Positions 1 to 64,000 of a stretch of 64,000 bases of DNA are shown in pieces. The notes under the pieces were generated by a model that saw only the letters and a list, made by a program, of their open reading frames with translations, had not been told where the DNA came from and made no database searches. Made by a program: the position numbers and the translations under genes. The stretch is taken from NCBI GenBank assembly GCA_030386875.1, contig CM059570.1, forward strand, positions 32,169,422 through 32,233,421, written 5' to 3'. Within the stretch, counting starts at the first letter, position 1; every line of letters starts with the position of its first letter. The DNA is from Morinoia aosen. Taxonomy: Eukaryota; Arthropoda; Malacostraca; Amphipoda; Talitridae.

Positions 1-845
1 ACGTGGAATCTACGCAAGGTGCATGGAAACAGTGAGCTGAGAAAGAAGTTCATGAAACAAGATAAAAGTTGAAGAAGAGAGGAGAGGGTCCGATGAAACA
101 CAGGACAGGAGCGAACCAACAAAAGCTAATCCGTAACAAAGCCCCCAAAAAATATTCTACTTCAATAAAAAAGTCCTACCTAACCTTTCATTCTGGAATT
201 CACATAATCCCCTATGCATAGAAACAGTGAATTATAGGTAGAGGAAGTTCATAAGACAAAATGAAAATTGACGAAATAAGAAGTAGGTGCCAAAAAACCA
301 GTAGAAGTAGTAGTAGTAGTAACATGGGTTTGCTAGCGCTTCAGTTACTCAAGCTATATCGCACCGAAGGTAACATGGTTTAATTCGTATCTGACTCTTC
401 TAAGTAAGCACACAAGACAAGATGAACATCACTGTTATTTGAAACATCAAAATTATATGAGCATCATGATCATAATTACAACTCAAAATTACAAGTGTCT
501 CCCCATTAAAATTTGTACACAACACAGTACATTCGAACGCACTGAGCAGCCAAACCCCGTAGGGGGTTTCAGCTGCCCACCCATTTATGGCCGGACGCCT
601 TACCCACGCTGAAACCCCCGAGGTACCAACGCAGCGCGCCCGGCCATATTACAGTTTCTACATCTTCAAACCAGACATCGAAAAACCAGACAGCAGTGCA
701 CCGAAAAAAGATGGTCCGTAACGAAGCAAAAACTTATTCAGGAGGGCCTTCTCAACTTTAACCGTGAGATTTCACATTTTCGCCTTCTTCTAGCGCCAAT
801 TCTTCTAGATACAATAGTTGTACCCCCTGAGGGATGTTATCTTCA
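1..845. repeat. Dispersed ~350-bp repeat, copy split by LINE fragment
   Basis: Left part 1-301 carries the shared CAAGGTGCATGGAAACAGTGA and AACAAGATAAAAGTTGAAGA blocks. After the LINE fragment it resumes at 690 with CAGCAGTGCACCG and ends near 845 with ACAATAGTTGTACCCCCTGAG. The same family recurs at 12.7, 17.3, 23.5, 23.9, 25.6, 25.8, 26.4 and 27.3 kb. Confidence 0.65.
302..680 (-). mobile_element. 5'-truncated copy of the I-clade LINE (3' end only)
   Basis: Begins with the AGTAGTAGTAG microsatellite tail and then matches the 3' region of the 2816-9372 LINE (shared GCTAGCGCTTCAG and the GGCCGG..CGCCTTACC hairpin segment). AAAAACCAG stands on both sides (293-301 and 681-689) as a target duplication. 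It is inserted into a copy of the ~350-bp dispersed repeat. Confidence 0.75.
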
Positions 846-949
846 ACTTGTTCAATTCTCGCTCATATCCCAACAACGGTACGAAGCAACGTAACACATA
901 CCAGAAGCAAGTCGGGGTTACCCTGTCAGGTTCTCACTTTCATCCTTAA

Positions 950-1213
950 CTTGTATTTCTTCTTGTGAGACTCATTCCTTAACTTGTATTCCTCTTTGTG
1001 AGACTCATTCCTTAACTTGTATTCCTCCTTGTGAGACTCATTCCTTAACTTGTATTCCTCCTTGTGAGACTCATTCCTTAACTTGTATTCCTCCTTGTGA
1101 GACTCATTCCTTAACTTGTATTCCTCCTTGTGACACTCATTCCTTAACTTGTATTCCTCCTTGTGACACTCATTCCTTTACTTGTATTCCTCCTTGTGAG
1201 ACTCATTCCTTAA
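950..1213. repeat. 33-bp minisatellite, about 8 copies
   Basis: Unit of the form CTTGTATTCCTCCTTGTGAG plus ACTCATTCCTTAA, repeated head-to-tail with few changes. 1214-1730 beyond it is AT-rich sequence with no gene seen. Confidence 0.9.
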
Positions 1214-1734
1214 CTTTCATTCAGGTATTCAACGTTAAAAAAATATTCAGAAATAGCCGGAAAAAAGGTTTGAAGGCTAGATAATCTCTACAGATCCATG
1301 TCATCAAAAATATGCCCAACTAAAGCCATAGAATAAATTCCCCTCGCCGAGTTCAAATGAGGCTCCGATTAAATGTAGCCATCCGCTCAAAACAATTGAG
1401 GTTTATTTAGATACGCTATATTAACTATTACTTCACAGTGCATATTCGAAGTAAAAATTTTCATATTATTGTCACAATGCTCCAGATTTTACAGTATTGA
1501 CACTGTTGTGCTATATACACTTCAAAATCGTTCAACCAATACAGATCGGAAAAGTAATTTTTTAGCATACCAGCGCTTTTACTTATTCAGGTAACGAGCT
1601 GTTCTCCAGTTATCCAGTTCATTAATTGTGATATGTAATATTATTAAGAATAGCATGCCCATCGAGCAGAATAATCAGAAAATTTCAAACACTGAGCTTT
1701 CTCAATGTATGAATTTAAGCTCTTCATGACTAAA

Positions 1735-2050
1735 AAATGCTACACGTGACACATCAGTTCCCCGACCGCAAAATGCTACTGGTGGCGTACACTCATCAAT
1801 AATTATTCCAACACTGAAAAATGCTAACCATGACATGCACGGATCAAATCAAACGCTGCAAAATGCAACTGATGGCGCAATCGCATCAATTTCTACACTG
1901 AAAAATGCTTTTGATGAAATACAAGTATCAATTCCTACACTGCAAACTGCTAACCATGACGTACACGCCATGGATACACGCATCAATTCTAACACTGTGA
2001 AAAGCAACTGATGTTGCATCAGTTTCATGACTGCCAACTGATACTGATGG
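1735..2050. repeat. Degenerate tandem repeat, about 60-bp period
   Basis: Blocks of the type CACTGAAAAATGCTAACCAT followed by a GATGGC..CATCAAT stretch recur several times with many substitutions, directly downstream of THAP exon 12. Period and copy number are approximate. Confidence 0.55.
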
Positions 2051-2072
2051 CACAAGAGTTGAGCCCGAGACA

Positions 2073-2647
2073 TCAAAGGTTTTGGTCCTCCCCAGTTTGC
2101 TTGCTGACATAACGCTTCAAAATACAAGACACGCGCTCAGGACCCATGGGCTTCTTCCTTCTAGTCAACTTGCGATGGTACACTCTCTTGATGTCATTCT
2201 TAACTATGTGATTGTCAGGCACTTTGTCAGGGTTTTTCTTAATCTTGCTTTTGTATTCGTACAGGGTGGACCTTGACGGCATTTGGAACAAGTTGTAGAG
2301 CGTTTCTCTGATGCCAAAGCCACAGCGGTTGGCAACAGTAGGGATCTGTATGGCGTCGTAGCCCCAGCGTAGTCCTTTAGGCCGCAACGACAGGCGCTGG
2401 CACCAGAAGAACTCGTAAGCTGACTTGCTCATCTTGGGCTTTATGAATTTCATGGCTTCTTTTTCAGAGTGAAATGAAAGGTTGGTCGAATTTTGCCTTG
2501 TTTTCTTGGTGTGGTAACACCGACGCACGTGGCAGCACTTCATTGCCTGCAGGTGGAGAGCGCGAGCCAAAATTTTCTTCTCCCGTTGCAACGTCTCTAT
2601 TTGCTCATCTAGGATTTTGAACGTCTCTTCCACAGACATCGTTGGAT
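2073..2647 (-). CDS. THAP gene exon 12: coiled coil and P-element/THAP9-like segment
   Basis: Acceptor CCCGTTTCAG at 2648, open to TGA at 2073-2075 (about 191 residues). An early helix with heptad character (FKILDEQIETLQREKK) is what usually follows a THAP domain. Then MSKSAYEFF ... MPSRSTLYEYKSKI, spaced about 50 residues apart, resembles the region before the catalytic domain of P-element and THAP9 transposases. No RNase H-like catalytic segment follows, so this copy looks non-catalytic or continues in exons outside the window. It could also be a separate short gene starting at ATG 2639, but the acceptor and gene context favour an exon. Confidence 0.7.
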
Positions 2648-5600
2648 CTGAAACGGGTACAAAAGATGAATAGCTATCTTAAATGCATAGTTAACTATAA
2701 GAAACACATTTAATGACCAAATTAACATATTTCACGATATAATTTTTCATTTCCACAATAAAAGCTGTGTATTTCTCAAATTTAAAATTAGTTTAAAATG
2801 CAAAAGACGTAACAAGTAGTAGTAGTAGTAGTAACAACATCAATTTGCTAGCGCTTCAGTGCCTGCACTATGTCGCGCCGAAGGTCTCGCAATTCAGGTT
2901 GTCTCCACTTCTCAAATTTCGAGGTCTTACTGCCACAAACATCGCACCGCAAGTCACAGCAACTATTAAACAAACAAAGACGCGACAGCCACGAGCGTGA
3001 TCTGAACAACACTTGATTTCATTGGTGACAGTAGTAGTAGTAGCAGCGGCAGTAATAAAGGAGCTGCTAGTTCAATACCATACTCCTCATGCTTAGGGTT
3101 CAATCAGTTCAAACAATCATCTTAAGGTACATGCACAGTTTGCACATTGAGCAACAGCCTAACCCCCTAATGGGGGTCTCAGCTGCCCACCCAATTATGG
3201 CCGGGCGCCTTACCCGCGCTGAAACCCCCAGGGGCATTGCGCAGCGCGCCCGGCCATTTTACAGTTCAGTGTTTACATCGCATTACCATGCGTAGAATCT
3301 TCAGGCTAGATTTTTGAAGACAGATTACACGCTCCAATAAACGACTGTAGCGCTGTCACATTATAAGTTGACCGCTCAGCCTCCCCAAGTATTCCAGTCA
3401 AAACATCCTGTGCACACCCGCGAAGGTGCGGAAAATGCAGATTCCTGGCAACAGCATTCAGGGGACACTCCGCGAGGAAGTGCTTTACAGTCAAAGGCAC
3501 ACGACACCGTTCGCACTGCGGCTGTGGTAGCTGCTCCATCAGGTGCCCGTGTGTTAGCCGCGTATGGCCAATACGGAGGCGACAAAGCATCACCTCTAAC
3601 CGGCGACCACGACAACTGGACGATATCCACTCACGTATAGTGGGTTTAATGCTTCTTAATTTATTGTTATCGTTAGCAGCGCTGTCCCATTCATGCTGCC
3701 ATCGTTCTCTCACTGCCGCTTTGATCCGAGGGTAATAATCTCGGAAAGGAACCATCAGATTTAGAGTCTCCTCGTTTGCCTCTGCGGCCCGTTTAGCCTC
3801 CTGGTCAGCTCTTTCATTGCCAGACACTCCTACGTGGCCGGGCACCCAGCACAACGTCACAGATTTACGCTCACGTGTTAAATTTATTAAGTTCATGACG
3901 ATCTCACCAACGAGCGGATGGGTGCTATTATGCTCTCGAGTGGCCTCCACCACACTTTTTGAATCCACAAAAATAGCAAAAGTATCATACACACAATGTT
4001 TAATTAGTCGGAGGGCCTCCAACACACCGTAAAGTTCCGCAGTGAAAATGGACGACTCTGGGAGCAATCTCTTGGCGCTCACCAGCTCCCCCGACACAGC
4101 GGCACACCCTACAGCGTCTCCCACCTTTGAGCCGTCGGTATAGAACTTCATCGCACGGGCATGTTTTTCGGCAATATGGTCCAAAAAGATCCCCTTTAGT
4201 ATGTGTGTAGGCATAGAATCCTTCTTAGGCATTTGACATCCCGGACAAAAACTCCCGATTGGGACACGCCACGTGGGAAAACTTTCCAAGAACACTGGTT
4301 GTATTCTCATTGGCCTCAGCTGCATTGCAGCCACGACTGCCGAATAATCTTCCGATGAGGGCAGAAAGTAAGGGAAAGGCAGATGTCGGCCTAGTGGCGC
4401 ATGCACGCTGGTCCATGCAGGAGACAAGGGGACTTGTTCCAACCGCGCCAAGTACTGAAGGGTCAGCTGCACACGTCGGTGCCATAAAGGAGGTTCACCG
4501 CTCTCCACACACAAGCTGCTGGAAGGGGACGACCTAAACGCGCCAGTGCAGATTCTGATAGCAGCATGATGCACAGGGTCCAGCTTCGAAAGTGAAGTCG
4601 CCTTAGCATATTGATACACTATGCAGCCGTAGTCTATTTTGCTTCTAATAAGAGTACGATATAGTCTCAGTAGGGTCATTCTGTCAGCCCCCCACGTCAG
4701 GCCGGCCAGGCTTTTTAGCAAGTTCAGCCTTCTGACGCAGTCAGCCTTGAGGGTGGCTAGGTAGGGCTTCCAAGAGAGCCTGTCATCAAGCGTCACCCCC
4801 AGAAACTTGGCGCTGTGTGAGAAACTCACTTGTCTTCCCTGCAGTGTGAGCTGTGGGGGATCACTACGGCCACGGCCCTGGAAGTAAAGTCCAACGGTTT
4901 TTTCGGGTGAAAAGTTGAAGCCATGTTCCTGAGCCCACTTATTAGCGTTATTGATGGCTAATTGCATTCTTCGCGTCAGAGCCGGAAGATGTGTTGATGA
5001 AGAGTATACCATAAAGTCGTCCACATATAAGGAGGCAACCGTTCCGGGAGGCAAGGTGGAGGTGATACCATTTAAGGCGACACTAAACAGTGTGCAGCTC
5101 ATAACACTGCCCTGCGGTAAACCTTCGCACTGCAACTGCGAGGAAGAGAGGGTGCCACCGACCTTAACGCGGAAAGTTCTTTCACCAAGAAATTCTCGAA
5201 TATACAGGGCCATGTTACCACGGAGTCCATACTCATGTAGTGTCTTAAGTATTCCATATCTCCACACGGTGTCATAAGCTTTATGCATATCAAAGAAAAG
5301 ACACATGGTTCGGCGACGCTCGGCAAGGTTGGCCACCAGGTGGTTCTGTAAGCGGAGCAGAGCGTCTGTGGTCCCTCGAAGCTGCCGACTGCCAAATTGG
5401 ACAGGGTTCAGTAGCTCCTCCGCCTCTAACCATCTGGTGAGTCGCGCATTGACCATTTTCTCCATCAATTTTCCAAGGCAACTAGTTAGGGCAATGGGTC
5501 GGTAGTTGTCAGGGTTGGATGGAGGTTTGTTGGGTTTTTCAAAAGCCATGATTAATGATGTGCGCCATTGTTAAGGATATGTATGCGTGATCCAGATTTT

Positions 5601-8600
5601 ATTGAAAATATATAGCAAGAATTTAATGGCTGCAGTATGCATTTTCTTCAACATCCGGTAATGGATACCATCTGGTCCGGGAGCGGTATTTTTACATTTC
5701 TTCAGGGCGTTGTAAAATTCAACCATTGTAAGGGGGTCATTATAAGAGTAGGTGGAGTTTGTTGAGAAGTCCAACTGCTGCTGCTCCTGTTGCTGTTTCA
5801 GCACTGTAAAGGCAGGAGAGTAGAGTCGTCCGCTACTGACACTATAAAAGCTTCGGGCCAGTGCTTCTGCCACGCACTCCGGGTCTGAGGTGAGAACGCC
5901 ATTAACTTCTAGGCACGGCCGTCGATAACTGCATTTTCCTCTCATTTTATTCACTCGCTGCCATACCTTGGCCATAGGAGTATCGCTGTTGAGAGTGGAG
6001 ACGTATTTCTGCCACGATACCTTACGGGCGACGTCTTTTATAATCTGAGCTCGCGCTCTAGCCCGATTGTATGCGATCTTGTCGGCTAGTTCTTTTGTTC
6101 TTTGGTATCGTCGCAATGCGCGTTTCCTCTCGATATTAGCGGCCTGGCAGTCATTGTTCCACCACGGGACGCGGTGCACTGGGCAACCGCCTTTAGACTT
6201 TGGAATAGCACTGTTGGCGGCTTCGTGCATTGCACTCACAAAGCTGTCAACCAATTCATCTACGCCATGAGCTTCATTTGGGTCCTCCATTGTCGTCAGC
6301 GCTCCAAAGTTTCTCCAGTTGGCCTTTTTGAAGTTAAACCTTGGTTCTATCAGCATCTGCTGGTTTTGGACCGAGTGCATTAAGACGGGGTAATGATCAC
6401 TACCGTGTGCATCGCTACTCACGGACCACTGAAATTCGGAAAGGATGTCGGGAGTGCAAAGACTCAGGTCGATGGCGGAGGAAGTCCCAGTCTGCACGTG
6501 AAAATGCGTGGGGGCTCCGGTGTTCAGAAGACAAAAATCAGAAGCGACGATGAAGTCCTCCACAATTTCACCTCGACGATCGCTCCGGGCGTTTCCCCAA
6601 AGTATGTGCTTGGCATTGACGTCTCCCAGGATCAAGGCCGGCCTCGCGAGTTGATTGCTTAAGAGGCTGAGATCTTGCAGGGCTAAGGGTTCGCCTGGTG
6701 GTATGTAGATGTTACATACTGTTATCATACGTTTCCCAATGTAGACACGGAAAGCGATAGCCTGCAGCCTGGTGTTTACCGCAAATCTACTGTAGCCAAC
6801 GTCTCTCCGCACAAGCACCGCCAGTCTCGTTCCAGGTACCGGGTTGGGCGCTGGGGAGAACAACTCTATATTGTAGTTGCTTGGAGGCCTTGGGGTAACG
6901 TTCCCCAGCAGTGTTTCCTGCAGACAAACACAACAGGGCTGGTGCCTCTCCAGAAGTGCTCTCAAGTCTCCGTAATTCCGTCTGTAGCCACGTATATTCC
7001 ATTGTAAGAAGGTGTTCATTTTTTGTCAGTTTTAGATGTTATATACGTAGGACCCTTTTCAATTCCCTCACCTGCGGCACACGTCAGTCCGGGTGACGTA
7101 GAGACAGGAGGTCTGTCAATCCACGGGTGGACAGGTACCGCCGGAGGAGGCCCGGTGGGGAGGCTTTTTGGGGGTGGGAAGATTTTCAACAGGTGTGCTG
7201 CTACTTCTTTTGGGACGGTCGTAACCCGCTCTAAAGAACGAATGCGTTGGGTAACAATGTTACGCTGCTTTTCACTGTCAATGTGGGAGCTATTCTTTTC
7301 TTTGGTCGGTAGCGACAAGTCACGCCCGGATCCCCTTTCCTGCTTGTCTCCACGGCTGGGCCCTCGCACGGCAGATCGAGATTCCCTCACAGTGCTGCGT
7401 TCGTGCTCTGCCCTTCCACCGGTTGTAGCCACTGAATCCCTGACAGGATCCTTCTCTTGACTCGGGATAGCTTGGCCTTGAATGTCTGCTGGGGTGTCTT
7501 CCATAAATCTCAGTGTTTTCGGAGTTTTTGTTTGTTTTACATCTTGTGGGGGCGATATGTCGCTTTTAGTTCTTTTGCGGGAGGTAATAATTGAGGGGAT
7601 TGATTGAAACTGTTCGTTAGATGAACCTTTCTGGTGAGTGGTGGAAGCTGGATCTTTTGAAATTTCCTTATTAGAGGGTCCTGATTGAGCCAAAGGTTGG
7701 GTCACGCGCACTGGAGGCTTTTGGGCCAGGCTCTGGCTTCTTAGAGCAGAGGCATCCACAAGGCTCAAAGGCTCTGGCTCCTGCTCATCTTGCCGTGCTG
7801 CCACACTCCGCGAGTGCGGTTGCTCAGGTTGCCAAAAGATTGGCTGAGAGTTCAGTCTACGGTGTTGGGCGACGTCAGCGTAAGAAGTGCGGGGAGAAAC
7901 ATACCTGGATGTCACCGTCCTCTTGGCTTCTCCATAGCTAATGCTCTCTCTCACCTGAGTTGCGAGGATTTCTGCTTCAATCTCATAGTGGGAACATGAT
8001 GTGGAGCTGGCTGGATGCGGACCCTCACAGTTGGCGCATCTCGCAGGTCGGACACAAGGCGACTCATGTTGCTCCATTGAGCAATTTGCGCACGTGCCTC
8101 GCTGGGCGCGGCAGGTTTTGGCGCCGTGTCCGAAGGCCTGGCATTTAAAACAGCGCCTCGGTCTCGGCACGTACTGGCGTACCAGGCATCGCGTCCAGCC
8201 GATTGACACAGTATCAGGCAGCCTACAACGATCAAATGTTATGAGGTATACTCGACCTGGAGTTAGCACGCCCCTCTCTCTCCTTTTGAAGCAATATACC
8301 TCTTTGGCGCCGAATCGCTCGAGCTCCTCTAAGATACGAGCATCTGTGCACCTTGGGCTGTTCTTATACCAGATTGTTCCTTTCGTTTGATTAAGGCGTT
8401 CATTCGGAGATACTGTTACCTCCACTCCGGCAAGAGACTTAATTGTGGTGATGCAGCGGCTCTGGTGAAGATTCTTGACTTCGACCAATAAACTGCCGTT
8501 ACGGACTTCATTAATTTTAGTGGGTTCACCCCCGAGTCGGTGACATATTTCTCTGTAGGCTTTCGCGACGTCCACTTCAGCCATAGGGGAGTTATCGTTG

Positions 8601-11600
8601 GCTTTTATTACAAAGAACTTTTTGTATTCCACGGCAGGCAATTCATCTTCTACCGCCGAGGGCAGGCGTTGCCATCGACGGTTTTTCCTTCTGCCTGCTC
8701 CCGGCACTCGGCCATCAGATGAGGCCTCGGCAGGTCTCGAAGGTCTGGGTGGTTCATATGGCTTCATTGTCCACTCTGCACTTCCGTCACGTCGGCCTGT
8801 CCCCTCGCCACCTACAGGAAATTGAGATGACGGTACGACTCGTTTACCGGGTTCAGGAGAGGTAATTCCAGTGAGTGTATCCATTTGTGAGGGCCGTGTC
8901 GTCAACGTTGAAGTAGGTAAAGTATCAGAAGAAGAAGAAGCAAGCTCAAGTGTTTAGGAGACTCTTGTCGGTGAGGGTTCCCCCCCACCTATCCAGGCCG
9001 GCTCAAGCCGGAAGAGAACCCCCCGGGCGGTCAGTAGCCTACTGACGCGTCTCCGCGTTTAAGGCGGGCACACACTGACCAATAGGAATGAAAATCCCTC
9101 CCACCGTCGACCCCGGCCCGTGGCAGCCCCTATGTACGCCCGGGATAACAGGGGCTTTATCACCCGTAACTGCCGGGGTCCGGTTTTATTTACATGGGGG
9201 GCCTTCCCATGGCCCCCCACTTTGTCTGGCTGCTCCAGGTGAGCCTGTCTGCCACGGTTGAACCCACCAGGACATTAAGTCCTGACAGCATAGCCTCACC
9301 TTTCCTCACAGCACGCAAACCCTCCCACCACAATAAGGTAGGGGGACGTTGGGAGGGAAAAAAAAAAAAAAAAAAAGACGTAACAAACCTTCTAAATCCA
9401 TGGGTTCTATGGACAGGGATTCGCCAGAAGGAGTGTCAAGCCAGTTTCTGTTGGATAAACAAGATGCCTAATTAAATGTTCATCCCTAGATCATTATAGC
9501 AGAGATGATAAGCTAAATTTTGGCCTTCCGTAAATACAGCCATGCAACCGGCCCCAATTCTTAAGATTTTTTGTTGGAACATCATCAAAACTTGCTACCG
9601 AGAGAATAATATGAATGAAAATAATGCGCGATGGAAATAATGTGAAAGGATTCATTGCTTTAGAGAACATCCCTTATCAGAGTCGGTACAATGCAAAGCA
9701 TCATCCTAACACACAGATTAAATGTAAGAATAAGGGAACATCAAAAAGACTTTGAAAGGGAATCTTATCTCGCTTAGAGGAAGAGAAGAATAGCGGATCA
9801 GAAAATCAAGCTGCATTTTCAGAGGATCATGCAGGATTAAATTACCTGAAGAAAGATAGGTTACTCAATTCTTCATTTTTACACAATTTATTTTGCATGT
9901 AAATATGAGACATTCGCACTACCTGACTTGCAAAAAGCGAGTTCAGTAAATGTTTTGATAAGCGTATAAGTCTTTCAGGAGTTAAGTAAAGCGTAAAACA
10001 GAGAAAGGTTACAAAACTTTGACATGGAGAAGAATGTGCCACAGCAACTCGAAAACAGGCGTTGTTTCAAACACCTTTACATCAGGAGGATTTTAAAATT
10101 TCCATTTATAATGACTTAAAATATTCCATTTCTTATCAAATTTGTATCTCAAAGTGTACTTTGAAGTACACAGTCGAGTAGCAGTTCTTTCCCAAATCTG
10201 ATGTCAGTGATAACCAGATGCCAGTGCCGTTCTAACAACGATGGTCGTAACGATATCAATATGAGAGACATTCTGATGGCAAGATATTCCTATCACTGGA
10301 AAATTTCTTCACCAAAACAAAAGCCTGAACTAAGTAAGATATGAAGGTTCAAAGAACTGCGCAAATTGATACACGAACCTGTCGTGATGAGAGCGTCGTG
10401 CGTCATCAGAAAACTTCCTCGTACAGGTCTCATCGAGGCCGTTGTCGTACACACCGGAGCTGAGCAGCAGCTCACACTCGGCGTGCTCACAGCCCCGCGT
10501 TGGCCCGCCTGCCGACTTGTGCTGGCAGGGATGCCTCAGGGGGGAGTGGCTGAACACCGTCGGCACGGCATGCCCATACAACTCCCTGCTCATCGTAATT
10601 TCTACTAATAATAATCGCTACTGTAAGTAATAATCGTCACGGTAACAAACAATTGTTACTCTAAATAACACATTGTTACTCTAAATAACAATCATTTTTC
10701 TAAATAACAAACATTACTCTAGGTAACACATTGTTACTCTAAATAACAATCATTACTCTAAATAACAATCATTACTCTAAATAACAATCATTACTCTATA
10801 TAACAATCATTGCTGTAAATAACAATCATTACTGTAAATAACACATTACTCTAAATAACAATCATTTTTCTAAATAACAATCATTACTCTAGGTAACACA
10901 TTGTTACTCTAAATAACAATCATTACTCTAAATAACAATCATTACTCTAAATAACAATCATTACTCTATATAACAATCATTACTGTAAATAACAATCGTC
11001 ATTCTAAATAACAATTGCTACTCTAAATAACACATCACTATTGTACATAACAACCGTTACTGTGAACAACAATCGTTACTGTATGTAACATAAAAACCAT
11101 TACTGTAAATAATAATCACCATTCTAATCAACAATCCTTAATGTACAAAGCAATCATCACTGTAACTAGCAATCGTCACTGTAAAGAGCAATCGTCACTG
11201 TAAAGAGCAATCGTCACTGTAAAGAGCAATCGTCACTGTAAAGAGCAATCGTCACTGTAAAGAGCAATCGTCACTGTAAAGAGCAATCGTCACTGTAAAG
11301 AGCAATCGTCACTGTAAAGAGCAATCGTCACTGTAAAGAGCAATCGTCACTGTAAAGAGCAATCGTCACTGTAAAGAGCAATCGTCACTGTAAAGAGCAA
11401 TCGTCACTGTAAAGAGCAATCGTCACTGTAAAGAGCAATCGTCACTGTAAAGAGCAATCGTCACTGTAAAGAGCAATCGTCACTGTAAAGAGCAATCGTC
11501 ACTGTAAAGAGCAATCGTCACTGTAAAGAGCAATCGTCACTGTAAAGAGCAATCGTCACTGTAAAGAGCAATCGTCACTGTAAAGAGCAATCGTCACTGT

Positions 11601-14600
11601 AAAGAGCAATCGTCACTGTAAAGAGCAATCGTCACTGTAAAGAGCAATCGTCACTGTAAAGAGCAATCGTCACTGTAAAGAGCAATCGTCACTGTAAAGA
11701 GCAATCGTCACTGTAAAGAGCAATCGTCACTGTAAAGAGCAATCGTCACTGTAAAGAGCAATCGTCACTGTAAAGAGCAATCGTCACTGTAAAGAGCAAT
11801 CGTCACTGTAAATAGCAATTGTCACTGTAAATAGCAATTGTCACTGTAAATAGCAATCGTCACTGTAAATAGCAATCGTCACTGTAAATAGCAATCGTCA
11901 CTATAAAGAGCAATCATCACGGTAAATAGCAATCGTCACTATAAAGAGCAATCATCACGGTAAATAGCAATCGTCACAGTAAATAGCAATCGTCACGGTA
12001 AATAGCAATCGTCACGGTAAATAGCAATTGTCACTGTAGATAAAAATTGTCACTATAGATAACAATCGTCACTCTAGATAACAATCGTCCCTATAGATAA
12101 CAATCGTTACTATGAATAACAGTCATTACTATGGATAATAATCTTTACAATAAATAATATCCAAATGAGGTGTGACATCTGGATATCATACCCAAACCAC
12201 ACCAAAATTTTGACCAACAAGCATTTCCGAATATCATATCTTAACTACACCAAACTTTTACGCAACAAATATATCCAAATGAGGTGTGACATCTCAACAT
12301 TTTACCCCAACCACATTGAACTTTTGACCAAGTATTTACGAATATCATACCCTAACCACATGGACGTTAAGAGCAACGAGTTTATCCGAATGAGATGTGA
12401 CATCTGAAAATCATACCGTAAACACATCAAAGATTTGAGGAACAAGTATATTCAAATATCACACCCTCCACACCAAACTTTCACGCAACAAATGCATCCA
12501 AATGAGGAGCCACATCTCAACAAGGTACCCTAACCACGAAGGTTTCATGTGCTTAGGACTACCTGAATGAATTGGTGACCACGCCAGGCCTGGACGGCAC
12601 CGAGAAGAAGCAGGAGTCGTGGAAGTGCCCCACACACAGCCTGTAGGAGGAGGACGCAGGCGGCACCGTCGAGTTGAGGAACCTGAGCGGCAGGTGATCG
12701 TACCCGATGTTGAGCAGCCACGCCAGGCATCTGCAACACGGCAATAAGTTAGATTGATGTTAATTTAAGCCTCCATAACCACAACAAAGGCATAACAAAG
12801 AGAGGAAAGAGGGGTAACGCAACAACGGCGTACCAGAGAGAGGAAAGAGGGGGTGACACCTCTAGATTAGATTTTAGTTTAATCTTTCCTCACAAAGGCG
12901 TTTCAAAGAGAGGAAAACGGAAGGCACCATATAGTATAGAGTTAAGGAAACGCGGAATCTATACACAAGGTGCATAAAAACCGTAAGTTGAAGAAGAAGT
13001 TAATGAAACAAGATAAAAGTTGAAGAAGAAAGTAGTAGATGCTGAAAAATAGGACAGCAGTAAACTAGAAAAAAATGGTCCATAACAAATTAAAAAATTT
13101 ATTCTATTTTAACAAAAGAAAAGTTCAACTAACCGTTAGCTTAGGACCTCACATATTCTCGCTGGGAGCGCTAATTCCCATTGATACAATAGTTGTATCC
13201 CCTTGAGAAGAAGGCAATAAGTTAATGCGGTGTCGCACCTGGGACAAGGCAATAAGTTAATGCGGGGTGTCGCACCTGGGACAAGGCAATAAGTTAATGC
13301 GGGGTGTCGCACCTGGGACAAGGCAATAAGTTAATGCGGGGTGTCACACCTGGGACAAGGCAATAAGTTAATGCGGGGTGTCACACCTGGGACAAGGCAA
13401 TAAGTTAATGCAGGGTGTCACACCTGGGACAAGGCAATAAGTTAATGCGGGGTGTCACACCTGGGACAAGGCAATAAGTTAATGCGGGGTGTCACACCTG
13501 GGACAAGGCAATAAGTTAATGCGGAGTGTCACACCTGGGACAAGGCAATAAGTTAATGCGGGGTGTCACACCTGGGACAATTCAATAAGTTAATGCGGGG
13601 TGTCACACCTGGGACAATTCAATAAGTTAATGCGGGGTGTCACACCTGGGACAAGGCAATAAGTTAATGCGGGGTGTCACACCTGGGACAAGGCAATAAG
13701 TTAATGCGGGGTGTCACACCTGGGACAAGGCAATAAGTTAATGCGGGGTGTCACACCTGGGACAAGGCAATAAGTTAATGCGGGGTGTCACACCTGGGAC
13801 AAGGCAATAAGTTAATGCGGGGTGTCACACCTGGGACAAGGCAATAAGTTAATGCGGGGTGTCACACCTGGGACAAGGCAATAAGTTAATGCGGGGTGTC
13901 ACACCTGGGACAAGGCAATAAGTTAATGCGGGGTGTCACACCTGGGACAAGGCAATAAGTTAATGCGGCGTGTCACACCTGGGACAAGGCAATAAGTTAA
14001 TGCGGGGTGTCACACCTGGGACAAGGCAATAAGTTAATGCGGGGTGTCACACCTGGGACAAGGCAATAAGTTAATGCGGGGTGTCACACCTGGGACAAGG
14101 CAATAAGTTAATGCGGGGTGTCACACCTGGGACAAGGCAATAAGTTAATGCGGGGTGTCACACCTGGGACAAGGCAATAAGTTAATGCGGGGTGTCACAC
14201 CTGGGACAAGGCAATAAGTTAATGCGGGGTGTCACACCTGGGACAAGGCAATAAGTTAATGCGGGGTGTCACACCTGGGACAAGGCAATAAGTTAATGCG
14301 GGGTGTCACACCTGGGACAAGGCAATAAGTTAATGCGGGGTGTCACACCTGGGACAAGGCAATAAGTTAATGCGGGGTGTCACACCTGGGACAAGGCAAT
14401 AAGTTAATGCGGGGTGTCACACCTGGGACAAGGCAATAAGTTAATGCGGGGTGTCACACCTGGGACAAGGCAATAAGTTAATGCGGGGTGTCACACCTGG
14501 GACAAGGCAATAAGTTAATGCGGGGTGTCACACCTGGGACAAGGCAATAAGTTAATGCGGGGTGTCACACCTGGGACAAGGCAATAAGTTAATGCGGGGT

Positions 14601-17600
14601 GTCACACCTGGGACAAGGCAATAAGTTAATGCGGGGTGTCACACCTGGGACAAGGCAATAAGTTAATGCGGGGTGTCACACCTGGGACAAGGCAATAAGT
14701 TAATGCGGGGTGTCACACCTGGGACAAGGCAATAAGTTAATGCGGGGTGTCACACCTGGGACAAGGCAATAAGTTAATGCGGGGTGTCACACCTGGGACA
14801 AGGCAATAAGTTAATGCGGGGTGTCACACCTGGGACAAGGCAATAAGTTAATGCAGGGTGTCACACCTGGGACAAGGCAATAAGTTAATGCGGGGTGTCA
14901 CACCTGGGACAAGGCAATAAGTTAATGCGGGGTGTCACACCTGGGACAAGGCAATAAGTTAATGCGGGGTGTCACACCTGGGACAAGGCAATAAGTTAAT
15001 GCGGGGTGTCACACCTGGGACAAGGCAATAAGTTAATGCGGGGTGTCACACCTGGGACAAGGCAATAAGTTAATGCGGGGTGTCACACCTGGGACAAGGC
15101 AATAAGTTAATGCGGGGTGTCACACCTGAGACAAGGCAATAAGTTAATGCGGGGTGTCACACCCGGGACAAGGCAATAAGTTAATGCGGGGTGTCACACC
15201 CGGGACAAGGCAATAAGTTAATGCGGGGTGTCACACCTGGGACAAGGCAATAAGTTAATGCGGGGTGTCACACCTGGGACAAGGCAATAAGTTAATGCGG
15301 GGTGTCACACCTGGGACAAGGCAATAAGTTAATGCGGGGTGTCACACCTGGGACAAGGCAATAAGTTAATGCGGGGTGTCACACCTGGGACAAGGCAATA
15401 AGTTAATGCGGGGTGTCACACCTGGGACAAGGCAATAAGTTAATGCGGGGTGTCACACCTGGGACAAGGCAATAAGTTAATGCGGGGTGTCACACCTGGG
15501 ACAAGGCAATAAGTTAATGCGGGGTGTCACACCTGGGACAAGGCAATAAGTTAATGCGGGGTGTCACACCTGGGACAAGGCAATAAGTTAATGCGGGGTG
15601 TCACACCTGGGACAAGGCAATAAGTTAATGCGGGGTGTCACACCTGGGACAAGGCAATAAGTTAATGCGGGGTGTCACACCTGGGACAAGGCAATAAGTT
15701 AATGCGGGGTGTCACACCTGGGACAAGGCAATAAGTTAATGCGGGGTGTCACACCTGGGACAAGGCAATAAGTTAATGCGGGGTGTCACACCTGGGACAA
15801 GGCAATAAGTTAATGCGGGGTGTCACACCTGGGACAAGGCAATAAGTTAATGCGGGGTGTCACACCTGGGACAAGGCAATAAGTTAATGCGGGGTGTCAC
15901 ACCTGGGACAAGGCAATAAGTTAATGCGGGGTGTCACACCTGGGACAAGGCAATAAGTTAATGCGGGGTGTCACACCTGGGACAAGGCAATAAGTTAATG
16001 CGGGGTGTCACACCTGGGACAAGGCAATAAGTTAATGCGGGGTGTCACACCTGGGACAAGGCAATAAGTTAATGCGGGGTGTCACACCTGGGACAAGGCA
16101 ATAAGTTAATGCGGGGTGTCACACCTGGGACAAGGCAATAAGTTAATGCGGGGTGTCACACCTGGGACAAGGCAATAAGTTAATGCTAGGTGTCACACCA
16201 AAGGCAAGGAACCAAATAAGCCAGTGCGAAGTGTCACTGACGTGGTGACAACAATGAGAGTATGACCTTGGTTCAAGTTATTTTGAAGGGTTGAAATATA
16301 GAATGCAGCTCTCAATGATGCAATGGGGTGCATTGCAGCAAGGATCCGGACTGAGAGGCATTGATTTTAAACTCAGTCACGTCGAGTTGATTGTGATCAG
16401 TTTCTTAATGACAAGCTGCCTCTTCCTACGATAACCTTTCATGGTTGACGTTACATGCAATGCCAATGATGACCAATGAATAATACCTTGAAATGACGTA
16501 TCATACATGAGAGTTTCCTTAAGACAAGCTGGCTCTTCCTACGATAACCTTTCATGGTCGACGTTATGTACATGAAATGACCCATGAAGACCAAAGAGTA
16601 ATTTCTTCAAACAAGGCTGGTACACAGCCAAGGAACTCAGGTGTGCCACCTGTTGTATGAAAATTGCAGACCATAACAAATGTCCGTAAAACCGTCGGAC
16701 CTCGTTTTTACTTTCAAATGAAAAATATTTCAAGAAAGACAAGTGGCATTTGAAGGCAGCTAGGTGCTCAGTTTATGAGAATTTTTATAAAAAGCAATAA
16801 TCATTGACGCATATTAAACCGTACAGTACGTCACTGCTAACAGAACATTACGGCTGAACTGGAAACCACCGCTAAACAGGACATCACAACTAGGCAGTTC
16901 GTCACTCCTAGGAAGTACGTCACTACAAAGCAGTGCGTCACAACTAAGCAATATATCACAACCAAATTACCTGCTGGAGTTACGTGGGAAGGAGACGAGA
17001 GGCAGGTTATCGTGCTGGCACAGCGCGTAGCAGCAATGCGGCTTTTCCTCAGGCACTGGCGAGCACGCCTCTCTGCTGGCACGTCTGAACGAGGTTTCTG
17101 TGGCAGTACCAAGCAATGAGAGTGCGGCCAAGTTGGGGTGTTTGTGATATGTCATGCAGGAGCTCAGTTGTGAAGGTTTAGGTAGTAGAATAACCGGTAG
17201 TAAAGGTGCAGTTCAAAGACGTGTACCCTGTTGTAAAGTTCAGATAGTGAAGGTTTTGGTTACAAAAGATTTGATTAGATGTTAGTTTAAGCCGTACTAA
17301 ACACTAAAAAAAAAGAGCATTCCAAAGGAAGGATGGAGGGAAGGCACTATTTAGTTTGGAGATAAGTGAATGCAAAATCTACGCAGGAGCATAGAAACAG
17401 TAAGTTGAGAAAAAAGTTTATGAAACATGATAAAAGTTTAAGAAAATAGTAGTGACGCTGCAAGTGATGAGAGTGAGCCCATGTTGGCGTATTTGTGATA
17501 AGTCCTGCAGGAGCTAAGTTGTGAAGGTTCAGGTTGTAGAAGTGTAATTTTTTCTAAAGGTGCAGCTAACACGTTCCCTGCGTATTGGGCCATATGTGTG

Positions 17601-20600
17601 CCAATAGATAAATTGATCATTGCACCAGTATAAACGAATGACATTTCATCTGTTGACGATCCTTTTAAAAAATAACTTATAAGACGAGAAGAAATGTAAC
17701 AGTGCAATTGTACTTTCCCCCTTTTTTTTAGGAAGGATGAAAATGTATTCAACAAGTGAAGTTAATTTTCCTTTTCTGCTACTTACAACTTATCCAAACC
17801 AAGCGCTAAAACCAGCGGTGAACGTGCTTACGGACGTGTACCCAGTTGTAAGATTCAGAAACTAAAAGTATGCACTGAGTGGTGGAGGTTCTGGTAATGA
17901 AAGAACACATCAAGTTCAGGTGATGGGATAGCACTCTGTTGCGAACAGAATCGGAGTCAATATTACTTGAGCACAATCAATTTGACTCGAGAGAAAATAA
18001 GGCTAAACCAAAAAATATTTCAATTGAACTTACTGAAATGAATATGAACCCTCAAAAATTAATTAAATGATATTAATACAAAAATAAGTACACTGCAGTG
18101 AATGCAAGCACAATCAATTGCAGTACAAAGGCACAAACACGAATAAAAATACCGTAAATTGGATAAAACCTACCACAGATACAGAGATTTTGCAGTAACT
18201 AAATAAATTCTAAAGCAACGCTTTTACGGTCTCTAACCCCTCAAAACACCTATAAAGCCTCTACTGATACATCTAAAGCCATTAAATCGGATGTAACACA
18301 TTAAAGTTCAAAGAATGCATATAATGATCCATATGGCGGATATATTTATGTCTTCCATTTGCTACCTTGAAGGAAAGTCCTTGAAGGACTCGAGAGAAAA
18401 TAAGGCTAAACCAAAAATATTTCAATTGAACTTACTGAAATGAATATGAACCCTCAAAAATTAATTAAATGATATTAATACAAAAATAAGTACACTGCAG
18501 TGAATGCAAGCACAATCAATTGCAGTACAAAGGCACAAACACGAATAAAAATACCGTAAATTGGATAAAACCTACCACAGATACAGAGATTTTGCAGTAA
18601 CTAAATAAATTCTAAAGCAACGCTTTTACGGTCTCTAACCCCTCAAAACACCTATAAAGCCTCTACTGATACATCTAAAGCCATTAAATCGGATGTAACA
18701 CATTAAAGTGCAAAGAATGCATATAATGATCCATATGGCGGATATATTTATGTCATCCATTTGCTACCTTGAAGGAAACAGAACCTTTAGAGGAGAACTC
18801 GCCGGTATGAGCCGTAAATTCCACTCTGTCAAAAAGGGGATTACATCAGCACACAATAAGCTGAAGGGTAAAATGGCACGTCACCTTGCATTTCACGAGT
18901 CTCATAAACAGTTCAGTCACACTATGTACCTACTTAATTTAGTGACTTTGAGGGTGCTTTGCTGGTAGCAACTGGTCTTGTGAGAAAACGAAACTAGCAA
19001 GCTCGAACAGGCCAGAATTTGTAAACTACTGAGGACACTCAAGCAAAAGGTTTCTACACAAATGAGAGCAGAAGCTAAGTCAAGTTAGCTGTAAAATTAA
19101 ACCCAGAAAATTACTTTCTGTTCGTTCTGCTTACTTAATGATATTGGGGAAAATACTCGGGAGCATGAAGCAACGGAGACCTTACGATTATTTGACCAAC
19201 AACAGCAGTATAGAAATATCAGGCAATCCTAACATGGTACTATTTAATTATCAACCATTACCATCCAAAGTCACAGTGAATATCGCTCTCAAGAAATGCA
19301 TGGATTTTGAACAATATTAACACAAACCCACAACCCTAGAAAAAATACTACACTCATCCAATAAATAGCAGCTCTCGTGAAAACCAAAGATTTTATTGCA
19401 TGTAAGTTACACAGAAAATACGCCAAACATAACCCACTTTAACAAACAATTATGTACCTAAATAGGATACATAGCAATAGCAGTCCAGGTAGGACTGAAA
19501 GTACGTATTTTAATTTCATAAACAACTCAACTCCAGTTGCTGCACGCTTATCAACCAATGCACAGAAAACCTTAAGAATTGGTATTCATTCATATGAAGC
19601 TAACACCAACATACATCAGGTATCACTGAACTTCAGAGTTCTTATTATCATAACACTAAGAGTATAGAATTCCTTTCCAATGCACGCAGTGGTCTGAACC
19701 TGAGCTCCAACAGCACGGACCCCACCATCACCAAACATTACCCCACCATCACCATAACACGACCCCACCATCACCATAACAACACGACCCCACCATCACT
19801 GCAACTACTTGACCCTACCATCACCACAACATGACCCCCCTATCACCACCACCACAACAACAACAACACCAACAAACGAGCCACCACCTCGACAGGCCGC
19901 GAGACGCCTCAAAGTCTCGTCTTTGCGCCGCAGTTGCCTCTCCTCGAACGTGCCAGTGGTGGTCGGTGCAGGCTCAGCATCATCGCTGTCCTCCAAGTCT
20001 GCGGAGATGCCAACTTATCTTAATTCCTTGCAACAAATTAGGTTAGATTGAATATTAGGCAATACAACTATGTCAGTTTACACCTTTGCAATAATGCTGA
20101 ACATGTTCCCATAATTTAGAGTGGAGTCAAGGTAATCAGGAATAAGTGCATACAACAGTGCATATTAGATTAGATTGAATTTGAGGCCCTAACAATAATG
20201 AAGTTAGCTTACGCCTCCATGACAGCAATGAACATGTTTTCGTAAATTAGTGTGGAATTACGGGAATGTAGAATAAGAGCATACAACACACCAGCCAGGC
20301 ATGGAAACTACCCCAACAGGACAATTAGCTTTATCCCTTTACCACAGAGGTGATAACGAAAATAAAATCTGCTCATAGACTATTCAACAAACATAACACT
20401 TTAAACTTTATAACACTTATTATCATTATGCGAGCATAAAACTTAGCCACAAAAGAGGTGGTATCAAAATAGAAAAAAAAAAGAACCATTTAGCACGGAA
20501 AGCGGAAATGTTTGCACAAGGTGGGTTTCCACACAGAATACAAAGGACATCGAAACAGAAAGTTAGGAAGAATACAGTAAAGAGGAAGAATATTTGTGTA

Positions 20601-23600
20601 GGAAGTAGGTGGCACAGTTCACTGGCTTCACCCCATGGGAGAGGCAGAGGAGTAAAGAATGAAGGAGTAAAGTTAACTAAAAAACTACTCTAGCTGCTTC
20701 TGCAATTTGAGTAGTTTATTCTGTGGAGGGTAGTTAGGGTTACCAGTGGTAGAGGAAACAAGGTATGGTCATGGAGAAAAATATACCTCCTCTTGTTTGG
20801 CTAGCCAATAGAAAGGCGTCATTTAGAACTCAATGATGACGTCATCACAACGCCATATCGTTCGGCTAATAGTGGAGCCTGATTTGGAGGTAGCAGTGCT
20901 ACCAGATGCAATATGAGCGCTGCTATTGATTTGTTGCCATGACGTTAGCAAAACCACACCGTCAACAAAGAAAGACTGGTTTGAACCTACCTTGTTTCCT
21001 CTACTGTGGTTACCGCTAAGGAGCGTGTTTTCCCTAGTATACACAAAGCAGAACAGACACATTCAGCACTCTCCGCATACTTAAACGTAAAGGAATCCTA
21101 CACATTCTTAAAGACAGCTTTGCGCTCTGAAAATGGGCTAAATTACAATCCCTCAACCCACTATCTGTAAGAGGCCGCATACAGCAGTGTAGCAACAAAT
21201 AAATCAAACAAATTCAAAATTATAACTTAACTAAAAGGAAACGCAAACACACAAAAAAAGTAAAACTAAGTCTTAAATAAAACGGGAATATTAATAGGAG
21301 GACAAATATGCAGTGTCCTAACCCACAAATCAGAGGTCAAAACAGGAGAGTGGATTAAGTGATAATTTCACCTCATAGCGGCGTAGATGTCTTTCAGGCA
21401 AAGTGGCCTAGTTCCTAGTTAGTATCTTGGCTAAGAAAAGCCAGTTTGGCAACCCAGCGATGAACACTACGGCTCTAGCTTGAGTGTCCTAAAATTCTGT
21501 GTTTTGTGGGTTAGGACACTCTGGATACTTGCCCTTCAATTCTAAATCTTCTTTAGCAAACGATATTTCAAGATAAAAGGCCACAGAACTCATTCCAAAC
21601 AAGCAAAATTTACAAAACCCATTAGACGCGTCCCAGGACAGCTTCAAACGTAAATCAGTGTAAGTGCAGTTTCATCCGAATCAAAACGGTAAGCTATTGA
21701 ATTTATTCCTTACGAGAGGTGATTACAGAATATATGAAGCGTCCCAAACCAGTTTTTAAAACAAAATCAATAGGAGCGTAGCTTCACCAGAACTGGACTG
21801 AGACGCGTCTCAGAACAGCTTTTACCCTAAATCAAAAGAAGTGTAGCCAACAGAACTGGAGGGGGCTGATCTCGGAGACTGACCTCGGTAAGCAGCGAGG
21901 CGGCGAAGTGTCTCATCTGTGCGTCGTCGGAGATGATAGCGAATGGACGGCACTTCTTCAGGAGAGGGTGGAGCGTTGCCTGTGATGGTAGGAGTCTGTC
22001 AGTACCCCGTGTCTGGTACACTGAGTTTGTGTCAGCATCACGTGTCTGGTACACTGAGTCAGTATCAGCATCACGTGTCTAGTACACTGAGTCAGTGTCA
22101 GCATCACGTGTCTAGTACACTGAGTCAGTGTCAGCATCACGTGTCTGGTACACTGAGTCAGTGTCAGCATCACGTGTCTGGTACACTGAGTCAGTGTCAG
22201 CATCACGTGTCTGGTACACTGAGTCAGTGTCAGCATCACGTGTCTGGTACACTGAGTCAGTGTCAGCATCACGTGTCTGGTACACTGAGTCAGTGTCAGC
22301 ATCACGTGTCTGGTACACTGAGACAGTGTCAGCATCACGTGTCTGGTACACTGAGACAGTGTCAGCATCACGTGTCTGGTACATTGAGTCAGTGTCAGCA
22401 TCACGTGCCTGGTACACTGAGTCTGTGTCAGCATCACGTGTCTGGTACACTGAGTCTGTGTCAGCATCACGTGTCTGGTACAGTCTGTGTCAGCATCACG
22501 TGTCTGGTACAGTCTGTGTCAGCATCACGTGTCTGGTACAGTCTGTGTCAGCATCACGTGTCTGGTACAGTCTGGGTCAGCATCACGTGTCTGGTACAGT
22601 CTGTGTCAGCATCACGTGTCTGGTACAGTTTGTGTCAGCATCACGTGTCTGGTACAGTCTGTGTCAGCATCACGTGTCTGGTACAGTCTGTGTCAGCATC
22701 ACGTGTCTGGTACAGTCTGTGTCAGCATCACGTGTCTGGTACAGTCTGTGTCAGCATCACGTGTCTGGTACAGTCTGGGTCAGCATCACGTGTCTGGTAC
22801 AGTCTGTGTCAGCATCACGTGTCTGGTACAGTTTGTGTCAGCATCACGTGTCTGGTACAGTCTGTGTCAGCATCACGTGTCTGGTACAGTCTGTGTCAGC
22901 ATCACGTGTCTGGTACAGTCTGTGTCAGCATCACGTGTCTGGTACAGTCTGTGGCAGCACTAGTTACTTAATACCCACTAGTAAACTGATATGCTGAGTC
23001 AGTCTCACAATCCAACTCAACAGACGGAGCATACAAATGAAACACTTCATTCCTATGGTATGAGGCCAAATAATGTATAAAGGAGACAGAGCCCGCAAAA
23101 GAATTAAGTATTTAATTTACTTTTTATATCAAGTCAGCGTTTAAAAGCTAGAGTGTTACTTATAACTTCTAGAATTATAGAGTTCTTTCAAGATTAAATA
23201 TAAACAACAAAATTGAATCATTACAAGCTTACTATATGATATTGAAAACGTCAAAAGCAGCAAGGTCCTTTTCACAGGAATATAACTCTAACAACTCTAG
23301 TTGCTGCACGCTTATCAACCAATGTGTTATTCATTCATGTGAAGCTAACACTAACGTACATCAAGTATCACTGATATTCGAACTTCTTATTATGCTACTC
23401 ATTTGAAAATTTGCATTTTGCATACTTGCAAATTGCCGCCATGTGCATAGAAACAGAAAGTTGAGAAAGAATTTCATGAAACAAGATAAAAGTTGAAGAA
23501 GAAAGTAGCAGGTGCTGAAAAACAAGACAGCTGTGAACAGAAAAGAATTGTCCTTGCCAAAAAAATTTATTGCAACAAAAAGTAGCGTTACCTAGCTCTC

Positions 23601-26600
23601 AGCTTGAGACGTGACATAATCCCTGCAAAGAAACAAAATACACACCAGTGGTGGAGTCAGGCAGGGTGGTAGAGTCCGGTAGGGGCACCTGCAGCAGCTT
23701 CTCGGTGGCCACCACCTTCACGGGGTTGTCTTCTAGGCGCGCCCTCTGCACTCGCATCCGCTCCGACTCTGGTGGAGCACGTTTATGTTAGGTGTGTATT
23801 GAGGCGTATGGTCACGTCAGAGCGTTGATAAGTAGATGAGATTAGATGCAAGTTTAAGCCTCCCTAACCGCAACAAAAACGTTCCAAAGAAAGGAAGATG
23901 GCACCATTTAGTATGAAGTTAAGGGAATGCAGAATTTATGCACAAGGTGCATTGGTAAGTAAGACACGTTTCGAGACAAATTGTAGTCATGTCTTGACCC
24001 TTATACTTTCAAATTTACCATAAAACTTCTACTTTATGGATGAGCCTGAGATATTATCAATTATTACCTATGCAAAAGCATCATCCTCATTTTTCAGCTC
24101 AATGCTCATTCATCAACACAATTGGAACGACCAAAAGAATTCCGTTAAAGAATCGGATGACCTTAGTACACCACAGTTTAGTTTGTACCACTTTTTACAA
24201 GTGATGTTCATTTACATTGAATCAGCAAAAAAAAAACATCACACACAAAATAACAAGAATCACAAAATATCAAAGTAAGACAAAGACATTACGTTGGCCA
24301 GCAAGAGAAGCACTATGATTGAGTAAGGGTTTCTGGAAGATGAAACTCGTCTTGTAACACAGATATTAACACAGACTTGAAAGTAGAAATTCAACTTAAT
24401 TGTTACATCAATATCTGCTGCAACTTGATGACAGAACTGACGATGATGAGGCATACACTTCCCTTGCTACCTCTGCATTGAAACGATGATGAAGCACTTA
24501 ATTAGTGAAACTTTGGTTAAAAAAAGATGATGAAGCACTTAATTAGTGAAACTTTGGTTAAAAAAAAGGATGATGAAACACTTAATTAGTGAAACTTTGC
24601 TAAAAAAAGATGATGAAACACTTAATTAGTGAAATTTGATTAAAAAACGAAAATGAAGCACTTCGTTTATGACCCATTGATTAGAGCACAATGATGAAGC
24701 ACTAAGCCAAGTGTGAAACTGTCAACTAGTATGCCAGTTTCATGCACTCCATTGCTTCAAATTTGTTCTCACACACCTGAACTAAATTTTCACTGCCCAA
24801 TAAAGGCTTAACACAAGTGGGCATTCAACCAAATCCCTCACTAGCATTAAATCAATACCCTCTTTGGGAAGTATTTTTCAACCAAACCGATTTGATCATG
24901 TCCTATAATGGTGATACCTCGCTTCAAAAGAACAGAAACCGCTATGAGAAGACTAGATTTTTTTTAGTAATTTAGGCACACTTTCAAAATGAATGTTCTG
25001 AGTAAGCAAGAGCAAACTTCAAATGGAACACATACATAAGTAACAGTTATATTAGAGACACAAATTTGCACCATGAAAAGCACGACCAGCAATTTCTATT
25101 CAAAAGAGCACCATGAAAAGCACAACCAGCAATTTCTATTCAAAAAAGCACCATGAAAAGCACGACCAGCAATTTCTATTCAAAAAAGCACCATGAAAAG
25201 CACGACCAGCAATTTCTATTCAAAAAAGCACCATGAAAAGCACGACCAGCAATTTCTATTCAAAAAAGCACCATGAAAAGCACGACCAGCAACATGGAGC
25301 AATTTACTTCTACAAGCAGGAGCGCAGGACTTCTTGCTCGGACTGGCAGCAGCAACAGCTCTGGGCAGCGCGTTGAAGACGAGGGCGTTGCTGTTGAGGA
25401 AGTAGCCGCTGCTGAAGTGCAGCGAGCACAGCACCAGGTTGCCTGGCATGCTGCCGTGCAGCTGCAGCAGCTCCAGCAGGTCCTCGCGTCTGCAGCTCTC
25501 CAGCCAGCTCTGCACGCACGGCAGTGCTTAAATGAGGAGTTGTTTGGCAGTGAAGACAATTAACATGAAGGTCTGCTAAGCGGAATACATTAGGCTTCTG
25601 TATCCATTAACTGCAGGGCACAGATCAGTACATTAGTTAGTTTAAGCCTCCCAAGCTACAACAAAGGTGTCCTAAATATAAAAGAGCTGGAGGCACCATT
25701 TAGTGGGTAGGGGGATGCTGAATCTATGCACAACATGTGTGTTCCCACAAAAGATCCTCTGCACATGAAAATAAGAAGCTGAGAAGGAAGCTTGTAACCA
25801 GATTAGATGAGTTAATTTAAGCCACCTTAACTGCAACAAAAGCATTCCAAAGAGGGAAGGAAGAAGGCACCATTTAGTATAAACTTTAGGGAATGGAAAA
25901 TCTACACATAGGGTGCATAAAACCAGGAAGTTAGAAAAGAAATTTATGAAAAAAAGATAAAAAAATGAAGAAGTAGTAGGTGCTTAAAGACAGGAAAACA
26001 GTGAACCAAAAAAAGAAACGAGAGTCCGTAGCAAAACAAAAAAACTATTCTATTTAAAAAAAAGGCAGAACTATCTTCTAGCTCAGGACCTCGCATATAT
26101 TCCCTACTGGGAGCGCTTACTCTTTTATATACAACACTTGTATCCCCCTGACAGGACTGCAGTGCACAGTAAACATGAAGGTCTACTGGGCCCCATGCAT
26201 CAGGCTGTAGAACCCAGCAAAGCACTAGGAAAAAGGGGTCAAATTTACCAAGCCCAGCATTGCATGCAGTGTTCAGCTCGGTCACTAACAGGCATGATAA
26301 TAAAGAACATCCATTTAAAGCCATAAAATATCAATTTTATGAAGCAGCCAATGATGAACTGCAGCAGTGCAGCATTATGAAAAGGACAGCAGTGAACTGA
26401 GAAAAATGGTCCATAACAAAACAAAAATCAACTGTGCTTCTACAAAAAGAAGGCTAACATAACGTTTACCTCGGCACCTCACATTTGATTCTTGGGAGCG
26501 CTAATTCCTGTGTATACGATATCTGAGTCTTCCAAGGTATCAGGATCTAACATTTCAACACTTTGAACAAGAGTTGCCATGCATGTATGCATGTTTTATG

Positions 26601-29600
26601 TGAAATTCTAATTGGGAATAAAGGAAGAGAAATAAGACGAAATTTTAAACAAAAATACAAAGAACAGAAAAATTTTGGTGCATGCAATTCCAAAAGAAAA
26701 TACCCAGAAGCTATGTAAAAAGTAGGCACTAGAATTAAAGTAATATATTAAAGCAATGGCAGAAAAATTTTCAGATCACATTAAAACCCCAAAGAAAAAA
26801 CTACCTACTTTGCGAGTGACATTGCAACTCTTGCCCCTAGAGAAAAATAACAGTAATTTTGCGAGTGACATAACAAGGCATGGCACTAAATAAATAACAC
26901 TAATTTTACAAGTGACATGTCAACTCTTGCCATAAAAAATAACCATAATGTTGCAAGCAACATGTCAACTCTTGGAACTAGAGAAAAACAGCTATTATCC
27001 TAGTGACAAAAACATTAGCTCTAAATAGAAATATTTTTGGATCAAGAAAGTAACTCTCACATAAACTAGATAAGAAGAATGTAGCTCACTTTAGCAAGAT
27101 CGATGTCATCGGGGAAGGTGTAGAGCACCGAGTTGGTGCTGGTGGAGATGCAGGAAGGCGCACAGCACGCAAAATAGAAGTTGCTGCTCTCCTCATCTCC
27201 GTCTGGTTCCTCTTTTTTGGGGAACGAGATGGGCAGCAACGGAGGGTAAATTTTGCTCTTCAGGATTCCCTGACCACAAACAAGAGAATGTAATGATTAA
27301 ATTAGTCGTTAGTTTTAGCCTCCCTACCCGGCAACAAATGCGATCCAAAGAGAGGAAGGAGGAAGGCACCATTTAGTATGGAGTTAAGGAAACGCAGAAT
27401 CTCCGCAGAAAGGGCATAGAAACAGTAAGTTGTGAAAAGAAGATTATGAAACAAGATCAAAGTTGAAGAAGATAGTAGTAGGAGCTGAAGAACAGGGCAG
27501 CAGTGAACCAAAAAAAGGTGGTCCTTAACATAACAAAAACATTTTATTTCAACAAAAAGAAGGCCTACCTAACTCTCAGATCGGGCCCTCACATTGTCCC
27601 CCTGGGAGCGCCAATTCCCATAGATACAATAGTTGTATCCCCCTGAGGGGCAAAGAATGTAAATACACCCTGTGTTTTGATGCATAAGTGTGTTTGATTA
27701 GATCATTCGAAGAAAAGGCTACAAATGAAATAATGTTGAAGCATGTGCAATAATTATTCCACTTCTGGTGATTGAAATTGTCATCGTTTAGGGGGGGAAC
27801 TATTTTCTAGTTCTTTTTTACTATTGTGCACAATGCATTATCAATTACGACCTTAGGGAAAACGAATATCAGAGGAGCATGTTCTACAGAATGTGACATT
27901 ATAAATATACAAACATTCAAGCCCAAAGGCTATGGTTCTTAAGCTCAAGAATATGATTACCACGTCCCAAGGGACATTGCTCAATCTAAGGATTAGTGGT
28001 TAAAAGAATGACTTTTTTTATAGTTCACCTGCAGGGGTAAAATCATACAACACGTTGATTAAATCGCGAGATTCCACATTTTTAAACCATGTCCAATGAA
28101 GAAAATTGGACTATATATAAACAATCGTATAGAAATGTTAATAATATATCTAGATCTCACAAATATTTCATAGAAAAATACATCAATACAAAATAAAAAA
28201 AAATATACAGATAAAATGATTAAAATATAATACATAATCAACAGATAACCAACCAGCTTAGTTACTTAAAAAGAGAAAATATCTCACTACATAAAATTAT
28301 TGAAAGACTAACCTTGAATGAAACTATCAAAGTTTTTATACTTATAAATTAACAATCAGTACAATGAAAACATGGTATGCTCACCAATCATTCTCTTTCA
28401 AGAGATTTTCATGAGCCTAATGTTTATGACTAAACTCTACATTGACCACCATCCTTTCTGGAGGACATTAGGGTGTCTCTCACGTCGTTCTTATTTTCTG
28501 AATGCTTTGATGGAAATTTCACATTTCCTGGGTTTCATTGACGATAATATAATATGAGAAATTACCATAATATTTTGTTCAAGACCCTGAAAATTTTGTT
28601 GTTAGAGGGTTACCTGGCTGATACTACAATAAAGTGAATCCTTCTGAGGTAACGCAGGGGTTTTTGTTGACGAGATGCAATGTTTATCATAATAACATGA
28701 AGGATAAAAAAAGATGGCACCATCATTACCATCAAAACACTCCTAGAATGAGAGAAGATTAATTTAGTAAGCTTGATTAATTTCGGGTTTTAGAATACAC
28801 AGGAAACTAAACCTGTAGAGCAGACACTAACAGGCATGTGGTCCGAGTCGTGGTGCGAGTGCTCCAGACAGAAAGTGAAGTAGGCGGTGTCAGTAGCTGG
28901 GTCCTCCCGCTTGTCTATCTCAGCCATGATCTGCACGTCCAGCACTCTGCCCTGCGCTATCATCTTCCCGTCATTGGCATCACTTTCTGACGGGCAAAAT
29001 ATAAAAGAATAAGTACCAACTTGTAAAAAAAAATAATTACAAACACGTGGACAGTGGTCAATCCTACCACTGCTTTATTTTGAATTTGTTGCGGTTCTTG
29101 TGTTGAGACATCTTTATAACCCAATGATTTGATTTGTATTTCTGATGCATCAATTTCTGGAAATATAACATTTATTTCTCTTAAAAAGTTATTTTCATTA
29201 ACTATACAGCTCCTATAAACATGCAACTTTGAATAATTATGCAGCACATTCACAATTTCACTCATTAACACTTCAAGTTAAAGTAGCAGCCTATTTCAAT
29301 TTAAAAAACAATATTTCCCATTTACATAAGAAAAAGATAATGCATTGTTTGAAGTAATATTTATTTTTTGAGTTTATCTAGTGCATAATAATTAATAAAT
29401 ATCTAATACAGTACTAAATGACCATCACAATAACTAGGAAAAAAATATAAATTTTTGTTTGATAAGTAGCATTCAAAATCTTATGTCCATCAAAAGTTTG
29501 TGTTTCAGTTCAGATATAAAAAATATATTGGTTAATTTTGTCATCACATTACAGGTACAAACAAAGTTTCACCTGGTACTGGAAGCTACTATTAGAAAGA

Positions 29601-32600
29601 GTATCATTTAGCAATGCAAAAACACATTCACATTGAATATGATAGGTACATCAGAAAAATATATTAAAACAAACAAGCATTTTAACAACGTTCAATCGGC
29701 AAATTTGCACATCAATTTCAAGCCCATGACTTGCTAAATCCCTTAGGTAAATTACACAAAAAATTCACAATATTGCAAATTATTAGAGCTGCCTAAAAAT
29801 TTTTAAAGTGAAAACCAGACATTCTGCAGCCAAGTAAAAAATACCGCACACTCAGACAGCAAACCATCTTCTAACACTGCTTTCATTCATATCCCAGTAT
29901 CCCATCAACTTATAAATATAACCTCTTATAAGCACACATCATGACTTCCTCACCAAATTGAAGAGGATCATGAGAAGGTTCAAAAAACTTGAGTGGATTA
30001 TTCGCATCAATGGTGAAGAGAGTTGGGACAGCGTTGTGAACTAATCGCTTGCACTCGTTGCTCATGAAGCAGCACTGGGAGAAGTGGGCAGCACACATGA
30101 TGTAGTTGCGGAAAAAGAAGTGCTTGTCTGCGCAGTTTACAAAAACAGTCTCCAGATCCCTTCTTCTTGAGTTGATGATCCACTTTAAGCATCTGGAATT
30201 ATATCAAAATGAATCAATATCAGTAGGAGATGGATAAAATTGCTCAATGTCTAATTCCAAAAGTGAATAGAATTCACATCCCTGAGTTAAAAATAATCTC
30301 AGGATGCAATAATCATTTTTAGTTTCTGGTTTCATAACAAATATGAGAATTCAGAAATAATTTCGTGAAAAATTTATTAGATATGCAAAATTTTAGGATT
30401 CTCACTGAAAAAATAAGACCATGACACAAAAATTTGGGAGTTTGCATTTCCACACAAAAATTAGCTTGAAACTATAAAGCCTATGTTCTTCACCAAGTTG
30501 GTTAAAATTTGTTATGAAAGTTCAAAAACACAGTCAAAAATTTATTCCCATTTCACAACAGCAAATAAAAACTGGAGCACCAAATGAATTTTTGAATGCT
30601 GAATTTAAATTTTGTTTAAAAATGCACAAATGGTAAAGAACTGATATGATTGTGCAACAAAGTGTTTGATTATTGCCTCAAAAAGTATCCACCCCACACA
30701 CACCCACAGTAGTTTATAAGCAATACTAAGTAACTCTCATTCAAGAGATTTTTAAATAACAAGAATGCTGTAGAGCTTTCCAGGAAAATATGATATACTT
30801 TTTACTTATACAACAGCAGACATCAAGAAATTTCTGACATCAGTTTCAACAAGAGGTTAACATTCAACACAGATTCAAATTAGCTGATGGCTAAAGAATT
30901 ACCAGAAAGATATAAGAACTAATTGTTCATTTGCCTAAAAGTGGTGAAGGCTATAGAAAAAATTCATCTATGCTAAAAAAAAAAACAATCTCAACCAATG
31001 GTGACACAATTTCTTGGTTTTCATCATTTCAACCCACTTATGTCCACCACTCTAAAGACATCTCTATAACATTTAAAAGTGTGCGCTAAGAAGATAGGTT
31101 TGAGTAAAGAAGAATCCTCTTGAAATGATTTGGAAACAGATGGGAGAAATGAATGCAAAATTACAATGAAAGCAGTCCTTAGAATTGAACAAATCTGATC
31201 ATGTACAACATGTATGACAATTTTATTGAAATAAACACATTTAAAAAATTATCTAAACTTTATACAGGAGCATTTAACAAAGTTGGTAAACCTTTGCATC
31301 ACTGTGCTGTAGTCTGTGATGGCAAAGATTTAGTTACTTGGGTAAAATTGTGTTAGTAATGTTTGGATAGAGAAAATCTCAATGCACTATCCTAATAACA
31401 CAATCCAAACAGAAAAGTTTGATGGAGGTAGCCTAATGGTATTGGGCTTCTTTCTTTCTTCTACATCCTGGATAAATTCACATAAATGAAAGGAAAATTA
31501 AAGCTCAGACCTATTACAGGATTCTGGGCAGTAATATTGTATAGTATGCAGTTGACTTGAAGTCACAAAGAGGATCTACATTGCAGCACAATAATGATCT
31601 AAAACATGTGGCAAGAAGCATTGCGGGGTGGTTTGATATGAAGGAAATTATAACAGCCGAGTCAGTTGATAAACCTAAATCCTACTGAGAACTGAACTGA
31701 TTCAGAAAAAAAATCCTACTAAACATCTAAAAAATTAAAATGGACCAAAAGGATGTTTGAAGAATGAACCAAGATATGTATTAGTATTTGCAAGAATTTT
31801 GTAAGTAAATATCTCCATATTCAAAATTTGAAAGCTGTGCTAATGATGAAAAGCCATATCATCAAATGATAATAGCATTTGTAAATACATTGGGTATTTT
31901 ATGATAAACTCATTAATTTATCTGGTACTTGTGGCTTATCTGTCACCACTTTTAATTTATGGTTTCCTTTTAATGTTAAGGTTAGGTTAAGTTAGGTTAG
32001 GTTAGGTGATTAACAAAATGGGTTATTACCAAAATGGGTTATTACCAAAATGAATCTCTGGGACATTCTAAGAACTGAAGAGGAAGGTCCCAGAGATTCA
32101 TTATACACATATGGTAAGTAGACAAATTGAATTAGAAATAAATACAAATCAACAAGGATACCTTTTCACATGAAAAATCCGTTCATACTGTCAAGAACAT
32201 CAATTCAATATTCATAAAACATATGTTTCTCACTTTTTCCCCTAAAAGCATTTTTTCCCCTCAACAAGCAGTGACAGTTAACCCATAAATACCATTTATT
32301 CCCTACTGTAATTCTGAATGCCAAATTTGTTTTCAGCACACAAAAACGAATAACATGCTAAATTTTTTATTTCTTTGGAAACTTTTGTATACTACATTTT
32401 GGACACTCACTGCACCCTCTATCTGAAGGCCTTCAATACATGGTATGTTTTAGTCTTGAACATCCCTGAAGCTAATGCTCAAGCTACTTCATTCATACTT
32501 CCCAGTAATGCTATATTACACTGACATTGAAAAATCTAAATCTTTCTCATGTAACAAGCCATATCATCTTCCTAGAATAATGAAATACACCAATGAAAAT

Positions 32601-32731
32601 TGAAAATAACTAAAATATTTTACAATTTCTCACCTTTTTGAATCAACTGGAAATCTGAAGAACACCATATCCGGGCACTTCCCCCTGTCATTGAGGCATG
32701 AGGAAAATGCACACTTTGTTTTGATCTGCAT
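2073..32731 (-). CDS. Multi-THAP protein gene (12 exons, whole gene span)
   Basis: Spliced minus-strand gene reconstructed by reading GT-AG bounded open segments. Exons are 32634-32731, 29954-30192, 28832-28986, 27090-27269, 25308-25509, 23646-23768, 21884-21979, 19888-19998, 16971-17097, 12563-12730, 10379-10585 and 2073-2647. Frame is kept across the first ten junctions. The product of about 750 residues carries three THAP domains (residues ~1-92, ~199-276, ~423-511), each with C-x4-C, an FP turn, a W, C-x2-H-F and an AVPTxF-like end. A coiled coil and a P-element/THAP9-like helix-turn-helix segment follow. THAP domains are zinc-dependent DNA-binding modules, so a nuclear DNA-binding role is inferred. 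The specific function is unknown. Exon 11 to exon 12 needs an alternative donor or an unseen exon. Whether coding ends at 2073 or continues left of the window is not certain. Confidence 0.8.
3306..7019 (-). pseudogene. LINE ORF2 polyprotein with one nonsense codon
   Basis: 1238 codons from ATG 7019 to the stop at 3306. Domains in order: APE endonuclease (WNIRG, QET, GDVNAKH, SDHYPV); linker; reverse transcriptase (NYRPIALTSCLGK, FDMHKAYDTV, LPQGSVMS, YVDDF); RNase H (YTDGS, TAELYG, DSKSV, GNERAD); and a C-terminal zinc motif (CERCRVPLTVKHFLAEC). A single TAA at 5571-5573, between the endonuclease and reverse transcriptase, interrupts an otherwise open frame. Everything downstream stays in frame, so the lesion is recent. 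The enzyme would nick target DNA and reverse-transcribe LINE RNA. Confidence 0.88.
7016..8884 (-). CDS. LINE ORF1 protein (Gag-like, zinc knuckles)
   Basis: About 622 residues from ATG at 8884 (no in-frame ATG upstream; the open frame extends to 8905 only through non-ATG codons). A central array of zinc knuckles is visible: CFKCQAFGHGAKTC, CANCSMEQHESPC and CANCEGPHPASSTSC. This is the nucleic-acid-binding signature of I/Jockey-group ORF1 proteins that coat LINE RNA. The N-terminal part is basic and Pro-rich, and the C-terminal 250 residues are low complexity. The stop overlaps the ORF2 start as ATGA, which suggests termination-reinitiation for ORF2. It appears intact. Confidence 0.85.
   Translation of the reverse strand: MDTLTGITSPEPGKRVVPSSQFPVGGEGTGRRDGSAEWTMKPYEPPRPSRPAEASSDGRVPGAGRRKNRRWQRLPSAVEDELPAVEYKKFFVIKANDNSPMAEVDVAKAYREICHRLGGEPTKINEVRNGSLLVEVKNLHQSRCITTIKSLAGVEVTVSPNERLNQTKGTIWYKNSPRCTDARILEELERFGAKEVYCFKRRERGVLTPGRVYLITFDRCRLPDTVSIGWTRCLVRQYVPRPRRCFKCQAFGHGAKTCRAQRGTCANCSMEQHESPCVRPARCANCEGPHPASSTSCSHYEIEAEILATQVRESISYGEAKRTVTSRYVSPRTSYADVAQHRRLNSQPIFWQPEQPHSRSVAARQDEQEPEPLSLVDASALRSQSLAQKPPVRVTQPLAQSGPSNKEISKDPASTTHQKGSSNEQFQSIPSIITSRKRTKSDISPPQDVKQTKTPKTLRFMEDTPADIQGQAIPSQEKDPVRDSVATTGGRAEHERSTVRESRSAVRGPSRGDKQERGSGRDLSLPTKEKNSSHIDSEKQRNIVTQRIRSLERVTTVPKEVAAHLLKIFPPPKSLPTGPPPAVPVHPWIDRPPVSTSPGLTCAAGEGIEKGPTYITSKTDKK
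9388..10378. other. Intron sequence, no gene seen
   Basis: AT-rich. Minus-strand segments were read for an extra exon linking exons 11 and 12. The only open candidate with plausible borders, about 9846-9928, keeps phase 2 and so would not repair the frame. Nothing else is supportable. Confidence 0.5.
10379..10585 (-). CDS. THAP gene exon 11: end of THAP domain 3
   Basis: Acceptor GATGAGCAG, then ELYGHAVPTVF supplies the AVPTxF end of domain 3 (506-511). A Cys/His-rich linker follows (C at HPCQH, GCEHAEC). The drawn donor GACAG|GTTCGT leaves phase 2, which does not fit exon 12. Donors at 10425 (CT|GTACGA) or 10455 (CG|GTGTGT) would leave phase 1 and join cleanly. The true 3' border is therefore open. 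Confidence 0.75.
10605..12135. repeat. 19-bp satellite array with homogenised core
   Basis: Left block units read AACAATCATTACTCTAAAT (19 bp, variable). The core at about 11170-11810 is AGCAATCGTCACTGTAAAG (19 bp) repeated over 30 times with almost no change. The right edge drifts to AGCAATCGTCACTGTAAAT and GATAACAATCGTCACTCTA. One period runs through all three blocks, so it is a single array with a recently expanded centre. Confidence 0.95.
12150..12540. repeat. Degenerate ~60/120-bp tandem repeat
   Basis: ATCCAAATGAGGTGTGACAT recurs at about 12160, 12270, 12385 and 12490, alternating with ACCAACAAG..TTTCCGAATATCATA blocks. It ends just before THAP exon 10. Confidence 0.7.
12563..12730 (-). 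CDS. THAP gene exon 10: middle of THAP domain 3
   Basis: Acceptor GTGTTGCAG completes R444, then CLAW (W448) matches CLKW of domain 1. The second zinc pair is C476-x2-H479-F with CFF following. It ends NSF with donor CAG|GTAGTC, phase 2. Unlike domains 1 and 2, the end of this domain sits in a further exon. Confidence 0.84.
12750..13200. repeat. Dispersed ~350-bp repeat copy beside exon 10
   Basis: Starts TTAATTTAAGCCTCCATAAC about 25 bp upstream of the exon 10 acceptor and runs to GATACAATAGTTGTATCCCC. The 5' block is partly duplicated internally (second AAAGAGAGGAAA block near 12900). Confidence 0.75.
13205..16195. repeat. 37-bp minisatellite, about 80 copies (3 kb)
   Basis: Unit GGCAATAAGTTAATGCGGGG plus TGTCACACCTGGGACAA repeated almost perfectly. 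Rare variants occur (GGGACAATTCAATAAG at about 13575-13620, CCCGGG units near 15160-15210). In the gene's sense each unit contains CCCAG|GTGTGA. The array lies in the intron between exons 9 and 10. Confidence 0.97.
16196..16970. other. Intron sequence, no gene seen
   Basis: Contains a local direct duplication: CTTCCTACGATAACCTTTCATGG occurs twice (about 16425 and 16535). A short degenerate repeat with CACTNCTA..GTNCGTCAC spacing lies at 16830-16960. No coding signal. Confidence 0.5.
16971..17097 (-). CDS. THAP gene exon 9: first half of THAP domain 3
   Basis: Acceptor ACTGCCACAG, donor AGCAG|GTAATT, phase 2. It carries C423-x4-C428 (CCYALC) and the turn VSFPRNSS. The intron splits an arginine codon (R444) in phase 2, exactly as in domain 1 (R33). 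Confidence 0.83.
17265..17460. repeat. Dispersed repeat copy (partial) upstream of exon 9
   Basis: Carries GATTAGATGTTAGTTTAAGC, GGCACTATTTAGTTTGGAG and CATAGAAACAGTAAGTTGAG in family order, truncated after about 190 bp. Confidence 0.7.
17984..18777. repeat. 403-bp direct tandem duplication
   Basis: The segment beginning GACTCGAGAGAAAATAAGGC occurs at 17984 and again at 18387 and is almost identical through CCATTTGCTACCTTGAAGGA. Only a few single-base changes separate the copies (for example TCTTCC against TCATCC near the end). It is intronic, with no coding content. Confidence 0.93.
18778..19690. other. Intron sequence, no gene seen
   Basis: AT-rich, with only short chance reading frames. 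GTTGCTGCACGCTTATCAACCAATG near 19537 recurs near 23300 together with the ATACATCAGGTATCACTGA-type block, so part of it is a low-copy repeat. Confidence 0.45.
19690..19870. repeat. CCA/ACC-rich simple repeat
   Basis: CCCCACCATCACCATAACA-type units repeated, then (ACC/AAC)n. It adjoins the donor of THAP exon 8 on the gene's downstream side. Confidence 0.75.
19888..19998 (-). CDS. THAP gene exon 8: basic helix exon, copy 2
   Basis: 111 nt, acceptor CATCTCCGCAG, donor GAG|GTGGTG, phase 1-1. It ends LRRKDETLRRLAACR, a clear duplicate of the exon 7 end, preceded by an acidic linker (DLEDSDDAEP). Symmetrical phase 1-1 exons can be duplicated without breaking frame, which fits the pair. Confidence 0.75.
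20040..20300. repeat. Two diverged dispersed-repeat fragments upstream of exon 8
   Basis: TTAGATTGAATATTAGG at 20043 and GATTAGATTGAATTTGAGGC at 20165 are each followed by a ..TTAG.GTGGA.T.A.GG.AAT..AGAATAAG block. These resemble the first half of the ~350-bp family. Diverged, so lower confidence. Confidence 0.45.
20300..21830. other. Intron sequence with small inverted and degenerate repeats
   Basis: No gene seen. Near 21312, TGTCCTAACCCACAAA is mirrored by TTTGTGGGTTAGGACA near 21503, an inverted repeat about 200 bp across. At 21600-21840 three diverged copies of an ACGCGTCCCAG..ACAGCTT..AAATCA block lie in tandem. Confidence 0.5.
20785..20850. promoter_or_regulatory. CCAAT box and CRE-like palindrome (tentative)
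   Basis: GCCAATAG near 20802 and ATGACGTCAT near 20833, which contains the consensus cAMP-response element TGACGTCA. They lie in an intron of the THAP gene with no recognised transcript nearby. Chance occurrence is possible. Confidence 0.25.
21884..21979 (-). CDS. THAP gene exon 7: basic helix exon, copy 1
   Basis: 96 nt, acceptor CCATCACAG, donor GAG|GTCAGT, phase 1-1. The end reads LRRRTDETLRRLAAYR, nearly repeated in the next exon. The E-box tandem array starts about 25 bp upstream of the acceptor. Coding is supported by frame continuity and by the similarity to exon 8. Confidence 0.74.
21990..22958. repeat. 33-bp then 29-bp minisatellite carrying CACGTG in each unit
   Basis: Left half unit GTGTCAGCATCACGTGTCTG plus GTACACTGAGTCA (33 bp). 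Right half is the same minus four bases with CAGTCT (29 bp). About 30 units, nearly all with the E-box palindrome CACGTG. It abuts the acceptor of THAP exon 7. The long open frames across it on both strands come from the periodicity and are not genes. Confidence 0.95.
22960..23440. other. Intron sequence, no gene seen
   Basis: AT-rich. It contains a second copy of the GTTGCTGCACGCTTATCAACC block also present near 19540. Confidence 0.45.
23445..23955. repeat. Dispersed-repeat fragments flanking exon 6
   Basis: The second half of the family (CATAGAAACAGAAAGTTGAG to CGTGACATAATCCC) occupies 23445-23630 on the gene-downstream side. The first half (GATTAGATGCAAGTTTAAGC to CACAAGGTGCATT) occupies 23834-23955 on the upstream side. 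Exon 6 lies between, so these are two different copies. Confidence 0.7.
23646..23768 (-). CDS. THAP gene exon 6: linker
   Basis: 123 nt, acceptor GCTCCACCAG, donor CTG|GTGTGT, phase 1 at both ends, open in the continuing frame (residues 292-333). It begins KSERMRVQRARLED (basic/acidic helix-like) and ends in a Pro/Ser/Thr stretch with PDSTT twice. No domain recognised. Fragments of the ~350-bp repeat lie on both sides. Confidence 0.7.
23960..24480. other. Intron sequence, no gene seen
   Basis: AT-rich. Only short chance reading frames on both strands, and no splice-bounded exon supportable. Confidence 0.45.
24482..24665. repeat. About 42-bp tandem repeat, 4-5 copies
   Basis: GATGATGAAGCACTTAATTA followed by GTGAAACTTTGGTTAAAAAA, with small length changes in the A-run. 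Confidence 0.85.
25068..25292. repeat. 40-bp tandem repeat adjoining exon 5
   Basis: Unit CAAAAAAGCACCATGAAAAG plus CACGACCAGCAATTTCTATT, over five copies. The last unit merges with the flank of the exon 5 donor, from which the array seems to have grown. Confidence 0.93.
25308..25509 (-). CDS. THAP gene exon 5: second half of THAP domain 2
   Basis: Acceptor GTGCGTGCAG, then SW (W226), second zinc pair C252-x2-H255-F and a degenerate AVPTIF equivalent, ALPRAV (271-276). Donor AGAA|GTAAAT, phase 1. Compared with domains 1 and 3, the intron lies two codons nearer the tryptophan and in phase 0. The 40-bp tandem array immediately downstream is built from the sequence just beyond this donor. Confidence 0.82.
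25625..26530. repeat. Three dispersed-repeat copies upstream of exon 5
   Basis: A first-half fragment at 25636-25745 (TTAGTTTAAGCCTCCCAAG), a nearly whole copy at 25797-26160 ending TATCCCCCTGACAGG, and a second-half fragment at 26380-26530 (GGTCCATAACAAAACAAAAA to TGGGAGCGCTAATTCC). Confidence 0.72.
26805..27015. repeat. Degenerate ~57-bp tandem repeat
   Basis: GCGAGTGACATTGCAACTCTTG-like units with CTAGAGAAAAATAACAGTAA spacers recur about four times with substitutions. Confidence 0.65.
27090..27269 (-). CDS. THAP gene exon 4: first half of THAP domain 2
   Basis: Phase 0 exon of exactly 60 codons (residues 165-224), acceptor TGGTCAG, donor AAA|GTGAGC. An acidic linker (EEPDGDEESS) leads into C199-x4-C204 (CCAPSC) and the turn LYTFPDD. 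A ~350-bp dispersed repeat starts about 30 bp upstream of the acceptor. Confidence 0.82.
27295..27650. repeat. Best-preserved ~350-bp dispersed repeat copy
   Basis: Runs from TTAGTTTTAGCCTCCCTACC to GATACAATAGTTGTATCCCC plus CTGAGGGG. The right end is rich in small palindromes (CCCCCTGGGAGCG, GATACAATAGTTGTATC). No terminal inverted repeats or coding capacity seen, and class unknown. Confidence 0.75.
27655..28830. other. Intron sequence, no gene seen
   Basis: Very AT-rich sequence between exons 3 and 4, without recognisable element borders or further splice-bounded exons. Confidence 0.45.
28832..28986 (-). CDS. THAP gene exon 3: linker with His-rich segment
   Basis: Acceptor CCCGTCAG and donor CCT|GTTAGT, 155 nt, fully open in the frame set by exon 2 (residues 113-164). 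The end reads FTFCLEHSHHDSDHMP, a Cys/His cluster that could bind metal and is loosely like the C-x-H-x-H end of FLYWCH/FAR1-type domains. No family is assigned. High GC relative to the surrounding AT-rich intron supports coding status. Confidence 0.72.
28990..29950. other. Intron sequence, no gene seen
   Basis: AT-rich. A 103-codon minus-strand frame at 28960-29271 has no recognisable features and runs into the exon 3 acceptor region out of frame. Confidence 0.45.
29954..30192 (-). CDS. THAP gene exon 2: second half of THAP domain 1
   Basis: Acceptor AATTCCAG|A completes R33, then CLKW puts the conserved tryptophan at residue 37. The second zinc pair is C66-x2-H69-F, followed by AVPTLF at 87-92, the canonical end of a THAP domain. 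A short linker follows to donor TTG|GTGAGG, phase 1. The domain is about 92 residues, usual for THAP. Confidence 0.87.
30660..31900 (+). pseudogene. Tc1-like transposase relic
   Basis: A TCAAAAAGTATCCACCCC-type left end occurs near 30680, as seen in Tc1 elements. MAKELPERYKN begins at 30886. GGSLMVLGFF lies near 31425. QHNNDLKHVARS (the D-N-D-x-K-H block) is near 31585 and NLNPTEN near 31672. Frames are broken by many stops and shifts, so it is an old, dead copy. It lies in intron 1 of the THAP gene, opposite to the gene. Confidence 0.75.
31976..32007. repeat. Short GGTTA/TTAGG-type run
   Basis: AGGTTAGGTTAAGTTAGGTT-type units, the arthropod telomere motif in interstitial form, only about six units. 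Confidence 0.6.
32051..32100. other. Perfect 14-bp hairpin
   Basis: TGAATCTCTGGGAC at 32051-32064 pairs with GTCCCAGAGATTCA at 32087-32100 across a 22-nt loop. It is in intron 1. Too short a stem to call a microRNA. The surroundings (32101-32630) show no gene. Confidence 0.4.
32634..32731 (-). CDS. THAP gene exon 1: start codon and first half of THAP domain 1
   Basis: ATG at 32731 in a good context (GCAGCC before it). It opens with MQIKTKCAFSSC, the usual THAP N-terminus with the first zinc pair C7-x4-C12, and reaches FFRFPVDSK before donor AG|GTGAGA. The exon ends in phase 2 inside the codon for R33. A pogo-type element begins only about 140 bp upstream of this start, so the promoter is either very close or a 5' UTR exon lies farther up. 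Confidence 0.85.
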
Positions 32732-32872
32732 GGCTGCAGACTAAAACCTTCAATTAAAATAAAAAATTCCTAAAAAAATAATAGTTTGCCACATTATAAA
32801 ATGTTCAATTGGAATGAAAACTTTTAAAATGTAAAAAGTAACATTTTTTACATCGCATTTTTATGTCATATA

Positions 32873-33616
32873 CAGTGGACCCACGGGCTAAGTTTTTTTC
32901 CCTTTGAAGTATACAAAGTTTTAATACAAAATTTTTCAGCCCCTTGTATCGGCTTTTTCTCCGCCTTACGGCATCAACAAAAATTTCTCTCATGCGGCCA
33001 AAAAATTCTAAAATTCAAACTTGGCGGTCAATGTGCGTGCATGTGACTGCGCGAGTCACTCGCCACATACCACACTTATCTATGCAATACGCATCACTGC
33101 ATATGTCAATATGTCATTAATATACCGATTTGCTATGGGCCGAAATGCTGCATCTCAATTTTTTACCGCTTGTTCAGTTCAGAATCTCGGGTGTGTTCCG
33201 TAAAGACTTGTTCTTATGTGAGTGCTTGGGATATCATCTTTGTTTTGCACTTTAGTGCTTAATTCCTTCTTTAATTAGTTGACCATGGGTTTCAAGGCTG
33301 CTAGTGATGTTAAAGGAAGAAATAAGATGATTACTATGGAAACGGAGCTGGAGATAATCAAGAAATACAAAGAAGGCCAGCACATCATAATCCTTGCTCA
33401 GGAATATGGCTGTAATATAGGGATTATGGCCATAAATGGTATTTACTGTACTATTTTGTAAGTAGTTTTTAATATGTATATGAAATATTGATGTTTTTAC
33501 CTATGGTTTTGCACGCAATAGCTAATTATCATAGGTTTCTATTCCTGCCATTTGACAACTTTGCCTTACAATCCCAACTCCCAAACAGATTAATGTCATA
33601 TGGTGAGAATCCACTG
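32873..33616 (+). mobile_element. pogo/Tigger-type element, internally deleted
   Basis: CAGTGGACCC at the left end and its inverse GGATTC..CCACTG end at the right are bounded by TA on both sides (32871-32872 and 33617-33618), as expected for Tc1/mariner-pogo insertion. Only the N-terminal DNA-binding start of a transposase remains. Confidence 0.75.
33285..33461 (+). pseudogene. pogo transposase N-terminal fragment
   Basis: Starts MGFKAASDVKGRNK and continues METELEIIKKYKEGQ, the helix 1-2 pattern of CENP-B-type N-terminal DNA-binding domains in pogo/Tigger transposases. It stops after about 58 residues. No DDE catalytic part is present. Confidence 0.7.
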
Positions 33617-34490
33617 TACATGAAAAAATGTCCCTACCACTTATTTCAATATTTATTCAAAAATATAAAACCATAGGTGGCTATTTGCAATTTTCATGCT
33701 TTTCCAACAAAAATTTCCCTGGCCAACACAATGAAAACAATAAATGTATAACTTTAGAAAGTTGAATATTGGTTAATGTTAAGGAGATGCAACTTATCGA
33801 TTTTTGAAATTTTGTTGCCTTTATCATGGTAATTATATGGAAATAAACAACTTTTCTCCTATGCACTTTTTGGGGTAAATGAGTATTTAGCAAGTTATAG
33901 CAGTAAATTACTTACCACAACTCCAGTGTTTGAAGGGGGGAAGAAATTATTGGAGCGCATCGGAAGGGAGAGTTAGTTGTGGTCTTCCCCTTAGAACAAT
34001 TTCTTCCCGCTTCAAACACTAAAGATGCGGTAAGTAATTCACCGCTATAACTTGTTGAATACTCATTTGCCCCACAAATAGCATAGAGGAAAATTTGTTT
34101 ATTTTGGCATAATTCCAATGATATAGGCAACAAAATTGGTCAATATTGAGTTTAGGTAATCCACCAAAATTAAACATTCCATTTCCAAGAATCACTAAAG
34201 GAGCCCATTTAAAAACGTTTTACGCGAATGCCATTCTGCTCGCTGATGCGTTATTTCTGAGTTATTCAACTTTGAAGTTGGATTTCCTGTGCCAAAGGAC
34301 AGTGTATATATATATATATACAGTGGTACCTTGGTACTCGACCGACTCTATACTCGACCAAATCGGTTCTCGACCAAAAAATTAGAGTAGAAAATGCTTC
34401 GGATCTCGAACAGATTTTCGGTACTCGACTGGCCGAGTCGACCCAAACGCGCTCCTCGGCCCTTCTCGGCCAGCGGGTAAGTGTCAGTTC

Positions 34491-34649
34491 TGTTAACTGC
34501 ACTGTAGCGGTCCTTGTGCTCACCTGAACACCGCTCGTAGCCAACTGAGAGCGTGGCGAACTACGCGCCGCCCACATTAGGTTGAGCCGGCACTAACTAC
34601 AATCACCGGCATGATCAGCACGCACGCGCCAGTTTTACACAGACTAACA
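34491..34649 (-). repeat. Copia 3' LTR
   Basis: TGTTAACTGCACTG to CAGACTAACA, 159 bp, with TG..CA ends and a TGTTA/TAACA inverted terminus. By reading, identical to 39024-39182. Confidence 0.93.
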
Positions 34650-34650
34650 A

Positions 34651-34660
34651 TTCTCCCTCT
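34651..34660 (-). other. Copia polypurine tract
   Basis: AGAGGGAGAA in sense directly before the 3' LTR, the usual plus-strand primer position. Confidence 0.7.
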
Positions 34661-34800
34661 AAATATTTAAAAGGAACTTAATCTACAAAATAAGAGAACA
34701 CAAAACAAACCCCACAAAAAGATTTCCAACCAAAACGTCAATTTATAACACAAAACGAAGGAACAAAAGACTATTTACATAAAGGGCACGAATTTGTGGA

Positions 34801-37800
34801 TCATTCAGGGTGCCCCGTACTGCCGGTGACAGCAGCCAGAAGTGCGTCACTGGACGCACCGCGCTTGGTGAGACAGTTGGCCAACATGCGACTCGTACGA
34901 ACCCACGACACCTCAGCTACATCACCACGAGATAACATATCCTTGAGAACAGCCAAGTTAATTCTCAAGCACTTGTCTGCCACTGTTTTAGTAGAATGCA
35001 ATGATTCTACAAGCGACCGATTATCCAAACAACACCTCACCTGGACAGCGGAACAGGGAACATTAATGCATTCACAAAGGAGTTTGGCATAATAAACTCC
35101 CGCCTCCGCAGCATCCAGTAGGGCTAGAGTCTCTGCTGCGAGCGTGGACTTTACCACACGCCTAATACGTCGCGACTGCCACGCAATAGGACACCTGTTA
35201 TCACCGTCAACTACAAATATCACATAGCCTCCCTGCGAACCCCCATCCACCAGATTCCCGAAAGCGGCATCACTGTGGCATTCTATGGAACATTCACTAA
35301 TACTGCGAACTCTTGGGAACCTAACTATCACCTCCCGCAACTTGAGCAACCGAATGACCTTGTTGGCCCTCAAAGCATCTTCCAGTGTTGCAATGTCCAA
35401 AACCGAACTGAGTAGGCATACTTCAAACGCTATATCTGGGCGAGTCTGTGTTGCTACCCAATTCAATTGACCAACCACACCGCGTAATTCGTCTTTATCC
35501 AACTTATCAAGCGGATCAGAACGATTGGTGTAACAAGATTTTATTTTAACTTCCCTTAACGTGTCAATATAGCTCAGTTGGTCTACTTCGATTAAATCTC
35601 CAGTCCCAGAAACATTCACACCAACAAATTTAAATGCTCCATCAGCATGGGAACCAATCAAAAATTCTTTTTTCAGTTGGGCAATGACACTTCTTTGAAA
35701 CAAATCGCTACCAGCCCAGAAAAAATCGTCGACATGGACGCAAATGACACCAGCCAATCGTCCTTCATCGTGCCAATAAAACAATGCCTGGTCAACCGAA
35801 CACATAATCATACCCATCGACAACAAGACATCCCTGACGCGGAAATACCAAGCGCGTGCGGCGTCACAGAGGCCATAGACGGTCTTCTTCAGCTTCCACA
35901 AAGAACCATCGTAGAACTCTATGGGTGGTTTAATGAAGACATCTCTAGTGATTGCATTGCCTTGCAGGTAAGCAGCTCTAATGTCAATAGATTGACACTG
36001 CCATCCATGGGCAGCTATTGCAGTCATAGCGAGTCGAAGGGAGTCCTTTGCGCAGGTAGGAGAGTCTGTTCGCTGCTCGTGCATATCTTCCTCGAAGCCT
36101 CTAACTACAAGGCGAGCTTTAACTACAGTTTCTCCATTTTTAACCTTTTCAGTGATTACCCACCGAACCGACATTGTTTTCTGGCCGATATCGTCGACTA
36201 TTTCATAGACGTCATTTTGTTTCCAATTTTCGATCTCTGCAATCTTTGCTTCCATTCCCTTCACATCACTGTCGCACAAAAGGACCTGCTCTTCATCAGG
36301 AATCAGTCTCCATTTTTCAGTTTGTCTGGCTAAATCAATCCATTCCATCTCGCCATTATTTCTAATAATATTGTAACACGCACCATATAAACCACCAGCT
36401 TTACCGGCCCTGCTGTGTACAGTTGCTGTGAACTTCTCACCATCTTTAGGATAAACTTCAATCCTTTGCCCGGTCTTCGGATTATTCTGATTTATCCTGC
36501 TAGGAGTGATTAAGGGTGTCTCATTGGGCGGTCCTGCAAGGGCTGATGGAGGCCGGTCTTGATTACCAGACGACTCCACAGTTTCCACATCCGAATCGTC
36601 CTCAACAACAGCTGCCTCCTGGGAAACTACCGCTGCAGACGGCCGGTCGCTCTTTAATGCTGTCTCACTACCATGTAGGTCATCACTTGAATTAGCATGC
36701 TGCAACCTACATGTGTGCACACGTACATAAGTTCCACCGTGCTTCACCAGCACTTGCTTCCCATCTTTACCAATCACCACCCCAGGTCCACGCCATCGAT
36801 CGTCGTCCTTCCGTTTGTAGTATACACAGTCACCGTTCACGAGGTCATTTACATCGGAGTTGCGAGTTTGCCGCAAAAGCGCCCGACTTATTCGTTCACT
36901 GGATTCATTTTTCACAAATTCGACTCTTGCGTTGTGCATTGCATTAAGATTGTCCGCAATCATTTGCGATGTGGTTTTCATTTCCAGTGCAGGCAACGAA
37001 TTGCTGCAAATTGTGGGAATCACAGGGTTCCGTCCAAATACGAGTTGGTTGGGAGAAAATCCATGGCAGTTCTGCAGTGCATTTCGAGCAGATACAGCCC
37101 AACCCAAAGCAATATCAAGGTCACACGTGCAGTCCTCCACTATCTTTTTAATACTGGTTGTAAGAACACTGTTCAACCTCTCACAGATAGAGTTGCTCCA
37201 AGGGCTTTCAGCAGCAGTGCACAAAATTTTTATACCAAAACCCTCTCCCATTGACCGCACCAATTCGTTGTTAAATTCACAGCCATTATCTGACAGAAAC
37301 TGCTTCGGTGCCCCAAACGTCATAATCCAACTTGTAAACAAGGATTTTACAATTGTTTGCGGTTGTTTATTCGTTATGTAAGCTGCGCTGCAAAACCTGG
37401 TGGCGTGATCTACCAAAACCAGAAAATATTGTCCATGAGACCACACTTTGAGATCCATGGCAACTAAATCATTGAATGATTTGGCCATCGGTAATGCCAC
37501 CACCGGACGGGGCTTTGGTTTCTTGTAGCGTCGGCACGTATCGCAGGACTCGCTAATTCTCTTGATCGCTGCCTCTAGTTCTGAGTTGTTGCGCCCCGCT
37601 TCCTTGAGCAGAGAAAGTAATTTCTCAGAGGTGGGATGTGCAAACTGCCGGTGAAGTTTCAGAGCAACCTCATCCGGTTTAGCATTAGAAGTAGTGTTCA
37701 CTAAAGCGTGTTCCACTCGAGTTGTCGTTAGTTGTCTATATATAGGGATAGTGTAGTGACCCATTGTTGTAGTCCTGAGTTTTACTCTCTGACCAAAGAC

Positions 37801-39006
37801 TTCCACTGAATCGGCAGGCAGGTTGATTACCATTCCAGCCTTTTTCATAGAAGGACGGCTGAGCAGAAGCGGGATGCTGCTGTCTATCACATCAGATCTA
37901 ATGTTGATGTTCTTTCCGGCCATAACGCACGGAAACACAACACTTTTCAGTGCTTTTGTTTTCTGTCCATCCCCAAACCTGTAAGTTGCATTCGAGGGAT
38001 GGAACGAAACTTTTTGCTTCTCTGCATCATTCAGAGTTAATAAAAACTCTTTCAACCAAAGGTCACCACACACAGTTTTTGAACATCCCGAATCTAGCAG
38101 CACATGACCTAAAGCCTCGCCCAGAAGCAAATCCATTTTTGGATCAAGAACTTCACCAGTGATTAATGTGATGTTCACCTCCTCCTCTTCTTCAATTTCG
38201 GAGGTTGTTTCTCCAAATAGACTAGATTGTCTTTCATGAGCATGTGGACATTTTCTAGCCCAGTGCATTTTAGATCCACACACCGCACACATCGATACTG
38301 ATCCATCATTGTTAGTTGGATTCAAACGTGAATCCTTGCTTCCAGCATTGAAGGTGGTTCTGCGGCTGTTGAAGTTTCCCCTTCTCCATCTTCCCCTACC
38401 AGATGCACCATAAGCGTACATGGCGTCTGCAGGTTCAATTTTCACCGCCAAGTCAGAATTGTTCATCACCAAATTTCCGTTCTCAGTAAACAATCTTTTC
38501 AAAGTTTTGCGCATATTTTCAAACGTCATCTCCGTTGTAGTTGACAGTGCCAGTTGAAAATGAATGTCTGAAAGATTACAGCTTTTCAAGAGTCTGCACG
38601 CCACTACCGCATCTGGTAAACTAACACCAACCTCCTTTAACTTGTAATGGCGGTTATCAAACTCAGACAAGTATTCGTCCACAGAACATTCCGCAGGGCG
38701 ACTGTAATTTTCGAACGCAAGGTACGTATTGAACACTTTCCAATTAGGATCTTGTAGAAACACTCTATCTAACTTCAATAGTAGTTTGTCCAGACCGTCA
38801 TCACTCTTCAATTCGCTGACACTAAGTTCTGATGACGCTGCACGTGCTCTTCCCGTCAAAGAGAGATGAACTGCGATGCCACACTTATTCGCCGGCAAAT
38901 CCGTGAACACTTTCCATAGTTCAATGTCTTTTTTCCAAGAATCATAATCGCTTTCCTCTTCAAACACTGGCGGACATTTACTGAACGATTTACCAACGGT
39001 AGACAT
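34801..39006 (-). CDS. Copia Gag-Pol polyprotein, intact
   Basis: 1401 residues from ATG 39006, 17 nt past the LTR, with no stop. In order: Gag capsid-like region; zinc knuckle CAVCGSKMHWARKC; aspartic protease with LLDSGCSKTVCG; integrase with HHCC (HRQFAHPTSEK..CDTCRRYK) and a DDE core (MDLKVW, SDNGCEF, CERLNS); reverse transcriptase (RWVITEKVKNGE, ARLVVRGFEE, YGLCDAARAW, CVHVDDFFW); RNase H (SDAAFG, STLAAETLAL, DNRSL). The order protease-integrase-RT-RNase H defines Copia. All catalytic motifs look complete, and with identical LTRs the element may still be active. Confidence 0.95.
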   Translation of the reverse strand: MSTVGKSFSKCPPVFEEESDYDSWKKDIELWKVFTDLPANKCGIAVHLSLTGRARAASSELSVSELKSDDGLDKLLLKLDRVFLQDPNWKVFNTYLAFENYSRPAECSVDEYLSEFDNRHYKLKEVGVSLPDAVVACRLLKSCNLSDIHFQLALSTTTEMTFENMRKTLKRLFTENGNLVMNNSDLAVKIEPADAMYAYGASGRGRWRRGNFNSRRTTFNAGSKDSRLNPTNNDGSVSMCAVCGSKMHWARKCPHAHERQSSLFGETTSEIEEEEEVNITLITGEVLDPKMDLLLGEALGHVLLDSGCSKTVCGDLWLKEFLLTLNDAEKQKVSFHPSNATYRFGDGQKTKALKSVVFPCVMAGKNINIRSDVIDSSIPLLLSRPSMKKAGMVINLPADSVEVFGQRVKLRTTTMGHYTIPIYRQLTTTRVEHALVNTTSNAKPDEVALKLHRQFAHPTSEKLLSLLKEAGRNNSELEAAIKRISESCDTCRRYKKPKPRPVVALPMAKSFNDLVAMDLKVWSHGQYFLVLVDHATRFCSAAYITNKQPQTIVKSLFTSWIMTFGAPKQFLSDNGCEFNNELVRSMGEGFGIKILCTAAESPWSNSICERLNSVLTTSIKKIVEDCTCDLDIALGWAVSARNALQNCHGFSPNQLVFGRNPVIPTICSNSLPALEMKTTSQMIADNLNAMHNARVEFVKNESSERISRALLRQTRNSDVNDLVNGDCVYYKRKDDDRWRGPGVVIGKDGKQVLVKHGGTYVRVHTCRLQHANSSDDLHGSETALKSDRPSAAVVSQEAAVVEDDSDVETVESSGNQDRPPSALAGPPNETPLITPSRINQNNPKTGQRIEVYPKDGEKFTATVHSRAGKAGGLYGACYNIIRNNGEMEWIDLARQTEKWRLIPDEEQVLLCDSDVKGMEAKIAEIENWKQNDVYEIVDDIGQKTMSVRWVITEKVKNGETVVKARLVVRGFEEDMHEQRTDSPTCAKDSLRLAMTAIAAHGWQCQSIDIRAAYLQGNAITRDVFIKPPIEFYDGSLWKLKKTVYGLCDAARAWYFRVRDVLLSMGMIMCSVDQALFYWHDEGRLAGVICVHVDDFFWAGSDLFQRSVIAQLKKEFLIGSHADGAFKFVGVNVSGTGDLIEVDQLSYIDTLREVKIKSCYTNRSDPLDKLDKDELRGVVGQLNWVATQTRPDIAFEVCLLSSVLDIATLEDALRANKVIRLLKLREVIVRFPRVRSISECSIECHSDAAFGNLVDGGSQGGYVIFVVDGDNRCPIAWQSRRIRRVVKSTLAAETLALLDAAEAGVYYAKLLCECINVPCSAVQVRCCLDNRSLVESLHSTKTVADKCLRINLAVLKDMLSRGDVAEVSWVRTSRMLANCLTKRGASSDALLAAVTGSTGHPE

Positions 39007-39010
39007 TACG

Positions 39011-39021
39011 CTCTGCTACCA
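39011..39021 (-). other. Copia primer binding site (initiator tRNA-Met)
   Basis: In sense TGGTAGCAGAG follows the 5' LTR after two bases. It is complementary to the 3' end (CTCTGCTACCA) of animal initiator tRNA-Met. Confidence 0.75.
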
Positions 39022-39023
39022 TT

Positions 39024-39182
39024 TGTTAACTGCACTGTAGCGGTCCTTGTGCTCACCTGAACACCGCTCGTAGCCAACTGAGAGCGTGGCGAACTACGCG
39101 CCGCCCACATTAGGTTGAGCCGGCACTAACTACAATCACCGGCATGATCAGCACGCACGCGCCAGTTTTACACAGACTAACA
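39024..39182 (-). repeat. Copia 5' LTR
   Basis: Same 159 bp as the 3' LTR. Transcription of the element would start within it and run toward lower coordinates. Confidence 0.93.
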
Positions 39183-39285
39183 AGTTCGACTCGGACCAGG
39201 AGCGGAGTAAAACGTACGCAGTTTGTTCGAGTACTGTATTTCTTTCCAGATTTAAACTTATTTTGTGTTGCTATAGCCCTTAATC

Positions 39286-39645
39286 ATGGGTCCAAAGAAA
39301 GACAATGATAAGGGGAAGGCAAAGAGAAAAATAGTGAGGCCCACTATTGAACTGAAGAAGGAGATTATTGCAAAATATGGAAGTGGTGTATGAGTGTCCA
39401 AACTCGCGTTGCAGTAGGAAATGGCAAAATCAACCATTTCCACTATCTTGAAGCATAAGGAAGTGTTAAAGAAAGCTGATGTTGCAATGGGAGTGCCAGG
39501 AATTAGTAAGCAAAGGCCTCAGATAATGGAAGAAATGGAGAAGTTGCTTCTTATCTTCATCAAGGAAAAGATGTTGGCAGGGCACAGCATTAGTGAAGCT
39601 CTCATCTGCAAAAAAGCTCTTCAAATTTACGAAGATGTATGGATG
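39286..39645 (+). pseudogene. Tigger transposase N-terminal remnant
   Basis: MGPKKDNDKGKAKRK then TIELKKEIIAKYGSG matches a CENP-B-type N-terminal domain. It continues in the same frame past a TGA (39391) and a TAG (39418) into MAKSTISTILKHKE and GHSISEALICKKALQIYED, the second helix-turn-helix region. The DDE domain is absent, so the element is non-autonomous. Confidence 0.8.
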
Positions 39646-41607
39646 TATTGCTTTATTAATCGTTATCATGTACTGCTTGTGCACATTTACGTTTTCATTG
39701 TTGCTGAGATACACCTTATAATATTTTAGGTATTTTTCTTAATGGTAAGAACGGATTAAATTCCTTTCCATTATTTCTCATGGGAAAATTGGTTTTGGTG
39801 TTCAAATAAATCGGTTCTCGACCACCACCTCAGAACGGATTTTGGCCGAGTACCGAGGTACCACTGTATATATATATTTGTATATTCGTCAAATTGAAAT
39901 TTAATTAATAATGTAAGTGTTTAATTTAATTAATTATAAGTTAACCCTCTATTACAAACGTAAACAGGTTGGGTCGTGAGGGGGAGCCACAGTTCTTCTA
40001 GTGAAAATTATAAATAAAGGTTCTAACCCACCCATTAGGGTGACATCCGCAATTGTGTTTACATGAGCTCCAAAATGGCGGCCACCCGGTACGGTCACCG
40101 CCATCTTGAAAGTGATGTTGCCATCTTTCAACTGATGTTTCTCTGTAGAACGTGAATACTATTAAAGTCAAATAACTCAAAAATAGCGCATCCTTTACTG
40201 ATTCCATGAAACTGAATTTTTATTTCCATGGATATAATTAATTACGCCATATCTCGCATAAACAATAACTTTTTCCCTGCTTGGCGTGCTCGCTGCGTTG
40301 TTGGAACTCCCTTTGCGTAAAAGCATGAGCAAAGCTCCTATAACTTCAAAGTTGAATAACTCGGAAATGACGCATCAGCAAGCAGAATGGCATTCATGTA
40401 AAATGTTTATAAATGGGCTCCTTTAGTGATTCTTGGTATAGGAATGTTTAATTTTGGTGGATCACCTAAACTCAATATTGACCACAAAATTTTGAACATC
40501 GATTAGTTGCATCACCATAACATTTACCTGAATATTTTTTTGGAACTAATGCTTTCAAACAATCAAGATCCAAAATTCGCCCAAAAAGGTCAATTTATAC
40601 ATTGAATATAAAATTTTTCAATTCAAATAATTTAAAATAGGCAAGCAGATTTTCATTCAAGACAGATTTATCTCAAACTTGAAACTTGAATTGAGGGCCG
40701 ACAGTGTCGGGGCCTTTATAACGGCCTACAAATCCCTCCTCAATACTCAGAGGAAAAAAGTTCAGTGCCTGTGTACCAGACTTGTCCACTAAACTACTCA
40801 GGATCCACCAATCCTTGTCACAAACTGCCATAAAACAGCATCACTGGGATAACCAGTGTGTCAAAACACCATCCCCAGGCATATTGGGTCATTACTGACC
40901 ACTCTACCTGACTGGCTCATTCCAGTCACTGTCTCTTACTCCAGGCACGCACAAGAAATATTTTCATAGCTTCAATGATACTTAAATTACACTCCTGATC
41001 CAATCCAGCATAATGGCTCATACCACAATCATCTTCAGCACATCTGGCATACCACTCATTCTTTCCATACTGCTCAAGCACTACATTCATGAAACTTTCT
41101 CTCTCCTGCTCATACTTACTACATTCCAGCACAAAATGCTCAATTGTTTCCTCCACTCTGCTATTACACTGCTGACATAATCTGATATATTCTCATTCCA
41201 CCTTCATGTACGTCTGTTCAAACTCAATGACTTACATCTCACAGCAAACAAGAGTTGACTTCCAAAACTACCATCATAGGACATCTCAAACTTAGGTGCT
41301 TTTTTTCATATACCAGTCAAGTGTAGGCTTCCGCATCATGCTAAGCTTCCACTTGTTTAATCCATACTGTTTTTTTTTTCCTCTCAATCTCTTCCTTCCA
41401 CCTCTTGCAGTCCCACTCAGGCCCTACACCTCCAGCATTTATCAAACTCCAGTCATCTACAGGTCTCCCAATTCTAACATGAACAATCTTTTGCATTCTA
41501 AGTTTTGTTGAATGTCCCCAACACACTTTCTCCCAATAGCTTACACTCAGATTCCATTCAAAAATTTGCTTTACCCATCTGCTATTCTACATTCTTTCAA
41601 TTCTCAT

Positions 41608-42510
41608 CTAATGATTCAGCACTGCTTTCATCATTCTTTCAGAAAATATGCTCCACCCAAGGTCACCTCTAATGGCTTCTGTAGCTGTCCATTTTGGAGC
41701 ACCCAATGCTAACCGTCCTACCTTATTTTGTATTACATCCAGCTTTTCAAGATCACTTCCATTCCAGGCAAGAACACTCATACCATATATGACACTAGGT
41801 ACAGCAACATACTTCCACATTCCTCTCACACATTTGTATTTGTTTGCTCTGTATCTGGCCACACTACCTAACCATCCACTCCACTGCATTGCTTTAGCCA
41901 CTTTCTCACCTTCAGTTCTAGTACATCCATCTTCACTCATCATACAACCTAGATATTTGTATTCTTTTGTTCTACCTATTCTGATTTCTCCAATATTCCA
42001 CAGTCTGTCTCTATTAGTCTCATCACTATTTATAACCATAACCTTGCTTTTGTCGGCACCAAAGTTTATCTTGAAATCTGTACTATATCCGTTCACAATG
42101 TCAAGCATCCTTTGCAGTTCATGTCCACATTCACTAACCACAACCACATCATCAGCATACAACAAACAGCTCAGTCTCTCATTACCAACTTTCAGTCCTA
42201 AGCCACTCCTAAGTCGAACTGCTAATTCTTCTGTGTACAATCCAAACAACTGGGGAGGCAGAGTACAGCCCTGTCTCACTCCTCTAAAACTCCTCACTTG
42301 CCCTGTTTCCAAATTTCCTAATCTGTATATTGCGCTTGTGTTCTCATATAGACTTTGTACAATTTTTTCTATTTTTCTGCTAAACCCAACTTTTCTCAAA
42401 ACTTCAAAGAGCCTAACCCGATCCACTCTGTCATACGCTTTTTCAATATCCAGGAATGCTAAATACACCTTCTTATCATCCATCCTCATTTGCTCAATTA
42501 TTTCACTCAC
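41608..42510 (-). pseudogene. LINE copy 1 ORF2 remnant (reverse transcriptase)
   Basis: About 300 residues still open: FLDIEKAYDRVDR, VRQGCTLPPQLF and LLYADDVVVVSE motifs, about the middle third of the 1138-residue ORF2. Compared with copies 2-4 there are small deletions (for example RLRSGLG for RLRGSGLG) and a frame break after 41608. Confidence 0.85.
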
Positions 42511-42597
42511 TACAATTAGATTATCTTCCCACGTCTATCTTGCCTAAAACCATTCTATTCTTCACCTAGGACTCCTAATTCCTCAAGTAAATTTTTC

Positions 42598-43132
42598 GGT
42601 CAATATTGAATTTAATGTTAACGAATTTAATAATTTCGTAGGTATAGATAGGTAATATAGTCGATTTTAAGACGTTTTACATGAATGAATGTGCCCGGAA
42701 ATGCTTAGTTCAGGAGATATAGGATAAATAACGCCAGGTAAGAATAGCATTAACAGCAGTTTCGATATGGCTCTTCCGGCGTTTTGCGGACGCGGACCAC
42801 GCCAAGTTTTTTGGCAGGAGTCATCGGCCTCGATATGGTTGAGTTAAATTAAGATATATTAGGCTTACTTAGGTTAGAATACTCAACTAAATTAACTTTA
42901 CCAAACCTAACCTTACCTATCGTTACGTCAGAACCGGATTTCTGCTTATTTACCTCTCCGTTTGTTCAATTTTATAAACAACGTTCCTATAACTTCAAAG
43001 TTAAATATCTCCAAAAATAAGCATTTCCGGGCACATTGTCATTCCTGTAAAACGTCTTAAAATCGACTATATTACCTATCTATACCTACGAAATTATGAA
43101 ATTCGTTGACAACATTAAATTCAATATTGACC
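42598..43132. mobile_element. GGTCAATATTGA inverted-repeat element, copy B
   Basis: 535 bp with inverted arms over 100 bp long (GGTCAATATTGAATTTAATG at the left, mirrored to AATATTGACC at the right). 8-bp duplication AATTTTTC at 42590-42597 and 43133-43140, present once in the uninterrupted LINE copies. It has a short unique centre and no ORF, so it is non-autonomous. It postdates LINE copy 1. Confidence 0.9.
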
Positions 43133-44145
43133 AATTTTTCATTCTCTCATTCAAAATATCACAAAATATTTTACATACAGTGTCACCCAGTGCAATTGGT
43201 CTGTAATTTTTAAGTTTTTTCTTACTCTTATGCAACAGAACTACATTACACTTGTTCCAGTCATCCGGTACTCTTTCACTCTTCCATATCTCATCAAATA
43301 AACATTTCAACATACTGACTACACTCTCTCCTCTACATTTATAGAACTCATATGGGATCTTATCAGGGCCACATGCCTTTCTATTTTCACTTTCTTCAAA
43401 AACTTATAATCTCTTCACAAGTGATTTTGTCTTCCATTTGCAGTTCACGTTCATCAATCAGAAAATTTATGGGTGCATCATCTGTAACCTGCTCATTCAT
43501 TCCACCAATGTCCTCCCAGTATTCTTCAACTGCTTTCACCATTTGCATCCTATCTTGCACACTGCAACCATTAACTACTAATCATCAACTTGAATTTCAC
43601 TACTTCTATCATTACCTTGTATAAACTTATACCAATCTTTTATTCCATCCGGACCTTTCTTTCTTAGATTTTCAACTTGGTGTCTCTCCTCTTTAACCCT
43701 AGCCTCATTAATCATTCTCCTTACTTTCTTCTGCTGGTCCTTGTACTCATTCCATGCACTCTGCCATTCATCCTCAGTAATTCTGTTTCTTTCATACATT
43801 TTCCTCATACTGCGTTGTTTCTTATTTAAAGTCTTTCTTCTCATTCGTTCTTCCTTTATCTCACTTGTAAACCATCGGGTTCCAGCTTGAACTTGAACTT
43901 GAACTTGAAATTGAGGGCCGACAGTGTCGGGGCCTTTATAACGGCCTACAAATCCCTCCTCAATACTCAGAGGAAAAAAGTTCAGTGCCTGTGTACCAGA
44001 CTTGTCCACTAAACTACTCAGGATCTACCAATCCTTGTCACAAGCTGCCATTGGATGGCGTCACTGGGATAGCCAGTGTGTCAAAACACCATCCCCAGGC
44101 ATATTGGGTCATTACAGCCCATTCTACCAGACTGGCTCATTCCAG

Positions 44146-47100
44146 TCACTGTCTCTTACTCCAGGCACGCACAAGAAACACTTTCATAGCCTCAGTGATA
44201 CTTGCATTACACTCCTGATCCAATCCAGCAAGACAGCTCATACCGCAATCATCTTCAGCACATCTGGCATTCCACTCATTCTCTCCATACTGCTCAGACA
44301 CCACATTCATAAAACTCTCTCTCTCTTGCTCATACTTACTACATTCCAGCACAAAATGCTCAATCGTTTCCTCTACTCCACTATTACACTGCTGACATAA
44401 TCTGTTATTATTCTCATTCCATCTCCATGTACGTCTGTTCACACTCAATGACTTACATCTCACAGCAAACAAGAGTTGACTTCCAAAACTACCATCATAG
44501 AACAGCTCAAACTTAGGTGCTTTCTTTTTCATATACCAGTTAAGTGTAGGCTTCCGCATCATGCTAAGCTTCCACTTATTCAATCCATACTCTTTTGTTT
44601 GTCTCTCAATCTCTTTCTTCCACCTCTTGCAGTCCCACTCAGGCCCTACACCTCCTACATTTATTAAACTCCAGTCATCCACAGGTCTCCCAATTCTAAC
44701 ATGAATAATCTTTTGCATACTGAGTTTCCTTGCATGCCCCCAACATACTTTCTCCCAATAGCTTACACTCAGATTCCATTCAAAGATTCGCCTTACCCAC
44801 CTGCTATTCTGCATTCTTTCAATTCTCACCTTATAATTCAGCACAGCTTTCATCATTCTTTCTGAAAATAGGCTCCACCCTAGGTCACCTCTAATGGCCT
44901 CTATAGCTGTCCATTTCGGAGCACCCAATGCTACACGTCCTACCTTATTTTGTATCACATCCAGCTTTTCAAGATCACTTCCATTCCAAGCAAGAGCACT
45001 CATACCATACATGACACTAGGTACAGCAACATACTTCCACATTCCTCTCACACATTCGTACTTGTTTGCTCTGTATCTGGCCACACTACCTAACCGTCCA
45101 CTCCACTGCATTGCTTTAGCCACTTTCTCACCTTTAGTTCTAGTACATCCATCTTCACTCATCATACAACCTAGATATTTGTATTCTTTTGTTCTACCTA
45201 TTCTGATTTCTCCAATATTCCACAGTCTGTCTCTATCAGTCTCATCACTATTTATAACCATGACCTTACTTTTATCGGCACCAAAGTTCATCTTGAAATC
45301 TGTACTATATCCATTCACAATGTCAAGCATCCTTTGTAGTTCATGACCACATTCACTAACCACAACCACATCATCAGCATACAACAAACAGCTCAGTCTC
45401 TCATTACCAACTTTCAGTCCTAAACCACTCCCTCTCAGTCGAACTGCTAATTCTTCTGTGTACAATCCAAACAACAGGGGGGACAGAGTACAGCCCTGTC
45501 TCACTCCTCTAACACTCCTCACTTGCCCTGTTTCCAAATTTCCTAACCTGTAGATAGCACTTGTGTTCTCATACAGACTCTGTACAATGTTCACTATTTT
45601 TCTGCTAAAACCAACTTTTCTCAAAATTTCAAACCGCCTAACCCGATCCACTCTGTCATACGCCTTTTCAATATCCAGGAATGCTAAATATACCTTCTTG
45701 TTATCCTTCTTCATTCGCTCAATTATTTCACTCACTACAAACAGATTATCCTCCCCCCGTCTATCTTGCCTAAAACCATTCTGTTCTTCTCCCAGGACTC
45801 CTAATTCCTCAACTAAATTTTTCATTCTCTCATTCAAAATACCACAAAATATCTTACATACGGTGTCACCCAGTGCAATTGGTCTGTAATTTTTAAGTTC
45901 TTTCATACTCTTATGTCCACCCTTATGCAACAGAACTACATTACACTTGTTCCAGTCATCCGGTACTCTTTCACTCTTCCATATCTCATCAAATAAACAT
46001 TTCAACATACTGACTACACTCTCTCCTCCACATTTATAGAACTCATATGGTATCTTATCAGGGCCACATGCCTTTCCATTTTTCACTTTCTTCAAAAAAC
46101 TTACAATCTCTTCACAAGTGATTTTGTCTTCCATTTGCAGTTCATGTTCATCTATCAGAAAATTTATTGGTTCATCATCTGTAACCTGCTCATTCATTCC
46201 ACCAATGTCCTCCCAGTATTCTTCAACTGCTTTCACCATTTGCATCCTATCTTGCACACTGCAACCATTGACTACTAATTCATCAACTTGAACTTCACTA
46301 CCTCTATCATTACCTTGTATAAACCTATACCAATCTTTTATTCCATCTGGACCTTTCTTTCTTAGATTTTCAACTTGGTGTCTCTCTTCTTTAACCCTAG
46401 CCTCATTGATCATTCTCTTTACTTTCTTCTGCTGGTCCTTGTACTCATTCCATACACTCTGCCATTCATCCTCAGTAATTCTGCGTCTTTCATACATTTT
46501 CCTCATACTGCGTTGTTTTTTTATTTAAAGTCTTCCTTCTCGTTCGTTCTTCCTTTATCTCACTCGTAAACCACCTAGCATTCCCTGTATTTTTCTTGCA
46601 TTTCATTCTACCGATCTTTTGCTCTGCCACATCATACAAGGTTCTTGCAATCTCCTTATTTAGGTCATTTACATTTCCACACCTGTTCCAGTTACATCTA
46701 CTCAATTTATTTCTAAATTCTTCCCAGTTTGCCATTTTAATACGCCAATTTTCTCTTACTCTGCTGGCCTTCTGCATCGGCTCCTTTCCACCCCAATTAT
46801 ATTCTAGTACAAGCATTTTATGGTCACTATCAATATCAAAATCACCTTCATCTACAAACATTTCTTTGACACACTCTCTTGCTCTACTATTCACTTTCAT
46901 ATCGTCAATTGCAGTTTTACATTCCCTGCTTTGCCATGTATGCAAGCCATTTCCTATTGTTACATTTAGGTTCTCAAGTTCATTCTCATCACAGAAATCA
47001 ATCAATTTTTGTCCATTTGCATTCACAGGCTCACCAAGTATACCAACATGGCCATTCATATCACCCATCAAAATCAGAGGGCATCTGCAATGCTCTTGCA

Positions 47101-47563
47101 CAATTCTTGTTGATATTTCATTCTTTTTTACATTCTCTTGATGAGCTAAAATACCATCAGTTGTCATATAGCATACAACCACAATAACACATTCTCTGGC
47201 ATGCATTCTTTCACACTTTATTACTAACAGATCTTCACTCTCAGGTTCATTTCCAACAGGAATTTCTTCTAATTTCCAATTTAGAGCATTTTTTACAATG
47301 AGACCAACTCCACCACCTCTTTTTTGCCAACTTACACGCCCTTTTCCAATCATGTAGTACTTACTCTCCTTGCATTTTAAACTGACTCTATCATGCATTT
47401 GGGTCTCTACTACACCAACACAATCCAAATCTCCATTCTCAAATTCTGCTACAAGGTCATTTAACTTTCCTGCATTCCATCCACGCACATTTATACATCC
47501 AAACCTTACAACACTATTGGACAATTCACAACATTTTTCATTTTTGCTCTGACAGCTTTCCAT
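44146..47563 (-). pseudogene. LINE copy 2 ORF2, one frameshift
   Basis: 3418 nt against 3417 in copies 3 and 4. An extra T in the T-run at about 46515-46521 separates the N-terminal part (46490-47563, APE endonuclease: CINVRGWNAGKL, MGDMNGHVG, DSDHK) from the rest (44146-46506: reverse transcriptase LKNYRPIALGD, FLDIEKAYDRVDR, YADDVVVVSE, and C-terminal CQQC..H..C finger). The endonuclease IDYMIVNSR block reads IDDMKVNSR here. Confidence 0.9.
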
Positions 47564-48728
47564 TCATCCAGTTCCACCTTCCATTACAATATGAGTACAC
47601 CCAATCCACTGGATGTATCTCCTGGAGAGTTTCATCTCACCTTCTTGAGTAAGATGGACTCCATCTCTACGAAAACACCCACTCTGGATCAGGTTATCCA
47701 TATCAAGGAAGCTGGAACCCATTTCACGCTTTCTCATACTCTCAGCTTTCATACTCATAATCCTTTTATGCACTTCCCTATTCACCTCCTTTCGCACCCT
47801 TTCATACTCCTCGCCACATGCAGGCCTTCTCAGCAGACTGGTCACAGCCACTCTTACATTCTTCTTTCGCGCCCTTTCAACAACATTCATAATTGCATTC
47901 ACCGTACGCTCTCTCCCACATTCAAGCAATCCATTGCCACCTCCTTGCAGTACAACCATCCCTTCATCCATTCCATCTATCACTTTCTCAGCATGCCTAC
48001 AAATCTCATTCACTCCCTTTCCTCTCATGCTCGTACATCCACTACGGTCAGTCATACTCACAAACCTATCCACATTCTTCACCATGCTGTCACCACATAT
48101 TCTAATCGTAGGTCTCACTCTCCCTTTCATACTACTCTTTCGTTCAACTCTTCCACTCACATCACTCTTTCCATCCATCTTCCTTTCATTCACTTCCACT
48201 ACAGGCGCCTGCACCTCATGTGGCATATCAACAAGTTGCTCCTTCACTCTCTTCCCATTCGTACTTCTTTCATCATGCTCATTCATCCTTCTACTCTCAT
48301 CTGGCACATTTGCACCACCATTCACTTCATTTATTGCATTCACACTCCTTGCACCATCATCCACTTCATTTGCACTCCTTGCACCATCATCCACTTCATT
48401 TGCACTCCTTGCACCACCACCATTTACCTCTTCATTCACTGCATTTGCACCATTCTCATTCTTTCCTTCATTCAACTTCATCCTTCAAATCAGCCTCTAA
48501 AGCAACCATCAGAATTGTCAATCTTTCAACCTCCTCTTCCAACTTCTTTCTCTCGTCATTCAAACATTTCCAGCACGTAAACACAAGATCATTCAACTTC
48601 CTCCGACTCATCTCTCTCAAACCTTTGCATGCATCTATATCTACCCACTCTTTACAAGTCATGCACTCAATCTCCTCATCCATTCCACTTGCACCTCCCT
48701 TCCTACGACCAGTCCTATTTCTTGCCAT
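47564..48728 (-). pseudogene. LINE copy 2 ORF1, frameshifted
   Basis: N-terminal part 48468-48728 has the PHD-like finger (CMTCKEW..CWKC) and a coiled coil. After a 5-bp deletion near 48480 the frame changes and continues as 47564-48481 with the SGNH-type esterase domain (CGDSMV, GGGN, DGVHL). TGA of ORF1 is directly followed by ATG of ORF2. Confidence 0.85.
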
Positions 48729-49387
48729 CCTCAAACACAGACTTCTATCTCAGTACAAATTTCACAGGCAGAAGAAGTCTTCACTCACCAAATCTACTGA
48801 AAATCAAGTTATCAAAAAAAAAAAAGAAACAAAAACGTTTCCTACTACTCAGAGTCACTCTCTACAATGTCACACACTATACTCTTTATATGCAAAGAAA
48901 GATTAACTACCAGTCAAAACACCTCAGTCAAAAATTGCAAGTCACCACACCAAAGTCCAATGCTCAGTCTCAACTCTCACGCAACAAAAAAACTACTCTC
49001 ACGAGCACTCCATACAAAGTCACACACTGTACTCACGTGAATATACAAACTATACCATTTTTTAGCAACTTCACTTCAATTCACCACAATATTCGTCGGA
49101 GCATACCGCTCGGAACCGCTCTCTGTACCCACTTGAACTTGAACTTGAACTTGAACTTGAGGGCCGACAGCGTCGGGGCCTTTGTAACGGCCTACAATTC
49201 CCTCCACAATTTTCACACAAAGAGTTCAGCGCCTGGTACCAGACTTGTCCACTAAACTACTCAGGATCTACGATCCTTGTCACAAGCCTCCATTGGAAGG
49301 CATCACCGGGACAGCCAGTGTGTCAAAACACCATCCCCCGGCACATTGGGTCATTACAGCCCATTCTACCAGACTGGCTCATTCCAG

Positions 49388-52300
49388 TCACTGTCTCTTA
49401 CTCCAGGCACGCACAAGAAACACTTTCATAGCCTCAGTGATACTTGCATTACACTCCTGATCCAATCCAGCAAGACAGCTCATACTGCAATCATCTTCAG
49501 CACATCTGGCATTCCACTCATTCTCTCCATACTGCTCAGACACCACATTCATAAAACTCTCTCTCTCTTGCTCATACTTACTACATTCCAGCACAAAATG
49601 CTCAATTGTTTCCTCTACTCCACTATTACACTGCTGACATAATCTGTTATTATTCTCATTCCATCTCCATGTACGTCTGTTCACACTCAATGACTTTCAT
49701 CTCACAGCAAACAAGAGTTGACTTCCAAAACTACCATCATAGAACAGCTCAAACTTAGGTGCTTTCTTTTTCATATACCAGTTAAGTGTAGGCTTCCGCA
49801 TCATGCTAAGCTTCCACTTATTCAATCCATACTCTTTTGTTTGTCTCTCAATCTCTTTCTTCCACCTCTTGCAGTCCCACTCAGGCCCTACACCTCCTAC
49901 ATTTATTAAACTCCAGTCATCCACAGGTCTCCCAATTCTAACATGAATAATCTTTTGCATACTGAGTTTCCTTGCATGACCCCAACATACTTTCTCCCAA
50001 TAGCTTACACTCAGATTCCATTCAAAGATTCGCCTTACCCACCTGCTATTCTGCATTCTTTCAATTCTCACCTTATAATTCAGCACAGCTTTCATCATTC
50101 TTTCTGAAAATAGGCTCCACCCTAGGTCACCTCTAATGGCTTCTATAGCTGTCCATTTCGGAGCACCCAATGCTACACGTCCTACCTTATTTTGTATCAC
50201 ATCCAGCTTTTCAAGATCACTTCCATTCCAAGCAAGAGCACTCATACCATACATGACACTAGGTACAGCAACATACTTCCACATTCCTCTCACACATTCG
50301 TACTTGTTTGCTCTGTATCTGGCCACACTACCTAACCGTCCACTCCACTGCATTGCTTTAGCCACTTTCTCACCTTTAGTTCTAGTACATCCATCTTCAC
50401 TCATTATACAACCTAGATATTTGTATTCTTTTGTTCTACCTATTCTGATTTCTCCGATATTCCACAGTCTGTCTCTATCAGTCTCATCACTATTTATAAC
50501 CATGACCTTACTTTTATCGGCACCAAAGTTCATCTTGAAATCTGTACTATATCCATTCACAATGTCAAGCATCCTTTGTAGTTCATGACCACATTCACTA
50601 ACCACAACCACATCATCAGCATACAACACACAGCTCAGTCTCTCATTACCAACTTTCAGTCCTAAACCACTCCCTCTCAGTCGAACTGCTAATTCTTCTG
50701 TGTACAATCCAAACAACAGGGGGGACAGAGTACAGCCCTGTCTCACTCCTCTAACACTCCTCACTTGCCCTGTTTCCAAATTTCCTAACCTGTAGATAGC
50801 ACTTGTGTTCTCATACAGACTCTGTACAATGTTCACTATTTTTCTGCTAAAACCAACTTTTCTCAAAATTTCAAACAGCCTAACCCGATCCACTCTGTCA
50901 TACGCCTTTTCAATATCCAGGAATGCTAAATATACCTTCTTGTTATCCTTCTTCATTTGCTCAATTATTTCACTCACTACAAACAGATTATCCTCTCCCC
51001 GTCTATCTTGCCTGAAACCATTCTGTTCTTCTCCCAGGACTCCTAATTCCTCAACTAAATTTTTCATTCTCTCATTCAAAATACCACAAAAGATCTTACA
51101 TACAGTGTCACCCAGTGCAATTGCTCTGTAATTTTTAAGTTCTTTCATACTCTTATGTCCACCCTTATGCAACAGAACTACATTACACTTGTTCCAGTCA
51201 TCTGGGACTCTTTCACTCTTCCATATCTCATCAAATAAACATTTCAACATACTGACTACACTCTCTCCTCCACATTTATAGAACTCGTATGGTATCTTAT
51301 CAGGGCCACATGCCTTTCCATTTTTCACTTTCTTCAAAAAACTTACAATCTCTTCACAAGTGATTTCGTCTTCCATTTGCAGTTCATGTTCATCTATCAG
51401 AAAATTTATTGGTTCATCATCTGTAACCTGCTCATTCATTCCACCAATGTCCTCCCAGTATTCTTCAACTGCTTTCACCATTTGCATCCTATCTTGCACA
51501 CTGCAACCATTGACTACTAATTCATCAACTTGAACTTCACTACCTCTATCATTACCTTGTATAAACCTATACCAATCTTTTATTCCATCTGGACCTTTCT
51601 TTCTTAGATTTTCAACTTGGTGTCTCTCTTCTTTAACCCTAGCCTCATTGATCATTCTCTTTACTTTCTTCTGCTGGTCCTTGTACTCATTCCATACACT
51701 CTGCCATTCATCCTCAGTAATTCTGCGTCTTTCATACATTTTCCTCATACTGCGTTGTTTTTTATTTAAAGTCTTCCTTCTCGTTCGTTCTTCCTTTATC
51801 TCACTCGTAAACCACCTAGCATTCCCTGTACTTTTCCTGCATTTCATTCTACCGATCTTTTGCTCTGCCACATCATACAAGGTTCTTGCAATCTCCTTAT
51901 TTAGGTCATTTACATTTCCACACCTGTTCCAGTTACATCTACTCAATTCATTTCTAAATTCTTCCCAGTTTGCCATTTTAATACGCCAATTTTCTCTTAC
52001 TCTGCTGGCCTTCTGCATCGGCTCCTTTCCACCCCAATTATATTCTAGTACAAGCATTTTATGGCCACTATCAATATCAAAATCATCTTCATCTACAAAC
52101 ATTTCTTTGACACACTCTCTTGCTCTACTATTCACTATCATATAGTCAATTGCAGTTTTACATTCCCTGCTTTGCCATGTATGCAAGCCATTTCCTATTG
52201 TTACATTTAGGTTCTCAAGTTCATTCTCATCACAGAAATCAATCAATTTTTGTCCATTTGCATTCACAGGCTCACCAAGTATACCAACATGGCCATTCAT

Positions 52301-52804
52301 ATCACCCATCAAAATCAGAGGGCATCTGCAATGCTCTTGCACAATTCTTGTTAATATTTCATACTTTTTTACATTCTCTTGATGAGCTAAAATACCATCA
52401 GTTGTCATATAGCATACAACCACAATAACACATTCTCTGGCATGCATTCTTTCACACTTTATTACTAACAGATCTTCACTCTCAGATTCATTTCCAACAG
52501 GAATTTCTTCTAATTTCCAATTTAGAGCATTTTTTACAATGAGACCAACTCCACCACCTCTTTTTTGCCAACTTACACGCCCTTTTCCAATCATGTAGTA
52601 CTTACTCTCCTTACATTTCAAACTGACTCTATCACGCATTTGGGTCTCTACTACACCAACACAATCCAAATCTCCATTCTCAAATTCTGCTACAAGGTCA
52701 TTTAACTTTCCTGCATTCCATCCACGCACATTTATACATCCAAACCTTACAACACTATTGGACAATTCACGACATTTTTCATTTTTGCTCTGACAGCTTT
52801 CCAT
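49388..52804 (-). pseudogene. LINE copy 3 ORF2, one nonsense codon
   Basis: 3417 nt, 1138 codons plus stop. Open from ATG 52804 through endonuclease and reverse transcriptase to a TGA at 49694-49696, where copies 2 and 4 have TGT (Cys). The remaining ~100 residues carry the CQQC..H..C finger. The endonuclease DSDHK motif is changed to DSGHK, removing a conserved catalytic aspartate, so this copy is doubly impaired. Confidence 0.92.
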
Positions 52805-53459
52805 TCATCCAGTTCCACCTTCCATTACAATATGAGTACACCCAATCCACTGGATGTATCTCCTGGAGAGTTTCATCTCACCTTCTTGAGTAAGGTGGAC
52901 TCCATCTCCACGAAAACACCCACTCTGGATCAGGTTATCCATATCAAGGAAGCTGGAACCCATTTCACGCTTTCTCATACTCTCAGCTTTCATACTCATA
53001 ATCTTTTTATGCACTTCCCTATTCACCTCCTTTCGCACCCTTTCATACTCCTCACCACATGCAGGCCTTCTCAGCAGACTGGTCACAGCCACTCTTACAT
53101 TCTTCTTTCGCGCCCTTTCAACAACATTCATAATTGCATTCACCGTACGCTCTCTCCCACATTCAAGCAATCCATTGCCACCTCCTTGCAGTACAACCAT
53201 CCCTTCATCCATTCCATCTATCACTTCCTCAGCATGCCTACAAATCTCATTCACTCCCTTTCCTCTCATGCTCGTACATCCACTACGGTCAGTCATACTC
53301 ACAAACCTATCAACATTCTTCACCATTCTGTCACCACATATTCTAATTGTAGGTCTCACTCTCCCTTTCATACTACTCTTTCGTTCAACTCTTCCACTCA
53401 CATCACTCTTTCCATCCATCTTCCTTTCATTCACTTCCACTACAGGCGCCTGCACCTCA
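52805..53459 (-). pseudogene. LINE copy 3 ORF1, C-terminal esterase part
   Basis: About 218 residues covering CGDRMV (S of the GDS motif replaced by R), GGGNGLLECG and DGVHL. The open frame continues into the antisense of copy 4, but that extension is an artefact of the inverted junction. The N-terminal part lies at 58549-58889. Confidence 0.83.
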
Positions 53460-53729
53460 TGTGAGTAGTTTTTTTTTGCTGCGTGAGAGTTGAGACTGAG
53501 CATTGGACTTTGGTGTGGTGACTTGCAAATTTTGACTGAGGTGTTTTGACTGGTAAGCTTTCTTTGCATATAAAGAGTATAGTGTGTGACATTGTAGAGA
53601 GTGACTGTGAGAGTAGTAGGAAACGTTTTTGTTTCTTTTGGTTTGATAACTTGATTTTCAGTAGATTTGGTGAGTGAAGACTTCTTCTGCCTGTGAAATT
53701 TGTACTGAGAGAGAAGTCTGTGTTTGAGG

Positions 53730-54869
53730 ATGGCAAGAAATAGGACTGGTCGTAGGAAGGGAGGTGCAAGTGGAATGGATGAGGAGATTGAGTGCATGAC
53801 TTGTAAAGAGTGGATAGATATAGATGCATGCAAAGGTTTGAGAGAAATGAGTCGGAGAAAGTTGAGTGATCTTGTGTTTACGTGCTGGAAATGTTTGAAT
53901 GATGAGAGTAAGAAGTTGAAAGAGGAGGTTGAGAGATTGACAATTTTGATGGTTGCTTTAGAGGCTGACTTGAAGGATGAAAGGAAGCTGAACGAAGGAA
54001 AGAATGAGAATGGTGCAAATGCAGTGAATGAAGAGGTAAATGGTGGTGCAAGGAGTGCAAATGAAGTGGATGATAATGCAAATGATGGTGCAAGGAGTGT
54101 GAATGAAGTAAATGATGGTGCAAATGTGACAGATGAGAGTAGAAGGATGAATGAGCATGATGAAAGAGGTAAAAATGGAAAGAGAGTGAATGAGCCACCT
54201 GTTGTGGTGCCACATGAGGTGCAGGAGCCTGTAGTGGAAGCGAATGAAAGGAAGATGAATGGAAAGAATGATCTGAGTGAAAGAAGTGAGCGAAAGAGTA
54301 GCATGAAAGGGAGAGTAAGACCTATGATTAGAATATGTGGAGATAGCATGGTGAAGAATGTTGATAGGTTCGTATGTATGAGTGACAGTAGTGGATGTAT
54401 GAGCATGAGAGGGAAAGGAGTGGAGGAGATTTGTAGGCATGCTGAGAGAGTGATAGATGGAATGGATGAAGGAATGGTTGTACTGCAAGGAGGTGGCAAT
54501 GGGTTGCTTGAATGTGGGAGAGAACGTACGGTGAAGGCAATTATGAAAGTTGTTGATAGGGCGCGGAAGAAGGATGTTAGAGTGGCAGTGACTAGCCTCC
54601 TAAGAAGGCCTGCGTGTGATGAGGAGTATGAAAGGGTGCGAAAGGAGGTGAATAGAGAGTTGCATGAAAGGATTATGAGTATGAGAGCTGAGAGTGTGAG
54701 AAAGCGTGAGCTGGGTTCCAGCTTCCTTGACATGGATAGCGTGATCCAGGATGGGTGTTTTCTTGGAGATGGAGTCCATCTTACAAAAGAAGGTGAGATG
54801 AAACTCTCCAAGAAATATATCCGGTGGATCAGGGCTACTCATGTCATAATGGAAGCTGGAACTGGATGA
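53730..54869 (+). CDS. LINE copy 4 ORF1 (PHD-like finger plus SGNH esterase)
   Basis: About 379 residues from ATG 53730, intact. N-terminus: Cys-rich finger CMTCKEW..CWKC, PHD-like. Then a coiled coil (SKKLKEEVERLTILMVALEA), a low-complexity Asn/Glu linker, and an SGNH/GDSL hydrolase fold with CGDSMV (block I), GGGNG (block III) and DGVHL (block V). Esterase-bearing ORF1 proteins are known from the CR1/L2 group of LINEs, where they are thought to bind RNA or membranes. TGA of ORF1 abuts ATG of ORF2. Confidence 0.88.
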   Translation: MARNRTGRRKGGASGMDEEIECMTCKEWIDIDACKGLREMSRRKLSDLVFTCWKCLNDESKKLKEEVERLTILMVALEADLKDERKLNEGKNENGANAVNEEVNGGARSANEVDDNANDGARSVNEVNDGANVTDESRRMNEHDERGKNGKRVNEPPVVVPHEVQEPVVEANERKMNGKNDLSERSERKSSMKGRVRPMIRICGDSMVKNVDRFVCMSDSSGCMSMRGKGVEEICRHAERVIDGMDEGMVVLQGGGNGLLECGRERTVKAIMKVVDRARKKDVRVAVTSLLRRPACDEEYERVRKEVNRELHERIMSMRAESVRKRELGSSFLDMDSVIQDGCFLGDGVHLTKEGEMKLSKKYIRWIRATHVIMEAGTG

Positions 54870-57800
54870 ATGAAAATCCGTCAGAGCAAAAGTGAGGAAC
54901 GTCTGGAATTGTCCAATTGTGTTGTAAGGTTTGGAAGTATAAATGTGCGTGGATGGAATGCAGGAAAGTTAGATGACCTCGTAGTAGAATTTGAGAATGG
55001 AAAATTGGATTGTGTTGGTGTAGTAGAGACCCAAATGCGTGATAGAGTCAGTTAAACATGTAAGGAGAATAAGTATCATATGATAGGAAAAGGGCGTGTA
55101 AATTGGCAAAAAAGAGGTGGTGGAGTTGGTTTGATTGTAAAGAATGCTCTAAATTGGAAATTAGAGGAACTTCCTGTTGGAAATGAACCTGAAAGTGAAG
55201 ATTTGTTAGCGATTAAGTGTGAAAGAATGCATGCCAGAGAATGTATTGTTGTGATTGTATGTTATATGACAACTGATGGAATTTTAGCTCATGAAGAGAA
55301 TGTAAAAAAGTATGAAATATTAACAAGGATTGTACGAGAACACTGCAGGTGCCCTCTGATTGTGATGGGTGACATGAATGGCCATGTTGGTATACTTGGT
55401 GAGCCGGTGAATGCAAATGGACAAAAATTGATAGATTTTTGTGATGAGAATGAACTTGAAAACCTGAATGTAACAATAGGAAATGGCTTGCATACATGGC
55501 AAAGCAGGGAATGGAAAACTGCAATTGACTATATGATTGTGAATAGTAGAGCAAGAGAGTGTGTCAATGAAATGTTTGTAGATGAAGATGATTTTGATAT
55601 TGATAGTGACCATAAAATGCTTGTGCTTGAATATAACTGGGGTAGAAAGGAGTCAATGCAAAAGGTCAGTAGTGTGAAAGAAAGTTGGCAGATAAAAAAG
55701 GCAAACTGGGAAGAATTTAAGAATGAATTGAGTAGGTATAACTGGAACAGGTGTGGAAATGTAAATGACCTAAATGGTGAGATTGCAAGAACCTTGTATG
55801 ATGTGGCAGAGCAAAAGATTGGTAGAATAAAATGTAGGAAAGGGACAGGGAATGCCAGGTGGTTTACAAGTGAGATAAAGGAAGAACGAATGAGAAGAAA
55901 GACTTTAAATAAGAAACAACGCAGTATGAGGAAAATGTATGAAAGAAACAGAATTACTGAGGATGAATGGCAGAGTGCATGGAATGAGTACAAGGACCAG
56001 CAGAAGAAAGTAAGGAGAATGATTAATGAGGCTAGAGTTAAAGAGGAGAGACGCCAAGTTGAAAATCTAAGAAAGAAAGGTCCGGATGGAATAAAAGATT
56101 GGTATAAGTTTATACAAGGTAATGATAGAAGTAGTGAAGTTCAAGTTGATGAATTAGTAGTTAATGGTTGCAGTGTGCAAGATAGGATGCAACTGGTGAA
56201 AGCAGTTGAAGAATACTGGGAGGACATTGGTGGAATGAATGAGCAGGTTACAGATAATGCACCCATAAATTTTCTGATTGATGAACGTGAACTGCAAATG
56301 GAAGACGAAATCACTTGTGAAGAGATTGTAAGTTTTTTGAAGAAAGTGAAAAATGGAAAGGCATGTGGCCCTGATAAGATCCCATATGAGTTCTATAAAT
56401 TTGGAGGAGAGAATGTGGTCAGTATGTTGAAATGTTTATTTGATGAGATATGGAAGAGTGAAAGAGTACCGGATGACTGGAACAAGTGTAATGTAGTTCT
56501 GTTGCATAAGGGTGGACATAAGAGTATGAAAGAACTTAAAAATTACAGACCAATTGCACTGGGTGACACTGTATGTAAGATATTTTGTGGTATTTTGAAT
56601 GAGAGAATGAAAAATTTAGTTGAGGAATTAGGAGTCCTAGGTGAAGAACAGAATGGTTTTAGGCAGGATAGACGTGGGGAAGATAATCTGTTTGTAGTGA
56701 GTGAAATAATTGAGCGAATGAGGAAGGATGATAAGAAGGTGTATTTAGCATTCCTGGATATTGAAAAAGCGTATGACAGAGTGGATCGGGTTAGGCTCCT
56801 TGAAGTTCTGAGAAAAGTTGGGTTTAGCAGAAAAATAGTAAAAATTGTACAAAGTCTGTATGAGAACACAAGCGCTATATACAGGTTAGAAAATTTGGAA
56901 ACGGGGCAAGTGAGGAGTGTTAGAGGAGTGAGACAGGGCTGTACTCTGTCTCCCCTGTTGTTTGGATTGTACACAGAAGAATTAGCAGTTCAACTGAGAA
57001 GGAGTGGCTTAGGACTGAAAGTTGGTAATGAGAGACTGAGCTGTTTGTTGTATGCTGATGATGTGGTTGTGGTTAGTGGATGTGGACATGAACTGCAAAG
57101 GATGCTTGACATTGTGAACGGATATAGTACAGATTTCAAGATGAACTTCGGTGCCGACAAAAGCAAGGTTATGGTTATAAATAGTGATGAGACTGATAGA
57201 GACAGACTGTGGAATATTGGAGAAATCAGAATAGGTAGAACAAAAGAATACAAATATCTAGGTTGTATGATAAGTGAAGATGGATGCACTAGAACTAAGG
57301 GTGAGAAAGTGGCAAAAGCTATGCAGTGGAGTGGACGATTAAGTAGCGTGGCCAGATACAGAGCAAACAAGTATGAATGTGTGAGAGGAATGTGGAAGTA
57401 TGTTGCTGTACCTAGTGTCATGTATGGTATGAGTGCTCTTGCCTGGAATGGAAGTGATCTTGAAAAGCTGGATGTAATACAAAATAAGGTAGGACGGTTA
57501 GCATTGGGTGCTCCAAAATGGACAGCTACAGAAGCCATTAGAGGTGACCTTGGGTGGAGCCTATTTTCAGAAAGAATGATGAAGGCAGTGCTGAATTATA
57601 AGGTGAGAATTGAAAGAATGCAGAATAGCAGATGGGTAAAGCGAATTTTTGAATGGAATCTGAGTGTAAGCTATTGGGAGAAAGTGTGTTGGGGGCATGC
57701 AAGGAAGCTTAGTATGCAAAAGATTATTCATGTTAGAATTGGGAGACCTGTGGATGACTGGAGTTTAATAAATCCTGGAGGTGTAGGGCCTGAGTGGGAC

Positions 57801-58286
57801 TGCAAGAGGTGGAAGAAAGAGATTGAGAGGAAAACAAAAGAGTATGGATTGAATAAGTGGAGGCTTAGCATGGTGCGGAAGCCTACACTTGACTGGTATA
57901 TGAAAAAAGAAGCACCTAAGTTTGAGATGTTCTATGATGGTAGTTTTGGAAGTCAACTCTTGTTTGCTGTGAGATGTAAGTCATTGAGTGTGAACAGACG
58001 TACATGGAGGTGGAATGAGAATAATAACAGATTATGTCGGCAGTGTATTAGTGGAGTGGAGGAAACAATTGAGCATTTTGTGCTGGAATGTAGTAAGTAT
58101 GAGCAAGAGAGAGAAAGTTTTATGAATGTGGTGCTTGAGCAGTATGGAGAGAATGAGTGGTATGCCAGATGTGCTGAAGATGATTGCGGTTTAAGCTGTC
58201 TTGCTGGATTGGATCAGGAGTGCAATTTGAGTATCATTGAAGCTATGAAATTGTTTCTTGTGCGTGCCTGGAGTAAGAGACAGTGA
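54870..58286 (+). pseudogene. LINE copy 4 ORF2, one nonsense codon
   Basis: 1138 codons with a single TAA at 55053-55055 (codon 62), where the other copies read Leu. Downstream it is open from 55056 to the stop at 58284-58286: endonuclease (VVETQ before the stop, MGDMNGHVG, IDYMIVNSR, DSDHKM), reverse transcriptase (LKNYRPIALGD, QNGFRQDR, FLDIEKAYDRVDR, RQGCTLSPLLF, YADDVVVV) and C-terminal zinc motif CRQC..EHFVLEC. There is no RNase H domain. With ORF1 this fits the CR1/L2 group. Confidence 0.92.
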
Positions 58287-58889
58287 CTGGAATGAGCCAG
58301 TCAGGTGGAATGGTCAGTAATGACCCAATATGCCTGGGGATGGTGTTTTGACGCACTGGCTGTCCCAGTGACGCCATCCAATGGCAGCTTGTGACAAGGA
58401 TTGGTAAATCCTGAGTAGTTTAGTGGACAAGTCTGGTACCAGGCGCTGAACTCTTTGTGTGATAACTGTGGAGGGAATTGTAGGCCGTTACAAAGGCCCC
58501 GACGCTGTCGGCCCTCAACTTCAAGTTCAAGTTCAAGTTCAAGTTCAACAGGTTGCTCCTTCACTCTCTTCCCATTCGTACTTCTTTCATCATGCTCATT
58601 CATCCTTCTACTCTCAGCTGGCACATTTGCACCACCATTCACTTCATTTATTGCATTCACACTCCTTGCACCATCATCCACTTCATTTGCACTCCTTGCA
58701 CCATCATCCACTTCATTTGCACTCCTTTCACCACCACCATTTACCTCTTCATTCACTGCATTTGCACCATTCTCATTCTTTCCTTCATTCAACTTCCTTT
58801 CATCCTTCAAATCAGCCTCTAAAGCAACCATCAGAATTGTCAATCTCTCAACCTCCTCTTCCAACTTCTTTCTCTCGTCATTCAAACAT

Positions 58890-61511
58890 TGTGACAGTTC
58901 CACTCCCGAGTAGCCCCGTGTGACAGTTCCTACTATAAACAGCCGATCTCTTCCGCCAGAATGGATACCACGGTATCCGTGGTGAATATTTCCTTTCTTA
59001 TTAGTCGTAGTGATTCAAGAATGGATGCTTAATATCATACAAGCCTTATACATATAATGTTGTTCATTGATATTTGAAATATCTCATAACGAACACCAGG
59101 ATGCACTGACGCTTACATGCCAGCCATTAAGCTGGCATGTATATCATGCGTCAACTTTTTTTAAAATAAAAAGTTTTTCTTTCTTCCTTCTTTCTTTACG
59201 ACAGTGTTTCAGTTTGCTTCGGTATAGTGTTTTTTGTCTTTTCTTACTTTGATTCAACAATTAATTTAGGAATTCCGAAGAATTTTCAAGTAGTAACTTT
59301 TATATTTCGATGGTCGGGGTAGACTGTACGAAAATAACCAACCACCAAAACGTAAATAATCTCGAGAACACGTTTAAGAGCACGATAAAGAGAAGGGGAA
59401 TGACGACGCTTTTCAGACTCAGCTGTTAAATCTTTATTTTAAGAAGCCGGGAGGACCGACGCGTTCTTGAGTAACTGAAGAATTTGACTGAGATGGTGCA
59501 GTCCGTGCAGGCGAAGGCTCCGGTGGGCGATGACGTTGACAGGGTGTGCGTGAGTGTGTTTTGTGGAGGTCAATTTCAGAGTGCGGGCAATTTAACAAGC
59601 CCGAGAAATCAGTGGAATTCTTAGATAAGCTCCAAGTCTGTTTAATTCTGAGAGGTGAATAAAAATCAATGTGAGCCGTGACTGATGTTGGTAAATCGAT
59701 CTTAATTGGTTTTGAAGTTTAAGATCATTACACGCTGAAGACAAATGTCCGTGGTTGGAGCAGTTTAATATTTAGCCAGTAATTAGATAATATACCAGGC
59801 TGAAAAACAGCTCGAAACCGAGGTGAATACAAAGTAAATAAAGCCCGGGTAAAAGTCCGGCTCACTTCAGAACGAAGAGCAAGGTAAATGGTGAACTTAA
59901 GGCTCCGTTGAATGTAAGGCTCGAGGTGACTTAAGGCTCCGTTGAATGTAAGGCTTGAGGTGACTTAAGGCTCCGTTGAATGTAAGGCTCGAGGTGACTT
60001 AAGGCTCCGTTGAATGTAAGGCTCGAGGTGACTTAAGGCTCCGTTGAATGTAAGGCTCGAGGCCCAGGGAATATGTGTTGTGGCGTTTTGTTGACGTCGA
60101 AGAAATCTGGAGTATTTGAAGACGCTGAATGATACATTCCCAGAGAGGCATCATGGATAATCCACAACAGTCATCCCTAGCATTGCAACGGTAAATTCCC
60201 ATCACGGAGAAACCCTGAGCTTTCATACAGATTTAACTCGAGCTATTTATTGCTCTTTTGTTAAGTTCATGAAAAATAAGGATAGATTTAACAGCTGGCA
60301 ATAGTTCTTTCTCTACTGCTCTTGATTTGAAAATATAAGCATGACATTTACAAGAATTTGATAAAGTCATAATTGTTATTCATATTATGAAAACAACATG
60401 TGATTTAAGCGCACGATCGGCGATCCAACTTAAGCACACGATCAATAATAATACGAATGAATATTAATGAACCCCGTAATTTATAATATGCCTGTACGAA
60501 AAACCAACAGGCAGTGCTACACTGTCCACATGTCAATTATACTGAAAAACACTGTAGGTATGTACTTGCAGTGGAGAAGAAATGTAGCGTACCGCTACAT
60601 AAGCGTAAAAATTAGAAATTTGCCATTCGTACTTAAATAAATTAATTAGTAGCATTAAAAATCTTACTCTAATTTATTATTAATTATTTTCTACTTCTAA
60701 TTCGTAATCATTGAAGTTTTTGTGTAAATACATGAGACGATAAAATAACAATTTACATTTTTCGAGAGAGAAGCCCTCTGGTGGCAATACTGCGCAATGC
60801 GCGTCTCTGTTTCAAATAGAGCACTCTTACTTTGGCGGTTGACTAGCCCGCTCACAGCATTTTTTTCCCGACCTCAACGTCATCACACACACCATTTACA
60901 ACATTCTCCCTGGGCCGTTTTTGGTTTTTCTACTTGGATTGGGATTTGGCTATGCTCTGGGCCTTTAGCCGGATATATTCTCTAATTACGGGCCTTAATT
61001 CTCAACTGCCTAAAAGTACGGGCTCCATTGAATTAGCTTTGCATTCGCTGAATTCCGCGTGCTTGGATCTTAAGTACTATTCAAACCAAGAGTCATCATC
61101 GCCATCAGGCTCGGCACCTTGATCAAACTCACCTGCTCCAAAATTAAGCATGCTTTGCCCACACAAATAGCTACGCACCGATTGTTGTGCTTGTTTAAAA
61201 ATTGCCCAGAGTAAATTGAATATTCTGAACTCGATACACTTAAAGTTCTCATCCACCGGCCGGAGCGACGCCAGCGCTCACCGAAGCTCACCACCGGCAC
61301 TCCGGACCTCACTGGGATTTCCAGTCAAGCTCATCGAAGACCTCCTGGTTTCCTCTTCCAATAAACTCCACCTGAACTAAGCTGAGTCCATATCCGTTTT
61401 TCATTATCCCTCTTGTAATTTCCCACAACACTATCGAGAGGTGTTCGAGTTTTTGGCCGTCAAGAACTAACATTTAAGTTCAAACTACCCCAACGGTCAT
61501 AAATCCCGACA
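58890..61511 (+). repeat. Candidate long 5' LTR of a Ty3/gypsy element
   Basis: LINE copy 3 homology stops exactly where TGTGACAGTTCC begins, and the sequence before the primer site ends in CCCGACA, giving TGT..ACA ends about 2.6 kb apart. It contains AATAAA near 61362 and the 34-bp tandem repeat. The partner LTR is outside the window, so this is inference. A shorter LTR beginning inside the interval is also possible. Confidence 0.4.
59896..60062. repeat. 34-bp tandem repeat, about 5 copies
   Basis: GACTTAAGGCTCCGTTGAAT plus GTAAGGCTCGAGGT repeated with almost no change, inside the putative LTR. Confidence 0.93.
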
Positions 61512-61512
61512 C

Positions 61513-61530
61513 TGGTGCATTGGCCGGGAA
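61513..61530 (+). other. Gypsy primer binding site (tRNA-Gly type)
   Basis: TGGTGCATTGGCCGGGAA is complementary to the CCA-bearing 3' end expected for a tRNA-Gly with an AATGCA acceptor 3' strand (TTCCCGGCCAATGCACCA). A chance tRNA fragment is possible, but its position between a TG..CA-like segment and gag fits a primer site. Confidence 0.6.
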
Positions 61531-62084
61531 ACTCTTAAAAATAAAAACTCAACTCGAAGTGTTTGAGAGATTGTGAGAGGATAATGTTGGCGTATCATTG
61601 TAGTGATAAATTTTCCTATGTCGTAGTAGTTTGAGAGATTCCTGTGGATTTTGACCGTGCTAATTGTTCTCTGAGCAGCTCTAACAAAAAATTTTTTTCA
61701 GCGCTATCCTGTTCTTGTTTGTTTGTTTCATGTGCCACAGTAGGTAGGAAAAATATTTTTTTTTTCTATTTCCGTGCTTACGTTCATTCTGACTACCGTA
61801 AAATTCGCGTTTCCATTCTCCATTTTCCCTCCGTTTTCTTCAACGTTATTGATTGATTGAGTAGGTAGGAAAATAATTTTTCTCACCTGCTTTATTTTTG
61901 TGCCTACGCAAATTGCCGCATACCGCAGAAATTTTTCTCGTTTCCAATTTCATATTTCCTTCCTTCTGTTTCAACTTAACCTGAATGATTGAGTAGGTAA
62001 AGAATTAACGCAAACCCTTGCCATTTAATCCCAAGTCTTAGGCACTGATATCATTAATTGTGCATCCCAAAAGTGATCGCTAGC

Positions 62085-63055
62085 ATGACTGAATCAGATA
62101 ATGAAGATCGAGCCCCCTCAAAACCCATTAGGCTCCCGCCCTTTATTCCGGAGGACGCTCACACCTGGTTTCAACAGTGTGAAGCCGTGTTTAGGTATCA
62201 TAAAATAATAAATGACATAGACAAATTCTATGCGCTTGTTTCCGCCGCGCCCACAAAACTATTGAATGACTCAAACCAAATATTAGAAAACCCTCCACCT
62301 CTCAATCCTTACGGAATCTTGAAAGGCAAAATTTTGGCAAAGCTTCAGATGTCCGATGCGGACAAATTCCGAAGTCTTGTAGACGCCTCAGCGATTCCAT
62401 CTGTCTCTGTCTCTTTCTCTCCCACTTCGCTAGTGAAAGAACTGCGGAAACTCGCTACGGGTGTTGCCGTAGCTGAGGGATTTCTGAAGGAAGTTTTCAT
62501 GACTAAGCTTCCTCCGAATGTGCGTCCATTTCTATCGCTAGCAGGGCCCGAGCAAACGTTAGAAAATTAGCGGAGTCCGCAGAGACGGTGATGCGAAATA
62601 TTAATTTGTCACGAGAACCACAAGTTGCTTCCCTGAATGTAGCAGCTCCAAATTTTAGCCCGTCAAATACGGCGCAAAAGCAATCCTCAGCCACCATAGA
62701 TAAGATGCAGCAGGACATCGCTGAAATAAAGCAAGCTCTCCAAAATTTTCAAATAGGTCAGAGTGTGGCTCACATTCAGCAAGGCCCAGGGAGATTCCAA
62801 AGCCACCAAAATGCCTACGACTATCCCTATGACTATCACTCAAACTATCCTTCCCCTCCTCCTCAACGCTTTGATAGAGGTAGATCTTATGATAGGTCAA
62901 ATCAAGACCGCCGCTTCAGGTCGCGCTCTCGTGATGCTAGTAGCAATTTATGCTGGTACCACATGAAATTTGGTGACCAAGCTCGCAAATGTGCCTCTAG
63001 ATACTGTCCTCGTTATACCGAAATGACTTCGGGAAACGCCAACAGCGACGCATAG
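62085..63055 (+). pseudogene. Ty3/gypsy Gag with one frameshift, CHCC motif
   Basis: First part from ATG 62085 (MTESDNED) runs through PPFIPEDAHTWFQQCEAVF to ...PEQTLEN and a stop at 62568-62570. The second part continues one frame over with LAESAETVMRN to 63055. One missing T in GAAAATTAGCGG explains the break. The second part ends with an Arg-rich stretch and CWYHMKFGDQARKCASRYC, a C-x2-H..C-x4-C motif like that of CsRn1/Kabuki-type gypsy elements, unlike the usual CCHC knuckle. Confidence 0.82.
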
Positions 63056-64000
63056 TAGCGAGTACTGCGTTGCCTCATTCCCAGACTACTCGCCTCCTTA
63101 CTATTCTCGATCCCGTCACCAAGTATCGATTTTTAATAGACACTGGCTCCAGTGTGTCAATTATCCCAGCTACGGCAAAAGACAAAAACAACCCATTGTT
63201 GGCGACATTACGCGCCGCAAATGGCACGCCAATTCCTTGTTACGGTGAAAGAATTTTAGAGTGCGGTCTGGGATTGAGGAGAAAATTAGCATTTACTTTC
63301 TTGGTAGCTGAAGTCCAAGAGCCCATCATAGGTGCTGATTTCCTAGCCAAGTTTGGCATAATTGTAGATATTAAGAACCGTAGAATTAGGGACGAGGAGA
63401 CACAGATCTCAATTCCCGCTTGTAGCATAACTAGAGCAAATGTCTTGCATTCCTTCTCGATTGCTTTCAAGGAGGAGTGCATGTTTGAACAAGAACTTAA
63501 AAATTTCCCAGCATTAACAAACCCTAACTTAGCTTCTAACAACATGCAAACATGCACAAAGCACTTCATAGAGACGCAAGGTCCGCCAGTTTTCTCCCGT
63601 GCTAGGCGACTGCCGCCTGATCGATTGGCGTTAGCTAAGAAAGAATTTGCGCGCATGCTCGAAAATGGCATCATCCGCACCTCCAAAAGCCCTTGGGCTA
63701 GCCCTCTTTTGCTAGTACCCAAGGCTAACGGTGAATTCAGACCGTGCGGGGATTTCCGCAGGTTGAACGCCGTTACTTTACCTGATCGATACCCTATTCC
63801 CTACCTTCATGATTTCAGTGCAAATTTAGAGGGAGCACAAATTTTCTCTAAGATAGACCTGCAGTCTGCCTTCCATCAAATCCCCTTGGATGAGTCTGCG
63901 ATTCCTAAGACCGCGGTAATCACTCCGTTTGGTCTCTTTGAATTCCTAAAGATGCCATATGGTCTCCGGAACGCACCTCAAACGTTCCAGAGACACATGG
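62977..64000 (+). CDS. Ty3/gypsy Pol, N-terminal part (runs off window)
   Basis: Open without a stop from 62977 to the window end, -1 relative to gag, with entry expected at 63037. Aspartic protease: FLIDTGSSVSIIP and IIGADFLAKFGI. Then a linker and the start of reverse transcriptase: GIIRTSKSPWASPLLLVPK, FRPCGDFRRLNAVT, DRYPIPYLHDF, FSKIDLQSAFHQIPL and PFGLFEFLKMPYGLRNAP. The catalytic YxDD box, RNase H and integrase lie beyond the window. The visible motifs look intact. Confidence 0.92.
63031..63073 (+). promoter_or_regulatory. -1 ribosomal frameshift signal between gag and pol
   Basis: Heptamer G GGA AAC (63031-63037) lies in the gag frame. Slipping back one base enters the pol frame exactly. 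A 7-nt spacer follows, then a stem GCGACGCA (63045-63052) pairing with TGCGTTGC (63066-63073; one G-U) over a 13-nt loop. The gag stop lies in the loop at 63053-63055. Confidence 0.7.

Follow-up and report, generated by a model that had tools for sequence, protein, structure and literature searches.

The minus strand of the analyzed window (the whole stretch of 64,000 nucleotides of DNA) most likely carries a single protein-coding animal (probably arthropod) gene of 13 exons, whose 779-residue product has three zinc fingers of the THAP (C2CH) type where one is usual (we put the probability of this reading at roughly 0.8). The exons run from position 32731 down to 2073, have GT-AG borders and joined, in a scripted assembly, into a single open frame with a spliced product of 2340 nt (779 amino acids plus stop). 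They are small and lie scattered among the debris of mobile elements over a gene span of about 30.7 kb. The frame opens with an ATG at 32731, which is immediately preceded by in-frame stops, and it terminates at a TGA (2073-2075).

Exon structure of the gene model

The exons were found by inspecting the minus strand by eye in parts, outside 3400-8900 (a LINE) and 13300-16200 (for the most part a tandem array), and subsequently by scripted assembly (Table 1). Three of the twelve junctions, i.e. the donors of exons 3 and 6 and the acceptor of exon 9, were moved from the splice site that was first selected by eye to keep the reading frame. Exons 6, 7 and 8 are all of phase 1-1 and each of them can be skipped without a break of the frame. 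The initial annotation described twelve minus-strand GT-AG segments in one frame. The strand, the borders and the continuous frame hold, and 13 exons fit, though versions with twelve exons also stay open (exon 6, 7 or 8 skipped, or exon 12 omitted and another acceptor used for exon 13). The related claim that each half domain constitutes a short exon applies to the first and second domains, which occupy two exons each, but not to the third, which is spread over three.

Table 1. Coding exons of the modelled gene, listed from start to stop codon in coordinates of the window. THAP1, THAP2 and THAP3 denote the first, second and third THAP domain of the 779-residue product and are distinct from the PDB proteins of the same names.
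Exon	Position	Strand	Content	Basis and remarks
1 (coding part)	32634..32731	-	Start codon and first half of THAP1	Donor AAAAG|gtgaga; junction recovered by the splice-pair scan; weak codon score (2.5)
2	29954..30192	-	Second half of THAP1	Pfam THAP 27.3 bits alone, 44.4 bits with exon 1
3	28832..28986	-	Linker	Held out; sixth in the codon-composition ranking of the minus strand; frame-fitted donor CCT|gttagt, the weakest junction
4	27090..27269	-	Acidic linker and first half of THAP2	With exon 5: Pfam 38.9 bits, splice scan 30.1 bits, PDB THAP11 E 5.7e-05
5	25308..25509	-	Second half of THAP2	As exon 4; Pfam 17.2 bits alone
6	23646..23768	-	Linker, phase 1-1	Held-out codon-composition rank 8; frame-fitted donor
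7	21884..21979	-	Linker with RTDETLRRLAAYR motif, phase 1-1	Homologous to exon 8; codon score prefers another frame
8	19888..19998	-	Linker with RKDETLRRLAACR motif, phase 1-1	Homologous to exon 7; held-out codon rank 9
9	16971..17097	-	First half of THAP3	Exons 9-10: splice scan 19.7 bits; exons 9-12: Pfam 32.6 bits; frame-fitted acceptor
10	12563..12730	-	Second part of THAP3	As exon 9
11	10379..10585	-	AVPTVF end of THAP3 and linker	Pfam match to profile position 87 of 87; held-out codon rank 7; poor pyrimidine tract at the acceptor (0.29)
12 (59 nt)	9389..9447	-	Doubtful linker	GT-AG, in frame; codon score -1.0; can be omitted if exon 13 begins at 2673
13	2073..2647	-	Possible coiled-coil helix, basic C-terminus, TGA stop	190 whole codons open before the stop

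The three THAP domains

Three stretches of the product match the Pfam THAP profile (PF05485), with 95.5 bits in all. Scanned alone, the exon sets 1-2, 4-5 and 9-12 scored 44.4, 38.9 and 32.6 bits, respectively, which is in each case above the gathering cut-off of 23.9 bits. The presence of three THAP domains, as proposed in the initial annotation, is thus borne out by the profile comparison that it had suggested for exons 1-2, 4-5 and 9-11, where the third set was scanned with exon 12 included. Likewise, the two internal domains lie where they had been placed (~199 and ~423): the first Cys of the three domains is found at residues 7, 199 and 423 of the protein.

All three domains contain the C-x4-C, F-P, W and C-x2-H-F elements that comprise the C2CH zinc ligands, and the second and third Cys are spaced by 53, 47 and 47 residues in the first, second and third domain, respectively. 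The AVPTxF-like end that was also ascribed to the domains is present in the first (AVPTLF) and the third (AVPTVF) but missing in the second, which ends in a non-canonical ALPRAV and whose Pfam match extends no further than position 61 of the 87 in the profile. Sequence identity to the first domain is 30% for the second and 34% for the third.

A phmmer search of the PDB sequences related the first domain to THAP2 (2d8r, E 4.9e-07) and the second to THAP11 (2lau, E 5.7e-05), and returned no match for the third domain on its own. A profile built from the three domains of the product also matches PDB THAP1. We take these three PDB proteins to be human, and we assume that THAP2 and THAP11 each have a single N-terminal THAP domain, unlike the product described here with its three.

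The position of the introns within the domains provides a further connection. The first and the third domain are interrupted at the same place, 10 nt before the Trp codon and in phase 2, as expected for copies of one ancestral split domain. The intron of the second domain lies 3 nt before the Trp codon and is of phase 0.

Coding signal and duplicated linker exons

The codon composition of exons 1, 2, 4, 5, 9, 10 and 13 was used for training, and exons 3, 6, 7, 8 and 11 were held out. Open AG..GT segments of 55-400 nt between positions 1300 and 32800 were then ranked after masking of the LINE and the tandem arrays. On the minus strand, the eleven best segments fell, in this order, on exons 5, 10, 13, 9, 4, 3, 11, 6, 8, 7 and 2. 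The held-out linker exons thereby took the sixth to tenth ranks on that strand (exon 7 being ranked in another frame), and outside the model no segment of this strand scored above 7.9, versus 21.0 for the lowest of the top eleven. Plus-strand shadows of these exons scored as high as 39.6, and the best non-exon segment of that strand reached 11.1. Exon 12 is devoid of a coding signal and that of exon 1 is weak (scores in Table 1).

Exon 7 scored 22.6 in a frame other than that of the model, versus 4.2 in the modelled frame. Exons 7 and 8, which encode RRTDETLRRLAAYR and RRKDETLRRLAACR, respectively, are homologous linker exons. A comparison over 14 codons showed differences at 9 of 12 silent sites and at 4 of 30 replacement sites (pS 0.75, pN 0.13), and the changes were distributed as 2, 2 and 9 over the first, second and third codon position. 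The excess of silent change supports the modelled frame of exon 7 and past selection on the protein, as far as a small sample of 14 codons can.

One gene or several

That all exons are part of one transcript is suggested by the continuity of the reading frame. An alternative is that adjacent THAP genes (two or three in a tandem arrangement), each with its own promoter, start and end, have been wrongly joined. In line with such an arrangement, the junction between exons 3 and 4 depends on a donor that was selected to fit. Moreover, reading through beyond exon 2 leads to a stop within ~15 codons, and 31 polyadenylation-like hexamers are found between the start and the stop codon, located in introns 1, 2, 3, 6, 7, 8, 9, 11 and 12. 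Exons 3 and 6 contain Met codons at which a separate gene could start. By contrast, no Met precedes the first Cys within the exon that opens the second or the third domain, which implies that each of these domains needs at least one upstream coding exon. In addition, the linkers between the THAP domains have a coding composition and are compatible in frame, and just one coiled-coil-like C-terminal exon was found. Taken together, the codon ranking, the excess of silent change between exons 7 and 8, the intron positions and the absence of in-exon Met codons favour one gene, and we consider a set of tandem genes unlikely. Overall, the sequence is best read as that of one host gene encoding three THAP domains.

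It is very unlikely that the exons represent a degenerate gene or a THAP relic of transposon origin, such as the remnant of a P-element-like transposase, that no longer makes protein. There are indeed mobile-element frames in intron 12 and beside the gene. Nevertheless, all 13 exons are open and free of frameshifts, the duplicated exons 7 and 8 show the excess of silent change described above, and the Pfam and PDB searches of the 779-residue product and of exon 13 revealed no transposase domain, whether RNase H, GTP-binding or other. The product has an N-terminal THAP domain in common with the P-element transposase and THAP9, and a possible zipper-like helix is predicted at the start of exon 13.

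Splice-pair scan and chance control

Chance matches were controlled for by a scan in which GT-AG joins over introns of 60-6000 nt with open flanks were translated and compared with a profile of the solved THAP1, THAP2 and THAP11 structures. The number of peptides scored was 389,961 for the minus strand, 333,779 for the plus strand, and 224,168 and 203,546 for two dinucleotide shuffles. Three modelled junctions were recovered to the exact base, i.e. those between exons 1 and 2 (39.4 bits), exons 4 and 5 (30.1 bits) and exons 9 and 10 (19.7 bits), whereas the maxima of the controls were 16.4 bits for the plus strand and 13.9 and 14.6 bits for the shuffles. Matches of at least 5 bits numbered 876 on the minus strand (where they are redundant), 3 on the plus strand, and 1 and 2 in the shuffles. 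Other matches on the minus strand were a join of the tail of exon 2 to part of exon 4 (22.0 bits), which is no modelled pair, and one at the junction of exons 10 and 11 (16.0 bits).

When the seven pieces of the THAP domains were scanned with Pfam as single exons, exon 2 scored above the cut-off and exon 5 below it (Table 1). A chance assembly of unrelated open frames is practically negligible as an explanation of the THAP motifs: although the remaining five of the seven pieces gave no Pfam THAP match as single exons and the third pair exceeds the best control by a modest 3.3 bits, the other two pairs far surpass the control maxima and each of the three domains exceeds the Pfam cut-off. Thus, the Pfam scores and the join scan already speak against chance for all three domains, where the third is more strongly supported by the Pfam score with exon 11 included than by the splice-pair scan. 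More generally, a scan of this kind can recover short exons that are split within a domain from repeat-rich raw sequence.

The C-terminal exon and the proposed function

The model of exon 13 that was predicted from the single sequence is poor (pLDDT 42.1) and shows one long N-terminal helix, comprising residues 5-48. Exon 13 had no significant match in Pfam (best E 0.11) and no relative in the PDB, where two weak matches concerned unrelated proteins (E 0.34 and 1.2). Pattern matches in viral contigs (18) and in prokaryote genomes (61), both unlikely places for an animal gene, yielded no confirmed relative. We had suspected a helix-turn-helix likeness of exon 13 to the P-element transposase and THAP9, and this candidate was rejected, as Pfam assigned the piece to no family and the PDB provided just the weak matches mentioned. 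An HCF-1-binding motif, [DE]HxY, is absent from the product. According to a preprint, the human THAP proteins except for THAP10 have a coiled-coil region (PMC13228809). Considering this statement together with the predicted helix, our guess is that the helix of exon 13 may form a coiled coil.

The product is probably a nuclear DNA-binding regulator, which would bind zinc and DNA, dimerise and exert a regulatory role. By analogy, every one of the fingers would recognise a short site by means of one zinc ion. The arrangement of three fingers on long linkers would then confer avidity or allow the reading of composite or repeated sites, and the helix at the C-terminus would dimerise the protein or recruit partners. 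A more speculative and rather improbable extension is a splice-tunable, multi-finger regulator specific to one arthropod lineage. Its three diverged fingers, separated by duplicated basic exons that are skippable in frame (exons 6, 7 and 8, all of phase 1-1), would jointly read composite DNA sites, perhaps the sites of resident transposons.

Relation to known multi-THAP genes

Drosophila CG10631 has many THAP domains; our literature search returned no paper linking this gene with THAP. Among the matches listed for crustaceans, only one paper carried the THAP term in the text covered by the search, and it is on CtBP (PMC9907507). Literature searches aimed directly at multiple or tandem THAP domains returned no pertinent paper. 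Several precedents exist for more than one THAP domain per protein. HIM-17 of C. elegans has six (PMC9757741), and the above preprint describes multiple THAP repeats per gene in Drosophila, C. elegans, the sea star P. miniata and the sea urchin L. variegatus, and states that such genes are absent from holothurians, human, mouse and zebrafish (PMC13228809). Moreover, another study reports an expansion of the THAP gene families in several animals and calls the functions of the invertebrate members primarily unknown (PMC10027918).

The modelled product would share with HIM-17 the presence of several THAP domains in one host protein, with three domains versus six, where the comparison is one of domain count. 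It would likewise have the repeated THAP domains in common with the multi-THAP genes of the four species, as these are described. The internal THAP domains, which had been called unusual, are therefore so in a relative sense, in view of these precedents, and the gene probably adds a further, intact-looking member to a known kind of protein. It is a member that annotation could easily miss, and it should have some limited value for comparative work on the cooperation of multiple fingers.

Repeats and mobile elements in and around the gene

The introns contain several tandem repeats. Intron 9, which separates the initial two exons of the third domain, consists mostly of ~81 copies of a 37-bp unit (13211-16199, 99% matches), and a 402-bp tandem duplication (17984-18778, 99% matches) is located in intron 8. 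Two further arrays end within 50 nt of an acceptor: one with ~30 copies of a 29-bp unit (22024-22959) near that of exon 7, and one with ~26 copies of a 57-bp unit (10613-12118; also described as 19-bp units) near that of exon 11.

Intron 12 harbours a non-LTR retrotransposon on the minus strand (3306-8953). It is oriented like the gene and has an endonuclease, a reverse transcriptase and an RNase H domain. There is an in-frame stop between its endonuclease and reverse transcriptase frames, and its upstream frame (7019-8953) had no Pfam match. Several frames of another LINE, which look alike by eye, occur in both orientations at 41608-59014. Within this region a pair of frames was scanned by Pfam: 55056-58283 matched endonuclease and reverse transcriptase, and 53709-54866 gave a weak GDSL lipase-like match, as is known for ORF1 of CR1-type LINEs.

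Beside the gene, the minus strand contains an uninterrupted frame of 1404 amino acids for a Ty1/copia-like polyprotein with RVT_2 and an integrase core (34801-39015). A possible start of an LTR-type element lies on the plus strand at 62058-64000, where a DUF7041 frame is followed by a reverse transcriptase frame that runs off the window. Finally, in line with an arthropod host, intron 1 contains a short CCTAA/CTTAA run (TTAGG-like) on the minus strand at ~31975-32007, which we take to resemble an interstitial telomere repeat of the arthropod type.
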